DNA from: Shinella zoogloeoides
GTDB taxonomy: Bacteria > Pseudomonadota > Alphaproteobacteria > Rhizobiales > Rhizobiaceae
Assembly: GCF_033705735.1 (NCBI RefSeq)
Contig: NZ_CP131132.1
Location: forward strand, 124,001 to 188,000
Reading direction: 5' to 3'
Length of the DNA: 64,000 nt
Shown here piece by piece: positions 1-64,000 of the stretch. A program made the position numbers and the translations under genes. The notes below the pieces were generated by a model. The model made no database searches. It was not told where the DNA came from and saw only the letters and a program-made list of their open reading frames with translations. Position 1 is the stretch's first letter; each line of letters begins with the position of its first letter.

Positions 1-2130
1 CGGAAAAATGCCGGTCACCTGCATCTGGAACCCCAATCACGCGGATCGGCGTCATTGGGCTGCGGCCGCCGCGCGCCTTGCCATCTTCACCCACGACAAA
101 ACTCATCTTCAGCTCGGGAACGCAGGCGCGCGGTTCGACGAGAGCTGCTCGTGAAGCTCGCGACACGGATCGAGGCCGCAGCCCACGTGCGTGCCCTGCG
201 GGATACCCTGGGGAGACTGTTCGGCCTCGACGTCCCGCAACCGCGGGTCAGCACGCCGGCGAGCCACATCGAGCAGGATGGCGCTCTGCGCCGGCTCGAC
301 TTGCAGCAACATGCCTTCGCACTGGCCAGCGCCGGCCGGGCCGGGGATACCTTTCACGGGCTTGCCCCTTCTGGCCACAGCTTCGCCCTGAGCAGCCAGC
401 ATGGCTCACGCTGGCGCGCCGGTGCGTTGCGTTCGGGTAGCCTTCAACCGGATGAACCTGATTCGATGGCCTGCAGGTCGCGCAGGACCGCGCCATGATG
501 ATCGCAGACGCGGGTGCGTCAACGAGCGGCGCCGCTAAGCCGAGCGTTTCCGCCTGAGCGGCAGAACGAGGCTCCTGTTCGGCCGAAAACGTCGAGCGGG
601 CATCTCCTCGACGGCGACCTGAAGAACTCCTTGATCAGCGATCCCGATGAAATGGCGATCTACCGAGCGCTGATGACGACGCGCATTATTCTCGCGCCTA
701 CGAGGTGAAGAGCGACCCCGCGACGAACCATGTCCTGGCAGGCGAACTGGCCCTGCATATGCCGTTAATGTCGCTGGCAGGCCGCCTTGAGCGACGTTGA
801 TTTCGCGGAGCCCATGGCGTGCATTTCAACGCTACGCAGCCTGGCTCGCGGATTGCGACCACAGAAAAAAGCCGCAAACGCCAGACTTCGCGACGGAGCC
901 GAGCGCCACCCGGGAGTGTCGCCCGCCAGCCATACACGATGGAAACCGGCGCTGCTCGAGGTCATGGCCGTCGATCTTCAAGCTTGACGGTCGGCTGTCA
1001 ACGACGAGTTGAGCCGGAAAAACCCTGATGTTCTCATGATGACACGCAAACACCATCCATGACCTCCACAGACGAAAAATATTCGACGTTTCCCCATGAG
1101 GATTACTGGTCGTCAGAGACCTGAAGCGCCTGATGATGGACGAACAATTACGTAACCGGCATCGACACCATTAACATGCACCGGCGACAAATGCGCCAGG
1201 TCGTAAGCGGGAATCCCTGAAGTTTGCTTCGTCAGTCAATCATGAGGGTTCACGTCGCAGGCCACAATCATGATTTGAACTGATCCGCAGGTCATCGAGC
1301 TTGGCGGCAGAAGGCCGATGGCGCCGACGACATATGCGTAACGGTCCTGATTGACCTCGCTCGAAGGCGAATGCGCTGGTGATGTGGCGCTGCAGTTCCA
1401 TCTTTACAGCGCCAAGATTCGTCGTTCTCGAGCGTGATGCTTTCGGCCCACGAAAGGATCGAGCCGTTCGTGATGAATTACCTTTGCAGGGAACCGTACT
1501 TCCGCGATGGAATGAGATCGCACGCCTGAAAGCGGAACAATCGGTCACTCGCGTGGCTGCGCTGGCGGATGAAAAACATGCAGTACGACGCAGCTGCACA
1601 GCAGCGCGAAGAATGTCAGCCAGATTACTGGCCCAGGATACGCCGTGAATGCCAGTGGGTTACCGAAATCGATTGCTCGCCCTGGAAACAGGACGAAAAA
1701 GAGACGGGAATGAGCGGAGCTGCCATACCGTGAATAAAGATGGCGCACGGCTACTGCGAGCGTATCCAATTTCAGTGCTGATCTACCGCAAGGCATCTGT
1801 GCGCCGCTCGATCTCCAGAAACAGGCGCACCGGCCGCAGTCCGAACCTGACGATGCCCACCGGGCCTGAACAATGCTCGGCTCGACCTGTACGCCGGCGC
1901 AGTGCGCTCATCATGTTTCGCGCTCTTCCGTTTCATTAAAGCGGTGGGATGTCACAGAGCCGTCACAGTGCTCGGCGATGCGGCAGCGTGCGCCGCTGGC
2001 GTGATCGGCATTGTCGGCATTCGTCGGTTGGGCTGGAGGCGGACCCTCCAGCGAGGCGTCACGACAACGAAAGTGTCCGATTTTTAACGTATCCGAACTC
2101 AGGTAATTTGACCGCGGCCGTCGCCGTTTC
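1..2130. other. Unassigned noisy sequence
   Basis: I recognise no gene here. Short open frames exist on both strands, but none continues for more than about 150 codons and none reads as a known family. The base composition is GC-rich and coding-like, so real genes are probably present but broken by sequencing indels. The stretch ends at a Tn3-type resolvase gene. Confidence 0.4.
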
Positions 2131-2580
2131 TCTTCGGCCTGGCATTGCAGAGTGGCGGTTTTCCCTATCTTCGTCAGGCCGCAGCCCGGACGCCCAAACC
2201 GCCGCCAGATGCCGGCGGGCTTTGCGCTCTGTCCGGGGTTACGACGACTTGTCGGCCACCGCCTGCGGCTTGCAGACCGGCACGCGTTCGTTCCGACATC
2301 GCGCCGAACTCGCCAGCAAGCGCCGAACAGAAGACCAGGCGACCGTGGTCGATGTTCTCGGGTGATGGACGAGCACGCCTTGGCCTCCAGTTCGGTGATG
2401 ATCTCGATGAGGCGCTCATCGACCGGTCGAGGCGGTCGAGCTCCAGACTGCGAGCGCAACGCCGCCGGCGGCGTAGCGGGACCGCCTCGTTTTATCTTTC
2501 TCCTGCTTTGCGCAAAGCGTCAGGCGGTGTCTCTGCTCGCCGGTGGAGACCCCGCATGTAGCCGATAGAGTCATGAGAGC
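2130..2580 (-). pseudogene. tnpR: Tn3-family resolvase (serine recombinase), frames broken
   Basis: Read on the minus strand with frame changes, the segment gives the small serine-recombinase layout. It starts like IGYMRVST, has an LDRLDRS-type segment, then RPVDERLIEI and SERTRAGLQAA, and ends with remnants of the helix-turn-helix tail. In Tn3 elements this enzyme resolves cointegrates at the res site. It diverges from the transposase gene starting near 2,640, the usual tnpR/tnpA arrangement. Its sequence differs from the clean resolvase at 60,408-61,001, so this is a second, different transposon. The broken frame is probably read error. Confidence 0.65.
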
Positions 2581-2639
2581 TCCGCCGAATCTGACATGAT
2601 TGCCGCCCCATGACCAAGGCCTGGCGGACAAGAACCGCG

Positions 2640-5276
2640 GATGCCGCGAAACGCCTGTTTGTCGGACATCGCATTTTCCTCGCTTCGCTGCACTCTCCGC
2701 GGCGAAACGGGATATCAGTGAATGGCTGAGCGAGCATGGTAGTAACAGCGACGATCACCCAGGGATCGCCGTAGCTACGCCGGATCGACCGATCTCGACC
2801 TGATCATGCGACAGAAGCCAGCGAACAGCTGCCTGCGTTCTGGCCACGCTGTTTATACCCTGGCCGATCGTCTGCGGACGTCCTGCGCCGGCGTCTTACG
2901 ACTTCGGCGTGGCGAGATCGGCGTCGATCACCACGAGATCACGCTGAGCGCCCACAGACGCGGCGCGAAGACCTGGCCCTGCTTTCACAGAACGCAGATG
3001 CGTCCGCCTGTTCGATGCGCGGGCACCACAGGCTGGCTGATGCCAGGCCGATTGCATTGAAGCGGATTATGGTCGTGCGGAAAGAACTGGTGACGCAGGA
3101 GAATTCTTGCTGAAGGCGGGCCAGCTCGAAGCCATCATTCATGCGGCATCAGGCGCGGCATTCGCCGTTCTCATCGGGCCTGGCCGACCAGAGCGTCGCG
3201 CCGGACAGGGCTTCTCGATCCGCGCGAGGGGACAGCGTGACCATTCTTCCGGGTCGAACGCCGGCATTAATGCCAGTCGTCAACCCTGTCGAGCGCATTC
3301 GCTCTTCTCCGTCTCTGCTCATTGATGGACCGAATTCCGCCAGCGTCTTTGACGAATTCTGCGGCACGCGAATGCAGCGTAGTATCTGCGCGACTTAACA
3401 TCGAACGCCGACATGCTGTCCTGCACAGCTCCACCTCTCGCCATCTCACCGATTGCGCGATCGACATACCATGCTTGACGGGCGAGCCAATAATCAGGCG
3501 GCTGCTCGTGTCACCCGATCCGCCCGGCAGACGCCGCTGGCGGACGTTTCAAAGTTCCGCCATGGACATCAAGGCCAGAGAGAAGGGTGACAAAGCGCTT
3601 GATCTGGTCAGCCCCAACGGCCGCTTTGCACCGGTGCGTCCAGGCGGTTGACAGATCGCGCCGGATGCCGACGGTGGGGATCGATCAGTCCGGCGCCACA
3701 GTTCTCTCCACTCTCGTACCCGCGGTCACGCAGCGGCGGCACCTTCTGCGGGCGCTAATCTCGTATCGCGGGTCTATCGTACGGGCAAAGCGACCATACC
3801 CGACAAGGCACCGATCTCCTTGCGCTGGCTGGATGCCTCTCATACTCTGTTGCGGAAAGATTGACGCGGGCCTATGAGCTTCGTTCTCTACTGGGAAGCG
3901 CTGGCTCGATGCGGGCGATATCTGGGCGGAAGCGACAAACGCTCCGGTCTTCGAAAGCCTTCATCTCCACGCCGACATCGCCGATGCGCGAGAAGGAGCG
4001 CTTCAATCGCCGTTGATTTCGCCGATGTCGAGACTTCGCCAACAGCCGTTGAACGATGGACCGGCTGCCCTGGCGTCTGGCCGCAGCCGGCGAGCTGACG
4101 ACGTAGAACGACCGGGCGGGTTTGCAAGGCTACGCCTCCGGATATCGCCAGCGTCGCCGAAGCTGCGCGGCGGAAAGCCGTTCGCCTGCGATCTCGTCAT
4201 CGACCTTGTCGAGGTTGACGCCCGAATGCGCTGAACGCCTTTACCCATTTGCGCAGCGGCCGGACGGCCGACAGCTTGCGCTCTTCACCGCCATCCCGGC
4301 GGACGGCATCAATCCGGTCCACGAGAATCGGCGGACGCTTTCCGGCATGATGCGCTTCTCGCCTGGGCGCACGAAGAGCCCGCGCAGGTCGCGCACGCCA
4401 TTCTGCCTGGTGTTCAGAGGCAATTGCCTCTGAGCTTAGGCGATGGAACAATGTCATCCTCCGATGGCCAGGTTTTCCGGCGGGCGGACACGCCGAGGTG
4501 ATCGGCGCCCAACGGCCCCGGCGCCGGGGCTCTACCGGTTCACTTCCGACCAGTACGGCGCGCCATCATCGCCATGAATGCCATCGCATGAAGCCAGCCT
4601 ATGTCCGATGGACCTTCCATTACGGCAGCGATCTCGCCATCGAAACCCACTACGTCACCGGCGTGCTGAGCTTCGCCCTGGCCTCCAGATCTTCGGCTGC
4701 GTCTCAAGGATCGCAAGCTCCCCGGGCGAGCGCCTCCCGAAAACCTGGCGCCGCTCGTTGGCGAGCACATCAACGTCGAGCGGATCAAGGCAAACTGGAA
4801 CGACATCCTGCGGGAAGTCACGACGATCCGTTCCGGGCAGGTTCGGCCTTCGACCCTGTTGGCTAAAGCTGTCCGCATTCGGGCCACGCCAGAACGGACT
4901 GGCGTTGGCGCTACGCGATCTCGGTCGCATCAATCGGTCCATCTTTCTGCCCCAGTCGGTGGCAGAACCCCGAAATGCGCAGGAACGCGACGGCCGGCCT
5001 CAACGCCGAAGATCCCAGAACACCTTGGCCCGCGCACTGTTCTTCAATCGCCTCGGAGAATTGCGCGACCGGACTTTCGAGCGGCAGTTCTACCGAGCAT
5101 CTGGACTGAACCTGCTAATCAACGCCATCGTCTACTGGAACACTCTATCTCGAACCGGCGTTCGCCGAGCTCAACCGCGAGGGCATTCCCACGCCCTTGA
5201 CATCATCAAACACATTACCCCACTCGGCTGGCAGTAATCAGTCTCACCGGCGATTACATCTGGACCCCAACAGACG
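2640..5276 (+). pseudogene. tnpA: Tn3-family transposase, frames broken
   Basis: Frame-hopping translation gives the Tn3 transposase from end to end. Near 2,790 it reads like TDLDLI followed by the family's N-terminal pattern. Near 4,540 it reads like YRFTSDQYGA, and near 5,030-5,235 there is a clear C-terminus (ALFFNRLGELRDRTFE, then RASGLNLLINAI and PLGW). Just after that the DNA still encodes a SLTGDYIW-like tail in another frame. The ~2.6 kb span is about 85% of a normal tnpA (~3 kb), in line with the deletions seen elsewhere in the noisy half. It belongs with the divergent resolvase at 2,130-2,580 and is not the same element as the transposon at 60,375 onward. Confidence 0.75.
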
Positions 5277-5279
5277 GCG

Positions 5280-6950
5280 TTGATCTCGGCCATTGCGGCG
5301 CGAAACACCATCCCGCAGCGATCACCATACCGCCTCAAAGTCGGACAGATCCAACAAATGCGATGCCCGAGGGTCGGCCGGTGTGATCGGGGATCGGTTC
5401 GCGTCAGGATCCCACAGGTGATGACCAGGAGGAGGGCGCTTCGGGCGCCGGCCAGGCAGCGATTTTTCCGTCGCCGTCGCGGCCTGGAGCCAGATCAGAC
5501 GTCAGTGCCCGAAGGGTACTGTCGCCCATGCCTGGTTGACGAGATGGCGCAGCGTCTCGACCGCTGATCGCTCACCCAGCTCGGCGAGCGAAATCGCGGC
5601 GCGCTCGATCGGCAGGAGTACGTACTGTACCGAGCTGGCGGCGTTCGACGGCGGACGGCACAGGCGGCACTTGGCTTCCAAGCGGCGGTTCTTGGCGTGT
5701 TCAGGGCTCGTGACGGAGGCCACTTTGGTGATTTGCGGCGTCAGATCAATCTATCATCGATAGCGGTTACTTATCGGAGGTCAAGTAACCGCCGGCATAT
5801 GGCGGCACAGAACGCTACTGTGATGGAAGGCTTAACAAATCATTTACCATAAATTCACGTCTTACGATCTCGCCAAACTGCTCCATCCACAGCTTCAGTT
5901 GCCGATCTCCGCCAAGCGCCTTGCCCGTCTCGACGCATTGCCCGCCCCCGCCGGCGAGGCCGGCGCAACGCATTTCTCGACGCGCCCGCCTTGGCCGACG
6001 GTGAACTCGTTCATCTCGGCCTCGTCCCGCATGACGCGCTCCGGGATATCTCGCGCTCCCACCCACACCATCTGCGACATCCTGACGCCGTGCCGCCCAT
6101 CCCCCCGCCCACTTCTCTACCGCGCCCGCCTCTTCCGCGGCCAGCGCCCGCCGGAGCAGGCGGAGACCGCGGGAAGTGGGCCGGCAGTGCTGGCGCGCCG
6201 CCCGGCCGAGAGGATGGAACATCCCGAGACTGGATGGTCTGGGCGATGCGCCTGCGCGATCGATGGTGGTACTGCTCCGACCGCATCGAAGAGGCGAAAG
6301 AGCGCCAGAGCGCCAAAACGCTCCAGTGATCCGTTCGCCTATGACCTCGACTGGGATAGACGAGGCTGGAGGAGCGGCGGCCGTGTCGCGTGCCCAGGAT
6401 TCTGCCGCCGGTCCTGCAGGCAATGCGGCTGGACGCCTGGCGATCGTTGTCCTCCAGCACGTGCCTTGGCTCGCTCGTCGTCCTGCGCGAGGGCGCGCCA
6501 CCGGCGGTCATCACGCGAACGCCCGCGCTCTGCCCTTGTCGAGCGGCGCTGTCGAGCCGTGGAGACGCGGTTGCCGGGGCAGCGCTCGCCGCTCAGCGAG
6601 CATGACCGGTGCTGGCGCATGCGTAGGCGACCAGGCTGCCGGAGCGTCATGGCGCGGCCGCCGACTTCGGCCGGAGCCGGCGTGGCGAAGACGCTTGGAT
6701 TGCAGCCGAAGCGCAGCGGGTCTTCGCGAGATGACGGCGCGGAGCCCGGGCGTGGGGACGATGAAGCCCTGGACCGGCAGACATAAAAGGTTATGCTGGT
6801 CTCGGGGCGGGGCAGACCGTCACTTAGTTCCGCGGAACGGATAGTAAGGATTAACCTTGGGGGGAATTGCGTTGCAAATTGCGCTGCAGCTGATAGTCCA
6901 AAAGCAGAACGGCGGCAGATTGCGCGATGACCACCGCTCGTTACATTGTG
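5280..6950. other. Unassigned noisy sequence
   Basis: Very GC-rich DNA with long open frames on both strands (up to 295 codons on plus, 291 on minus). These overlap each other and have compositions typical of GC-rich shadow frames. I could not match any of them to a family. The stretch lies between a Tn3 transposase and an AAA ATPase gene. Confidence 0.35.
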
Positions 6951-7820
6951 CCCCTCTTCTTGCCATCGCCGGCGATGGCGTTCGTCGACGGCCTTCCAGC
7001 TAGCCCATGAGTGCGGCAGGGGCATGGCAAGCTGGCGCAGGAGGCAAGATCCAGCTGATACAGCAAAGCACGCGCTACGAGCATGCGCCGGGCGGGTGCG
7101 GGGCGCCAGTAGCCGAAGGGTGAACCGCCGGCTCACCCGACACCCAACAGACATGGCCCTGGCATCCCCGCCAACGTCTGATCGTAGTTTTACCGAGCAG
7201 CAGGCGACCGCCACTGACTTCGCCGCGCCGCAAGATCCTGCTGTCGGTCAGCCGGGCGCCGGCAGATGACGGCGAGCGCCTTGAGTGGAGAACTGCATCT
7301 TCCCCTTGTTCACCATTCTCCTTGACGGCCTCATCACAAAGCTTCTATGGGCGAGACCGTCGAAGTTGCGCTGGCTGATGCCATGACCGCGACCCGCGGC
7401 GCCCTTTGATGAGTTTGATGCGATCGGAGAGGGGAGACCGGCAGGATGTCGGGGATCTGGCGTAAAGCCAATCTCTTCCCTTCACTCAGAACAGGATGAA
7501 GCCAGGCCTTACCGTCGCTGCGCGACGAACCATCCCGAACTACTGACCGGGCGTTGCGCGTTTCGACGACGTTATCGAATACACGCTTTCCGGATGTGTC
7601 ATCGAAGTGATCTCGTAACAGGCTTGATCGCTTCGCAACACCGAACTGCCGTGGGTGATGTCGCGAACGCGGGCATCACGGTTTGCAGATTTTCGCCATC
7701 ATTCTGATAATTCCGGCACGGTCATTGCTGCGCACGCGCTTAGCCAGCGCCGCTTGGCTTTCAAGCAGGATGCGGAGCGTGTTGAGTACTGGAGGATCGC
7801 CCGCATTTCCTGCTGAGAGA
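6950..7820 (+). pseudogene. AAA ATPase, partner of subtilase (IetA-like), frames broken
   Basis: Frame-hopping translation gives an AAA+ ATPase in the right order. Near 7,240 it reads as a degraded KLLLVGPPGTGKT Walker A region. Near 7,310 it reads LFTILLDGLITK, then FDAMTATRGVYLFDEFDA (Walker B). Near 7,510 it reads ATNHPELLDRALFRRFDDVI (sensor and arginine finger). A subtilase gene follows at once on the same strand. AAA ATPase plus S8 peptidase is the known IetAS pair, described from Agrobacterium as a plasmid incompatibility and toxin-antitoxin-like module. Confidence is high for the family and moderate for the IetAS role. Confidence 0.75.
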
Positions 7821-7829
7821 TGTAATCAT

Positions 7830-9955
7830 GCGCCATACCGGCGCCTTAAACCGTAATGATCACCGGCGCTACCTCAACGCAATAGTAGCTCATTCAGGTG
7901 CTGCTGGCGTTGGCGTCGGAGGAGCAGCTGAAACTGGGTAACAGCCTTGAGACGCGCGGCTTTATCGAATTCGACTCTGCCTCTCGAGGGGCCGCAGACA
8001 GCTCGCGAACAGACAACAAAAACGGAGGCTTGTCCGCGAGCCGGAAGGCGACGGCGGCATCGCCAAGGCCTCGGTGCCCGAGCGTGCAAAACTACTTCCT
8101 AAACAAGATTGAGCAGTATCGATCGACGGACACCGACAAAGGGCGTCCTCGAAATGAGCCTCTAATTTCAAGGATCGAAACATCCGCGCGTTCTTCACGG
8201 ATGACGGCGCCAGCCCACCTGACCGCGGCGGCGGGAAATCTGCGCGAAGGCAGGCGTGAGAGCCTGAGCCATAGCGAAATATCGCGCGCCATCCGGCCTG
8301 AGCCGCCAATCTTGGCGTTGGCAAGGCCGTGCTGGATCGCGTCGTTGCTCGCAGCGATACCATCGCTGAGTTGCGCCGGGCAAAAGATACGCCAGCGTTT
8401 TTCACAGGTCTTGGAGGTGCAGAACAAAGAGCTTGGACAGACGATCTCGCTGGTCGCGTTCAGGTCTCGCAGGCCGGGTGACGTTGCTATATGCCTTTTG
8501 GACAGCGGGTCCGCCGCACTCATCCTTTGATCGAGCCGGTGTTGTCGATCGATGATTGGCATACGATCAATCCGGCTGGGGCGCCGACGACACGCCAGCT
8601 TGGCAGGGTCACGGCACGCGAATGGCCGGAGTAGCACTTATAACGATCTGATTACCCGCTTGCTTCTGAGGACGCTGTCGAACTGCAATATCGGCTGGAA
8701 AGGGCAGGAATTCTGCCACCTGGCGACGCGGATGAAACCGACCTGATCTCTACGGCGCGATTGGTGAGGCGATTGCTCGAGCCGAGATTCCAGTGCCACA
8801 GAAGCCGGGTCGTAGCGACTGCTATAACAAGCACGGGCTCCTTCGCGGGGTGAGCCTCATCCTGGTCTGCTTCGATCGACCAACTCTGCTTCGAGACGGA
8901 TGCGCAGCGGTTGATCCTGATAGCTGCTGGAAACATACGGGCTGGACTTAAGCCCTGCGGATCACCTGGTTCGCAACGATATCGAACCGCTAGATGATCC
9001 AGCGCAGCTTGAACGGTCACGTCGGGGCTTTCACCGTCAGCGAGCTTGCAGCCGGCTACTCGCCGGGAACTTCCGTCACCGGGATCGTCAGCGGCCGGTC
9101 AAGGAGGGCGGAACCCGGCGCATGACGGCGTCAACTGCGAGCCGACTGATGATTCCGCGCATTTCGACGACGCACCCGGCCCGAAATCGCTGCTTCTCCA
9201 TGACGACACAACCGCTGCCAAGCTCGCGGCAGAGCAGGTCGGGGCCGGCCGGGCTCTGGCCCGAGACTGTCCTGCGCTTATTGCTCATTCTGCCGAATGG
9301 ACACCTGCGACGCCCGCGCCTGCCACGGCACCGTCGCAATTGCAATCGATTTTGGTGCTGCCAGGCGGTTACGGCGTCAGCTGCAGAGCGCCAGCCTTCA
9401 CACCCATCCGACTTTGATGATCGACGACATCTCGACTCCAGCGAGAAGGGAGCGGATCAGCCCGTGTCGAGAGGACGGCGAAGCTCATCTGCGCCTGGCC
9501 GACACCTTGCCAGCTCCGCTGAGCCCGCGAGGTCTCGTCACGCCGTCTCATCGAGCCGAACCCGCCTCGGCGAGCGAGGTTGACTAAATCACAGACAGCG
9601 CCTTCACGGATGCTTCCAGACGAAAACAGCCACCGTCGACGAGTTCTGCGCCCTATCACCAGGCGCCGCCCGAAACGAGGAAGAAGGTACACCTCGCTGG
9701 TCGTCGGCGAAAGCTGGTTGGCCAAGACAGCGGATCGTCGCACTGATTTCGGCGGGGAACGGCGGCTGATCTCTGCCGAGCGTGACGCCATCGGCATTTA
9801 TCCAGTTGGTGGTTGGCGGAGCCGGTCGCACCTGACCGACAGCCACGAGAAGCGTGCGGATCGTGACCATTCGCGCGGCCTGGCGCCGTGGTTGATCTTA
9901 TGCGGTGGTCGAGACGATCTTGAAGACAGAGATCGCTCCAGTGTAGGATCCCTTC
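7830..9955 (+). pseudogene. Subtilisin-like S8 peptidase (IetS-like), frames broken
   Basis: Subtilase blocks appear in order when frames are joined. There is a DDG-type aspartate region near 8,545 followed by GADDTPAWQGHGTRMAGVAL near 8,580 (Asp and His sites). LILIAAGN lies near 8,920, AWNAVTVGAFT near 9,000-9,030, and a PETVRALIAHSAEWT stretch near 9,260-9,310. This last block is typical of the large S8 peptidases encoded beside AAA ATPases. The catalytic serine motif is not legible in the noise. With the ATPase upstream it forms an IetAS-type pair that would act in the cytoplasm, with the ATPase restraining the protease. Boundaries are approximate. Confidence 0.75.
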
Positions 9956-10380
9956 GATAATTGGCGTCACCGGCCACACAGGCCGAGGCGAGACTCAACC
10001 AAAGGCCTGACGAGCCGGTCGGTAGGCCTGGCGACAATAGCGATGGCCGTATCCCTGCCTAGCCCAACGTCTGGCGGCAGTGGCGATCACCGGTTTGGGC
10101 GTGATCCTCTGCGCCGACGTTATCGGTCGCGGGCTCGATTTGCCGGCGGTCACCGCGTGTTGGCGTCAAGCGTCCTCCCAATGCCGGTCGGCGGTGTCTC
10201 GACCTGCCTACGGTCATTGATGACGTCATCTACTTTGTAAAGAACAAACACTCCGCCGCCAGAACGTTTGCATCTTGCTGGGCCAGTGCTGGCCCCCCCT
10301 TATCATATGAAATGGAGCGAAGGCGAGTTCGGGCAGCGCATCATCCGCACGATCGGCTGCTTCGGCGGTCGTGTGTTCAA
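9955..10380. other. Unassigned noisy sequence
   Basis: No recognisable gene between the subtilase and the CDF transporter. Short frames on both strands look like noise. Confidence 0.35.
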
Positions 10381-11155
10381 TGCCGCCCATGAACATCTTC
10401 TTTCTCTGGCGACAATAATTCCGCGGAACGAACGCCGTCGTGGCTAGTGATTGGTATCACCGCCACGGTGGTGGAGATCGTCGCCGGAAACATGCTCCGT
10501 CTATGGCGACAGATGGCTGGCACAGTTCACGCACGCTGCGCCATGTTCATCGCGGCATTGGCCTATCCTTGGCGTTGCAGCACGCCCGCCGCTTCTTCCG
10601 GCACTGGCAAGCTTCTGGTCTTGCATTCCGCCAGCGCCAGCGGATCCTGGCGCGTTAACGTTATCGGCGTGTTTTCTGCAGCCCAGCCAGCGGATCAATT
10701 TCGGGGAAGCCAATATCGCGGGTGGTCGGATTGACCGCTTCCTCACAAGGATGATCACTAATACGGAAACAGATCATGGCCATGTCATGGACAGGGCACA
10801 ATGCAGGCCAGATCAGAATCTGCGCCGCCTACACCACGGCTGGCTGATGCGCTGACCCTGTCTCTGGCGATCGGCGCGCTGGTTCTCGGAAGCCTCTATA
10901 CCGGGCTCTGGCTTGATCCAGCCGTCGGTACCGCCGCTAACGGGATTAACGCGGGCGGCGTCCCGCCGACTACGCTGAAGGCGAGATTCTCCCCGAGGAA
11001 ATACAGGAAACTTCGTCAGCTACGCGCGGGACATCTGGGCTGGGCCTGCGGAGCCATCGCCTTATCGTCGTCAATGATCTGCATGCGCCGTCCATCAGCG
11101 CCATTCACGATCTACCGCATGTGACGGCGGAGGTCGAAACCCGCGGCTGATAAAA
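10380..11155 (+). pseudogene. dmeF: DmeF-type cation diffusion facilitator, frames broken
   Basis: Frame-hopping translation reads as a CDF metal exporter: WLVIGITATVMVIEIVAGN, then MALMADGWHMSTH (metal-site helix), then FSFGTGKL. Near 10,830 it gives LADALTSLAIGALVLGS (second metal-site helix), and the C-terminus reads LIVVNDLH and then SAIHDLPHVTAEVE. DmeF proteins export cobalt and nickel across the inner membrane. An FrmR/RcnR-type regulator gene follows immediately, as in rhizobial dmeRF loci. Family call is firm despite the noise. Confidence 0.8.
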
Positions 11156-11167
11156 CGTTCATACCGA

Positions 11168-11400
11168 AGGAGACATACCATCCGCGAAAAGCAAAAGCCG
11201 ATCACCGCGCATGCCGGAGCCCGCGGGCAGATGGAGCTGCGTCGAAGGGTTGTCGAGGGGCACGATCGCGGGTGCGTGGTACATCAACGGTTTGTCGGGC
11301 GAAGTCACATCATATCCGCAGTACTTCGCCGCCGAGTCAGAGCGTGAGCGCGCGGCCGAATTGACCGATGTCATTCGCGCTTATCCAAATAAGTTCATGA
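11168..11400 (+). pseudogene. dmeR: DmeR, RcnR/FrmR-family metal-responsive repressor, frames broken
   Basis: The segment reads like REKQKLITR, then RRIRGQ and a CGAVLHQIAVCRGAVNGL-like core, ending in RAAELTDVIRAY. This is the short all-helical DUF156 fold. The conserved Cys and His residues of this family bind metal and release the operator DNA. It sits a few bases after dmeF on the same strand, with a purine-rich start region (GAAGGAGACATACC) near 11,165. A nickel/cobalt response is inferred from its partner. Confidence 0.7.
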
Positions 11401-14240
11401 TGAATACAAGCCGCCTTTGCACCGATCTGTGCCGCTTGATCCGCATAGTCGGTGTTTGGGCCGGATTTGGGCGGATGAAATCGGCAAAATGTCGCCCTAT
11501 CACTGATTAAATTTGTCGACTGAATTGAAACGCCGCATTAAGGGATTTGCGACACCGCATCCGCTTGCCTGTAGAATTTTACACCCGGTCAGAGCGTACG
11601 AATGCGCGGACGTCCAGGATTGATGTCGATCAATTTTGCTTGCATCAGCATAGTGCGGGGCTTAAAAAACACGGCTGTTATTTCCCTGGATTGCTGGCAA
11701 TCCGCAGGGAGCGTATACCCCGGCCGATCTTCAATCCGCCGGCTCGTCCATCGCCGCCTGTATGATCAAAGGGCATTGAGCGCATCATTTCTTTCCTCGC
11801 CATTGATGTTGCCGTCTGACCTGCCGTTTGTTTCGGTCGCGTCAACTGCGGGTCGATACCGATGAGTACCGACTAACGGCTTGATCCACATAAAGAATGC
11901 TATCCGCAAATACGGCACAATCTTCCCCCAACGCTTTGCGATGGTGTAATCTGCGAGTCGCCGCACGCATCTGCTCTCCGGATCGCGGCTGGCGGTGCAA
12001 ATGACGGTATCCTGTCGTTATGCCAAGCCTTCCAGGGCGGGCAAGCTAATCTGGATCGCCGGCGTCGCCGGCCCGTGGCTGGTGCGCGTCGATGGCGAAT
12101 ATGCCCCGGTCAGCCCGCAGGCGGATACCGAACAGGCGGATCTTCGCCCGCGAACGGCTTGAGCTGGACGGCCAGCGCGAGGAACTCTGCGCGGCGTCGA
12201 GATATCTGGCCTGACCAGCAGTGCAATTAACGAAGGATTTCGCGCGGCCCGCGAAGAACTTCATCTCCGAAACAGCCAGTTGCCCGCCGATCGAGCGATT
12301 CGACGTCGCGGTTACGCGATGGTCGCCTCGCAATGGTGACAACAACAACTGGCGATGCTGGTCTTTGTAGCCCGCTTTGCGTTCGCCTGCTCGGCGGCGG
12401 ATTGGTGCTGAAGGCGGAAAATGTGCCGAGGGTTACGGTACGCGTAATCTTTCTGGGGCGCTCAGTGATGGTGCTGACAGCAGACAGGCGCCTTGCGGGA
12501 ACAGCCGCTAGTGCGGAATATTGATCAAGTGTTACTGTGCGGTCTCACATCTGCGGATATCGCGCGGAGCCGACGAGCGCGAGGAAGAACATGCCCACAC
12601 GATAAGCGACCAACGGAATACCATTTGATAAGGTCGCACATGAAGCTGTGCTCGCGGTTGCCTGCGTCCGAAATCGACGCACGAGCGATGAATGCAGAAA
12701 CTCGACGTCGATACCGGACTATCCCTGACCCTGGGTGCGTGCAACCCGAGATGGCCCTCGAGGCGATGAAGACCGAGCCGAAGGTCGGCGCGATGCCGCC
12801 CCGCAACGATCGCACCGGGGGCGCCATCGCGGTCAGCGCCACGACCCCGTGGCCTGGATGCGAAGCTACGAAAACCAGCAACTGAAGACGGTCGCGGCGC
12901 ACGCGCGGCCTTGAACAGGTCGACTGCGAGCGTCCGAGGACGCGCCGGTCGCCGTTGACAGGCAAGATGTGATGTCTCTAACATTCGTCAGCGACTTCGA
13001 ATAGCGAGGAGCAACAGGCCCGAATGAAACGCCTGAACTGAAACTGGGCGTTGAAGACATGAACCGAACTTGAGCCACTGCCAGCACGTCGGTTCATCGC
13101 CAGCCGAATCGTCCGGATTTGAGGATTGCGACAGCAGAAGTGAAACCCAGCTCGAGCGTTGAACTGCGCCCGCCGCCAATTCGAAAAATTCACCGGAGGC
13201 CACGATTCTCACCTGAAAGTGCCGCAGCACACAGTCGCGCGGCATGTGTTGACGGGCGACCGAGGGATCGCTTCGACTTGCGAATTTCGGTTCTGATCAC
13301 GGCCTCTATCGCCAGTGCCGTCGCGCCCATGAACTTCCAGCAAACCTGCCCGTGAGACCACCAGAATTACCCGACGCCCCGAGGGCGTCTTGTCTTCTCT
13401 GATCCTTCGAACCAGGCACGCCACGTGTTCGAGGATGGCCGAAGCTGGGGCCTGCAACTCAGCGGCACCCTGGCGCTCGCCCGTTCGACCGTACCGGAGA
13501 AGTCTCGATAGAGGATACGCAGCCGTGGGTGTCGGCGCCTCGAGCGCCCGGTTCAACGCGCTTCTCAGTGCTGTCGGAAACAAAATGTGCGAGCGACTTT
13601 CGCGCCCACCCGTGGCGCTTGTGTGCGTGTCGATTTCATTTGTGCCTGCGAGACCCCACGCGGACAGGCGCAAAGTGCTCCGACAGAGGTCGCCAAGGAC
13701 AACGAGGGCCGTTGTCGAGAAGTTCTTCGCGGGCGGAGCCCGGCGATGCAGACGATAGTGACCGCCCCGGATTCCCGCCGGCTATCGGTCCACCGCACAG
13801 GGGGCCCATCTTCTTCGAGAAAGACTGTCTGTCCGTCAGATTTCGGGGATGCGATTCCATCGTTGATGCGCTCATGACGATGCGCTACTGCCGTACCTGT
13901 TGCCTCAGGCAACTGCGCAGCGTCAGCCCTTCGCTTCCGTTTCGATAGCCTCGGGTCACCTGGTCAGCGTCGCCGACTTTTCCTCCACTTCGATCTCCGA
14001 GCGTCCGGCTCAGCACGCGAATCGCGGCATGGGACAGTTGCCTGTGCACCTGCACGCCCGACGTTCGGTCATCGACAGAGCGCGACGGCATTGGCAGCCG
14101 GAAATCGTCAGCAGGCACGCCATGGGTCTTAACGGACAGGGGGCGCGTTGTACATTATCCACAGCCGTTACCCGTTTTTCGTCACTGTGGATTCGTCTTC
14201 ACCGAAGACCGATCTACGATCTTGAGTTCGAATTTATATT
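11400..14240. other. Unassigned noisy sequence
   Basis: 2.8 kb without a recognisable gene. A phrase such as KLIWIAGVAGPWLVRVDG (plus strand near 12,050) suggests a real coding region, but I could not place it in a family. I looked specifically for 16S rRNA, spacer tRNAs and the 5' part of 23S rRNA, which would be expected upstream of the 23S at 15,085, and saw none. Confidence 0.35.
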
Positions 14241-15080
14241 GCCGTCACCCGGTCCGGAAAAGAAGCCAGCAATTCGAGCCTTGCTTTCGGCTTTTGAGAC
14301 GATCTCGGGCAAGGCAGGACGTGGACGACAGCGAACCGCCAGCGATGGATTGCGTTGAGTCCGAGGATCTGACGGATGCGGAATGGGCTCCTTGCGGAGC
14401 GTTACCCTCCAGCAAAGTGCGGGCGCCGACGCGCGAGGTCAATGTTCGCGAGGTCGTCAACGGCCTGCTGTGGCGTGCCGAGCTGGCGGGCCGCCAGTGG
14501 CGTCGTCCTCGAAAGATCCGCCGGCCGCGCCAACGCCAACTGACCACTGACCTTGAACCGGGACGGCAGCCACTCGGCCACCCCGCCGACGAACTCTGCG
14601 TGAAATGCCGCGAGGCGAGGGATCGCGGAGCCAGTCCACCGCCCGCATCATCGATATCAGTAGTGTTAAAAGCGCCGAAAAAAAAGGGGATTCGGGCATC
14701 ACTCCGAAGGTGGCGATGCGGGCAAGAAGATCGAAGCGCACATCTCGCATACGGTGGGTTAGCTGCTTCACGCCCCGGCTCACCCGGCCGGCATCCAGAC
14801 GGTGGCGTGCCGGTCGCCGGGAGGCACTGCCCTGCTGTTCGTCGATGGCGCCGTGACCCGTCTTTGCCAAGGGCAGGTGAAGCTCCCTGCGACCGAAATG
14901 TTCAAGCGCCTGATACGTCAGCGTTTCGAGGTCTTGCCGAGCGTCCGCGGTTGCGACCTTCGCGCGGGGTTGGGACGCCGCAGGTTGTCAAGTGACTCGA
15001 AAACATGTCACGCACGCACTGCCTTCCTAACAGCATCCATTCGTCCGCTGCCTGTTCAAACCGAACAACTCGACCGACTC
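14240..15080 (+). mobile_element. IS5-family insertion sequence, copy 1 (noisy)
   Basis: The plus strand encodes a degraded IS5-family transposase. It contains LTDAEWA near 14,370, REVNVREVVNGLLW near 14,440, a SVKSAEKKG segment, and an RFEVLP...LGRRRLS...ASIR C-terminal pattern near 14,925-15,040. A second copy lies at 31,340-32,120, and the two share the left-end sequence GGTCCGGAAA and AAACATGTCAC near the 3' end. The element abuts 23S rRNA sequence at about 15,085 with no 5' 23S sequence on its other side. Confidence 0.7.
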
Positions 15081-15084
15081 TAAA

Positions 15085-17020
15085 GGCGCCGCATGACCGA
15101 TAGCGAATAAGTACCGTGAGGAAAGCAGAAAGCACCCCGACAAGGGCGAAATAGAACCTGAAACCGCCGTCTACGCTAAAGCCGGAGTCGCAAAGGCTGA
15201 CGGCGCACCCGTCAACGACTTGCGTGTCGAGCAAAGCTTGGGCCGGTAGGTGCAGCGCAGCCTGTTTAGGCCTGAACAGCGCCCAGCGGCTCGACGAAGA
15301 ACACCCGAAACCGAGTACCCAGCCACGAGCAGGTTGAAGGTTGGGTAACACCAACTGAGAGCATCCGCCGCAATATCACGACCCCAGGCTGGGGCGAGCG
15401 TCAATCAAACTGAGTTCTCCGCCAGAGCGTCGACCGACCACCAGGGGCAGGTTATCGGACGGCCATGGGGACTTCACCGTCTTACTGATCCTGTTCAAAC
15501 TCCGACCGCCCGGCGGCCGCCGCAGCGCGCGGTCCGTCGTGAAATCTCCACTAAGCATGGCTAAGGGGAGCGACGCATTCCAACAACCAGACGTTACAGC
15601 CATCATTTGCGCCAGTGCAACAGCTCACCGGTCCGGTTTTGCGCCGAAAACGGCCAGTTACGCACCGAGCCGGTGATTGATCCAGCGGTAGCGGAGCGTT
15701 CCGTAGCTCGCGAGCGAGGACCCGTGGGTTCTGAGGAATGTCGACACGAGCAACGACAGCGAGTGAGGAGATTCCTCGTCGAAAAGACCAAGGGTTTCGC
15801 TTAAAGTTAATCTCGGAAAGAGCCGGCCAGCACCAGGCGTGACACGCGGTCGATAACCACGTTAACATTCGTGGCCTGGTGGTGACGGATTGCGGTACTT
15901 GCAAGAGCCCCATTGATTAAGTGCGGGTGAAAGCGTCCCATTGGGGCCCACGTACCCGAAACCGACCACTAGTGGTCAGGCCGGCCAAGGCGCTTGAGAG
16001 AACCCGCCGAACTCGGCAAACGGGGCAACTCGAAGAAAGCACGGCACGCAAGTGCTGGGTGGTGGGGGTACCGCCCATCAAAAACACAGGCCCCAGAAGA
16101 CGACGTAGGCCTGACGCCTCCGGTGCCAAGAGGAGAGGTGCAAGCTTGAATCGAGCCCCAGGGGTCGGCGCCGGCTAACGGTCCTAAGGTACGAAATTTC
16201 GTCGGGGTAAGTTCGATCACGAATCGGCGGCGATCTTCGCCGTCTCCAGCAGAGACCCGGCGAATTGAGCCCCCGTGAAGACAAGTTCCCGGGTGGTGAC
16301 GGAAAGACCCCGTGCACCTTACTTCGGCAAGCTTTGCCGACCCGGCATTCGTGTCGGCATGATTAGCGGTACTTAGGGGACGCCAGTGCCCTGTGGAGCC
16401 ATCCCAGTCACCACCCATCTTAACCGCGGTTCCGCCATCGATCCGGGACCGTATGGTGGGTAGCCTTGATCCGGGGCGGTCGCCTCCGAGCAACGGAAGT
16501 CGATGGCGGGCTTCAGATGGCCGGAAATCGGTCGTCGAGTGCAATGGCATAAGCCCACTTCGACTGCGAGACCGACAAGTCGAGCACAAGACGAAAGTCA
16601 TCATAGTGATGTCCGCCGAGCGGGCCATTACCAACGGATGCTAACAGGCTGATGACCTCCCAAGAGTCCCGCATCGACGGGGTTGTTTGGCACCATCGCA
16701 TCCTGGGGTCGGGCAACCTAAGGGTTTGGTTGCCCGCCAATTAAAGCGGTACGTGAGTTGAACGAACGTCGACGTCCGCCTTATCCGCCGTGGGTGTAGG
16801 AATACTGATCAGATCCGGGTCCCCGAGAGGACCGGGATGGACATTAACTTCTCGGGCGGACCTGCCGTCCCGTCAGGCTACGTGCTGGTGCCATAGCGAA
16901 TGGATAACCGCCTAAGCGGGAAACCAACCCCGAAACCCCCCTTGAGTATCGCGGTTGACGACCACGTTGGGCCGGGTGCGGGTGCAGCATGAAGCTTACC
17001 GGTAATAATAGCCGATTGGG
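15085..17020 (+). rRNA. rrl: 23S ribosomal RNA, 5'-truncated, noisy
   Basis: Conserved 23S blocks run in order on the plus strand. ACCGATAGCGAA is at 15,098, GAACCTGAAACCG near 15,150, and GTTGAAGGTTGGGTAACACC near 15,333. GACCAAGGGTTTCGCTTAAA is near 15,787, GGTCCTAAGGTACGAAAT near 16,180, and GACGGGGTTGTTTGGCACC near 16,677. The 3' end is near 17,015 (GAAGCTTACCGGTAATAATAG). The first ~450 nt of the gene are missing: the match begins exactly where an IS5 element ends. About 1.9 kb covers roughly 2.4 kb of gene, as expected from the deletion-rich noise. The variant fits alphaproteobacterial 23S. Confidence 0.9.
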
Positions 17021-17217
17021 TCCTTGACCGTCTCGCGCCCGCAGCATGTTGCACTGATGATGCTGATCTTCTGCCCTGACGCCGCGCCTGGACGGGCCGC
17101 GCCATCAGGCGCACGGGTTCTTGGCGAAATCCGCCTGAAACGCCAGGCCAAAGATCAAAGATGCGTTCACAAAACTACACCAAACGAAGGCCTCTACCAG
17201 CTCAAAGAGCCCTTAGC

Positions 17218-17340
17218 CGACCTGGTGGTCATGGCGTGGGGTGGCGCTGTTCCTTTATCTCCGAACACGGCCGCGAAAACGCCCCAGCGCCAATGGTGAC
17301 TTCGTCCAAGACGCGGGAGTAGGTCGCCGCTAGGTCTGCT
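17218..17340 (+). rRNA. rrf: 5S ribosomal RNA
   Basis: The segment begins CGACCTGGTGGTCATGGCG. It continues with TCCGAACACGGCCG, CCAGCGCCAATGGT and GACGCGGGAGTAGGTCGC, and ends TAGGTCTGCT. These are the paired ends and loops of a rhizobial-type 5S RNA. It lies about 200 nt after the 23S 3' end on the same strand, the normal operon order. Confidence 0.85.
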
Positions 17341-17387
17341 AAAGGCAATCAAATCTCTCATTAACAAGCCTCGGCCTAGCCGAAATC

Positions 17388-17411
17388 GGGCCGCCTCAAA
17401 GCGGCCCTTTT
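17388..17411 (+). terminator. Rho-independent terminator after 5S rRNA
   Basis: A GGGCCGC / GCGGCCC stem with a short loop is followed by TTTT. It lies about 50 nt after the 5S gene, in the right place to end the rRNA transcript, although a tRNA-fMet remnant follows. Confidence 0.6.
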
Positions 17412-17424
17412 GTACGCATAACAC

Positions 17425-17472
17425 AACGCAGGGGTGGCGTTCGCCATCGGTGTCCAAATCCCGCCCCCGCAA
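17425..17472 (+). tRNA. tRNA-fMet remnant (noisy)
   Basis: The segment keeps the 5' acceptor (CGCAGGGGTGG) and 3' half (GGTGTCCAAATCCCGCCCCC, then GCAACC) of a rhizobial initiator tRNA; the anticodon part is lost. rRNA operons in Rhizobiales commonly end with 5S followed by tRNA-fMet, which supports the call. The loss is probably sequencing deletion. Confidence 0.5.
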
Positions 17473-17474
17473 CC

Positions 17475-18060
17475 GGGGTTTCTTAAAGATCATCAAGACT
17501 TCAATCGGCCTCCTTCGGGAGTACTGGCCGCCTTTTTGACCTAGCACACGGTCGCCATCAAACACACCCCACCCGTTTGACGGGGAGGGGGCTTGATGGT
17601 GATCCCTTCTTCCCATATCATTTTTCGGGCCGCTTTAGGGCCGGAGGGCAGCGCCGGGGCCACAGTCCTCGGGCGGCCGCGTTCGGCCACTACGTCCATA
17701 AAGCGTCGCGTGAGCACCGCGCCGTTTGAGCAGCCAGTTTCTGTACACCGGCTTCCGGCCTGCGGGAAGGCGGGTATTTGAAGACCGAGTTGCTCGAGCA
17801 GGAACAGTGGCCGTCACCAAATGGGTGGAGGGTCACATCTGCCTGCGCGACGGGTTCTTCGGCAAGATGGTCCCCGGAAATCAATGCCGGCATAGCCAGG
17901 ACCATCGCGCGCAAGCGCATTTCACGTCCACGACGGGGAGGCACCGGCACGCAGCGCTGCGGCGGTGGGCCGACGAGGCGGGCACGCCTCTGCGTCCTGA
18001 AAACCGCCACCGCCGCGGGGTCGGCCCAGGTCGAGCCCGCCGCCGCAGACGCAGGGAAGA
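17475..18060. other. Unassigned noisy sequence
   Basis: No recognisable gene. A GC-rich dyad (CCCCACCCGTTTGACGGGGA) lies near 17,567. The rest shows only short frames on both strands. Confidence 0.35.
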
Positions 18061-18430
18061 TACCACCGGCCAAGGTTCAGCCCCGAGCAGTTGACTCCGC
18101 CCGGCCAGGACAGAGCGTCGGCGTTTTTTGATAAGCCAAATGGCGGGGCGGGGGAGCAACCGGCGGAAACGCGGAGCCCAGGCCAAGGTTGGAGGCGATG
18201 ATCCCGGCATATCCGCCGGGGTCTGCATCCGAGCGATGAGCGCGGCTGAGTTGTAGTCGCCGGTCGGCCGGCGCTGCGAGCATGATCGAAAGAACGGGCT
18301 CTTCGGGGTTGAGCAGTTCGCTGCTGAGTTCTCGACATAGCCATTTTGGCATCGGTCCCGGCGCCGACCTGCTGACCGCTAGATTTGGCATTCGATCGCC
18401 GGGTCCCGTAGCACCTGGCTGAAGGAAGAA
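18060..18430 (-). mobile_element. IS3-family transposase, C-terminal half (interrupted)
   Basis: On the minus strand this reads as the end of an IS3-family OrfB: an ELLNEE-like stretch, then a PHSSLGYPADIC-like segment corresponding to the family's RPHSSLGYxTP motif. The N-terminal half of what looks like the same gene is at 19,823-20,560. The two halves are separated by an IS110 element, so the IS3 was split by insertion. Confidence 0.6.
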
Positions 18431-19822
18431 CTGGAGCCACCGAGGGAATGCGCGCGCAGCTTGCTGCAAGCGCATCGTTCGAGGTGGCCGTGGCCAGGCC
18501 GAAGTACTTAGACGTGAGTGTTCACAACTCATTCCGGAGAGACCGACCATGACCAGCCGCATACCTGCCGGCGCCGTGCCAGCCATCGACATCGCCAAGG
18601 TTCGCAATGAAGTGTTGATCGAGCTAACCCGGCTATAACGCCGCCGTTGGTTATCCGTTCCTCAATGGCGCGTACCGACGGATCGCGACTTGCAATCACA
18701 TGACCGACCGGTCTGCGCCTTTGAGGCAACGGCGCTGTCCGATCGCCTGGCGGTTGGCGGAAGCCGGCTGAAACGCCCGCACGCGAGCAGGCGAACGATC
18801 CTGCTGACGTTCAGGTGATCCTACACACGTTGAGGATCCACTGGACTCAGGTCTACCATGATCCCGCGTGCCGGCATCAAGAACGAAGACACACGAGTCA
18901 TTGCCAACGCCAATATCGAGATCCAACATCGCATCCCGACGATATTCGCCGCCAGCCCAGAGATCATGCTCCGGGGTAACAGTCGGTTTTCGCGTTCTCC
19001 CACACCATCGAGCATCACGACACTGACGAAGGAGAAGTTCGTCGAAGCGGCATGGGATGCTGTCGGCAGGAAAGTGAGCAGTCACAGATTTTACCGATAT
19101 TTGGCGACCGCCCGCACCTCGACTGGCTGTTACTGCCGCTGGATGCGCCCGGCCCGCGACAAGCTGGATGGCTGTCGCCGAAGCCCGCAGCCTGATCCGC
19201 CAACGCAACGTGATCGAAGCACAGGCCGACGATCAGAAATCACGTGATTATCAGATCCTGCGGCAGATCCCTGATCGGCCCGATCAACGCGCTGGGCGAT
19301 CATCGCGGAGGCTGTCTGCCGTTTTCATCATCACCGTCAGTTCAGTTCTCTGCGGGTCGACACCGCTAACCGGGCCAGCAACGCGGCCAAACCTCGATTT
19401 CAGCCTGCGGTCGCGCAATGCGACGAACCCTGCGGATTGCCGGGCAAGCTGCGCCATCCGCCGCATAGTCGGGTTTCGATTACAAACTGAACGCCACATC
19501 GCGAGATCGCGACAATCCCGACGCAAGGTAGCGTCGGCCACGCCGTCGTCAAAAAGTTCAGGCCCTTCGAAGGGCGGCACAGGCGGGAAGAACCTCCGTC
19601 AGCGTGAGTATCCCTTCGAATGACCCTTCTGTATCGCCAGTCTCACTGGAACAGAAGCCCGTGTTGCTGACGGCGAGGCCACGAGGGGACTTCGCAGTTA
19701 TGGACGAGACCTTCCCGCCGCGGGAAAGCCGCCCGGTTCGACGACGTGATTTCCGACGAGCGTCATGCGCGTGAGTACGCTGACGGACAGAGCTTACCTT
19801 CGGGCCACCATTCGCACTTGTG
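18431..19822 (+). mobile_element. IS110-family insertion sequence, copy 1 (inside an IS3)
   Basis: The plus strand from about 18,549 encodes an IS110-family transposase in broken frames. It begins IPAGAVPAIDIAKVRNEVLIE, containing the first Asp of the DEDD site. It then gives AWRLAEAG, TPSSITTLTKEKFVEAAWD near 19,010, QILRQIPxIGPINALxIIAEAG near 19,260, and GxPYRPFFEG-type sequence near the end. The unit is about 1.4 kb including a noncoding 3' tail and is repeated in the same orientation at 20,561-21,970. It separates the two halves of an IS3 OrfB, which indicates insertion into that element. Confidence 0.75.
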
Positions 19823-20560
19823 ACGCCGTCCGAAATCAACATGCCGGGCTTGCCCGCTCGACCGTCGTCAGTTCCCCTGCGACACGGCGACCAGAGGGCC
19901 CGGGGATCGCCGTAAGAGTTCGCGCAGACATCGTCGACCACACAGGATGGCGTTTGCCGCAGGCGAACCGATCGTGAGGCGACCAGCGAGCATTCGTTTG
20001 CTTCGACGAGCGACCGGCGCCATCGACGCCCGGCTATGCTACGCAGAGACCTTCCTCGCGATAGAGCCGATAGATGCGATTGAGGCCGATTTGCTCATCG
20101 CGCCGAAGCAGAATGAACAGCCGTCAGCACCGCCGTCGCTCATTACCAGTAGCTCGCTCGCACCCCGAGCCTTCGGCGGTCGATAACGGATCGCTGGTCG
20201 GCAATACCTGCAGGCCCGCCGCCTGAAAAGCCCTCAGATGCGCCGTCACGCAGAAGCCCTTCATTTTGAAGTTCGCGGAGGCCTGTTCGGCGAGCAGCTA
20301 GCCATACGCCCAGCGCCTTCAGGCGCTTCGGGGTTCAGATACCTTCCATACGTCGCCGCATTTGGCTTCCAGCTCATAAAAGGTCGCTTCGGGCAGCCTG
20401 CGAAGACCGCCGCTGGGTTCGTCTTCCCGTTCTTCAGCACGACCTGCTCTTCAGCGTTGCCGTCCGTCCCCGTCGGGCCGGACTCTATCCAGCCCTGAGA
20501 GTTCAGCGCGGTCATCGGCGTTCGAGGTCAGCCCACCTTCGCGCTACGAGCGAGCAACTG
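19823..20560 (-). mobile_element. IS3-family element: orfA and N-terminal half of orfB
   Basis: On the minus strand, 20,515-20,261 reads as an IS3 OrfA-like helix-turn-helix region ending in an AxYGGYLNPE-type segment. Near 20,130-20,050 it reads RRLFILLRRDEQIGLNRIYRLYREEGL, the diagnostic OrfB N-terminus. At 19,950-19,830 it continues with a GKPGMLISD catalytic-core segment. It then stops where IS110 copy 1 begins; the C-terminal remainder is at 18,060-18,430. Confidence 0.65.
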
Positions 20561-21970
20561 GTTACCGAGGGAACGGTGCGCGCAGCTTTGCCGCAAGCGC
20601 GCATCGTTCGAGGTCGCGCCGTCGAGTACCTTCAGAATGTGAGCACCACAACTTCATCTGAGAGATCGACATGACCAGTCAGAATTCTATACCTGCCGAC
20701 GCTGCGTCATCGACATCGCCAAGGTTCGCAATGAGCGTTGATACCCGGTTAACGCCGTCGGCTCATTCGTTCTCAATACGCGCAGGAACATGACCATCTG
20801 ATCGCGACGGTCACATGACCGACCGGCGGGTCTGCGCCTTTGAGTGCTAACGGGCAACTATCATCGCCCGATCGCTGGCGGTTGGCGGGAGCGGCTTCGA
20901 AACGCGGTTAGCGTCACCGCTATGCTTCGCCCGCACGCGAAGCCTGCACACCACCAGCCGTGACAAAACGATCCCGCTGACGCCCAGGCGATTGAGGATC
21001 CACCGTGGCCCACATCCCGCGCGCCGGCATCAACGACGAAGACGAAGTCATCGTCGAGATCCGGAACATCGCATACCGCCAGGAAGCGCTTCAGAGATCG
21101 AAGGCTCTGCAATATCGGAGCGACTGAAAGTCCGTACCGACGCCTTCCCCACATCGAATTTGACACCGACGAAGGAGAAGTTCGTCGAGCGGCATGGAGG
21201 CCATCGGCAGGAGTGAGCAAGTCACAGATTTTTAATGGATATTTATGAGACTGCCTGCTCCCGATTGGCTTCGCCGTCGTTGATGCGCCTGCGGCTCCGC
21301 ATGTTTTCGGATACCGAAGCCCGCAGCCCGATCCGCCAACGCAACGAGATCGAGCACAGGCCGATTTGGGTTGCGAAACAGCCGTGATTATCAGATCCCG
21401 CGGCAGATTCGGGATCGGTCCGATCAACGCGCCAACGATCATCGCGGAGGCTGGACCTGCGCCGCTTCATCATCACCGTCAGCCCTTCAGTTCCCGCGGG
21501 CTGGATTCGTCGACATAGCAATCAACAGGATCGCGCCAAACCCGACCCTCTGTTCAACGCGTGGCTGCACGAACCTGGATTGCCGCTACCCGCCAGCGCG
21601 GCGAACGGCCTGATTACGTTCGAACGCTACATCGCGAGAGATCAGACAATCCATCTTCAATGACCGTTACCGTTAAGATGGCGTCGCACGCCGCTGTCGT
21701 CGGTCGCCCCTTCGCCGAAGGGCGGTACCAGGTGGAAGTCGCGAGGGCATCCCTTCATCGACTGTAGACCAATGCCGGGTCTTCCACCTGGAACAGAAGC
21801 CGTAAAGGCGACGGTACGCCGGCCAGTTGGCGGACGAGACCTTTCCGCCAAAGTGAGCCGCCCGGTTCGACGACGTGAGCCTGACGAGCGTCATGCAGCG
21901 GAGCATGCCGACGGACAGAGAAATCTCAGCCTGCCGTCCATTTTCTCCGCACTTGTGACGAGACGATCAT
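20561..21970 (+). mobile_element. IS110-family insertion sequence, copy 2
   Basis: Direct repeat of the element at 18,431-19,822. It has the same leader (CGCAAGCGCGCATCGTTCGAGGTC... near 20,595), the same transposase start near 20,670 (PADAAVIDIAKVRNE in joined frames), and the same internal and 3' noncoding segments through CGCACTTGTGACG near 21,950. It abuts the 5' end of the interrupted IS3. Having two copies in the same orientation about 2.1 kb apart gives a substrate for homologous deletion of the DNA between them. Confidence 0.75.
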
Positions 21971-21974
21971 GCAG

Positions 21975-22250
21975 GGGCACGAAGCGAGCGCGATGCGACG
22001 AGTCGCCGCCGGATAGCGAGCCAGATCATCAGGCAGCAGACCGCGCCGAATCTGTCGAGGACATACAGCTGACGGAAATGTCGCCCATCAGCGCAATCGA
22101 GACGAAGTCCATAAAATCTGTGGCGTTGGTTCGGCTCCCGGACATGCTCGTAGCCCCAGGGCTGTTTGCGCTCACGCCGCCTGCGGTCATTCGGCGCCGG
22201 TTGAACTGACTCTCCCTGAACCAGCGAATTGTGGTTGTCGCCATCTCTTT
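21975..22250 (-). mobile_element. Possible second IS3-family orfB fragment
   Basis: On the minus strand this reads HVREPNQRHSMDFVSIALM, then DGRHFRQLYVLDRF. This resembles the OrfB block REPNQRWSMDFVSDALMDGRRFR and the stretch after it. It ends at IS110 copy 2. A different family cannot be excluded because only ~90 residues are legible. Confidence 0.35.
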
Positions 22251-22900
22251 GCATTTGGCTCTGCACATTGTACAAAATGCATTCCGCGCGAAGCAGGAAT
22301 GCCGCGTGGCGACTGCCAGCAAGCATTGAGCACCAAGACGATAATGAAGCTGCCGAGGAAATTGAGCCGGATCCTGAGGGCGTTTTTCTGGCCGGGGCGT
22401 CAGTTGCGTCAGGATCCGGGCGCAGGAATCATCAGCCGCATACCCATCCGCGAGGCCCTTTCGCTCTTGCCGGTTTTGGCGCCCCACCGGCGGCATTGCG
22501 CAGAGGAGGTCGAAGAATTAACACGCGCATTTTTCGAGCCGTTTTTACCGAAAGGTCGGCGCCGTACCTGCACCCGCGGATTCTCGAGAAGCCAGATCTG
22601 ATCAAGGAAACGTCGATCGATGTGTTGACACCGACCGCTGGAAGAACTCCGAATTCCCCACATGCTGCCATACCCATGCGTTCACGCATAACCAGTACAA
22701 CCAGAAGGTCCCTCCTCGGCGAATGCGACTGGCACACGCGAATTAGCTCAACAGGGCGCGGGCCGTCCGCGAACACAAGCGAACCGGCCTTCGTGGTGAG
22801 GCGGCCGATTTCACGCGCATGCATAACGACGTATCCGGGTTTACCGGCGCTCCATCTCGACAGGCCTGGTGGGTGAACAGGTGGGGCCGACGTCGCGCGG
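22250..22900. other. Unassigned noisy sequence
   Basis: Minus-strand frames look coding-like (for example a DRRFLDQIWLLENPR segment near 22,600) but I cannot assign a family. It lies downstream of the enolase-superfamily gene. Confidence 0.3.
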
Positions 22901-23823
22901 CGACGTCATTCTTCAGGCGCGGCCCACCGTGAACAGATGTTCACCTTCACCGGGATCGGTCGGCGCGGCCGAAGCCGCCTGACGAGCGCGGGAGGCTGGC
23001 GTGGCCGTCCGTCCGTCGTTGAAGAACGGAGTCGGGCCGGGTCGCTGCCGCCACAGCCGCGGCCGTGATGTCGCCGCCCCACACAATGAGATCGCCATTG
23101 TTCAGTTCCTGGCAGGGTCGCGCTTTCGTCAGGCTATGAGGCCGTCGAATTTGAGGTTCACGATGGCCAGCGTCATTACACGCGACAGATGTCGCGGCTT
23201 CCATCGACTCGTCGAGAACGAAAGGGAAGCGCTGATCCACGATGCGCGAGGATGCAATGGCCGCCGAGCGGCAGGGGTTACCGACATAGACTGCGAGGCC
23301 GGGCCATGCCTTGGCGAGCTCGCTGACGCAAGCGACACGCCGTTTGAATGGCCACGATGATCGTCTCGAACGCCAGCCGCTGGCGCGGGTCCGCGCACAT
23401 TACGGTTGTTGCCGACGGCCCGGGAAGCGATTGATGCCGGCGGGCCGTCGCGAACTCGCCCATGGATCCTGCCAGCGCCGCCTGCAGATGCCGGCCGCCA
23501 GCCGACTGCGGCCGAGCGACGGCCACATCATCCCAGCCGATCGGCCTGGCGAAGTTCCCGCCCCATCAACGTGCTCGGCCATGGGTTGACCATTTCCGGA
23601 TATTGGTTGATACCGATCAGCGCCTCCGAGAAAATAGCGCGACCTCGAATGTCATCTGAAAGGTCGGCAGGTAGATCGAGCGCCGTGATCTCGCCCTGTT
23701 CCTCGAGACCCCGGTCGGTGCGGACGACCGCGCCGCCTTTCCGGCCGCGAGCAGACATGACGTATGCTCGCGGGCATTGTGCCGACGGTATAATTGTAGA
23801 TGTCCACCCCGGTGATTTTCATG
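22900..23823 (-). pseudogene. Mandelate racemase/muconate lactonizing (enolase superfamily) enzyme, frames broken
   Basis: The minus strand starts at 23,823 with MKITGVDIYNYTV, a typical N-terminus of this family. Joined frames then give DQPLPLGG, PFVLDES and AIVNLKFDGLIxLTKAR (metal-ligand and substrate lysine region), and WGGDITAAA followed by HLAAAT. The WGGDI motif fits the hydroxyproline/proline-type branch (for example cis-3-hydroxy-L-proline dehydratase). That substrate is inference. Downstream DNA is insertion-sequence rich. Confidence 0.7.
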
Positions 23824-25785
23824 GCCTTCCCAGATTGGCGGCCCGCGCAGCAGTTGCATCAGAACGGGTCATTGGGCCGGCCGACCTGCCGCCAGTGCGC
23901 CTCGGCGGCGAAGCGCCGTGACGCAGGGTGCAGTCAAGCCCTGAGTGCTGGAATTCGTCTTCGGCGCTTTGAATGTCAAAAGCCATGATGCCGGGCGGAC
24001 AGTGCGACGATCAGTTCGCAGGGGGGCGCCGCCGTCGCCATCGAAGTCTGGGATCAGGCCTGTCATGGTCTTCGACTGCGGGTCGCGAGAAGCTCGATCA
24101 TGCGCGAACCTCTTCAGGCCGCCGAAGCCCGCCTCGCCGATCGACGGTCTGCTCACAGGAATCGGCTGCCGGCGCCGGCGATAGGCGCGATTGGTCGCGA
24201 AGTCGAAGATGGGCAGGTCCCGTCGAGGCCGCCGGCGTCGAACTGTGGCGGCCGGGCCGCCGCCTGGCGCGATCACCAGTACCGGCGTCACGGCGGCGAT
24301 GTAGACGCATCTCGACTCGGCACGAGCGGCGAGCGCGATCGAGGCGGCAACGCCGTGGCCTCGAGCTCTCGTCAAGGCGTCGATCCCCGCAAGCGACCGG
24401 CATCGACCCTGACGATGGCGATGGGCAGCAACACACCTTGCCGGCGGCGATGGTCTGCACCGCCCGGCGATGCCATGTGACGCATTCGTCACAGCCAGCG
24501 GCGGTGATGACGCTGCCGTTTACCGGCAGGTTTCGTGAGCTCGTACCCGACGAGGATGCGCGGCCAGGGCTTCGACTTCCTGCTCTGGGGTTTTCCCTTC
24601 GCCGCGGGCTGGCCTGGAGGAGAGGGAAGTCGGCCTGAAATTCAATATCCGGATTAAAGCGGCACGCGCGCGAGATTTTCGACGAGCCAACAGAATGCTG
24701 CGCAGGCGATGTGTAGTATGCGAAAGCGAGCGTAAGAAGTCGCTTTTCCAGTGAGGCAGGATCTGAAGACGGCAGCTGGCGCTCCATGGCGTAATAATCA
24801 GGAACCGAGATGTTCCCACGGATTTGAAAAACAGCGGCGTGGTTTTCGGCGGCTGCGGCAGGAACGGCAGCGCTCGCAGCGCCCGCCTCTCATTCGCGAT
24901 GTCGCGCAGCATCGGAAATTACGGTCATTACCCGGGAAACATAACACGAGGACGCATGGACGCGGAATGCAGGTGGCGTCATAGTCAATGTCGCCTGTGC
25001 CGGTTCCGCGACGAGATTTTGGCCCAGACCTGTCGGGCGCGATCCAGGCCGACGTATTCCATTTCGAGTCGGGCCTCCATTCCGCGCTCGTCGGTTGTCC
25101 ATTGCGCCGACTGACGCTTCAGCTTAACGCGGTCAGCTCGGCCTCAAATATCAAAAACGCAAGGATGGCGATCTCTATGGTAAATCCTTATATTGGGAAC
25201 GCAGCCGCTGATCGTCGAAGTACCCATACGGCCGCGCCTGGGACGAAAAACAATCTGTTCGACATCATCTTCCCGATGATCGCGCTGCGGCGGCCGTTGC
25301 GGATCCCTTCAATCTTCGGACGACACTCGGCGCGCCCAGTGCCGCCGTCCACAGGGTTCAGCCATCGCGCGCTAACGACGCCGCGGTGACGAGCGTCGGC
25401 AGACGCGGTCACGGGTTTGCACACTTCCATCGTCTTAATCTTCCAGCGCAAGGGTAGAACTGCTACACCTTCCCGCGATAAGCCGGACGACCTGACAACG
25501 CAGCTTGACCCCGCATGGCGATCGTCCGGAAGTCTATCGCCTCCTCAAACCTGACGCTGGAATGGGTGTCCGCTTCATCTCCTTGTCACTAACAACGGCG
25601 TACTGACCGACGAGGGCGCCAGACAGGGTGGTGCGGCTGACGATATCCCGCCAAGACCAACATCATCGACAGGAATCAGCCCAGCTCTGGGAGAAGACGG
25701 TTTTCGTGCGCCTGAGCGGTCGATCGCGTCCAGATGCGGAACGACTCGCTGTTGAACCCCTCTAGTTTCCGGGCGGGGGTAACGA
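23824..25785. other. Unassigned noisy sequence
   Basis: About 2 kb between the enolase-superfamily enzyme (minus) and the potA-type ATPase (plus). Minus-strand frames between 23,870 and 24,790 look coding but are not recognisable. A periplasmic substrate-binding protein gene would be expected just before potA, but I could not read one in this noise. Confidence 0.3.
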
Positions 25786-25786
25786 T

Positions 25787-26651
25787 ATGCCTGCACGTAA
25801 CGACAACATCCGGGTTCGGGTGAACGTCAGCGCTACCCGGCGGACCTGCCGCCTGGTCCACCGAGCTTTTCCCGAGTCCTCGGGCCTGCGGTTCGGGCAA
25901 GACGACCGCGCCGTGCCCATCGCTGGCTTCGAGCAGGTCGATCCCGGCCGGCCTTTGCCGATGGCCAGATGTAACCGACGTGCCCCGCCGCACCGCACAC
26001 AGGCCCAGTCCTATGCGCTGTTCCCGCATATGACGTTGCAGAATGTCGAATATCCACGAGGATGGTATCGAGCGCAGCCGACGTGTCGCCGAGGCGCTGG
26101 AATGGTGGCGATGGACAAGATGAGCGCCTGCCGCATCGCAGCCATGGCGGCCGGCCAGCGCGTGGCCGGCCCGGTGCCCCGGTTGGCCGCCCCAGGGTGC
26201 TTGCTCGACGAGCGCCGTCCGCGCTCGATCTTCAACCCGGCAGCAGATGCAGTACGTGCTGCAGCGTAAGACGGGTTAACGCGCGACCAGAGTTGCTGGG
26301 CATCAATGCCGGCAGCATTCAACAGCTCGACAGTCCAGGCGAGATGCGCCCAATACAGGCCCAGTTCATCAAGGTCCACCTGATCGCCGCAGGCGGCGGT
26401 TCGGCGGAGCCGGTGGTCTCGGTGCGTGGCGAAGCCAGGCGGTCCGCGCCGACCCGGTCTGGCCTCGCGGTTGAGGCGCCGACCACCCCGCCGAGGCAGC
26501 CGCGCAACCGATCGCCCCGCCTACATACTCGCGAGGTGAGCGTCGGCGACCAGGATTTCACGCCTTTGCGCCGCGCGGCGTGGTGCAATCCCGGAGCATG
26601 GCCAGCCGGTTTGGCTGTCCTTCAAGCCGGAAGACGGGGTGGTGCTTGATG
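25787..26651 (+). pseudogene. potA: Spermidine/putrescine-type ABC transporter ATPase, frames broken
   Basis: Joined frames give an ABC ATPase of the PotA/CUT1-like class. A degraded GPSGCGKTT Walker A lies near 25,880, then IAGFEQVDPGR and VPPHRRNIGMVFQSYALFPHMTL (Q-loop region, near 25,985). MSGGQRQRVALARA-like sequence is near 26,145 (signature), LLDEPLSALDLK near 26,200 (Walker B), and RIAVMNAGSIQQLDSP near 26,300. It ends with GQPVWLSFKPEDGVVL and a stop at 26,651 that overlaps the start of the next gene. It would drive import of a polyamine-like or related organic cation substrate. Confidence 0.75.
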
Positions 26652-27366
26652 ACCGACGTCGCCTCTGCAGGCAAACCCACCACTGGGAAGGCCTGTTGCA
26701 AGCGTGCGGCATCTCCGCCATGAATGTCGATGCTCCGGCTTGCCCTGCTCGTGGTCCCGCCGAATAATCCCGATCGGCGTCAGCCTTCACCCGAAGGCGG
26801 ATTCGACGCCGACGGCGCGGGTCGTCAGGCGTCTGGGTTCTGCTCAGTTCCCGGCCACGGCGACAAGCTACGCTGATCGCCCAACTGATGGCCTATTACG
26901 CAGCGCGCCGTTGAGCGCGGTCATGCTGTCATCCCGCTCTGGCCTGCCGACGTGCGCTCTTCGCCTCGGCGGGTGACGCCGGCATGGCAACGCACGTCGG
27001 ATGGGTCTGATCTCGGCTGAGCCCCGGCGCCGCCTACAACTCGCCGTCTTCCTCACCTTCGCATACGCCAATCCTCATCTTCGTCGCCGCACATTCCCAC
27101 CCTGCCCGTTCGACGGAGCGGCCGGCGCAAGCGGCTGAGGGCTTCTTCACCGTCGTACCGCTGTCGCGTCCCGGCGTGGTTGGCGGTCGGCGACTACATC
27201 ACGCCGTCGATGGTCGGCGGATCGGGGACGACGTTCGAATGGTCATCGCCTCGGCAGTTCGGCATTGGCAACTGCGCCCATGGCGCGGCGCTCGCATTGG
27301 CCGTACAGCAGACGGTCGCCCGCCATCATGATCAGCGTGCGCAAGCCCGGTATCCCGACGGGTGAT
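26650..27366 (+). pseudogene. potB: ABC transporter permease, PotB type, frames broken
   Basis: The start ATGACCGAC overlaps the potA stop. The legible C-terminal half reads GDYITPSMVGGSGTTF, then QFGIGNWPMGAALALAV, the diagnostic end region of PotB/PotH permeases. The hydrophobic N-terminal half is scrambled by indels. It is an inner-membrane partner of the preceding ATPase. Confidence 0.7.
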
Positions 27367-28000
27367 GTCAGGGCCGGCAGGCCAGCCGTATTTCATTCCG
27401 TCACCGCCTTGCGCTGCAGCCTCTTGCCCGGCCCTATCCTTTCATGCGCCACCGCATCATCGCCAACGACGTGACGGTGAAGTTCGCGGCACGACGTTCC
27501 GCCGGGTATCAGGATGTCAGGCTGGCTGCGGCGGAATCAACGTTTACGTCGGGCTTCCGGTTCGATGATCGCCGGAACGGGCCTGTTATCTCCGCTCGCC
27601 CATGCTTTCCTTCGGGAAGCTGGCTGTTGTCGCTGCCGGCCGCCATACCGGGTGGCGTTGGACCGCTTGTGCTTCGTTTTCCAGCTGCATCCCGACAGGC
27701 ATTCCGCGCGTGGGCATTGCACACTCGTCATGCTGGTCATTGACGGTGCTCAGCCGCTCAGACCGGACCCTGCCTTGCCGAAGCATCGACCGATCTCGGC
27801 CGTGGTTTACATACCGCGTTGCTCACTGCGCGCGGCTCGATCGGCAGCGTTGCTCGGCACTACGTTGCCGGTGGACGAGGTAGGTCCTCCCTGACCGGAA
27901 CGTAGACGCTGCCGCCCGCGTGGAACGATGTACCGGCTTCACCCTCCGCCTGGTCGCCGAGATCAACGGCATCGGCATCGATCGACATGCCCGCCCTCAT
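27366..28000 (+). pseudogene. potC: ABC transporter permease, PotC type, frames broken
   Basis: It follows potB directly. Joined frames give MSGPAGQ..., ALYIFFQLHPSGIPRVG, HTLVMLVIP and, near 27,900, RTQTLPPRMWNDV, as in PotC/PotI permease C-termini. With potA and potB it completes a transporter lacking only a legible binding protein. The aldehyde dehydrogenase and GMC oxidoreductase downstream suggest uptake and oxidation of the same substrate. Confidence 0.55.
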
Positions 28001-28054
28001 TGCGCCGCCGACGCCAAGGGCACCTGACCGCGCTGAATCATCAAGAAGAAAGGA

Positions 28055-29290
28055 ATCGCTACGTCGTCCACTGCTCAAGAGCGCCTGGCTGGCCGAACCA
28101 ATAGACCGGAAACGAAGTCGACGGCCGCTTTGTCTTGCCAGCGGCAAGCCCGATTGGCACAAGGGCCACGCCGGGTCGCCGAAACCGACCGCGAGGACGT
28201 GATGCCGTTGCCGAGGCCCAGCAGTTGGCGCAATCTCGTCTGCGCGATCGTAGTCGCCTTGCTGCGGCTTCGCCGATTTCAGAGAAGCATCAGGAAGAAG
28301 TTCGCCGCCCTGAACGCCTCGACCCGCCGCCATCGCCGATGTCGGACGATTGCCACGCTGCGCTGGTATGCCGAGGTGATAGACAGCGAGTTTATGACCG
28401 CCGTTCTCCACTCCTCCGCCGATACCGCACCACGGTGGAACAGAGCCCATCGGCAATGTCGGCGCCGTCATCCCCCGGGCTTCGATTACCGCGGTGAAGA
28501 TCGGTCCGGTTGCCATGGCAACTCCATCGTGATCGCTGCCGGCCGAGCAGACGCCGCTCACGGTCTGCGGGCCTGCGCCCTGCGGCAGAGGCCGGCATCC
28601 CCGCGTGAGCAATGGACCGTTTCAGGTTACGGCGACATCCGGACAGGGTAAGCTCGGCGTTTATCGCGACGTCGATTCGAGCTCGGTTGCAGCCCGACGG
28701 AGCGGGTATTATTTCAAGCTGAACTAACGCCAAGCGCGTGCTGCTCGGAACTGGGGCCCGCCCACGTCATGGATATCACGATCTAGGTCCTGCCGTGGAA
28801 CAGACCGCTTCTGGCATCCCGTTTCCAGGGTCCGCAGGCTCTCGGCCGCTACTACGCCGGCCGCCGGAAGCCGTCAACGGCACCCAAGACCATCCCTTGC
28901 CGAAGACCAACAAGATGGGCGCCGTTGGCATGGGTGTTGTCGAGGTCGGCAAGGGCGCGTTGGTCGCGCTCGGCAACCGTATCCTCGAACACGGGCGGCT
29001 ACTTTCATCGAGCCGACCGTAGCCCACGGCGTCGCCAACAGCATGACCACAAGCCTGCGAGGAAATTTCGGCCCCGCAGCGTCGACCATCACGTCAACGA
29101 CGTCGAGGGCGAAACGCATCGCGAACGACACGAAATATGGTTCATCGCTACCATGCGCGCACCACACCGGCACATCGCCTTCGGGTACTTCGCTGGCGCC
29201 GGAACGCCGCTGAGCAGATCGCCTCGGCGGTTACAGCAGCCGGGTTTTGGCGGGCGCGAAAAATCCATGCTGGCGTTAATGACCAGCACC
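28055..29290 (+). pseudogene. NAD(P)-dependent aldehyde dehydrogenase, frames broken
   Basis: Joined frames give LIDGKRVDGRF near 28,100 (N-terminal motif) and LAAEAGIPPGVLNVVSGYGD near 28,590. AKRVLLELGG is near 28,730, YFIEPTVxADV near 29,010 and EIFGPAASTITFNDVE near 29,070. RIANDTKYGL follows, then PFGGYKQPGFGREKSML near 29,220-29,270. These are the conserved ALDH landmarks in order. It is followed within a few bases by a GMC oxidoreductase on the same strand. An alcohol-to-aldehyde-to-acid pathway is inferred. Confidence 0.8.
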
Positions 29291-29294
29291 CAGT

Positions 29295-30500
29295 TCCGGC
29301 TGCTGATTACGGGGAACCACGACTATATCGTCGTCGGCGGGTCGGTCGCCACCGCCTGACCGAGGACGGCACGCGCAGTGCTGCCGCTCGAGGCGGACCA
29401 CGCGACGGCTCGACATCTGCGGATACCCGCCACTGAGTTATCGAGTATAACTACAGCGAGTCGAGCTCCGATTGAATGGGCGAATAGCGACCAGCATCGC
29501 GGCCGGGCGTTGGCGGTCATTTGTCAACGGCATGGTTTTCGCGCGGGGGCAACCCGCTCGACGGCACAGGCGGCGAGGGATTTACCGAAAATTTTACGCG
29601 CATGTCCTGCCCACGATGGAAACCTTCGAGAAGGGTCAATGCGGTGATCGGTTCGCTGCATGCGGGTTCAACGCCGTGCCGAAAACCCGCTCTACGAGGC
29701 CTTCTGCTGCAGGGCAGGATTACCCGCCGCTCAGCACGATCAAAACGGCCTGCGCTAAGGAGTTCGCCCGTCTGCAACGGCGTCCGGCGAGGAGCACGGC
29801 AGCGTTCTGCTGGCCGAGGGGCGGCGTACCGGTGCGGACAGACGCGGTTGATCATGGATGGCAGCACAAAAATGCGAGCGATGCGAAGTTGTGCTGAGCG
29901 CCGGTGCGCTGATGCTCCCAAGAATTTCCGGCATCGGCGATACCGATTATGCGCCGGCGAGCGAGTGGCCCATCTACCTGGTAAGCCGGGAGGACATGTT
30001 ATCCAGTATACGACAACCAAGCGGCGTCGCCGCCTGAAATTAGCGGCCTGTCGGGTTGCGCTGGCCGTTGACTGCTGGCTCGGCGAGCAACTATTTCGAA
30101 GTCGGAGCATTTTTCCGTGTATACGGTGTTCTATCCGAGCCACGAATTCCTCCCGATGACTCATCGCGGCGAGGGCGAGGGTGCTCGACGGCTTCGCACT
30201 TCACCAGCGTCTGGCGTCCTGGAGCGCAGGTCGCCGCCTACCTGCCGATCCGAAGGCCGCCCTGAAAATCGAGATCGGTTTCTGGACCGAGGATGCCGAT
30301 CTCAACGAGATGGTCGAGGGTGCGAAGACACGCGAGATCATCCGCCGGGACTGCTCGCGGACGGGCGTCACGCCCAGCGCCGACATTCTTCCCGACAGCT
30401 GCCCTGGACCTGTCGTAAGCAAGGGGGGGGAGTAACGAACAGGACGATCAAGACGTTGCGCATTACCGGCGTGAAGGGCCGCTTCCATTGATGCCGGCGC
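29295..30500 (+). pseudogene. GMC-family FAD oxidoreductase (choline dehydrogenase-like), frames broken
   Basis: Near 29,320 the sequence reads YDYIVVGGGSVANRLTEDGTRSVLLLEA, the FAD-binding N-terminus of GMC oxidoreductases. Near 29,690 it reads NPLYEAFLxQGxDYP, near 29,890 VVLSAGALMLPRISGIGD, and near 29,995 an LQDHVIQYTT-like segment, all expected in BetA/AlkJ-like enzymes. The C-terminal catalytic part is not legible. It would oxidise an alcohol to an aldehyde for the preceding dehydrogenase. Confidence 0.7.
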
Positions 30501-31340
30501 TGACGACGGGCAATATGCCGGGCGATCGGCGAGAGATCTTCGATACGCCGCCGGTCGTCGCCGCAGAACTCCTTTATATCGGCCGGTTACCGAGCCGGCC
30601 CCACGAGCAGTGATAAAGGGGACTGACGATGGGCGTCCGTCGCACGAAATTTCGCGCGATGATTTCGCCATGTTCTCTCCTTGTACCGGGCCGGAATGAA
30701 TGGCCTACTTTGTTGCAATGCGGTGATGGCGTCTGACCCATACCGGAATTCGCCAACCTTCCCGATACGGCGTGCAGGCGGCAAAGCCCATCAGGAAAGC
30801 TGGCCTGCGGATCGTTACAGCGACAGGCCAGATGCGTGATCTCAATGCGCGGCATCGATGGCCGCGCGCTCGATAGATCGGCGGTCAGCGGCCTGGCCGC
30901 CGGCCGGAATGTGTGCGGCTCGACGAAATCCGCCAGGTCTCGCCGGCCAGCACGTCGAGGCGTTCGCGAGACGCGCATGCTGCGGACGTGCGCCGAACGC
31001 CCGCCTTCCATGAAGCGGGCAAAGCGTCAATTGCGCCATGGGTGCCGCATGTTCATCCAGCAATGCGTGGTCATCGCCAGAAGCTGCGGCGGCACGATCT
31101 GGGTAGACCCGGAAATACGGCCTGGTGAAGGTGCCGATATAGATCGTCCGGTCGCGGGATCGAATTTCGCACGCAGGTCATCGTCGGCGGCTGTAATCGG
31201 TTCGCCGTAATCGTCACCTGACGGGCCGCCCACCGGGCAAGACGGCGCTCAGGCGTCGCGCCGGTAAACTGCGGAAGGCGTCAGGTGACCGCCCCAGCCG
31301 GGCGGCGTGTTTACGATCTGCCGACTTACCGCCAGGCGCA
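30500..31340. other. Unassigned noisy sequence
   Basis: No gene recognised between the GMC oxidoreductase and the second IS5 element. It may include the last part of the oxidoreductase gene. Confidence 0.3.
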
Positions 31341-32120
31341 GTCGGTCCGGAAAGAAGCTGCGTAATCTGAGTCGGTTATGATCTCGGCTTTGAGATGATT
31401 TTCGGGCAAGGCGATGGACGACAAGAACTGCGGGCTGCTGCCGATGGATTGCGTTATCCGAGGATTCGACGGATGCGGAATGGCTCTGGTGGAGCCGTTG
31501 ATTTCTCCAGTATGGGCGCCGAGGTCATCGCCTAAACGGCTGTTGTATGTTGAGCACGGGCTGCCGCGGCGCGCCGTTCCGGAAAGACCCGCCGGCCGCT
31601 TGTTGTGTTGTTCGATCCTCATTTCGACCTTGAACTGGGGACGGCGACACCGGCCGTTCACGATGAATTTTACAGAAAGTCGTGAGGCGATGGATCGTGA
31701 GGCCAGTCCTCACGCATCGATAGCCAGAGCAGCGCCGCAGGATTCACCGAGCGGGTATGATGCGCAAGACGGCGTCGCCGGTATTGCTCGCCGATGCCCT
31801 GCCCGGCCGACATCCAGATCGTACCTGCGGCGTCAATCCATGACGTTGCCTGGGGAGGCACCGTTGTTCGTCGACGGCGGCGCTGGTCAGGACCAGCACA
31901 AGGAAGAAGTCACGCCGGGCCTGCTATTCGAAATGTCAAGCCAAAGGCTTCGAGCTAAGCCGACGTTGGGTGGTTTGTCTCGCGCGGGGACGCCGCAGGC
32001 TGGCCAGGCGACTCGCAAACATGTCACTTTCAACTGGTATTCATCTGCCCCATGCGCCGAGGCGCTCTGCTCAATCCGATTACTTTCCGACCGACTGCAC
32101 GTTGATGTGGGCGGCGAATA
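31340..32120 (+). mobile_element. IS5-family insertion sequence, copy 2 (noisy)
   Basis: Same element as 14,240-15,080, same orientation. It has the shared left end (GTCCGGAAAGAAGC), the shared block GATGGATTGCGTTATCCGAGG near 31,442, LVEPLISP, a shared middle and the AAACATGTCAC block near 32,018. The two copies flank about 16 kb that includes the rRNA segment, the IS110 elements and the pot/ALDH/GMC genes, so the block could move or be deleted as a unit. Confidence 0.7.
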
Positions 32121-35100
32121 TCCTCCAATCCGGCATGGGTGAATCTCTTTGCGCGATCCGGCGCTTGGTGCTGATTGTCTACGCCACGGCTGCGATTCCA
32201 CACGGTCAGCGATGCCACCGGGTGCCGCCGACGAGGTGACGTCGACGCAACGCCGTCTTCATCCGCCATGGCGTCGTCGCTCATTTCACCGGGAGAAATG
32301 GACAGCCGCAGGCCTCGACCACGCCCGTCTACGTCGAATTTTCAGCGACGCCACGCCGCGCGCCGACGTGACACGCATGTCGCAAGCCTTCATCGGGCGG
32401 GGGATGCGCAGTCGATCGTCTCTGGCGAGGTCGGCGAAATTTCACGGCCATCGCGCGCAAATACCGGTCGCCTGAGCACCGAGCCAGCGGACGGTTCGGC
32501 GCGGACATCACCTGGATCACCATGCTGATCGCGCTGACCGCGCTGCGCTCATCCCACCTCCCGGTCAGACGTTCGAGATCATGATGAGCAAGGTCCGGCG
32601 GCGAGCCTGTGCTCGACGTACGCTTCACTTTTCCCTTGTGTTTGCGGTTGAAGCTCTGCGCCGTGCCGGTCAACGGCTCGACAATCCATTCCAGTGCCGC
32701 GCTCGACATCTGCCACGAGCTCGGCATCTTGCCAATGCCGCACTCCGCATTGCTGATGATGGCGCCAGGATGCCGCTTCGCAACTGCGCCCGGCGGCGTC
32801 ACCGCGACGCCGCCACCATGCTGCCGCACTAACACGCATTTACCGTTGAGTGTTCCGCTCTTCGAAGCGACCGGTTTTAAGTCGCAGTTCGGCGATACCA
32901 TCATCGGAGCGGCGCTGCTCGTCTTCCGCTTCAGTTAGCTCCGGCGCTATTCGAGAGGTTCTTCCGAACCGCGGCGTCCTCGTTCAGCGGCGGCGATGTC
33001 ATCGTTCATGGAGGGGCCACGTGACCAACGCCAATCACCTGCCGTGCCGTCGTCACTGCAGGTTTTGTTGCGTGGCGAAGGCGAAAGCTCGCTCATCGCG
33101 ATCGATGGTCACTGCGCTTCAGGATTATTTCGTGACTTCGCCGCGCCGATACTGCAATATCCACCCTTTGACATGATCAATACCAAGTGGTGCCCGACGA
33201 CATGTAAATCGTCTCTTGTCAGTACCGAGCGGCCACCATGGCGAGATATTCCTCCAGCATCTGGAGCAAAGCGCGAAGCGAAGTATAGCAAATTTTCTCG
33301 CAAATGCGTTCGGCATGACGAGAAGCCCGGAACCGACGATGATCGCCGTAGAACGTCAACGACGAAAAGGAGCTGCAGCACTGCAAAGGAGCTTCGTCAT
33401 AGAAGCCGCCTGATCGGATGAAAGAGGGCGCCTCGGTTTATGCGTCAAGTGGCCGCGTCCGCACACGCCGTGGTCAGGTTTCCGTCTGCTCCGCTGTACA
33501 CCACGCCTGTCATTAACCCGGTGTGTAACCGCTGGTTGCTGAAAGTAGAGCAGATAACTTCGTTGACGGCTTCCCGATCCACCGAGGTACGAATCGGCTC
33601 GGTCGTAGACCGATGAAAATTGCGGGTGATGACAGCCAGTCATCGGTTATCCACCGGAGCGACAACACCCGAGATAAGCCCAGCACTTCCAGTACCCGCG
33701 GCATACCGTGACCGTATTGGCGCGGCCGAAGGTGGTAGGCGCCGGGATCACGGTTGTAGAGCATGGCGCCCCAAACCATGCCGAAGAGGCGGGCGAGGTG
33801 TTCACCGCACGAATGACCTTGCGAGATTACTGCGCTGTACAGATCGACAAGCATCAGACGCGTTTGCTGTTCAGCACGCAGTGCCTCACCCCGATCTGCA
33901 TCCGGACGACAAGACGGTCATTCAAGGTGAACGATCTGCTCGCATAGACAGCGTCGGCGGTTCGATGCAGGCGAGATAGATGCCAGCGGTGTGAAAAAGC
34001 CCAGCAGTGTTATCGCGATTTCGCCGATGGATCACACCGCGGCCTCATCGCGCAGGATGGTTTTTCAGCAATGATGATTCGAGACGCGGCTGGCGGGGCA
34101 GCAGCAGGCGGAGAAGACCGGGCGGAGGAGATGGAGTGAAAATAACAGTTAAGCTTCATGAACGCGTCAATGGTTGCCCGCACAGCTCCTCGAAGGGAAA
34201 GACGCTGAGCGTGTCGCCGTGGGAGGGTGGCCGAAAGGCCAAGGCATTCGGCGGCGGGCCGGGGCAGACGACGCCTTGCTGAATTGCATATCGAACCGCG
34301 TTCTTCCATCGCAAGGATGACAATATCCATGTAGATGGGCCGCCAGCAGGGGCGACACTTGGCGCACGAGTCACGACGACGGGTCTCGAAAGGCAAATAT
34401 CGGTCAGACGCCCCACCGCGACAAGTGGAGCTGACGAATCCGGGCAGGACACGTTTATCACTGAAAACCGCCTGCTGGCGAGAGCTTCCGAGCTGCGTGT
34501 TCTCTGAGAGTTGGCAGCCGAAGAATGCATGAGCCCGGCGACGCCGAATGATGCCGATGAAACTGTCGAGCAGACGGCGATCTCGACGCGGACGTCCGGG
34601 AGGCATCCGGCCCCAGAAGACGGCATTTTCGAGATGGAATACGCACGCATCCGGCTGATCTGCACCCTGCATTATGACGGAATTTTCCTCCGATCGTCTC
34701 CTGGCCGATCAGCTCCACCAACGCCAGCCGAAACCGACAGCTCGCTCAGGATAAGCTGCGCAGGCGGCAATTTCTGAGTATTTGAGTTGCTGGCCGATGA
34801 ACAGAGTTAGCCGCGTGGCCGCTCACAGTTCCATAGGCCAGGCGCGGCGCCACGCGTGCGATGTCGCTTGATGGCCTCACGCCGACAGCGATTCCTTAAA
34901 CACGATGCCTGGGAGGAAACTTCCGCCTGCAGCACGCGGACGATTTCGACTGCGCCGCCAGTGAGCCGGTAAAGAGTTGATTGCCTGAGACCAGATGCCG
35001 AATACCCGTCGTCGTCGCGCGCCATTCAGGCTGATGTCGTGATGCCAGCGCGTTCACCGTATCGAGAACTGACCGCCAGACCATAGCCAACGGCAATGCA

Positions 35101-37880
35101 TCATTATTTCGCCCATCCTTCGGCACGATCCGCGGAGACAGAGCACATTTAGCCGCGCTGGGTGAAGATCTGCGACGGCGCGCGGCAGTCTTCGCCATTA
35201 ATCGCGAGATCGCCGTCGATGTCTTCGATAAGGCTTCACCGGTAACTGTAGAAGACCACGCAGGATGCTTCACTCGCCAGCACGACCGCGCCGCACAAAT
35301 CCCGCCATCTCAGGCGTCAATGCAATGGTAATCTTTCAACCGTCGTCATCGTAAAGCCTTTTTCACGTCCATGGTATGCGATTAGCGTATCGGAGGTAAG
35401 ATGCCGATATGTTCAGCCCGGGCAACTACTTCGATTTTCTGGCAGCCGTACTTGCCGGCCGAGGGTCCCGGCCGGAACGTCAAGCGCGCACCGGGAGTTG
35501 CGATATTCCGTTCGAGTCCTGCGGCTTTAGCCGCTGCCGTTCCTTTCGACAGCAACCGACTGATTGAACCAGCAGCCCCCGCCAGAAGCAGCCCGCGCGG
35601 TGCCGGGCTCTGCCATTACTCGCGCTATGATGCGAGCGAAGCCCTGAAACCGCTCCGCCTCGGGCGAGCTCGTCCCGCCGCCGCCTGGGCGAAACCCCAC
35701 CCTGAGCATGCCGACAATGAAATTCGACCGGTGCCCGCAGCGGCGGTTCGTGCGCCAGTGCCGGATGGGTGATGTCGTCGACGGTGAACACGCCCGCCAA
35801 CATCCTGCAGACGAGCGCGACCGCCATACCATCTGCGCCCGTCCGGTTCCAGAGGCCGACATCATACTGGTCGGAAGGTCCTCTCAGGAGACGAACGAGG
35901 GCACAAGGCGATTGACCGGCTCCACGAAGAGCAATCGGTCATTGTTCGCCTTGCTCGGCGTCGCCGCCGGGCGCGCCGCCGACGGCACGGCAGGAAACAG
36001 GGATGTCCGTTATCTGTCTCGACGCCTGGTTGGCCAGGGCCGAAGCGCCGCGAGGCTGTACGAGGAGAAGCCAACGACGAAATAGACGCCGGACAGGCCC
36101 AAGAGGACAGCGGGGTATCGGCCGAGGCGTTGATAATCTTCTGTCTCGAGCCGTTGCAGCCGCCCACCCAGGGCCTGGCGTCGAGGACATGGTCGCGTTG
36201 TACCGAGGGCGCGAGCGCAACCGATCGAGTCGGTGTCGACAGCGATGGTGCGGCGCGAGATCTTCGCGTCGGTTTCCGGCGAGGCGGCGGATTTTCCTCG
36301 TCCTGCAGGGAGACCTCGCCATTGTTCGGCGAGGAGAGCGACGCAGCCGCCGCGTGCCTGATCGAGCCGGCACGGAAGGGCGTTGCCCGCTCACAAAGAT
36401 GGTGCCGAAACAGCGCTGTCATACGAGGCAGTCACGCATCTGCCAGCAGATCGGAGCGGACTCGCCTTTGCAGGCTTCCAGTTCAGAGGCCCAGGCCTCG
36501 AGCCTGGCTGCTCCGCCAGCATGCGCCCGCCCAGACCCGACGGCCGGGAAGCGACCGCATTGTCCTTATAGTTCGGGTCCAGAGCGTCGGGCGGGCGCAA
36601 TGGCCGGGATGGATTGCCGGGTAGCTGGATAGCCATGTTGCGATCCTGTCTGGGGAGGGGAGGCTGCGCATATCCCGGTTGATTGGGGTCAGGCGCGATC
36701 GGGGCGCCCCGGCCGATCTCGGGCGCCCAGGCGACGAGGTCGGCCGGCGGAGCCCGAGCTGCCGGCGGTGCCGTGGCCAGTGCTGGAGGAAGAGGCCGGT
36801 ACCTGGTCGGGCCGATGACCGGCGTGGGCCATCCGGCGCACGGTCGAAGGCCTCGACCAGAAGCTTGCTCGACACAACACCACCTCGGCGAGGCGACGGA
36901 GGCCGTGCTCGCGGCGCTCGCCGAGGATCGTGCAGGAAGCCGAGATTTCGCGCGCCGCCGACGCGGATGCGGTCGCCGAGGCAGCGCGATGGCGATCTAG
37001 AGGTCTCGTCCATCACGGCGGATTCCTGGCGCGCGAGGGGCGTCGGTGATTGGGATGGTCAGCGAACAGCCTTGACCGGATAGGTCGGCAGGCTGCGCGG
37101 GCGTCAGGAGGGCGAGAAGCCGACGATTAACGGCATCGGCATCGAGCGCAGCCATGGGCGGTGACGACGCCGCGGGATGCGCCGCCTTCCACATCCAGGC
37201 CGCGACGATTTTCAATGAATCCGAAGCAGGACGCCGAGCGCCGCGGTCCCTTGTGGCCAGCACACATAACGCGTCGTCCGTCCTTCGGCGGGTCAGGGAG
37301 GCCGCCGCCACCTTCCGCCAAGCGCACGTGCTCGGCGTGGGTTCGACGGATGCAGCTGATCATTACTCGTGGGGAGCGCCGTCGGCGGCGAGCTCCTGAC
37401 GTCTCTGGCGGAGGCGTTGAGCCAGCAGCGTCCCGCATGCGCCGTCATAGTACCCGTTCCCCGCGCAGTGCTCGCCAGCGAAATGCGCGGCAAGGCGCAG
37501 CATGCGGCTTTTGCCGGCTTAAGGCGGGCGGAGGTGGCCGCGCATCTGGGTCTGTGACACAGCCGACCTTGGGCCGCAGGACAAGGCGCAAGCGAACAGC
37601 CATTTCATCGCCTCGCGGAATCGGCCAGCGCAACGTGAGCGAGACCCATTGGCAGCTCCTTCCGTTTTCGCCGGGCTGGCACCGTACCATGCCCGCTTTG
37701 CCGCTGGTAGCGGAGGACGATGGCGCCGAGAACGATAACTTCATACCTACCCGAGATCTCTGCCGAGACCGACCACACGAGCGTTCAACTCATCCGTTCG
37801 ATACGGTTGCGGGGAGAGGAAAGACGTCCTGTGCCGCCACCGATGAACACGCGCCATGCGGGATACGGGCGAATGGCACG
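32120..37880. other. Unassigned noisy sequence
   Basis: 5.8 kb with coding-like composition but no family I can name. The best coding candidates are minus-strand frames at 32,329-32,904, 33,513-33,854 (which reads smoothly around HLARLFGMVWGAMLYN), 34,010-34,672 and 36,483-37,016. The GC content rises from about 35,400 onward. Genes here are probably real and broken by read error. Confidence 0.3.
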
Positions 37881-38460
37881 GGCGAAGACTCCGGCTTTCG
37901 ACAATCGCGGCTCAGGCTGTCGAATGCTCGTCGATAACGACGTCCTGTTCGACGATCGGGCCTTCTGTCGGCGGTCGAGAGGTCAGTTTCACGCCGCGTC
38001 GCCTGTTTATAGGGGGCGCACCCTGAAGGACGGCAGAAAGGCGGGATACGATGCGTGTCGAGCCCTGCACATCTCGCCCCAGGCGGGCGAAACGACGTGC
38101 ATCTGCCGGCTTCGGGTTTGAGTGCCTTCCGCTACCTGATGGCGGAAGGATGTCGTGACCACCACGACCTTCTGGTAGTCGAAATGATTGGAGACGACGT
38201 CGATGTCGTATCACAGCGGTAGATCGCCGAGGCAATGGCCGAAGCGCGAGACCGAGCCGAGGAATCTGTGCTTCGTCGTCTCGTCGAAGAATTCTCTCCG
38301 CCCGTAAGTCGCCGCGATCCATACCGCGCAGGTGTTCAGCGCGTAGCCCCTGGACTGAAGTCGCGCATGGTGTCGGTGCGCTTGTCGACCATGCCGTCGG
38401 GCCGCCAGGTTACTGGCGGACAGGTAGTCGCGATTGCGGCGTCACGTCCGGGAAGGCGAC
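37880..38460 (-). pseudogene. purU: Formyltetrahydrofolate deformylase, frames broken
   Basis: Minus-strand joined frames read DIDVVSNHFDYQKVVVTHDI near 38,190. They then give LGRDV and a C-terminal RGVKLTxxxPTEGPIVEQDVV near 37,950-38,000. The HFDYQKVVV and EGPIIEQDVV blocks are characteristic of PurU, which releases formate from 10-formyl-tetrahydrofolate. It lies downstream of folD and glyA on the same strand. Confidence 0.75.
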
Positions 38461-38499
38461 GTGGGCGTAACGATTGGGAAGAAGCGGACATTGGCGACT

Positions 38500-39268
38500 T
38501 CTTCGTCGGTCAGATGGACGTGAGCGCATTGGCGAGGAGGCAGGCGATGGTCAGACGCCGCCTGGAACCGGCGTGATGCGGCGGGTCTTCCTCGAAGGCG
38601 ACGTCGCCGACGACGCGACTTGCCGCGATTTCACGCCAGCCGACGTCGAGGACACCGCCCCAGGCTTGATCCAGTTCGCCGCGCGGGCTGACCGACCGCG
38701 ACGACGAAGGCGTGGGCAGCTCCGTGCGTTCCTCGTGCGCGAATGGGCGACGGTCACCGTGCAGCCTTTCCGAGCAGCAGCTGCGCCATACCGGCCTGCC
38801 GACAACGTTGGATTTGCCGATCACCACGGCACGGAGGCCGGAGTTCCGCCGAGCCGGTCCTTCAGCAGCACGAGGGCAGCCGAGCGGCGCAGGGCACCAA
38901 TGGCTGGCTGGTCGAAAGGCGCCCGGCAACTGGACAGGGAAGCCGTCGACACCTGGTCGGATGGCCTTGATGGCGTTGGGCATCGAGGATGGACGGCAGC
39001 GGCAGCCGCACGAGACCGTCGTCGGCGGATCGACCATTCGCCGGTCGATGCGCCGTCGGCCGCAAGCTCAGGCCTACCAGGTCTGGCAGTGGCTTCGATT
39101 CACCACGCGACGGCACTGGCGGATCCGCGCCGACAAGGACGACGGCGCGCTCGGCACGGCGGGCCGGTCGCGCCCTCTGCCGGGCACGTCCTTGGCGACT
39201 TCGCCTTCGAGCAGCCGGCCGCGAACTTTCCTGGGTCGTCGCTGTCCGGTGATTCTATCCATTCCCAC
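38500..39268 (-). pseudogene. folD: Methylenetetrahydrofolate dehydrogenase/cyclohydrolase, frames broken
   Basis: From 39,268 down, joined frames give KFAAGLLEGEVAKDV, then VDGFP. Near 38,880 they give PCTPLGCxRL, near 38,820 LRAVVIGKSNVVGRPV (NADP site), then VTVAHSRT, DWIKPGAVVLDVG, LVGDVAFEE, ITPVPGGV and MTIACLLANAL. These are all FolD landmarks in order. It interconverts methylene- and formyl-tetrahydrofolate and lies between glyA and purU. Confidence 0.85.
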
Positions 39269-39299
39269 GATATCCCTTGCGTGTCACCTCGACGCCTCG

Positions 39300-40394
39300 C
39301 CCAGGGCCTGAAGCTGCGCACCATGCGAGGGCGCGCCTTCGCGGGAGTCTTCGCGCAGACCGGGAAGGTCGCCACCGTCGGCCTCGCCTTCGACGACATC
39401 ATCCGGCCTTGCCGGTTTCCGGCCTCGGCGAGGTCGGCGATGGCCCAGCGCCTGGCTTCAGGCCGGGCCGTCGCCGTGCCGGATCGGCATGCCGATCCAC
39501 CTGGTGGCGTACAGTCGTCGGGATTGTTTGTTCGAGGTGTTGCTGGCGTAATCTGCTTGCCGTTGCGTTCTTTGCGCACAACATCTGGCTAGAGTTGCGC
39601 CGCACGCCGCGGTCCGCCAGCCAAGCCAGTACTGCTCACCGCGCATAGGTTCCAACGTCGCGTAGTGCCTCGCCGAGGCAGATCGCCTGGCTGCAAGCTG
39701 CGTTGCTGTGCGCGAAAGCCCCTGCACGCCGGGGAAGACGGCGGCCTGCAGTTTGAATTGCGCCCCCGTTGCTGGTGAGGGGATGCGCCGCGCGGGCCGC
39801 GAGCGTTCGCGGTCGCAGGTGACGAGATCCGCATGCGGAAGGGGATTCGGTGACTGCGCCCGGAGATTGCGCCATGTCGACCATGAACAGGCGCCGCTTG
39901 CGATCTTCGCCATGCGCCGAAGGAGTTCAGGATAATACGCACCGGTGATCGAGCTCGGGCGACTTTCCGCGATGCGTTCATCTCGTCGTATCGACGGCGA
40001 GCTGACATTGTAGTTGCGCGCCCGAACCAGCGGCCCGAGCGCGTTCATGCCGCGAGACTTCGCGAGCCCGCGTCGAGCGACAGGACCTGCCCGGCCAGCA
40101 GGAAGAAGACGGCAGCCTACCTGCGTGCCGCCGGGATCGCCAGAGGGCACAGCCGAAGAGCGCCTGGCGCGGGTCGATGGCCTGCTCGACGATCAACGAA
40201 CTGCTCGCCGCCATGTCGGCCGTTGTGATAGCCGATATAACGGCCTCGCGGCCGAGCGCGGAACGGCGCGGCCGACGATGTTCTCCGAGGCGACCAGCTG
40301 ATCTCGGTCTCGCTGGCGGGCGCGTTCGGCCGAGCGCCCGAGCGACGATCGGGTCGAATTCGTGCACCGGCGAATTGAAGTGGGCGCTGGCCAT
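39300..40394 (-). pseudogene. glyA: Serine hydroxymethyltransferase, frames broken
   Basis: Joined minus-strand frames from 40,394 give FDPIVARAL, LVASENIVGRAV near 40,290, ALFGCA near 40,150, and GMNALGPLVRARNYNVSS near 40,030. AKIASGAYLMVDMAH is near 39,890, then NPLPHADLVT, RGPRGG, AVFPGVQGG near 39,720, SNKQS and GMPIRHGT. This is a full SHMT pattern including the region around the PLP lysine. glyA-folD-purU in one direction is the one-carbon gene group often found with sarcosine oxidase genes in Rhizobiales; no sox genes are legible here. The motif set is somewhat divergent from housekeeping GlyA. Confidence 0.8.
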
Positions 40395-41450
40395 GACCTG
40401 TCTCCGCGAGGGTACGAGGGCTTGGAGAAGTTATGACGGCTTCGATCCAGAAAAGCACACGAGAGCCGTGCCTTCAATCATTTGCTTCGTCGTTTCGAGG
40501 AGGAGATCATGGATCTCGCCCGGCTCAGCGCTCCCGCGAACTTCGATCCGCAAGACCACGGCGGCAGTCGCCGAGGCGCTTCCATGTCCTCGTCGTCGGT
40601 GAGCCTCGCAACAAATCGCTTTCCACGAAGCACCTACCGGTGCCGTGGCCGGGGTGTCGGGTCGGCGTTCACGTGAGCGCAGGTTGGCCTCATCGAGCCG
40701 GGAGTCGGCGCGCAAGCGATTGTGGAACTGAAGAAGGTGCCGCCGGTGAGCTACGTGCGGGCGGCGTTCCCATCGGCCGCATCGGCGGCTGGCGCTATTC
40801 ATGATCCACACCTTCACGGTGCAGTTCGATGAACTGGAACCCGCAATTTCGGCGGTGATCATCGACGGATTCGAACGTTCGGTGCCATCGCATTCCCAAT
40901 ATCGAGATTAATCCTCTGATTGAGGATAACGTGATGGTCTCGCAGACCCACGCCCCGGCATAACGTTATGTTGCACCAGACGATGCTGGGCTGATACGGC
41001 CTTCTCTTCCGTTAAATCGCAATGAGTCAGCCGAACACCGCTGCACGGCGGGCTCGAGGTAATGACGCACTTATACGCGACGGTTACGCAATATCGACCT
41101 GCTGGCCTGCGGGGCGAGCGCGACCCGGAAGACGCCCGCAGCGAGCCGGATCCGCCGCAGATCTCGGCTTTCCGCGTGGGAAGCGCAGCCCCGTAGCGTT
41201 ACCGTCAGCAGGCCCGGCAGATCGGCATTATCGCCTGCCGATAAATGCCGGAAGCTGGCAGATCCCGGAGTTCCGATAGTCGTGATAACAGCCTTGCCAA
41301 AGAAAGCTGCGACCGCCTCCATCGTCCCCCGTCGATATGGGTTCGCACAGTACCGGATGCGAAGTCAATGGCGGGAACAGCGTAGCGCCGCCAGCTCCTT
41401 ATCGCCCAAACAGTTCTCGGCATGGTGAACCGCTTCTGCATTCGTCAGGG
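40395..41450. other. Unassigned noisy sequence next to transposon end
   Basis: Coding-like DNA, probably minus strand (for example AFFGKAVITTIGTPGSASFR near 41,280), that I cannot assign. It lies outside the noisy copy of the Tn3 transposon, whose inverted repeat is visible at about 41,452, so it should correspond to DNA just beyond the far end of that transposon. Confidence 0.3.
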
Positions 41451-41539
41451 GGTCGGAATACAGTCTCAACGAATGAATACGCCGCCTGAAAGGATCTCGA
41501 AAGCCGCAGGCCCAGCCTTCGCCGGTTGTTCGGTGTCCC

Positions 41540-43830
41540 AGGAATACGCCGGTGAGATTTATGCCCCAGCCGAGCGGTGAGATGCGCCCCGTGCCAGCAC
41601 CCGCTGGCGGAGATAGACGGTGTTCCGTCGAAGATGGCGCTGACCACGCAGGTTTAGCCCGAAGCCACGGAACGCCTGTCGTCGCGATACCGATCCGAGC
41701 GTCGCGCTCGCGGAAAGAAGACAGCGCGTTTGAGTTGTAGCGGCTTCGCCATTTCGGCCTGGCAGCGCCAGGCGCAAGGCCGGTTTGAATACCATTCGAT
41801 CACGAACAAGGCACGCCAATACGGCCGAGCCGCGCAAGGCTTCGGCGAGATCACTGACTTCGATCTACGGTTGGATGGTCGATGGCGCAACGGCCCGTGT
41901 CGATCGACAAGACGCAAGAACTCGCCCGCTATGATGAGATCGGGAATTGATCGGCACACCAATGTACCAGCTCCGGCAGGCATCCGCTTTCTCAAACGTA
42001 CGGGAATTTCCGGTCCCGCTGCACGAGAGAAGCGCCTGTTGATAATCGCCACCACGCCGGTGTCGGTGAATCGCCCCTTCGATGTCGAGGTCGCAGTCGA
42101 ATAGGGCCAATGAATATAGACGGCCTCGCCTCGGCCGGCTGATGGCGCGGATGCCAATACGTACTGGTCAGAAAGTTTCGCTGCCTGATCCCGGTTCATG
42201 GGTCGCAGGTTGATGTCACTGCGCTTGGCGGTTCTGCTGCTGGCGCGGAATTGCAGACGCGGTCGTTCGTCGTCCAGTTCTGCGAACGCGGACGCCGCGT
42301 GGGCATCGGCGACCCACGCCTGCGCCCGACAGTTCTCCGAGCGGGCGGAGTTCCGGTGGGCGCCGATACCTTGAGGGCCTCGCGCTTCGGGCCGATTGCG
42401 CCATCCGCCGTGTCGCCGCCAGCGGCGATGTTTTCGCGGCGCATTCCCGTCTGGACATCGGTACGTCGGCAAACACTTCCCGGCACTGACAGCGGATACA
42501 TACTCCAGGATTCGAGTATTCGGCCGCGGCGGGAACGTCGCCTGCATGTGGCGTCACGATCGCGTGCCCTCTCCATTCCGACGCCATCTTCGAAACGGGC
42601 TGCCAAATAACCGCCTGAGGTTGACATCCGTCCGGCGAATTCGCGAAAGCCGGGTCGCCTGGGATCATCGAGGTCGAGTTCACCAGCATTGCCGGCTCGG
42701 CACGGTTCGTCTATCGGCCGGAACGACCACGTCCGCGAATCTCCAGTCGGTCTGAATGCGTAAGCGTCGCGATCTCAATGTCGATCCGGTTTTCCATCCT
42801 CGAGGTTGATCAATCCGTTCCCAGATGGCCGATAACGCGATCCGCAATATGACCATCACGCCATTTCATCGATCGTCATGGATCGTGTCGACGAAGCGAA
42901 GTGAACGAAGTGGCTCCCGTGAACTCGTGATATGCCCTCATTACTCAAGGGCCAGCACCAAAGGCGAAGCGTCGCTGCTCTTCTGATCTGCGTTCTTCGC
43001 CCGACTTTCCGATTTACCATCTCGATCGCGTCTCGTCGGCATCATTGGCGGCGCTGCAGCGCCAAAATCGCATCAGCGAATCAGTCGCAGTGCTCCACGT
43101 TTTCCACGCGGGTGTCTGCGCTTGTTGTTGACCCACGGGCCCATCACGATGAACATCATCACCGCGCCGCAGCCGTCGATACCGCGCGGCGACGGTTGGC
43201 GCTGAGCCGGTACAGGCCGGTGTTGCCTCCTCTCTATCATCGTCCCACTTCCCATCGCGCCTGTAACGGGGATCAACCAGCGAGCGCACGAAAGGCGCCA
43301 CGCCTTTCGTCAAGCCGACGCGGTTCCGTTTCGGCAGGAACGCAGCCAATGATAGCGCGTTCAAACCCGGATCGCTAACGCCTAACAGGGCATCTGAATT
43401 TCGCCTGAATGCGATCCGACAGCGCGCGCTCAGCGCGACGGTAATGGCACGCGCTGCCAGCTTCCATGCCCCATACCACCGCCGGGCAGGGCGAACCCGG
43501 CGCTCCCGGTACGCGGTAATGATCACTTTGCGATCGGCGCCCTGCGTTCGATGGCCAGTCGCCGCACGACGATCATCTGCGGCCGGTGTCCCGCCATTTC
43601 CAGATAACCGAGCAGATGCGACGGGAACCATGCGCGTCCCCGCCACGATAGCACCACTCGAATGAGCAGGGTCGGCGCCGATTTGCCCAGCGGCACATAG
43701 CGGCATCGCCTTTGGGAGGCGCCTGCTGGCCATGAGCGCGCGGCCGGGTTAGCGCATCAGGTACGCACCGCAAAGCCAAGCCGATTATACCGCGTCGGCA
43801 ATCCTCGATTGCCGATCGGCCGGCGATAGG
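41540..43830 (-). pseudogene. tnpA: Noisy mirror copy of Tn3 transposase
   Basis: Reverse-complement counterpart of the transposase at 61,156 onward. For example, 42,540-42,660 matches 62,690-62,830 and 43,000-43,090 matches 62,150-62,230. It supplies the missing C-terminus: the frame near 41,540-41,590 reads back as LLG-rich sequence ending in PLGW...TGxY-type residues. Frames are broken throughout. Confidence 0.8.
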
Positions 43831-44019
43831 CTTTCAGAAAGCTCCCGTCGATCCCATTGAGCAGGGCCCGCCGGGCCACCGCCTACAACAGGCGCTGGCG
43901 GGTCAACGCCTGTAGCGGAAACGGTCGATTTCGCACAGGGGCGCAAAACAGTTCGTCCACCGGGTTGATTGATGCTTTTGAACAGGCGGATATTCGACAC
44001 CTTACCGGGATCGCGCCCG

Positions 44020-44440
44020 ACAATGCGCACCTTGCCTACGTCCGCACCATCGCGATCGGGTAAACCAATCGAAAACCAGATTCAGAAATGAAGTCGCCGG
44101 CTAAAACATGCCGCGCCGATCGTCACCGAGACGTCGTTATACAAGCGCCGCGTTTCCCCGGCTTGGCGACGCTGTGCCGATCGCACTGCTGATGTCGGCC
44201 GCCATGTCACCGGGCGTGCGCAAGTTCATTGCCCAGCCGGCGGCACAGCTCGGCCGGCACGATGACCGCGACCGGGGCCAACGCCGTCGCCGCGATTGAT
44301 CGAGCGGATAGCGCGCCAAATCGTAGCGTAGGCGGCCTGCCGATGCTCAGCGACAACAGAGCAGATGCGCGACGATCCCGCAACTGGGATGAAGGGGTGG
44401 TTTCAGCGATGTACATGGCCGTCGTATGCGGGTCTGCCCA
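44020..44440 (+). pseudogene. tnpR: Noisy mirror copy of Tn3 resolvase
   Basis: Counterpart of 60,408-61,001. Near 44,023 the bases CACCTTGCCTACGTCCGC and ATCGGGTAAACCAATCGAAA match the clean gene's start region with small indels. It is on the plus strand, as expected for the mirrored arm. Confidence 0.75.
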
Positions 44441-44493
44441 CGGCTACGCAGTTCCGACCCCCTGGGAAGTCGCGATATTCACAGGGGAACGCA

Positions 44494-45230
44494 ATGAAAA
44501 TGATCACGCCACGGCCGGTGACAGCCGGTCTCGCCGGTCACGACGGCTCGTCCGATATGGTGAAGTGAAGGCGTGGGTACTGCGGCACGGACAACACGGC
44601 GCCCGGCTCGGCCATGACGACCGGCCAGACGGAAGTTCTCGACAGCCCTTCAAAGCGTTCTCGGCGACGTCTTCGAGCGTCAAGTCTGTCACCGTCACCG
44701 GACAACTGGCTGACGCAGTGCTCACCAACTGTCGACGTCACCCGGCACACGACCATCAGGCCGGCGCGCGAATCCGATCACCGGAGCTCGTCGATCAACT
44801 TCTACGATGGGCACGGGCAGGCGAAGACGATCCCGGCGTCACTGCTCGATCCTCGACGGCTTCACGACGCAGGGCTCCAGACCGAGCATGCCTCAAGGCA
44901 CGCGGCTGGGAAGGCCTAAGGTTTCGACCTACGAGTCCTCGAAAGCTTCGCCGCCCTCCCGGCCGCCGCGGAGGAGCGGACACCAGGTCACGTTGGCCGA
45001 AGCCCGACATCCCGCCCGACACGCCGACGCCGCGCGAACGATTCCTGCTGGCGCAACGCCGCGCCAACGCGAACTGAGACCACCCAGGCAAACCGAGGAG
45101 AAGCCGAAGAGCGAAGACTTCTTCGCCATGGCAAATTCGACGACTGCGCGCAAAGCTACCGGCGTTCACGGCGACCCACATCGTAATTCGGGCCGAACAC
45201 CAAGATGTTCCTCGACCGCCGAACGCCCAG
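44494..45230 (+). pseudogene. aapJ: Noisy mirror copy of aapJ
   Basis: Counterpart of 59,308-60,339. The leader ACAGGGGAACGCAATGAAAA is identical to the clean copy, and the following signal-peptide region is recognisable before frames break. Confidence 0.75.
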
Positions 45231-45322
45231 CGGCGGGTACCGATCTTGCTCGCCGCCCTGGAACTCGATCTTCCCCATGACCGGGCGGCACGCCGCCCCG
45301 TCCCTCCTCGGCCCTGGTACGA

Positions 45323-46440
45323 CATGACCGCACCAACGCGCCTGGAAATGCGGCTGACGACCAGCCTGGCCCGGCCGCCGGCGCAACTGATGGCGCCACT
45401 TCCAGTTCGCCGATCGCGCTCGCTGTCGTCCTGGTGGTCCTCTTGCTCCATGCGGTAGCGAAGGCTTGCCTGGCATGGATCACCCGGCTTCGACAGCGAG
45501 CAGCAAGACCTTCGTCGCCGACGGTGGCGCTGGCCACCACGGGATTTCGCCGGCCGGGTGCAGGCCTTCGTCGCAGGGCATATTCACCGTCGATCAAGGT
45601 CGCCGTCCTCGCCATCGCGCTCACCGCCGGTACGAGCTGGTCGCCGGCCTCGACGAATGCAGCACCTCCTGGTGCGCGAGTTCGGGGCACGCCGCTTCCT
45701 GATCTGGTGCTTCGGTCTCGGTTGGGCCGCCGCCGTCCTTCCCGTCGATATCGCCGCCGGCCAGTTTCATGGTCAGCCAGCAGGGCCCGTGCCGGCGGAT
45801 TCGACGCTCGCCGACCGGAACCGCGACCGCGGCTCCTGTTGCGCCGGCCTGATCTCGACCGCCACAGTTCGCTGGACGAGCGCGGCGCGGTAGCCTGTTC
45901 GTCGGCATCATCGCTGACCGGCATCTGGGCCTCGCCCGTCGAGGTCCTGCGCGCGGCAGCCCGCCGCGGCCATCACCGCTATTGAGCTGCGCGGCGCCAT
46001 CGACGCGTTACCGAGCACCGAGGCCGCGGCCTGCTCGCCCCGACAAGCCGGGACGCGGTCAACGATAAAGCCCGCGTCGTCGTCCAGGCGACAGCTCCGG
46101 CGAGCATCCATCGGCTATCCCGAACTCTTCAACACTCCACGGCACCACCGCACCGGTCACAGCCCGAAGGCACGCATCGATGATGTTCCCAGTTGGCCGA
46201 GCAGTCGGCTGGCCGATCGCCTGGATGAACGGGAGTCTGCGCGATCGCCAATTCCCTGAAACGGCAGCCTGGCAAACCGTTCGACGCCCCGCTTGACAGC
46301 ACGGCGCAACGGGATATCGACCGCGGAGCCAGCGTGCCAGATCGGTATCTTCCCAGCCGATCCGCATGGCGCTTGGCTGACGTCGTTTATGCTGCGCCGG
46401 ATGCGTTCGCATTCAGGATCAATGCCGTCGCTACGTTCTC
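45323..46440 (+). pseudogene. aapQ: Noisy mirror copy of aapQ and truncated aapM
   Basis: Counterpart of 57,760-59,241. The start ACGACATGACCGCACCAACG near 45,317 aligns with the aapQ start region. Near 46,090-46,440 the aapQ end and aapM start are recognisable (SYPELFN, then GIFPADPHGAW-like residues). Frames are broken. Confidence 0.65.
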
Positions 46441-46459
46441 GCAGTGATCGCACACGCTT

Positions 46460-47835
46460 GAACCACGGCCATACCACCCTCGCCGCTACGCCATGCTCTG
46501 TTTCGTCGCACGACCGCTTCGACTCCGGCTGAAGAACGAACGGTCAAACCGCCAAGGGCTTCCATCGCGCGGGCGCTCAAAGCTCATTTCGGTTCGATCG
46601 ACTACCGCCAAGCTGTTCTCGCAGGGAACGAAAGCCCCGCCATCACATCAATGTCTCGATGATTATCCAGCCATGAAATAGAGCGATAAAAGACCGGTTT
46701 CTCCCTGCGGAAAGCGATCTAGATTTATCGCCAGACGCCGTTGCGGCGGCACCTGGCCTCACCAGGGCAATGCGACTGCTCTTGTGCGATCGAGATAACC
46801 TGGCGTCTCTGCATCGGTTTTCGGGTTAAGGAGCGCAACGAGTGGGAAGCTCAGGATAAATTATACAGTGGATCAGCAGCCCCAGCAGCGGGGCAGGATA
46901 AATTTCACTGATCTGCGATCGTGTTGATGGACTGACCAGGTCGTGAGACGCTGTACGACCTCTTCATGCTCAATCGCATGGGCGCTGTTCAGCGTCAGTT
47001 CGCCTGGCCCCTGCCCCGCTTGCAGATAGAAGACCACGGGCATCCGCGTTCAATTGCTTCGTGCCGCCGTATGCCCGGCGATTTTCACGGGCCTGCGCGA
47101 AGCGCGCTGGGATCGCGACGGCATAGTGGTGCCAGCGGTACCGCGAGATGCGCGGGATCGTAAACTGTCAAGCGTCGGTTCATCCACATGATCCGAAGGC
47201 ATGGGATCAGACCACAATATTCGCCAGCAATCATGCGGCCATCGCCGTGACGGCGAATAGCGACCTTCGCCGCGTCCATCGCCTTCCTCTGGCTTGCGGA
47301 TGTCTTCCGCCGGCTGGCGCGAACATCGATCACGCGGCTTTTTCGGGTAAGCGCCGCCAGCCAAGCGCGCAAAGGTTTTCCCGGCGGATGGCTTGCGGAG
47401 CGGTAGCGGCGCCGCCGACAATACACCAAAATCCACGAGCAGCCGCGGCCGAATAGTTAATGGCGTGCCGACAGCGACGCCGCAAGGTCCGACTTGATCC
47501 AGAGTCCACCGCCATTGCGGCGATGATTTCGAAGGGTCGGCGAGACGAGCTTCCATGGGCTCATATTTTCTCACAGAGAGCCGCCATGTGGACGTGCTCA
47601 TCGAGCACCGAGACCTGTACATCGTGAGGGATATTCGCGTCCCATAGCTCGCTGGCGAAGTTGTCGCTCTGGAGGGTACGTCTTACCCGTATCGCATGAA
47701 GGTAATCCGGCGGCGCTGGCGGCGCACGCCCTTCGCCGGGCCATCCCTTCCATGGTCACTGGCGGTGCGGCCGGATTGCCGGTACTGATGCGCAACGCAT
47801 GGATCTCCATGACTGACACCATTGGCTTCCGATCA
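46460..47835 (-). pseudogene. Noisy mirror copies of three phage-type genes
   Basis: Counterparts of 55,940-57,755. For example, 47,180-47,260 (CATGATCCGAAGGCATGGGATCAGACC) mirrors the junction at 56,735-56,765, and GGCGGCTTTTTC near 47,335 mirrors 56,530. Nothing here resolves the frameshift seen in the clean copy near 57,485. Confidence 0.65.
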
Positions 47836-47839
47836 CTGG

Positions 47840-48162
47840 TCCTCGCTGGCATGGCCGAGGCCGAGCTTGATCATCTGGTCTGCAATGTTCTGAGCGCCGC
47901 GTCATCACCCGTACCGTGCGGGCCATGATCTTCGCCTGGATCTCGGCATTGATGCCGGGCGTGCCATGAGACGCCGAAGGTTAGTGCGCGATCCGCGCGC
48001 CGCCCTGTTCTTCGCCAGCTTCGGTGTCATCGACGATCCGGTATTCTGGTGCCGTCCCGCCATCTCCATCGACGACGCAGGCTGACCTTCGCCGGTGATC
48101 GGCCATTGATCCTGCGTGTTGCTCGCGGGTGGAGTGCCGGCGATCCCAGCTCTGATATGCAA
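47840..48162 (-). pseudogene. Noisy mirror copy of the SNase-like gene
   Basis: Counterpart of 55,505-55,924. GATATGCAATTTGCCCTTCA near 48,154 mirrors its start, and GGCCATTGATCCTGCGTGTT near 48,102 mirrors the end of its signal peptide region. Confidence 0.7.
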
Positions 48163-48171
48163 TTTGCCCTT

Positions 48172-49242
48172 CAATTGTCCTCAATTTCGCCTTCGCTGCC
48201 AACGCATCACAATCGCGCCGGCATCCACCGAGGTAGCATTACGGGGGAAGAGGCCGTTCGATCTCCAGTGTACGAGCGCTCTGAAAACGGGCTTTCGCCC
48301 GACTTAGGCCGGGTCCGCGATTTCCGTATAGCTATGCGCCTGATCTGGCTCGACTGTTGCCCGGCGTAGCCGAGCGAGATTTTTAACAGGTTTTCGAGAT
48401 TTTGACGGCGGAAGCGCACTTGCTTGAGCGCGCAGTCTGCTTGAACGCCCTGTCGCCGTCATCTCGCGCCATATTCCGCCACTGTCACACCGACCGGCGA
48501 CCTTGCCCGTCCGAAGGACGCCACGGCCACGTGCGCCCGTGGTCGGCCATGGGCAGGGGCGAGCCTTGCAGTACGCTCTCGAAGGCGACGGCCGGTAGAT
48601 CTTCGACGGCGCGTTCTCGATAGACAGAGGGCCGCTCACGAGCGCTCCGCGCTTCAAGAGGTGTCTGCGGCCGGAATAGTTTTCTGCGATCTACTTGCCG
48701 TGGCATAGGCACAGGTCGCGGTGTTGCTCAACACCGCATCTCGACAGGATTGATCGGGCGGTACCTTCGGGCGGTGACGGAAAGCGCTGCTCATCATCTG
48801 TTCCGCAGCGCTCGCCAGACGGTTGCCGCCCAGAACGGCGTTGCCTTGCGGTTTCGCGCAGCATTGCCCAGCCTGACCGAGCCCGAGGCCGCGCTTATGG
48901 GCTGGTTCCAGCCGGGTGACAACGATCGCGTCGCTCTTCTTTCGAGCGCCTGAAGCCGCCAGCCAAACGGTACCGGCGCGGGTTCGCCAAATGCCGCGAG
49001 ATTCAACTGCGTACGCAGAGGCGGTCGAGGACCCAACGGCAGCGCCGGGTGATAGGTTTCTGGGCCATCAGGCCTGCATTGTGGTATGCGAGGCATAGCG
49101 TTCGCGCGTCGATCGGCGGACCTGTCCGCAAATCTCTTCCCCATTCCTTCCCAAAGGTCGGCGGTCATCGGTGCCGGCCGTCAGGTTTGCAATCAGCAAC
49201 ACCGGGTGACGGCCGGTTCTGCGGCTGCCACCAGTTCTTCGC
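48172..49242 (-). pseudogene. telA: Noisy mirror copy of the telomere resolvase gene
   Basis: Counterpart of 54,017-55,492. The 3' end (TTCAATTGTCCTCAATTTCGCC near 48,172) and the 5' end (CAGTTCTTCGCGTTCACTGAAC near 49,227) are clear. The middle carries many deletions and no intact frame. This should not be counted as a second gene. Confidence 0.75.
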
Positions 49243-49279
49243 GTTCACTGAACCACTCTGATGTAACACCGGCGAAGGC

Positions 49280-49485
49280 TTCACGAGCCACTGCGGTCTT
49301 CGTCGCCGACTGCGAAAACCACTGCTCACCTTCGATAGTGTACGGCACCTTTGTTAAGGAGTTGATCGGTCAGTGACTTCCGGCAGATCGGTTTCCACGA
49401 TCTTCGGTGCAGTTAGCCTGTCGTCTTCGAAATGATTATCCATCAATCTGATGACGGGCGTGTGAACGGCGGGGCCTGACGTCAT
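49280..49485 (-). pseudogene. Noisy mirror copy of the 77-aa gene
   Basis: Counterpart of 53,725-53,958. The start region GACGTCATTTGCGATCTCCT near 49,478 mirrors CAAGGAGATCGCAAATGGCA. Confidence 0.7.
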
Positions 49486-49637
49486 TTGCGATCTCCTGAT
49501 TGCTGGAGGCAGAATAAAAATAAAAGATATGGTCGGCAACATGCTTAAAATAACGACCGCCTATCTTTAATAAACTGAAGGGAGCAAAGCCCGACCATGC
49601 TCCTTGTAGCGCGTAGCGTCACATGCTACATAGGAGC

Positions 49638-50110
49638 ATGATATCGGCTTTCGACACAGGCTCTGAGACTTTGGCTCTGCTCCGCGGTCTCAAGGTCCAT
49701 GCTTGCTGTCCCGCCCTGCTGCCCAATGCAGCGGCATCGCCCGCCGAACTGGACCAACAGCCTACAAGTTACCACCCTTGAAGGCATTGGTCGATATGGT
49801 AAATGGCACCGGAGGGTTACTTCGGCTTGTCGGAAGCCGACGTGGAGCTGGCGATCATGGATTATCACTGAAGGAGACATACAGCGATGAAGAACCATCT
49901 CATCTCGCGAGCGTTTCCCCGCGAGGATACCTTGGTGACTACCGACGCGGCGCAGCGCTCCGCGCTCTCCGGACATCAATCGGAAGGCTTGGCATTGGTC
50001 TCGATACGATCCGGTTAACGTGCTGGCGTCAGCACCTGCGAACTTTGGATGAATTCCGCAGTTGAACTACGAACTGTTCAGGCCGAAGCGTGATCGGGCC
50101 GGTGCGAGGC
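49638..50110 (+). pseudogene. Noisy mirror copies of higB and higA
   Basis: Counterparts of 52,989-53,567. The leader CACATGCTACATAGGAGCATG at 49,620-49,640 and GAAGGAGACATACAGCGATG near 49,870 match the two clean start regions almost exactly. Confidence 0.7.
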
Positions 50111-50192
50111 CATCGGCAGCGGCTTCGGTGGAATCGTTCGTCTGATTTGGCACGCCCAGCGTTACAGTTCCTTGAATATCGAGGGAACCAAG

Positions 50193-51057
50193 ATGAACGT
50201 CGCTTGCAAAATTTGCGCCAGCCTCTTTGGCAATGCTCAAGATGCTCAAAGAGCGAAGTGAAACGCTCCGCTTTCAGGCGCAGGAGCCGTTGCGAGACCG
50301 ACAGGGGACCGGAGCAGGGAGCTATGCGAGGCAGACAAGCGTTTAATCTGCGCCTAGCGGAAACCAAGAGAGCAGCTGAAGATTAATAAGGGCGACAGTC
50401 ATCGCCTACGCCGGGCGGTCCCGTCATCTCTTCTGCCGTACCCCATGGGTACCCCGGCCTGAGTGGGCGATTGCCCCTGCCTTCACGCGGTTGGGGCGAG
50501 ATGATATTCGCCCTCCGCTTCACGATTGTCGCGCGGGAACGTTACATCGGCTCTTATTACATCACCATGCGCAGGCCTGACTCGGCAGGAATTGCGGGCT
50601 GGCCTGAGTGCGACTTCCACGCGCGGATCTCGTCCGTCCAGGCATTTCGTCACGCCACTTGATCGCCGCTCCGCCTCAGCCGTGCGCACGTCGCATAGCC
50701 TGCGTTTTCCACCACAGTGCACCGCTCTTCATCAGCGTCCTTCGGTGATGCTGCGGGCATCGAGCGGACCGCCGTGCGCGGTACGCATCCGTTTCTCTGG
50801 TTATGCGCCGCGCTCGCGCCCAGGATATGAGACCTGAGCGATAGTAGAACCAAGATCGCCATACGGCGACGTAGAACCGGGGGCACCCGGCGTGCTGTTT
50901 AGCATTTTGTCATCTCATCGTTGCGGCTGATTTGAAGGTGTGCCTGACGGCATCTTGCGAAGAGGGGGACGGAGATTGAGGGCGATTTTGTAGAGCCGTT
51001 AGTTTGAGGGCCAGTGAGGATTACGGAGCTTGGATGGTTGCGCGGCAGAACACAGGA
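50193..51057. pseudogene. Noisy mirror copies of the telomere-proximal small genes
   Basis: The secreted-protein gene is mirrored from 50,193 on the plus strand (GGGAACCAAGATGAACGTCG). The four small genes of 51,833-52,679 are mirrored on the minus strand between about 50,390 and 51,057; for example, TTTTGTCATCTCATCGTTGC near 50,905 mirrors the 52,005-52,020 junction. Confidence 0.65.
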
Positions 51058-51377
51058 CCTTTCGTTAGGTATCAGCGCCACTATAGTTTGAGGCCGCAGG
51101 CGGTCAACATAGTAAAATAACTGAAAATACCTTATGAGTCAGGCGATTAGCGGGGCTTGCGCCTAAAAAATATCAGGCATATTGAGACCATGAGCGGGAA
51201 AGCGGCTCCACTGATGACGACGACGAGAAAAAAGCGAGAAAAATAATTGCTGATTCCGAGCGCAGAAACGGCCATAGATTAAGCAACGCGCAAGAAAAGT
51301 AAAAAAATCGCGATATGGGCGATAAAAGTAAAAATAATGCTTGCTCAGTAAAAAATAGCTGCAATATAGTAATATAT

Positions 51378-51421
51378 GCGTTTAACACAAAACTACACCG
51401 GTGTAGTTTTATATTAAACGC
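51378..51421. other. Palindrome at the symmetry axis: candidate hairpin telomere
   Basis: The core at 51,389-51,410 is a perfect 22-bp palindrome: AAAACTACACC at 51,389-51,399 followed by its exact complement GGTGTAGTTTT at 51,400-51,410. It extends to 44 bp (51,378-51,421) with two mismatched pairs (C for T at 51,386 and 51,388), both on the noisy side. The axis of the ~10-12 kb inverted repeat passes through its centre. Telomere resolvases cut and rejoin palindromic sites of this general size to make closed hairpin ends, and such a gene lies 2.6 kb away. I infer that this is the hairpin end written out as read through. Confidence 0.75.
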
Positions 51422-51832
51422 GCCGCCTGTGTCCCTTTCACCCGCATAATTTTACTATATTACCAGCTATTTTTACTAATCGCAAGCATTATTTTTACTT
51501 TTTATCGCCCATATCGCGATTTTTTTACTTTTCTTGCGCGTTCAGCCAATATCGGAGCCTTTTCCAATCCTACTATGGCCGTTTTCTGCGCTCAGGTCAA
51601 CAATTATTTTTACTTTTCTCGCTTTTTTTTACTTTTCTCGTCGTCGTCATGGTGGAACCCGCTTTCCCGCTCTTCATGGTCTCAATATGCCTGATATTTT
51701 TACTAAACGCAAGCCCCTTAATCGCCTATTTCGTAAAATTATTTTCAGTTATTTTTACTTTTTATGTTGACCGCCTGCGGCCTCAAGCCTATAGTCTTCA
51801 CATGGCGCTGATGCCTAACGAAAGGTCCGCAA
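51411..51832. repeat. Subtelomeric T-rich region with TTTTTACTTTT repeats
   Basis: No convincing gene. The motif TTTTTACTTTT occurs at 51,492, 51,522, 51,607, 51,626 and 51,752. A variant TTTTTACTAA is at 51,697 and a shorter TTTTACTAA at 51,472. A further full copy lies at 53,652, where the surrounding bases (TTATTTTTACTTTTTATGTTG) also match those at 51,749. Three copies (51,472, 51,492, 51,522) are 20 to 30 bp apart, as are 51,607 and 51,626 (19 bp), so they could be protein-binding sites on one face of the helix. The mirror copy at 51,060-51,390 shows the same pattern inverted. Confidence 0.6.
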
Positions 51833-52012
51833 ATGTTCCAGACGTTCCAGTTCTGCCGCGCAACCGGCCGACGCCTCAAGGCTTCCTTCGCCCGTATCCT
51901 CGCAAAGCTCAAACCCAACGGCTCTACCAAAATCGCCCTCGAAATCTCCATCCCCCTCTTCCTCAAAATCACCGTCGAACACACCTTCAAATCAGCCACA
52001 AGGAAACGATGA
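51833..52012 (+). CDS. Small telomere-proximal protein, 59 aa, unknown
   Basis: The first gene inward from the telomere. It starts ATG at 51,833, eight bases after GAAAGG, and ends TGA at 52,010-52,012. The protein is basic and leucine/isoleucine-rich (MFQTFQFCRATGRRL at the start, then a KIALEISIPLFLKITVEHTF stretch), so it may be amphipathic or membrane-associated. The next start codon is at 52,014, one base after the stop, which suggests translational coupling. It is missing from simple long-ORF lists because it is short. I do not recognise the family. Confidence 0.5.
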   Translation: MFQTFQFCRATGRRLKASFARILAKLKPNGSTKIALEISIPLFLKITVEHTFKSATRKR

Positions 52013-52013
52013 G

Positions 52014-52229
52014 ATGACAAAATGCCTAAACAGCGCCGGGGTAGAAATGCCCCGGTTCTACGTCGCCACATATGGCGATCTTGGCCTTGAGATCGAGTTC
52101 TACTTTGATCCGCTCAGATATGGTCGCGATATCCGCAAGGCCGAGCGCGAGCACGCCAACCAGAAGCTGGATACGTACACCTACGGCACGATCCCCTCGA
52201 TGCCCGCAGCATCACCGAAAGGACGCTGA
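52014..52229 (+). CDS. Hypothetical protein, 71 aa
   Basis: Starts MTKCLNSAGVEMPRFYVATY one base after the previous stop and ends at 52,229, one base before the next start codon. An aromatic N-terminal half (VATYGDLGLEIEFYFDPLRY) is followed by a charged helix (IRKAEREHANQKLD). There is no signal peptide or membrane segment. Size and tight packing with its neighbours resemble a phage-type accessory cassette. Function unknown. Confidence 0.6.
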   Translation: MTKCLNSAGVEMPRFYVATYGDLGLEIEFYFDPLRYGRDIRKAEREHANQKLDTYTYGTIPSMPAASPKGR

Positions 52230-52230
52230 T

Positions 52231-52416
52231 ATGAAGAAGCGATACACTGTGGTGGAAAACGCAGGCTACGAGCGCGAATGCGACGTGCACACGGCTGAGA
52301 GCTACGGAGCGGCGATCAAGTGGCGTGACGAATACTACGAGACGGACGAGATCGAAAGCTTGCACGTGGAAATCGCCTGCGAGCTGCCGGACGGCACTCG
52401 AACATACGAATTCTAA
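52231..52416 (+). CDS. Hypothetical acidic protein, 61 aa
   Basis: I place the start at ATG 52,231 (MKKRYTVVENAGYERECD), preceded by GAAAGGACGC, rather than farther upstream, because the upstream extension overlaps the previous gene. It is very acidic in the middle (EYYETDEIESLHVEIACE). It resembles small phage or plasmid proteins that may act as DNA mimics or inhibitors, but this is only a resemblance of composition. Confidence 0.6.
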   Translation: MKKRYTVVENAGYERECDVHTAESYGAAIKWRDEYYETDEIESLHVEIACELPDGTRTYEF

Positions 52417-52427
52417 CCGGAGATCGA

Positions 52428-52679
52428 ATGCACATGGTGACTGTAGCCAAAATTATCGCCGATGCTCTCAACGTTCCCACACGAAACGACAAGGCCCTGT
52501 TTGGCGCGGTGCGCGCCCTCGGCCTGACAATCAGTAAGCGGGAGGGCGAATATCGCATCTCTCGCCCCAACCTTTCGCGTGAAAGGGCAGAGGCAATCGC
52601 ATACTACACTCAAGACCGGGAAGACGCATGGGGTACAGCAGAAGAGATGGCGCGGGACGCTGGTACGCTTGGCAGCTAG
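52428..52679 (+). CDS. Hypothetical protein, 83 aa
   Basis: Starts at ATG 52,428 after CCGGAG. The sequence begins MHMVTVAKIIADALNVPTRN and has a GAVRALGLTISKREGEYRI segment followed by an Arg/Glu-rich helix. That could be a small winged-helix or helix-turn-helix-like fold, but no family is evident. It is the last of four tightly spaced co-directional genes and converges with the minus-strand secreted-protein gene. Confidence 0.6.
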   Translation: MHMVTVAKIIADALNVPTRNDKALFGAVRALGLTISKREGEYRISRPNLSRERAEAIAYYTQDREDAWGTAEEMARDAGTLGS

Positions 52680-52702
52680 GCCCCGATGACCTGGCTGTGC
52701 CC

Positions 52703-52912
52703 TTATTGTCTTCCGCTGCTCTCTTGGTTTCCGCTAGGCGCATGGGTCGCCTTTTGTGCCACCTCGCATAGCTCCTGCTCCGGTCCCTGCAATCTGGTCT
52801 CGCAACGCTCCTGCGCCTGAAATGGTTGAGAGCGTTTCACTTCGCTCTTTTGAGCCATCGCAGGCATTGCCAAAAAGAGGCTGGCGCTTATTGCTGCAAA
52901 AACGACGTTCAT
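52703..52912 (-). CDS. Small secreted protein, 69 aa
   Basis: The start is placed at ATG 52,912, after GAGGGAACCAAG, because the next residues form a signal peptide: MNVVFAAISASLFLAMPAMA, with a likely cleavage after AMA. The longer upstream frame would bury it. The mature part is short, Gln/Glu-rich and has two cysteines (ERCETRLQGPEQELCEVAQ) that could form a disulphide in the periplasm. It lies just downstream of higA on the same strand. Function unknown. Confidence 0.6.
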   Translation of the reverse strand: MNVVFAAISASLFLAMPAMAQKSEVKRSQPFQAQERCETRLQGPEQELCEVAQKATHAPSGNQESSGRQ

Positions 52913-52988
52913 CTTGGTTCCCTCGATATCCTGCAAAGACTGGTAACGTTTGGGCGTGCCAAATCCAATGAACGAACGATTCCGATTT

Positions 52989-53273
52989 TCAAGCCGCTGC
53001 CGACTGCAATGGCCTCACTTCCGGCTGATCCCGCGCTTCGGCCTTGGACAGTTCGTAGTTCAACTGCAAATTCATCCAAAACCGTGCGGTGCTGACGCCA
53101 GCACGTTCAAGCCGGATCGCCAGATCAGGACTAATGCCAGCCTTCCCGTTGATGATCCGAGAGAGCGTAGACCGGGCAATTCCAAGGCGCTGCGCCGCGT
53201 CAGTCACCTCAATGCCGAGAGGCACCAAAACATCCTCGCGAAGCAGCTCGCCCGGATGGGGATGGTTCTTCAT
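52989..53273 (-). CDS. higA: HigA-family antitoxin (XRE helix-turn-helix)
   Basis: A 94-aa protein starting MKNHPHPGELLREDVLVPLG, the HigA/VapI signature. It is followed by a helix-turn-helix (TDAAQRLGIARSTLSRIING, roughly residues 24-43) and a C-terminal segment (RLERAGVSTARFWMNLQLNYEL) typical of the family. I prefer ATG 53,273, nine bases after AAGGAGA, to the GTG one codon upstream. It follows higB by 15 bp. HigA binds and neutralises the HigB mRNA interferase and represses the operon. Confidence 0.9.
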   Translation of the reverse strand: MKNHPHPGELLREDVLVPLGIEVTDAAQRLGIARSTLSRIINGKAGISPDLAIRLERAGVSTARFWMNLQLNYELSKAEARDQPEVRPLQSAAA

Positions 53274-53288
53274 CACTGTATGTCTCCT

Positions 53289-53567
53289 TCAATGATAATC
53301 CACGTAATCGACCAACTCCACGTCAGCTCCGACAAACCGGAAAGTAACCCTCCAGTTGCCATTTACCCATATCGACCAATGCCCCTTCAGCGTCCCTTTC
53401 AAGGGGTGTAGCTTGTAGGCTGGTTGGTTCAGTTCGGCAGGCGATGCCGCTGCATTTAAGGCAGCAAGGATACGGGACAGCTTCGGCGCATGAGCAGCTT
53501 GAACCCCACGGGCAGAGCCGGTTTTGTAAAGGGTCTCAAGCCCCTTGTGTCGAAAGCCGATTATCAT
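53289..53567 (-). CDS. higB: HigB-family toxin (RelE-like mRNA interferase)
   Basis: A 92-aa protein of the RelE/HigB fold: GFRHKGLETLYKTGSARG at the N-terminus, then KLSRILAALNAA, and the conserved YKLHPLKGTLKGHWSI and WRVTFRFVG...VDYVDYH. The start is placed at ATG 53,567 (MIIGFRHKG) to match the family. AGGAG lies one base upstream, which is close, so translation may begin at ATG 53,582. The toxin-first order (higB-higA) is usual for this family. An accessory addiction module near the telomere could stabilise the replicon end. Confidence 0.9.
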   Translation of the reverse strand: MIIGFRHKGLETLYKTGSARGVQAAHAPKLSRILAALNAAASPAELNQPAYKLHPLKGTLKGHWSIWVNGNWRVTFRFVGADVELVDYVDYH

Positions 53568-53574
53568 ACTCCTA

Positions 53575-53600
53575 TGTAGCATGTGACGCTACGCGCTACA
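53575..53600. promoter_or_regulatory. Inverted repeat upstream of higBA, likely operator
   Basis: TGTAGC at 53,575-53,580 is mirrored by GCTACA at 53,595-53,600, with an extra internal GCTAC (53,588-53,592) between them. It lies directly before higB, the usual place for HigA self-repression. The site is well conserved in the noisy mirror copy (49,606-49,631). Confidence 0.55.
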
Positions 53601-53724
53601 AGGGCATAATCGGGCTTTGCTCCCTCAATTTAATAAAATAAACAGTCGTTATTTTTACTTTTTATGTTGCCGACCATATATTTTTATTTTATTCTGCCTC
53701 CATAGTCATCCAAGGAGATCGCAA

Positions 53725-53958
53725 ATGGCAACCTACCGTCTCGGATCAAGCCCCGCCGTTCACACGCCCGGAATCGTCGCATGGGCGATTAATGGATATC
53801 ATTTCGAAGACGACAGGCCCCAACTGCGCAAGGTCATCGTGGAAACCTACAATCTGCCGGAAATCGCGGCCGATCAGCTCCTTAGCAAAAAGGTGCCGTA
53901 CACTATCGAAGGTGAAACGGTGGTTTTCACAGTCAGCGATGAAAGCGAACCGCAGTGA
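53725..53958 (+). CDS. Hypothetical protein, 77 aa
   Basis: Starts ATG 53,725 after a strong AAGGAG. It reads MATYRLGSSPAVHTPGIVAW and has LPEIAADQLLSKKVPYTIEG, ending VVFTVSDESEPQ. It is small and slightly acidic, with no signal peptide. It precedes the telomere resolvase by 58 bp on the same strand and shares an upstream T-rich repeat with the gene cassette nearest the telomere. It could regulate or assist the resolvase, but this is inference from position only. Confidence 0.65.
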   Translation: MATYRLGSSPAVHTPGIVAWAINGYHFEDDRPQLRKVIVETYNLPEIAADQLLSKKVPYTIEGETVVFTVSDESEPQ

Positions 53959-54016
53959 GCGGCTTCATGAAGCCTTCGCCAATGATCACCGCACATCAAG
54001 GAAATGAGAAAGTTCA

Positions 54017-55492
54017 ATGAACGCGAAGAAGACCGACGCCGACGAACAGCAGCGTGCAAAGACCGGCCGTCGCCCGGTGGTCAAGGATGCCATTGCAACA
54101 TTTGTTGCAAACCTGACAGCCGACGCCGATGATTACGCCGACCTTTGGGAAAAGGAATGGGAGACGTTTGCGGACAAGTCCGTATCGACGCGCAACATCT
54201 ATGCCTCGCGCTACCGCAATGCAATTCGTGAAGCCTACGGTGACAATCACCCGGCGCTGCACTTCGTTAAGGTCCTCGACCGCTCTGACGATCCACTCCG
54301 CACGGTTGAATCTCGCGGCGCTGGCGGGCGCAAGGCGACCCGCGCCGATAGTATTGATCTGTTTGGCACAGCAGCTCAAACGCTCAAAGAAGAGCACGAT
54401 CGTTCGCTCGCAGAGGGCAAGACCGAAAAGCAGGCCAGCGCCGTCTATAAGCGCGGCCTCGGGAAGCTCTGGAAGTCGGAGCTGGACGAAATGCTGCAAA
54501 CCCTCAAGAGCAACACCGTTCTGACGACAACCGCCGCCTATCGCAACGAGCTTCGCAGACGCGGACTGGATGATGAACTAACGCTTTCCATCGTCAGACC
54601 ACCCGAAGATGCCCAAAAGGCCCGATCCATCCAATATCGAGATGCAATTGTTGAGCAACACCGCGACTTGGTGCCTATGCCACACTGGCAGGATATCCTA
54701 GATCGCGCAAAGGAGCTTATTCCGGCCACAGACGCCTCTTGGAGCGCCTTGGAACAAGCAGCTCGTGAAACGGCCTCTGATATATCGAGAACACGCGCCG
54801 TCGAGATCGGCGTGGCTCTCGGTATCCTGACCGGCCGTCGCCCTTTCGAAATCTTCTGCCAAGGCGTCTTCTCGCCCCTGCCGATTATGGCAGACCCGAC
54901 CACGAACACAGAACATACCCGTGGCCGTGGCTACGAGACGTGGCGCGTCCTATTCTCCGGACAGGCAAAGACTCGTGGAAACGAGGGGACGCAATTCGAC
55001 CAGTCGTTTCCGATCCCCGTGCTGACAAAAGCGCGAGATGTCATTTTTGCTTGGATGGTGCTCCGCTACAGTGAAAGTGGCCAGATATGGCGCGAGATGA
55101 CGAGCGACGAATTCAAAGCAGACTTGCTGCGCGCTCCGAACCCCAAGTGCATCCTTCCCGCCGTCCGTGACGAAATCCTCGAAAAACTCTGGCCAAAAGT
55201 CTCGCTCGAAGACACGCCGAACGTGATCGAAGCCAAGAAAATCAAGGCGCATAACGTTCGCGCACTGTACGCGGAAATCGCGGACCAGTTTTTCCGGCCT
55301 AAGTCGAAGACGAAAGCCGCATTCTTCGCAGAAGCGCTCGGCCACACTGAGAAGGATATCGAAACGGCCTCTTCCTACATGAAATACTACCTCCCCGATC
55401 AAAAAGATGCCGGCGCGACACGCCGGGTAAAAAAACAGTTGGCGAAAAAGATCGAGGCAGCAGCCGAAGAGCGCGAAGCTGAGGACAATTGA
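54017..55492 (+). CDS. telA: Hairpin telomere resolvase (protelomerase, TelA-like)
   Basis: A 491-aa protein in the tyrosine-recombinase-like protelomerase family. Such enzymes cut palindromic sites and rejoin each end as a closed hairpin. Residues 41-85 (ADLWEKEWETF then IYASRYRNAIREAYGDNHPA) are nearly the Agrobacterium TelA sequence as I recall it. A second weaker copy of that module is at about 150-190 (KLWKSELDEML...AAYRNELRRRGLDDE), matching TelA's internal repeat. The catalytic part has GRRPFEIF (Arg274/275), FSGQAKTRGNEGTQF (Lys318), HNVRALYAEIA (His412, Arg415), ALGHTEKDIETASSYM (His443) and the expected nucleophile Tyr454, aligning with TelA Tyr405. It is about 50 residues longer than TelA, with a Lys/Glu-rich tail. 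It precedes an SNase gene by 12 bp. Confidence 0.9.
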   Translation: MNAKKTDADEQQRAKTGRRPVVKDAIATFVANLTADADDYADLWEKEWETFADKSVSTRNIYASRYRNAIREAYGDNHPALHFVKVLDRSDDPLRTVESRGAGGRKATRADSIDLFGTAAQTLKEEHDRSLAEGKTEKQASAVYKRGLGKLWKSELDEMLQTLKSNTVLTTTAAYRNELRRRGLDDELTLSIVRPPEDAQKARSIQYRDAIVEQHRDLVPMPHWQDILDRAKELIPATDASWSALEQAARETASDISRTRAVEIGVALGILTGRRPFEIFCQGVFSPLPIMADPTTNTEHTRGRGYETWRVLFSGQAKTRGNEGTQFDQSFPIPVLTKARDVIFAWMVLRYSESGQIWREMTSDEFKADLLRAPNPKCILPAVRDEILEKLWPKVSLEDTPNVIEAKKIKAHNVRALYAEIADQFFRPKSKTKAAFFAEALGHTEKDIETASSYMKYYLPDQKDAGATRRVKKQLAKKIEAAAEEREAEDN

Positions 55493-55504
55493 AGGGAGCA
55501 AGAA

Positions 55505-55924
55505 TTGCATATCAGAGCTGGAATCGCTGCTCTCGCAGCACTCACCACCTCATTACCCGCAACAGCACAGGATCAATGGCCGATCTGCACTACGGGCAAG
55601 CGGATAACCTGCATCGTCGATGGAGACACGTTCTGGCGGGACGGCATTAAGTACCGGATCGTCGGTTATGACGCACCAGAAGCTGGCGAAGGCGCTCGTT
55701 GCGGTCAGGAGCGAGCGCTTGCGGATCGCGCTACCCAACAGCTTCAGCGTCTCATGAGCACGCCCGGCATCCAATACCGAGATCAAGGCGAAGATCGCTA
55801 TGGCCGCGTGTTGACGCAGGTGATGACGCAGCATGGAGACATTGCAGACCAGATGATCAAGCTCGGCCTCGGCCATGCCTATCGCGGAGGATACCGTGAT
55901 CGAAACCAATGGTGTCAGTCGTAA
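55505..55924 (+). CDS. Secreted SNase-like (thermonuclease family) protein
   Basis: A 139-aa protein with a TTG start at 55,505 (after AAGGGAG), giving a signal peptide (IRAGIAALAALTTSLPATA). The SNase core follows: CIVDGDTFWRDGIKYRIVGYDAPEAGEG (Asp and Glu near residues 58-61) and DQGEDRYGRVLTQVM (Arg). The active-site pattern looks complete. Four cysteines are present, which suits a periplasmic protein. Small SNase-like proteins of this kind occur on conjugative plasmids and rhizobial accessory elements. It follows telA by 12 bp and is probably cotranscribed. Confidence 0.8.
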   Translation: MHIRAGIAALAALTTSLPATAQDQWPICTTGKRITCIVDGDTFWRDGIKYRIVGYDAPEAGEGARCGQERALADRATQQLQRLMSTPGIQYRDQGEDRYGRVLTQVMTQHGDIADQMIKLGLGHAYRGGYRDRNQWCQS

Positions 55925-55939
55925 ACCGGAGATCCATCA

Positions 55940-56743
55940 ATGCGATTGCACACAGCCCTCGAACACCTGAAATCCGGCCACTACCGCTCAATGGAGCCAT
56001 GGAAGGCCAATGAGATCGATGAGATGGCCCGGCATGTTGAGGCGTGCGCCGCCAGCGCCGCCGAATTTACCTTCAGCTTTCTCGATGCAGACCCCAAAGA
56101 CGATACCCTCCAAACATTCATAGACTTTGCCAACGAGCTATGGGACGCGGAAGTTGCTCCTATCCCTCACGATGTTTTTTGGGTCTCGTGGGTGCAGAAG
56201 GTGCTCGATGAGCACGTCCATATGGCGGCTCTCTGTGAGAAAAATATGAGCCCTATCGATGGAAAGCTCGTCTCGCTTTCCGTGCGCGTCATGTTCGAAA
56301 ATCATCGCCGCAATGGCTTGGTCTTCCTGAATCAAGTCGGACAGAGAGTTTGCGGCGATCACAAGCACGTCCTTGTCAGCCACGCCGACAACGATTCGAC
56401 GCAACTGCTCGTGGACACGGGCTTTGGTGTGTCAGCGGCGCTGATCGGCGCCCTTGCCACTCCGCAAGCCATCCGCCGGGAAGAGCCTGCCCCGGCGCGC
56501 TTGAACAAGCAGCGCTTGCAGAAGAAAAAGCCGCCTATTGGCCCAATGATCGTGATCGATGTTCGCGCCAGCCAACAGGCATCACAAAACCGGAAGGGAG
56601 AGGGCGGCTGGACCGTCAAACCACACTGGCGAAGAGGTCATATTCGCCATCTGGCTGATGGCCGCATGATCCCCATCCCGCCTTGCTGCGTCAATATGGA
56701 AACAGGCATTCCCATCAAGCCCGAATATGTTGTGAAGGTCTGA
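55940..56743 (+). CDS. Phage-type hypothetical protein, 267 aa
   Basis: Starts ATG 55,940 after CCGGAG, 15 bp after the nuclease gene. The body is mixed helix (HTALEHLKSGHYRSMEPW at the start). After about residue 170 there is a linker with PAPARLNKQRLQKKKPPIGP. It ends WTVKPHWRRGHIRHL, then DGRMIPIPPCCVN. This N-(R)-KKKPP...PHWRRGHxR C-terminal layout is one I associate with unassigned proteins of phages and plasmids. Its role is unknown. It suggests that the telomere end derives from a phage-plasmid-like element. Confidence 0.65.
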   Translation: MRLHTALEHLKSGHYRSMEPWKANEIDEMARHVEACAASAAEFTFSFLDADPKDDTLQTFIDFANELWDAEVAPIPHDVFWVSWVQKVLDEHVHMAALCEKNMSPIDGKLVSLSVRVMFENHRRNGLVFLNQVGQRVCGDHKHVLVSHADNDSTQLLVDTGFGVSAALIGALATPQAIRREEPAPARLNKQRLQKKKPPIGPMIVIDVRASQQASQNRKGEGGWTVKPHWRRGHIRHLADGRMIPIPPCCVNMETGIPIKPEYVVKV

Positions 56744-56747
56744 TCCC

Positions 56748-57002
56748 ATGCCTTCGGATCATGTAGATGAACCGACGCTTGACGAGTTTACGATCCCGCA
56801 CGTCGCCTTCGCGGCCGCTGAGCACTATGCCGTCTTTCCTACCGCCGAGAAGCACGAGCTGATCCAAACTCTCAAGCGCGATGTTGAAGCGCGCTTCGCA
56901 CGAGAACGTGAAAATGTCGCCGGACATGCGGCGGCTTTGAAAGCAATTGAAGACGCGGATGCCCGTGGTCTTCTGGAAGTGATCTACGGGCAAGGAGACT
57001 AG
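56748..57002 (+). CDS. Hypothetical protein, 84 aa
   Basis: Starts ATG 56,748, four bases after the previous stop, with GAAGG upstream. Predicted mostly alpha-helical (KHELIQTLKRDVEARFARER). It ends two bases before the next start. No family recognised. Tight spacing indicates one operon from telA onward. Confidence 0.6.
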   Translation: MPSDHVDEPTLDEFTIPHVAFAAAEHYAVFPTAEKHELIQTLKRDVEARFARERENVAGHAAALKAIEDADARGLLEVIYGQGD

Positions 57003-57004
57003 AA

Positions 57005-57755
57005 ATGGAGACAGGCGAGAACTTTACGGCGCTGAACTATAGCGCCCATGCGATTGAGAGCATGAAAGAGGTCGTACAGCGTCTCCCCCCGCATTTTGTT
57101 CAGTCCATCAACGCGATCCGCATCGTCAGCGATATGCTTCGCAGATCAGTGAAATTTATCCTGCCCAACTGCGCAGAGCTGCTTGATCCGCTGCACGTAT
57201 CGCAAGCGCACATAGACCTCCTGAAGCTCCCCTTCCCGCTCGTTGCTTTCGAAGCTCCTTGGCAGAAAACCGATGCAAAGGACGCGGGTTATCTCGATCA
57301 CTACAAGTCAACCCGTCGCATTGCCCTTTGTTGGGAGCCAGGTGCAACGCCGCCGCAACTGGCGCATCTCAACGTCATCCTAGATCGCTTTCCGCAGGGA
57401 GGCGTCTTTATCCTTCCTATTTCATGGCTGGATGTCATCGAGACGTGGAATGTAGGTATCGGCGGGGCTTTCGTTCCCTACGAGAACAGCTTGGGCAGCA
57501 GTCGATCAGGCTCAAGTCAGCCCTTTGAGCGCCCGCGCGATGGAAGCCCTTAACAGCGCCGGTTTGCTGCCCAAAAAGCCGCAGCAGTTTGCAGCAGAGC
57601 CGTTCATTCTTCAGCCGGAGCATTTCGAAGCGGTCATTGCGAGAAGCGACCGTGAAACCGGATTCGCGAACATAATGAACGACACGAGGGATGAAGGTAT
57701 GGCCGTGGTTCAAGCGTGTGCAGTCCTCAACTGCGAAAACGTAGCGACAGCGTGA
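57005..57755 (+). pseudogene. Phage-type hypothetical protein, frameshifted and truncated
   Basis: The first frame runs from ATG 57,005 (after AAGGAGA) to a stop at 57,551, 182 codons. Its last ~25 residues (Ser/Arg-rich) look wrong. Another frame overlaps from about 57,485 and reads smoothly as TAWAAVDQAQVSPLSARAME, then LLPKKPQQF and FANIMND, ending CAVLNCENVATA at 57,755. This fits one ~250-aa protein with a one-base shift near 57,485. The end at CENV resembles phage proteins that normally continue with an LNKxRxKxxKPP tail, as in the gene at 55,940, so the 3' end was probably cut off by joining to aapM DNA. Confidence 0.5.
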
Positions 57756-58036
57756 TATTTCCTGAATGCGAACACGCATCCGAGCCCCGCACCAACCATG
57801 GCAGCGACGATCATGATCGCGACCCAAGCGCGCCATGCCTGATCGGCTGGGAAGATACCGATCATGAGCACGCGCTGGCTCCGCGGAATGATATCCCATT
57901 GCGCTACCGTCAATGCCCAGCGGACGATCTGCCAGATGAGCCAGAGAACACCGGGGATGACCGTAAGAGACAGAAGGGCGTCGAACGGTTTGCCGAACAG
58001 GTTGTACCGCGACCATTTCAGGGAATTGGCGATCAT
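57710..58036 (-). pseudogene. aapM: AapM, truncated general L-amino acid permease
   Basis: Starts ATG 58,036, overlapping the aapQ stop (ATGA). About 90 residues look like AapM's N-terminus (MIANSLKWSRYNLFGKPF, then LLSLTVIPGVLWLIWQIV as a membrane segment, and a second hydrophobic segment AWVAIMIVAAMVGAGLG). It then runs into unrelated DNA and stops at 57,710. Full AapM is about 380 aa. The break lies near 57,760, and no aapP follows. The permease pair AapQM cannot assemble from this locus, so the transporter is dead unless a second copy exists. Confidence 0.8.
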
Positions 58037-59241
58037 CGCGAGGCTCCACGTTTGGTCATGCGGCGGTCGGCCCAGCCGACGGCGGCGCTTATGGCCCAGC
58101 TGAGGATCAGATAGGACATCATCACGATCACGATGCCTTCGAGGCTGTGACCGGTCTGGTTGGCAATGGTGCCGTAGATGTTGAAGAGTTCGGGATAGCC
58201 GATGGCGATGCCCAGCGCCGTGTTCTTCGCCAGGCTGATATACTGGTTGCCGAAGGACGGCAGCACGACGCGGAAAACCTGCGGCAGGATGATATCGTTG
58301 ACCGCGTCCCGGCTTGTCAGGCTGAGCGAGGCCGCGGCCTCCCATTGCCCCTTCGGCAACGCGTCGATGGCGCCGCGCACGATCTCCGCGATGTAGGAAG
58401 CACTGTTGACGACGATGGCGAGGAGGAGCGCGGCCATTTCAGGGCTCATGCTCGAGCCGCCGCGCGCCTGGAACTTCGAGGCGACGGGCACGTCGAGGCC
58501 CAGGATGCCGGTCGAGAACATGATGCCGGCAAGCAAGACTACCGCGCCGGCGCAGATCCAGCGGACAGACTTGTGGCGGTCGAAAATCAGGCCGAGGAGC
58601 GCAACCCAGAATGCGGTCGCGGTTCCGATGGCGAGCGTCGAATCCCCTCCCTGCCAGGTGGGCACGGGGAAATAGAGGCCCTGCTGGCTGATCACGACGC
58701 CATAGAACTTGGCGGCGGCGGCGATCGGCGGGAAATGCAGGACAACGGCGAAGTACCAGAAGACGAGCTGGATCAGGAGCGGCGTGTTGCGCACGAACTC
58801 CACGCACCAGAAGGAGAGATTGCGCACCACCCAGTTCGTCGAGAGCCGGCCGACGCCGAGCATCGTACCGAGCACGGTGCTGAGCACGATGGCGAGGACG
58901 GCGACCTTGATCGTGTTGAATATGCCTGCGACGAAGGCCTGCGCGATCAGGCGGTCCGACGTGAAATCCGTGAAGGCCGGCCAGAAGCCGCCGTCGAAGA
59001 CGAAGGTCTTGCCTTCGCTGATGTCGAAGCCGGCGGCATCCCAGAGGAACGAGAAGCTGAATTTGATCCCGTGACGGGCAAGCCCTTCCTTTACCGCATA
59101 GGCAAAGAGGACCACCAGGACGACAGCAGCCGCGATGATGGCGAACTGGGTGGCGTCGTACCGTATCCGGTTGCGCCGGCGGCGGGCCAGAACGTCATCG
59201 TCAGCCGCATTTCCGGGCGCGTTCGCTTGGTGCACAGTCAT
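58033..59241 (-). CDS. aapQ: General L-amino acid ABC transporter permease AapQ
   Basis: A 402-aa inner-membrane protein. A charged N-terminus (DDDVLARRRRNRIRYDATQF) precedes the first membrane helix (AIIAAAVVLVVLFAYAV). Later parts include LSFWCVEFVRNTPLLIQLVF and the ATPase-contact loop YIAEIVRGAIDALPKGQWEA, containing the EAA-type motif. Length and layout are those of intact AapQ. It lies 66 bp after aapJ on the same strand. Because aapM is truncated and aapP missing, this copy probably no longer transports. Confidence 0.9.
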   Translation of the reverse strand: MTVHQANAPGNAADDDVLARRRRNRIRYDATQFAIIAAAVVLVVLFAYAVKEGLARHGIKFSFSFLWDAAGFDISEGKTFVFDGGFWPAFTDFTSDRLIAQAFVAGIFNTIKVAVLAIVLSTVLGTMLGVGRLSTNWVVRNLSFWCVEFVRNTPLLIQLVFWYFAVVLHFPPIAAAAKFYGVVISQQGLYFPVPTWQGGDSTLAIGTATAFWVALLGLIFDRHKSVRWICAGAVVLLAGIMFSTGILGLDVPVASKFQARGGSSMSPEMAALLLAIVVNSASYIAEIVRGAIDALPKGQWEAAASLSLTSRDAVNDIILPQVFRVVLPSFGNQYISLAKNTALGIAIGYPELFNIYGTIANQTGHSLEGIVIVMMSYLILSWAISAAVGWADRRMTKRGASR

Positions 59242-59307
59242 GTCGAGATACCAGAACCGAGGAAGGGACTGGGGCGGCGTGCCGCCCCGGTCCGGTCATG
59301 GGGAAGA

Positions 59308-60339
59308 TCAGTTCCAGAGCGGCGAGTAGATCGAGCCACCCTGCGACCACTGGGCGTTCGGCGTGCCCTTGCGGTCGAGGAACATCTTGGTGTTCGGCCC
59401 GAGGTTACGGTCGTAGATCTCGCCGTAGTTGCCGGTAGCCTTGATCGCCTGCGCGACGAAGTCGTCCGGAAGGCCGAAGTCCTTGCCATAGCCGCCGCCG
59501 ACGCCGAGGAACTTCTGGACGAAGGGATCTTCGCTCTTCAGCTTCTCCTCGAGATTTGCCTGGGTAATCTCGGATTCTTCAGCCTGGAAGAGACCGTAGG
59601 TGATCCAGCGCAGCGCGTTGCGCCACTTGGAATCGTTCGCCGCGACGAAGCCGCCGAAGGGCGACTTGTCGAGCGTGTCGGGCAGGATTAGGTAGTCGTC
59701 GGGCTTCGGCGAATTGCCGGCCCAGGCGGCGAGCGCGGACTTGTCGGTGCTCATCGCGTTGCAGCGGCCGGAATTGAGGGCGGCGAAAAGCTTTTCGAGG
59801 TTTTCGTAGGTCAGAACCTTAGAGCCTTCCCAGCCGCGTGCCTTGAAGGCGCTGGTTAGGACCGTCTCGGTCACGGAGCCCTGCGTCGTGCAGAAGGTGG
59901 CGCCGTCGAGATCGGCGAATTCCTTGACGCCGGAATCCGTCTTCACCATGATGCCCGTGCCATCGTAGAAGTTGATCGGCAGGAAATCGATGGTGATCGA
60001 GGATTCGCGCGCCGGCTTGATGGTCGTGTGCGCGAAGACGACGTCGACCTGGTTGGTGAGCACTGCGTCGAAGCGGCTCTTGTCCGTGACGGTGACGAAC
60101 TTGACCTTCGAGGCATCGCCGAGAACGGCGGCCGCGACGGCGCGGCAGAAATCGACGTCGAGACCTTCCATCTGGCCGGTCGTCGTGTTGAGGTAACCGA
60201 AGCCGGGCGCCGTGTTGTCCGTGCCGCAGTTCAGCGTACCGCGTTCCTTCACCGTATCGAGGACGGAGGCCGATGCGTGACCTGCGGTAAGAGCGAGACC
60301 AGCAAATGCGCCGGCCGTGAGAAGCTTGATCATTTTCAT
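59308..60339 (-). CDS. aapJ: General L-amino acid-binding periplasmic protein AapJ
   Basis: A 343-aa solute-binding protein starting ATG 60,339 after AGGGGAA. It has a signal peptide MKMIKLLTAGAFAGLALTAG followed by HASA. The mature part begins VLDTVKERGTLNCGTDNTAP and contains GQMEGLDVDFCRAVAAAVLG and LDGATFCTTQGSVTETVL, as in AapJ/BztA. It ends with the family's WSQGGSIYSPLW. It is upstream of aapQ as in the aapJQMP operon. A Tn3-type inverted repeat ends 35 bp before the start codon, so the native promoter is gone; readthrough from the resolvase gene is the likely source of any expression. Confidence 0.92.
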   Translation of the reverse strand: MKMIKLLTAGAFAGLALTAGHASASVLDTVKERGTLNCGTDNTAPGFGYLNTTTGQMEGLDVDFCRAVAAAVLGDASKVKFVTVTDKSRFDAVLTNQVDVVFAHTTIKPARESSITIDFLPINFYDGTGIMVKTDSGVKEFADLDGATFCTTQGSVTETVLTSAFKARGWEGSKVLTYENLEKLFAALNSGRCNAMSTDKSALAAWAGNSPKPDDYLILPDTLDKSPFGGFVAANDSKWRNALRWITYGLFQAEESEITQANLEEKLKSEDPFVQKFLGVGGGYGKDFGLPDDFVAQAIKATGNYGEIYDRNLGPNTKMFLDRKGTPNAQWSQGGSIYSPLWN

Positions 60340-60374
60340 TGCGTTCCCCTGTGAATATCGCGAGCGCCCTGCAA

Positions 60375-60412
60375 GGGGTCGGAACAAGATCTGTTCAAAA
60401 TCCTGCGCTAAG
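60375..60412. repeat. Terminal inverted repeat of Tn3-family transposon
   Basis: 38 bp beginning GGGGTCGGAACAAGATCT and ending TGCGCTAAG, the length and end pattern of Tn3-family repeats. The opposite end lies outside the window, but its noisy copy begins GGGGTCGGAA at about 41,452. TGCAA (60,370-60,374) beside it would be one half of the 5-bp target duplication. The repeat overlaps the last codons of the resolvase gene. Confidence 0.8.
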
Positions 60413-61001
60413 GTCGAACGGATCGTGAACCCTCGTCTCGAACCCGCATAATGGTTTGACGACTGGTCATGAATTTCCTGGCGATCGCTGAAACGCTCAT
60501 CCCAGTTGCGAGATCGTCGCGCACATCCTGCTTCTGTTTGTCGCTGAGCGTCGAGGGGCGGCCGAGGGCCTTTCCTTCCGATTTGGCGCGCTTGAGACCG
60601 GATTGCGTCCGCTCGATCAGCAAATCGCGCTCGAACTGGGCGACGGCGTTGAGCACGGTCATGGTCATCGTGCCGGCCGAGCTGGTGAGATCTGCGCCGC
60701 CGAGCGCAAGGCAATAGACGCGCACGCCCATTTCGGCCAGAGCCTTAACCGTGGTGCTGACGTCGATCGCATCGCGGCCGAGGCGATCAAGCTTAGTCAC
60801 GATTAGAACGTCGCCGGACTCCAGCTTGTCCATAAGCCGGGAAAAGCCGCGGCGCTGCGCAATGGCGGTGCTGCCGGAAATCGTCTCGGTGACGATCCGG
60901 CGCGGCTCGACCTGAAAGCCGGCGGCTTCGATTTCCTGAATCTGGTTTTCGGTGGTTTGCCCGATCGTGGAGACGCGGACATAGGCAAAGGTGCGTGGCA
61001 T
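60408..61001 (-). CDS. tnpR: Tn3-family resolvase (serine recombinase)
   Basis: A 197-aa serine recombinase: AYVRVSTIGQTTENQ carries the catalytic Ser11. TKLDRLGRDAIDV holds the conserved Arg residues, AQFERDLLIERTQSGL is the long E-helix, and the C-terminal helix-turn-helix is MSVSAIARKFMTSRQTIMRV. It resolves transposition cointegrates at res and usually represses its own and the transposase promoters. It diverges from tnpA. Its 3' end overlaps the transposon's terminal repeat. Confidence 0.93.
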   Translation of the reverse strand: MPRTFAYVRVSTIGQTTENQIQEIEAAGFQVEPRRIVTETISGSTAIAQRRGFSRLMDKLESGDVLIVTKLDRLGRDAIDVSTTVKALAEMGVRVYCLALGGADLTSSAGTMTMTVLNAVAQFERDLLIERTQSGLKRAKSEGKALGRPSTLSDKQKQDVRDDLATGMSVSAIARKFMTSRQTIMRVRDEGSRSVRP

Positions 61002-61155
61002 AGGTCGAATTTCGTCCGAATAGGATGTCCGAAATATCCCGCCTGTTCAAAAGCATGTCAAGATAATTTGTGGACAGGCTGTTTTGCCCCTGTACGAAAT
61101 CGACCGTTTCCGTACAGAGGATTGGCCACCAGCGTATGTTGTAAGGAGTAAAACG
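61002..61155. promoter_or_regulatory. res site / divergent promoter region
   Basis: The 154 bp between the divergent resolvase and transposase genes is where Tn3 elements place res and both promoters. A dyad CTGTACGAAA...TTTCCGTACAG spans 61,090-61,117, and a looser one (TTTCGTCC...GTCCGAAA) spans about 61,008-61,033. These are candidate resolvase subsites. A ribosome site (AAGGAG) precedes tnpA at 61,143. Confidence 0.55.
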
Positions 61156-64000
61156 GTGGCCCGGCGGACCCTTCTCAAGCCTCAGGATCGACAGGAGCTT
61201 TTCGACGTTCCAACCGACGAAGACAGCCTGATCCGCCATTATTCCCTATCGCCGGCCGATCGACTTGAAATCGAGATTCGCCGACGCGAGCATAATCGGC
61301 TTGGCTTTGCGGTGCAGCTCTGCCTGATGCGCTATCCCGGCCGCGCGCTCATGGCCAACGAAGCACTCCCAAAGGCGATGCTCCACTATGTTGCTGAGCA
61401 AATCGGCGCCGACCCTGCTTCATTCGAGTGGTATGCCCGTCGTGAAGAGACGCGCATGAACCACGTCGCGCATCTGCTCGGTTATCTGGAAATGAGGACA
61501 CCGGCCGCAGATGATCGTCGTGCGGCGTTGCTGGCAGCCATCGAGGCCGCCTCAACAACAGATAAGGGAGCGCCGATCGCAAAAGCGATCATTACCGCGT
61601 ACCGGGAGCGCCGGGTTCTCCTGCCGGCGGTGAACATGATGGAACGCATGGGCTTGGCAGCGCGTGCCATTGCACGCCGTCGCGCTGAGCGCGCGCTGAT
61701 CTCGGATCTCGATTCGGAAAAGCTCGAAACCCTAGATGCCCTGTTAGGCGTTGATCCGGCGATCGGACAGACGCGCTATCATTGGCTGCGTTCTGCTCCA
61801 GACGCACCGGGAGCGGGGAACCTGGTCGGCTTGACGGAGCGTATCGCCTTCGTGCGCTCGCTGGGGATTGATCCCCGTTTACAGGCTCGCATTCCTTCCG
61901 GGAGATGGGACCAGATGATCCGTGAGGGGGAGGCAACGCCAGCCTGGCTTGCCAGTGACTTCAGCGCCAACCGTCGCCGCGCGACAATCGTTGCGCAGGT
62001 CATTAAAGTCGGCCAGAAGCTTACCGACGACGCGGTGATGATGTTCATCAAGCTGATGGGCCGGCTGTTCTCTCAGGTCAACAACCGGAAAAAGCAGCGC
62101 CACATGAACACCCGCGTGGAAACATCCAAGGCACTGCGACTATTCCTTGATACGATTTTGGCGCTGCAGGCCGCCAATGATGCCGACGAAGACGCGATCG
62201 AGATGGTAAATCGGAAAGTCGGTTGGCATAGGCTGCTGCAGATCAAGCCTGGTCTCGAGGCGATGGTGGAAAGCAGCGACGCTTCGCCTTTGGTGCTGGC
62301 CGCTGAGCAACATGGGAATATCCGCAAGTTCGCAGGAGCCTTCCTTCAGGCGTTCACGTTCCACTCGCGTCGCCGACACGATCCGCTGCTCGCGGCGATC
62401 GCGACTCTGAAAATGCTTTATGTGGAAGGGCGTCGCATCTTGCCGGATCGCGTGCCCGTCGGCCATCTGGGAGCGACCGAGAAAAAGTTGATCTTCGAGG
62501 ATGGAAAACCGGATCGGCGGCTTTACGAAATCGCGACGCTTACGCATTTGCGAGACCGACTGAATTCGCGAGACGTCTGGGTCGAGGGTAGCCGGTCATT
62601 CCGGCCGATAGACGAACATCTCATGCCGAAGCCGGCCTTTGTCGCCCTGAAGGAGGAAAATGAACTCGGCCTCGGTGTCCCGAGCGACGGTGCGGCTTGG
62701 CTCGCGGAAGTTCGCCAGATGATGGATGTCAACCTCAAACGGTTGGCTTGGCGAGCCCGTTTCGGGAAGCTCGATGGCGTCAGAATGGAAGACGGCACAC
62801 TGATCGTGACGCCACATGCAAGCGACGTTCCCGCCGCGGCGGAAGCTCTCAACGCCGAAATCACGGAAATGTATCCGCTGGTCGAGGTGCCGGACCTTCT
62901 CAGGGAAGTGCATGAATGGACCGGATTTGCCGACCAGTTTACCCATGTCCGGACGGGAGATGCGCCGCAAAACATCGCCGCTATGCTGGCCGGCGTTTTG
63001 GCGGATGGCACCAATCTCGGCCCGAAGCGTATGGCGGGAGCCTCCAAGGGTATCAGCGCCCACCAGATCGGCTGGATGCGCAGCTTCCACGCCCGCTCGG
63101 AAACCTATCGGGCCGCGCAGGCGTGCGTCACCGATGCCCACACGCGGCATCCGCATTCGCAAATTTGGGGCGACGGAACGACCGCGTCGTCTGATGGGCA
63201 ATTCTTCCGCGCCAGCGACAGGGCCGCCAAGCGCAGTGACATCAACCTGCATTATGGCAGCGAACCGGGATCGAAATTTTACAGCGGGCTTTCTGACCAA
63301 TACGGCTATTACAGCATCCTGCCGATCAGCCCGACCGAGAGCGAGGCCGTCTATGTGCTCGATGGCCTATTCGACCACGACACGATCCTCGACATCGAGG
63401 AACTGTTCACCGACACCGGCGGTGTCAGCGATCAGCTCTTCGGGCTTTTCCCCATCGTCAACAGGCGCTTCTCGCCTCGCATGCGTAATCTCAAGGACCG
63501 GAAATTCCATACGTTTGAGAAAGCGGATGCCTATCCGGAGCTGGCTAAACACATTGGTGTGCCGATCAATTCCGATCTCATCCTGGAGCATTGGGACGAG
63601 TTCTTGCGTCTTGGCGTATCGATCACGACACGAACCGTTGCACCATCGACCATCCTGAAGTGGTGCTCATCGTCAAAGTCCAGTGATCTCGCCAAAGCCT
63701 TGCGCGAGCTCGGCCGTATTGAGCGTACCTTGTTCATGATCGAATGGTATTCAAACCCGGCCTTGCGCCGGCGCTGCCAGGCCGGGCTCAACAAGGGCGA
63801 AGCCGCCCACAAGCTCAAACGCGCTGTCTTCTTCCACGAGCGCGGCGAAATACGGGATCGATCCTTTGACAGCCAGGCGTTCCGTGCTTCGGGGCTAAAC
63901 CTCGTGGTCAGCGCCATCGTTCATTGGAACACCGTCTATCTCAGTCGCGCGACGGCACACTTGCGCCAGCGGGGTCGGCATATTCCCGACGAGCTGCTGA
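61156..64000 (+). CDS. tnpA: Tn3-family transposase, 3' end outside window
   Basis: An open frame of 948 codons from GTG 61,156 (after AAGGAG) to the window edge, with no break. The N-terminus has the family pattern (LIRHYSLSPADR, RRREHNRLGFAVQLCLMRYP). The catalytic triad is legible: Asp680 in TTASSDGQFF, Asp753 in ELFTDTGGVSD and Glu882 in GLNKGEAAHKLKRAVFF, with spacings close to those of characterised Tn3-family enzymes. The end reached is the conserved ASGLNLVVSAIVHWNTVYL region, so only about 40 residues are missing. It performs replicative transposition using the 38-bp repeats. Confidence 0.95.
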   Translation, partial: MARRTLLKPQDRQELFDVPTDEDSLIRHYSLSPADRLEIEIRRREHNRLGFAVQLCLMRYPGRALMANEALPKAMLHYVAEQIGADPASFEWYARREETRMNHVAHLLGYLEMRTPAADDRRAALLAAIEAASTTDKGAPIAKAIITAYRERRVLLPAVNMMERMGLAARAIARRRAERALISDLDSEKLETLDALLGVDPAIGQTRYHWLRSAPDAPGAGNLVGLTERIAFVRSLGIDPRLQARIPSGRWDQMIREGEATPAWLASDFSANRRRATIVAQVIKVGQKLTDDAVMMFIKLMGRLFSQVNNRKKQRHMNTRVETSKALRLFLDTILALQAANDADEDAIEMVNRKVGWHRLLQIKPGLEAMVESSDASPLVLAAEQHGNIRKFAGAFLQAFTFHSRRRHDPLLAAIATLKMLYVEGRRILPDRVPVGHLGATEKKLIFEDGKPDRRLYEIATLTHLRDRLNSRDVWVEGSRSFRPIDEHLMPKPAFVALKEENELGLGVPSDGAAWLAEVRQMMDVNLKRLAWRARFGKLDGVRMEDGTLIVTPHASDVPAAAEALNAEITEMYPLVEVPDLLREVHEWTGFADQFTHVRTGDAPQNIAAMLAGVLADGTNLGPKRMAGASKGISAHQIGWMRSFHARSETYRAAQACVTDAHTRHPHSQIWGDGTTASSDGQFFRASDRAAKRSDINLHYGSEPGSKFYSGLSDQYGYYSILPISPTESEAVYVLDGLFDHDTILDIEELFTDTGGVSDQLFGLFPIVNRRFSPRMRNLKDRKFHTFEKADAYPELAKHIGVPINSDLILEHWDEFLRLGVSITTRTVAPSTILKWCSSSKSSDLAKALRELGRIERTLFMIEWYSNPALRRRCQAGLNKGEAAHKLKRAVFFHERGEIRDRSFDSQAFRASGLNLVVSAIVHWNTVYLSRATAHLRQRGRHIPDELL

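Follow-up and report, generated by a model that had tools for sequence, protein, structure and literature searches.

Does a 64,000-base stretch of the Shinella zoogloeoides genome that folds back on itself at a short palindrome contain the closed hairpin end of a linear replicon, or does it reflect an accident of library preparation and assembly? The window, by which we mean this whole stretch, covers positions 124,001-188,000 of contig C3 (221,542 bases), which lies within a four-contig genome of 5.79 Mb. An original prediction, made from the letters of the window, had proposed a hairpin telomere, and we examined the window, the rest of C3 and related records for evidence that bears on it.

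Two mirror axes in one contig

Comparison of the window with itself revealed an inverted colinear series, in which positions 41,610-51,400 pair with 51,400-63,942 at ~74-92% identity per piece, and the left arm is compressed relative to the right. The predicted noisy inverted copy on the left, ~10 kb against 12.6 kb of clean sequence on the right, is thus seen directly, and the perfect 22-bp palindrome was found where it had been placed, at the turn-back axis (Table 1). The poor copy extends beyond the 41,452-51,399 originally given for it, and comprises the entire window left of 51,399, so that broken genes in this region should not be taken as pseudogenes.

When the whole contig was compared with itself, a second axis, which had not been noticed in the window-based reading, was detected at C3 73,651|73,652, 101.7 kb from the T2 axis. 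The matching turn-back that the prediction called for at the other end of the replicon is therefore present, and at its centre is a perfect palindrome of 56 bp, with the 22 bp seen in the window as its core. The self-comparison resolved two mirror systems, A/A' and B/B' (for example, C3 20-18,411 matches 138,248-122,894 in inverted orientation), arranged along C3 in the order clean A, tip T1, noisier A', noisy B', tip T2 (in the window) and clean B. A' is 12% shorter than A, and B' is 20% shorter than B. In six sampled pieces of B', deletions amounted to 16%, substitutions to 6% and insertions to 3%, counted per clean base, which we read as the error pattern of unpolished long reads. The quality of the poor copy was uneven, with A' matching A at 97% over one 20-kb stretch (C3 76,281-95,674) and mostly at 74-87% elsewhere. 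The order A-T1-A'-B'-T2-B is that of a single walk round both strands of T1-A-B-T2 with closed tips, starting inside, and the implied replicon measures 73,651 + 46,143 = 119,794 bp.

Table 1. Coordinates of arms, telomere and genes in the window and in contig C3.
Feature	Window	C3	Strand	Remarks
Clean arm A		1-73,651		mirrored by A', 73,652 to ~138,250
Clean arm B		175,400-221,542		mirrored by B', ~138,305-175,399
Noisy A'	1..14250	124,001-138,250	-	inverted image of inner arm A; ends in plasmid interior
Noisy B'	14305..51399	138,305-175,399	-	inverted image of clean arm B
Clean arm B, part in window	51400..64000	continues to 221,542	+	this stretch 99.9% identical to M15 p5
Telomere T2	51372..51427		.	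perfect for 22 bp only, 51,389-51,410; axis 51,399|51,400
Terminal inverted repeat (TIR)	51400..57752		+	~6,353 bp
Seven TTTTTACT repeats	51470..51759		+	within 0.4 kb of tip
Telomere resolvase (protelomerase)	54017-55492		+	491 aa; Pfam ResT-TelK_cat PF16684, E=7.8e-40
ABC transporter permease	58033..59241		-	first Pfam-matched gene inside the TIR boundary
ORF with the transporter's solute-binding protein domain	59311..60714		-	gene proper may begin within ORF
Serine recombinase	60408..61001		-	probably of a Tn3-family transposon

The telomere palindrome and the terminal inverted repeats

At T1 the telomere is a 56-bp perfect palindrome, GGCGGCGCGTTTAATATAAAACTACACC|GGTGTAGTTTTATATTAAACGCGCCGCC, and the T2 version is perfect for just 22 bp because its left side falls in the noisy copy. 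Perfect even palindromes with arms of at least 11 bp occur twice in C3, both times on a turn-back axis, and ACACCGGTGT was likewise found twice, once per axis. A search of the 5.79-Mb genome with the 22-nt half site, allowing up to three mismatches, returned four matches, all at the two axes, and none with the reversed pattern used as a control. We presume that ACCGGT represents the 6-bp cleavage stagger at the telomere, a stagger of this length being stated for all known protelomerases (PMC3558466).

Inward from the tips, the T1 and T2 copies are 99.89% identical over the first 6.35 kb, with five small gaps, and multiple alignment showed both arms to be without substitution before column 6,354, where they diverge. 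The TIR contains a HigA antitoxin and a RelE/ParE toxin, as annotated in Rhizobium oryzihabitans M15 (see below), and, near the tip, the cluster of TTTTTACT repeats, which are possible binding sites; over the rest of arm B (45.5 kb) there is one forward and one reverse copy.

A telomere resolvase gene beside each tip

The original prediction placed a telomere-resolvase gene 2.6 kb from the axis, and the gene at this location proved to have a strong match to the Pfam catalytic domain of that family (Table 1). The best solved relatives of its product are entries named 'Protelomerase' (E about 2e-45), which we take to be TelA. This assumption agrees with the content of PMC3558466, from which the catalytic residues of TelA were taken for alignment. 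Residues R275, K318, R415, H443 and Y454 align to TelA Arg255, Lys286, Arg366, His394 and Tyr405, and are invariant across 14 alignment rows; the position of TelA Tyr363 is occupied by His in the window resolvase. Against the TelA equivalog NCBIfam NF052462 the protein scores 199.3 bits, under the curated cut-off of 800 bits.

Since the TIR is present at both T1 and T2, there is a resolvase gene at each end of the plasmid. The single open frame in C3 is the clean T2 copy, and the T1 copy is broken near codon 332. In M15, breaks were found near codons 323 and 459 of the T1 copy and near codons 48 and 459 of the T2 copy, the break near codon 459 being common to three of the four M15 arms. Because the positions differ between the two assemblies, assembly error is the simplest explanation and the one we adopt, although some of the breaks could be real, and in M15 this could apply to the break near codon 459.

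PF16684 was found in 1 of 21 genomes of the window's genus, namely the window's own, where all five matches are on C3, and in 0 of the 20 others. In the family sample, 9 of 297 genomes had a match, eight of them above the cut-off (the ninth, in G038, is weak), and in the order and class samples the counts were 1 of 397 (the window's own) and 3 of 385 (own included). Agrobacterium as the host was considered and rejected, given that the 20 other genomes of the genus had no match and that a 12-kb piece of the 1.89-Mb contig, the chromid, was closest to Shinella sp. PSBB067, at 92% over 64% of the query, which makes Shinella the likely host.

An independent assembly turns at the same base

The genome of M15, assembled from PacBio plus Illumina reads (PMC7232506), contains two plasmid records, p5 (339 kb) and p6 (62.9 kb), that reverse at the same base as C3. 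Their axes lie after p5 8,058 and after p6 9,865, and that of p6 is a 1,076-bp perfect palindrome. Turn-back points scattered over many positions had been named as the mark of an artefact; the two M15 records turn at exactly the base of C3.

The M15 records also bear on the arrangement of the arms. Record p5 tracks arm B, and then crosses from the end of C3 to its start at p5 50,856|50,857, with p5 45,929-50,856 corresponding to C3 216,603-221,542 and p5 50,857-60,976 to C3 1-10,133. Accordingly, the continuity of p5 across the ends of C3 joins B to A independently. Record p6 tracks the first 41.6 kb of arm A, counted from the tip, at 99.6%. No tip was seen at the far end of either record in the stretches read. 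A 1.66-kb element with two copies in C3 arm B is absent from p5, and the M15 sequences diverge from C3 in arm A at C3 10,133 (p5) and 32,073 (p6), so that the plasmids of M15 and of the window host are not one DNA. The variants thus differ by insertions away from the ends but share the same tips. Since the 16S sequence of M15 is 99.64% similar to that of R. radiobacter (PMC7232506), near-identical plasmids are apparently present in two genera, which suggests recent transfer between hosts, and so host-to-host movement of such linear plasmids.

The same core beside related resolvases

Searching with the resolvase led to three further records, from EL101, LA-28 and JSC161, in which the palindrome core ACACC|GGTGT lies at a turn-back or contig end beside a related resolvase. 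The resolvases of EL101 and LA-28 are near-identical, and the three records therefore count as two lineages. All core-bearing records share ACACC|GGTGT plus a TA-rich stretch beyond it. Plasmid pEL101-131 of Agrobacterium deltaense EL101 (131,537 bp, deposited as circular) has axes with this core at 16,941|16,942 and 103,060|103,061, which are 86,119 bp apart, and its mirrored stretches measure 34 and 57 kb. Taken together, these indicate a linear plasmid of 86,119 bp whose TIR is about 292 bp long. Contig_19 of Mesorhizobium denitrificans LA-28 starts 43 bp past a tip nearly identical to that of EL101, and is 89-96% identical to EL101 among the matches listed (bases 1-34,000 and 38,001-57,575); its far end carries no ACACC|GGTGT motif.

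In a tree of 29 of the proteins found, rooted at the midpoint, the resolvases of the window, EL101, LA-28, JSC161 and Microvirga fell into one group of 16 rows (support 100/99), separate from two Agrobacterium tumefaciens rows. Counting against this picture, no telomere-like palindrome was found in 11 other resolvase-bearing stretches (L038-L041, n=4; L062-L068, n=7), of which the four from the plasmid collection match the resolvase at <=36% identity and the other seven are outside the tree. The short loci L029-L034 showed no telomere-like axis either; five of them, L029-L033, coincide with L062-L066, and the sixth, L034, covers the LA-28 gene but not its tip. In the Xanthobacter stretch L038 a single 26-bp palindrome, unrelated, was found at a distance of 18 kb from the resolvase gene. 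When 74 bases of the noisy subtelomere were used for a distant search of plasmids, nothing matched.

The third record comes from a chromosome. Candidatus Tokpelaia sp. JSC161, an ant gut symbiont whose genome was assembled from Illumina reads with SPAdes and CAP3 (PMC6044324), carries a perfect palindrome of 4,866 bp, each arm of which includes a resolvase gene, at position 352,442 of the 714-kb contig QEND01000001.1, where the neighbouring genes encode ligase, pyruvate-carboxylase, methionine-synthase and acetyl-CoA-synthetase domains. GC skew was positive in all 11 stretches sampled on one side of the palindrome and negative in all 11 sampled on the other, the 22 stretches together covering 420 of the 714 kb. 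We consider it probable that the main chromosome of JSC161 is linear, with the same telomere core where the GC skew flips; a circular chromosome with an unresolved telomere site at its terminus is a possible alternative. The main text of PMC6044324 contains no word starting 'linear', 'circular' or 'telomer'. It notes the loss of recF, recO, recR and recG, and in our searches RecO_C had no match in JSC161 and one in a congener. A RecOR-like role for the annealing activity of resolvases has been discussed, and doubted (PMC7861564). Loss of Xer recombinases was considered as a sign of linearity in JSC161 and dropped, because PF00589 (XerC/XerD) has no match in JSC161 but is also without a match in congener G026, which has no PF16684 match.

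Other genes of the plasmid

The solute-binding ORF next to the ABC transporter permease is annotated in M15 p5 as 'transporter substrate-binding domain-containing protein'. The serine recombinase probably belongs to a Tn3-family transposon, and a Tn3 family transposase is annotated next to it in M15 p5. Arm A carries a topoisomerase ORF (topA) of 725 aa, on the same replicon as the resolvase of the TIR, as well as a ParA/VirC1-like ATPase and a MucR regulator (from 20 ORFs searched and the M15 annotation), a weak actin-like match, ALP_N, that is under its cut-off, and dot/icm-type genes with DotH/IcmK, DotI/IcmL, DotM_C, TrbI, T2SSE ATPase and T4SS_TraI domains.

Origin of the mirrored contig

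The observations are best explained if the window contains the T2 end of a ~119.8-kb linear plasmid of a soil bacterium, with two covalently closed hairpin ends, and we hold this explanation with high confidence. The hairpin-telomere reading of the original prediction is thereby supported as far as sequence can take it, with covalent closure of the ends inferred. By this explanation, replication would proceed round the hairpins and generate head-to-head junctions containing the full palindrome. By homology with TelA, the resolvase that the plasmid encodes 2.6 kb from either tip would then cleave the palindrome at ACCGGT, 6 bp apart on the two strands, and join each strand to its partner so that two hairpins are re-formed; the hairpin chemistry at the tips is likewise a prediction from homology. 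Sequencing reads would continue round a hairpin onto the opposite strand, so that the assembler lays out both strands as a single long, circularly permuted contig with two mirror axes, which is the anatomy seen in C3. One copy would emerge clean and the other would mostly be left with the error pattern of raw reads. The duplicate noisy copy is, on this account, a read-through artefact.

Fold-backs are common library artefacts, and the deletion-rich left arm, resembling unpolished raw long reads, would suit a fold-back chimera or assembly artefact with no biological meaning. Random fold-backs turn anywhere, however, whereas the PacBio plus Illumina assembly of M15 turns at the base used in C3, the two C3 axes fall at the same palindrome, and an Illumina assembly of another genus has a palindrome with the same core. 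The agreement of independent assemblies on one base or motif refutes a chimera as the sole cause, in line with the earlier argument that random chimeras are not expected at such a palindrome, and the artefact explanation appears to us extremely improbable. We attach equally little weight to a circular plasmid in which a large inverted duplication simply happens to end at a palindrome and the resolvase serves in another role. The deposition of pEL101-131 as circular, and of M15 p5 and p6 as separate plasmids, would fit such a structure, but the C3 duplication takes in almost all of the replicon and turns at two axes, both on the same motif, and the M15 and C3 variants share their tips and differ by insertions elsewhere.

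More serious, though still improbable, is a molecule that is wholly or partly a circular inverted dimer in the cell, whose axes are replicated telomere junctions awaiting processing. Such a dimer would yield an identical contig, and C3 does close as a circle, both its ends being joined in M15 p5. The presence of an intact resolvase gene argues against it, as does the instability of long perfect palindromes in circular DNA. A circular dimer with inverted-repeat junctions matches the intermediate in the prevailing model for hairpin replicons (PMC7861564), but relatives whose reads were examined turn at their tips and are linear (PMC13293297). The linear plasmid with hairpin ends could also be a phage-plasmid, and in a PHROGs profile search that covered 10 window ORFs the resolvase matched phrog_26709 and phrog_5272 (E about 1e-15 and 4e-14), both families of unknown function; in addition, a gene next to the pEL101-131 resolvase bears the annotation 'phage prohead protein'. 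This identity is unlikely, since the resolvase has no kin by sequence in phage records or viral contigs: tblastn against 50,697 phage records gave no match at 1e-5, and of 15 pattern matches in viral contigs none was confirmed.

Implications for other replicons

The results raise the possibility, which we judge somewhat better than even, that one telomere system, consisting of the resolvase clade and the ACACC|GGTGT palindrome, moves on linear plasmids among Hyphomicrobiales genera and has linearised the main chromosome of JSC161. New here are the shared telomere core, the near-identical plasmids in two genera, the linear plasmid deposited as circular and the apparent linear chromosome of JSC161. 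C3 also illustrates the form that a hairpin replicon takes in an ordinary assembly: the contig is circularly permuted and mirrored, and one of its copies is of poor quality. Genes whose frames are broken in the mirrored copy of a contig of this type are likely to be artefacts and not pseudogenes. The occurrence of ACACC|GGTGT at a turn-back axis beside such a resolvase provides a sequence test for missed linear replicons, and examples are pEL101-131 (deposited as circular), M15 p5 and p6 (separate records with mirrored ends) and, probably, the JSC161 chromosome.

Comparison with known hairpin replicons

Hairpin linear plasmids of Rhizobiaceae, pLin13.3, pLinAv2 and their kin, were described by Kuzmanovic et al. 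in November 2025 (PMC13293297), together with a second, mined group of six (AB3, AC44/96, NCPPB 2655, CECT 9324, T5/73 and one more). The window plasmid has in common with them a resolvase, topA, par genes and dot/icm T4SS genes, as well as hairpin ends, which are predicted in our case. It differs in size, about 120 kb compared to about 80 kb, and in its TIR, which is 6.35 kb long with the resolvase gene at both ends, compared to the published 1,096-1,248 bp. The pLin resolvases were placed among chromid ones (PMC13293297), and the Agrobacterium tumefaciens resolvases are 28-29% identical to that of the window and have a separate place in the tree. The window plasmid is therefore probably nearer to the second, mined group than to the pLin plasmids. 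The main text of PMC13293297, to which our search was confined, mentions Shinella once, in the introduction, and the names oryzihabitans, M15, EL101, Tokpelaia and Mesorhizobium do not occur in it.

In biovar 1 Agrobacterium the resolvase gene is on another replicon (PMC13293297), unlike in the window plasmid, and the hairpin core of TelA is TCATGA (PMC3558466), compared to ACCGGT here. The linear chromid of Agrobacterium C58, with TelA, and the window plasmid are alike in having a ResT/TelK-family resolvase with the same catalytic residues and hairpin ends, those of the window plasmid being predicted. The phage-plasmids N15, phiKO2 and PY54 exist as linear plasmids, with hairpins made by their own protelomerase. 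These three are named in PMC7861564, and the window plasmid resembles them in combining a linear plasmid state, presumed in our case, with a protelomerase of its own. As far as sequence shows, the telomere of the window is a hairpin of a type first published in late 2025, set apart by its longer TIR, by a core common to several records and, likely, by a new host genus.

Telomere axes in related replicons

The main chromosome of Candidatus Tokpelaia sp. JSC161, an ant gut symbiont, is probably linear, because it contains a perfect palindrome with the core ACACC|GGTGT that marks telomere axes in relatives, each arm carries one telomere resolvase gene (named "Flagellar biosynthesis chaperone" in the source), housekeeping genes flank the palindrome, and the GC skew changes sign there. 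Two telomere axes were also found in pEL101-131 of Agrobacterium deltaense EL101 (NZ_CP143887.1). The database record gives this plasmid as circular with 131.5 kb; most likely it is linear and 86.1 kb long.

Locations of palindromes, repeats and candidate read-through stretches
Feature	Record	Position	Description
Palindrome	QEND01000001.1 (JSC161)	352,442	perfect, 4,866 bp
TTTTTACT repeats	window	51,470-51,759	seven, adjoining tip
1.66-kb element	C3 (NZ_CP131132.1)	212,362-216,630	two near-identical copies, 0.9 kb apart
Hairpin read-through candidate	NZ_CP048637.1 (M15 p5)	1-8,058	~8 kb at start
Hairpin read-through candidate	NZ_CP048638.1 (M15 p6)	1-9,865	~10 kb at start

Within arm B, one of the two clean arms of the probable Shinella zoogloeoides linear plasmid, the TTTTTACT repeats are nearly missing outside the tabulated interval. 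The duplicated 1.66-kb element of this plasmid is not found in p5 of Rhizobium oryzihabitans M15.

The starts of both M15 plasmids look like hairpin read-through, and in p6 this stretch mirrors the arm of the opposite plasmid end. In p5, a block annotated with toxin-antitoxin, integrase and recombinase genes occurs twice (near 61-70 kb and 327-336 kb), and p5 may therefore be a cointegrate or a chimera.

In Mesorhizobium denitrificans LA-28, the first base of contig_19 lies 43 bp beyond a telomere tip. With 89-96% identity to the A. deltaense linear plasmid over the stretches compared, this contig forms with that plasmid a further cross-genus pair.
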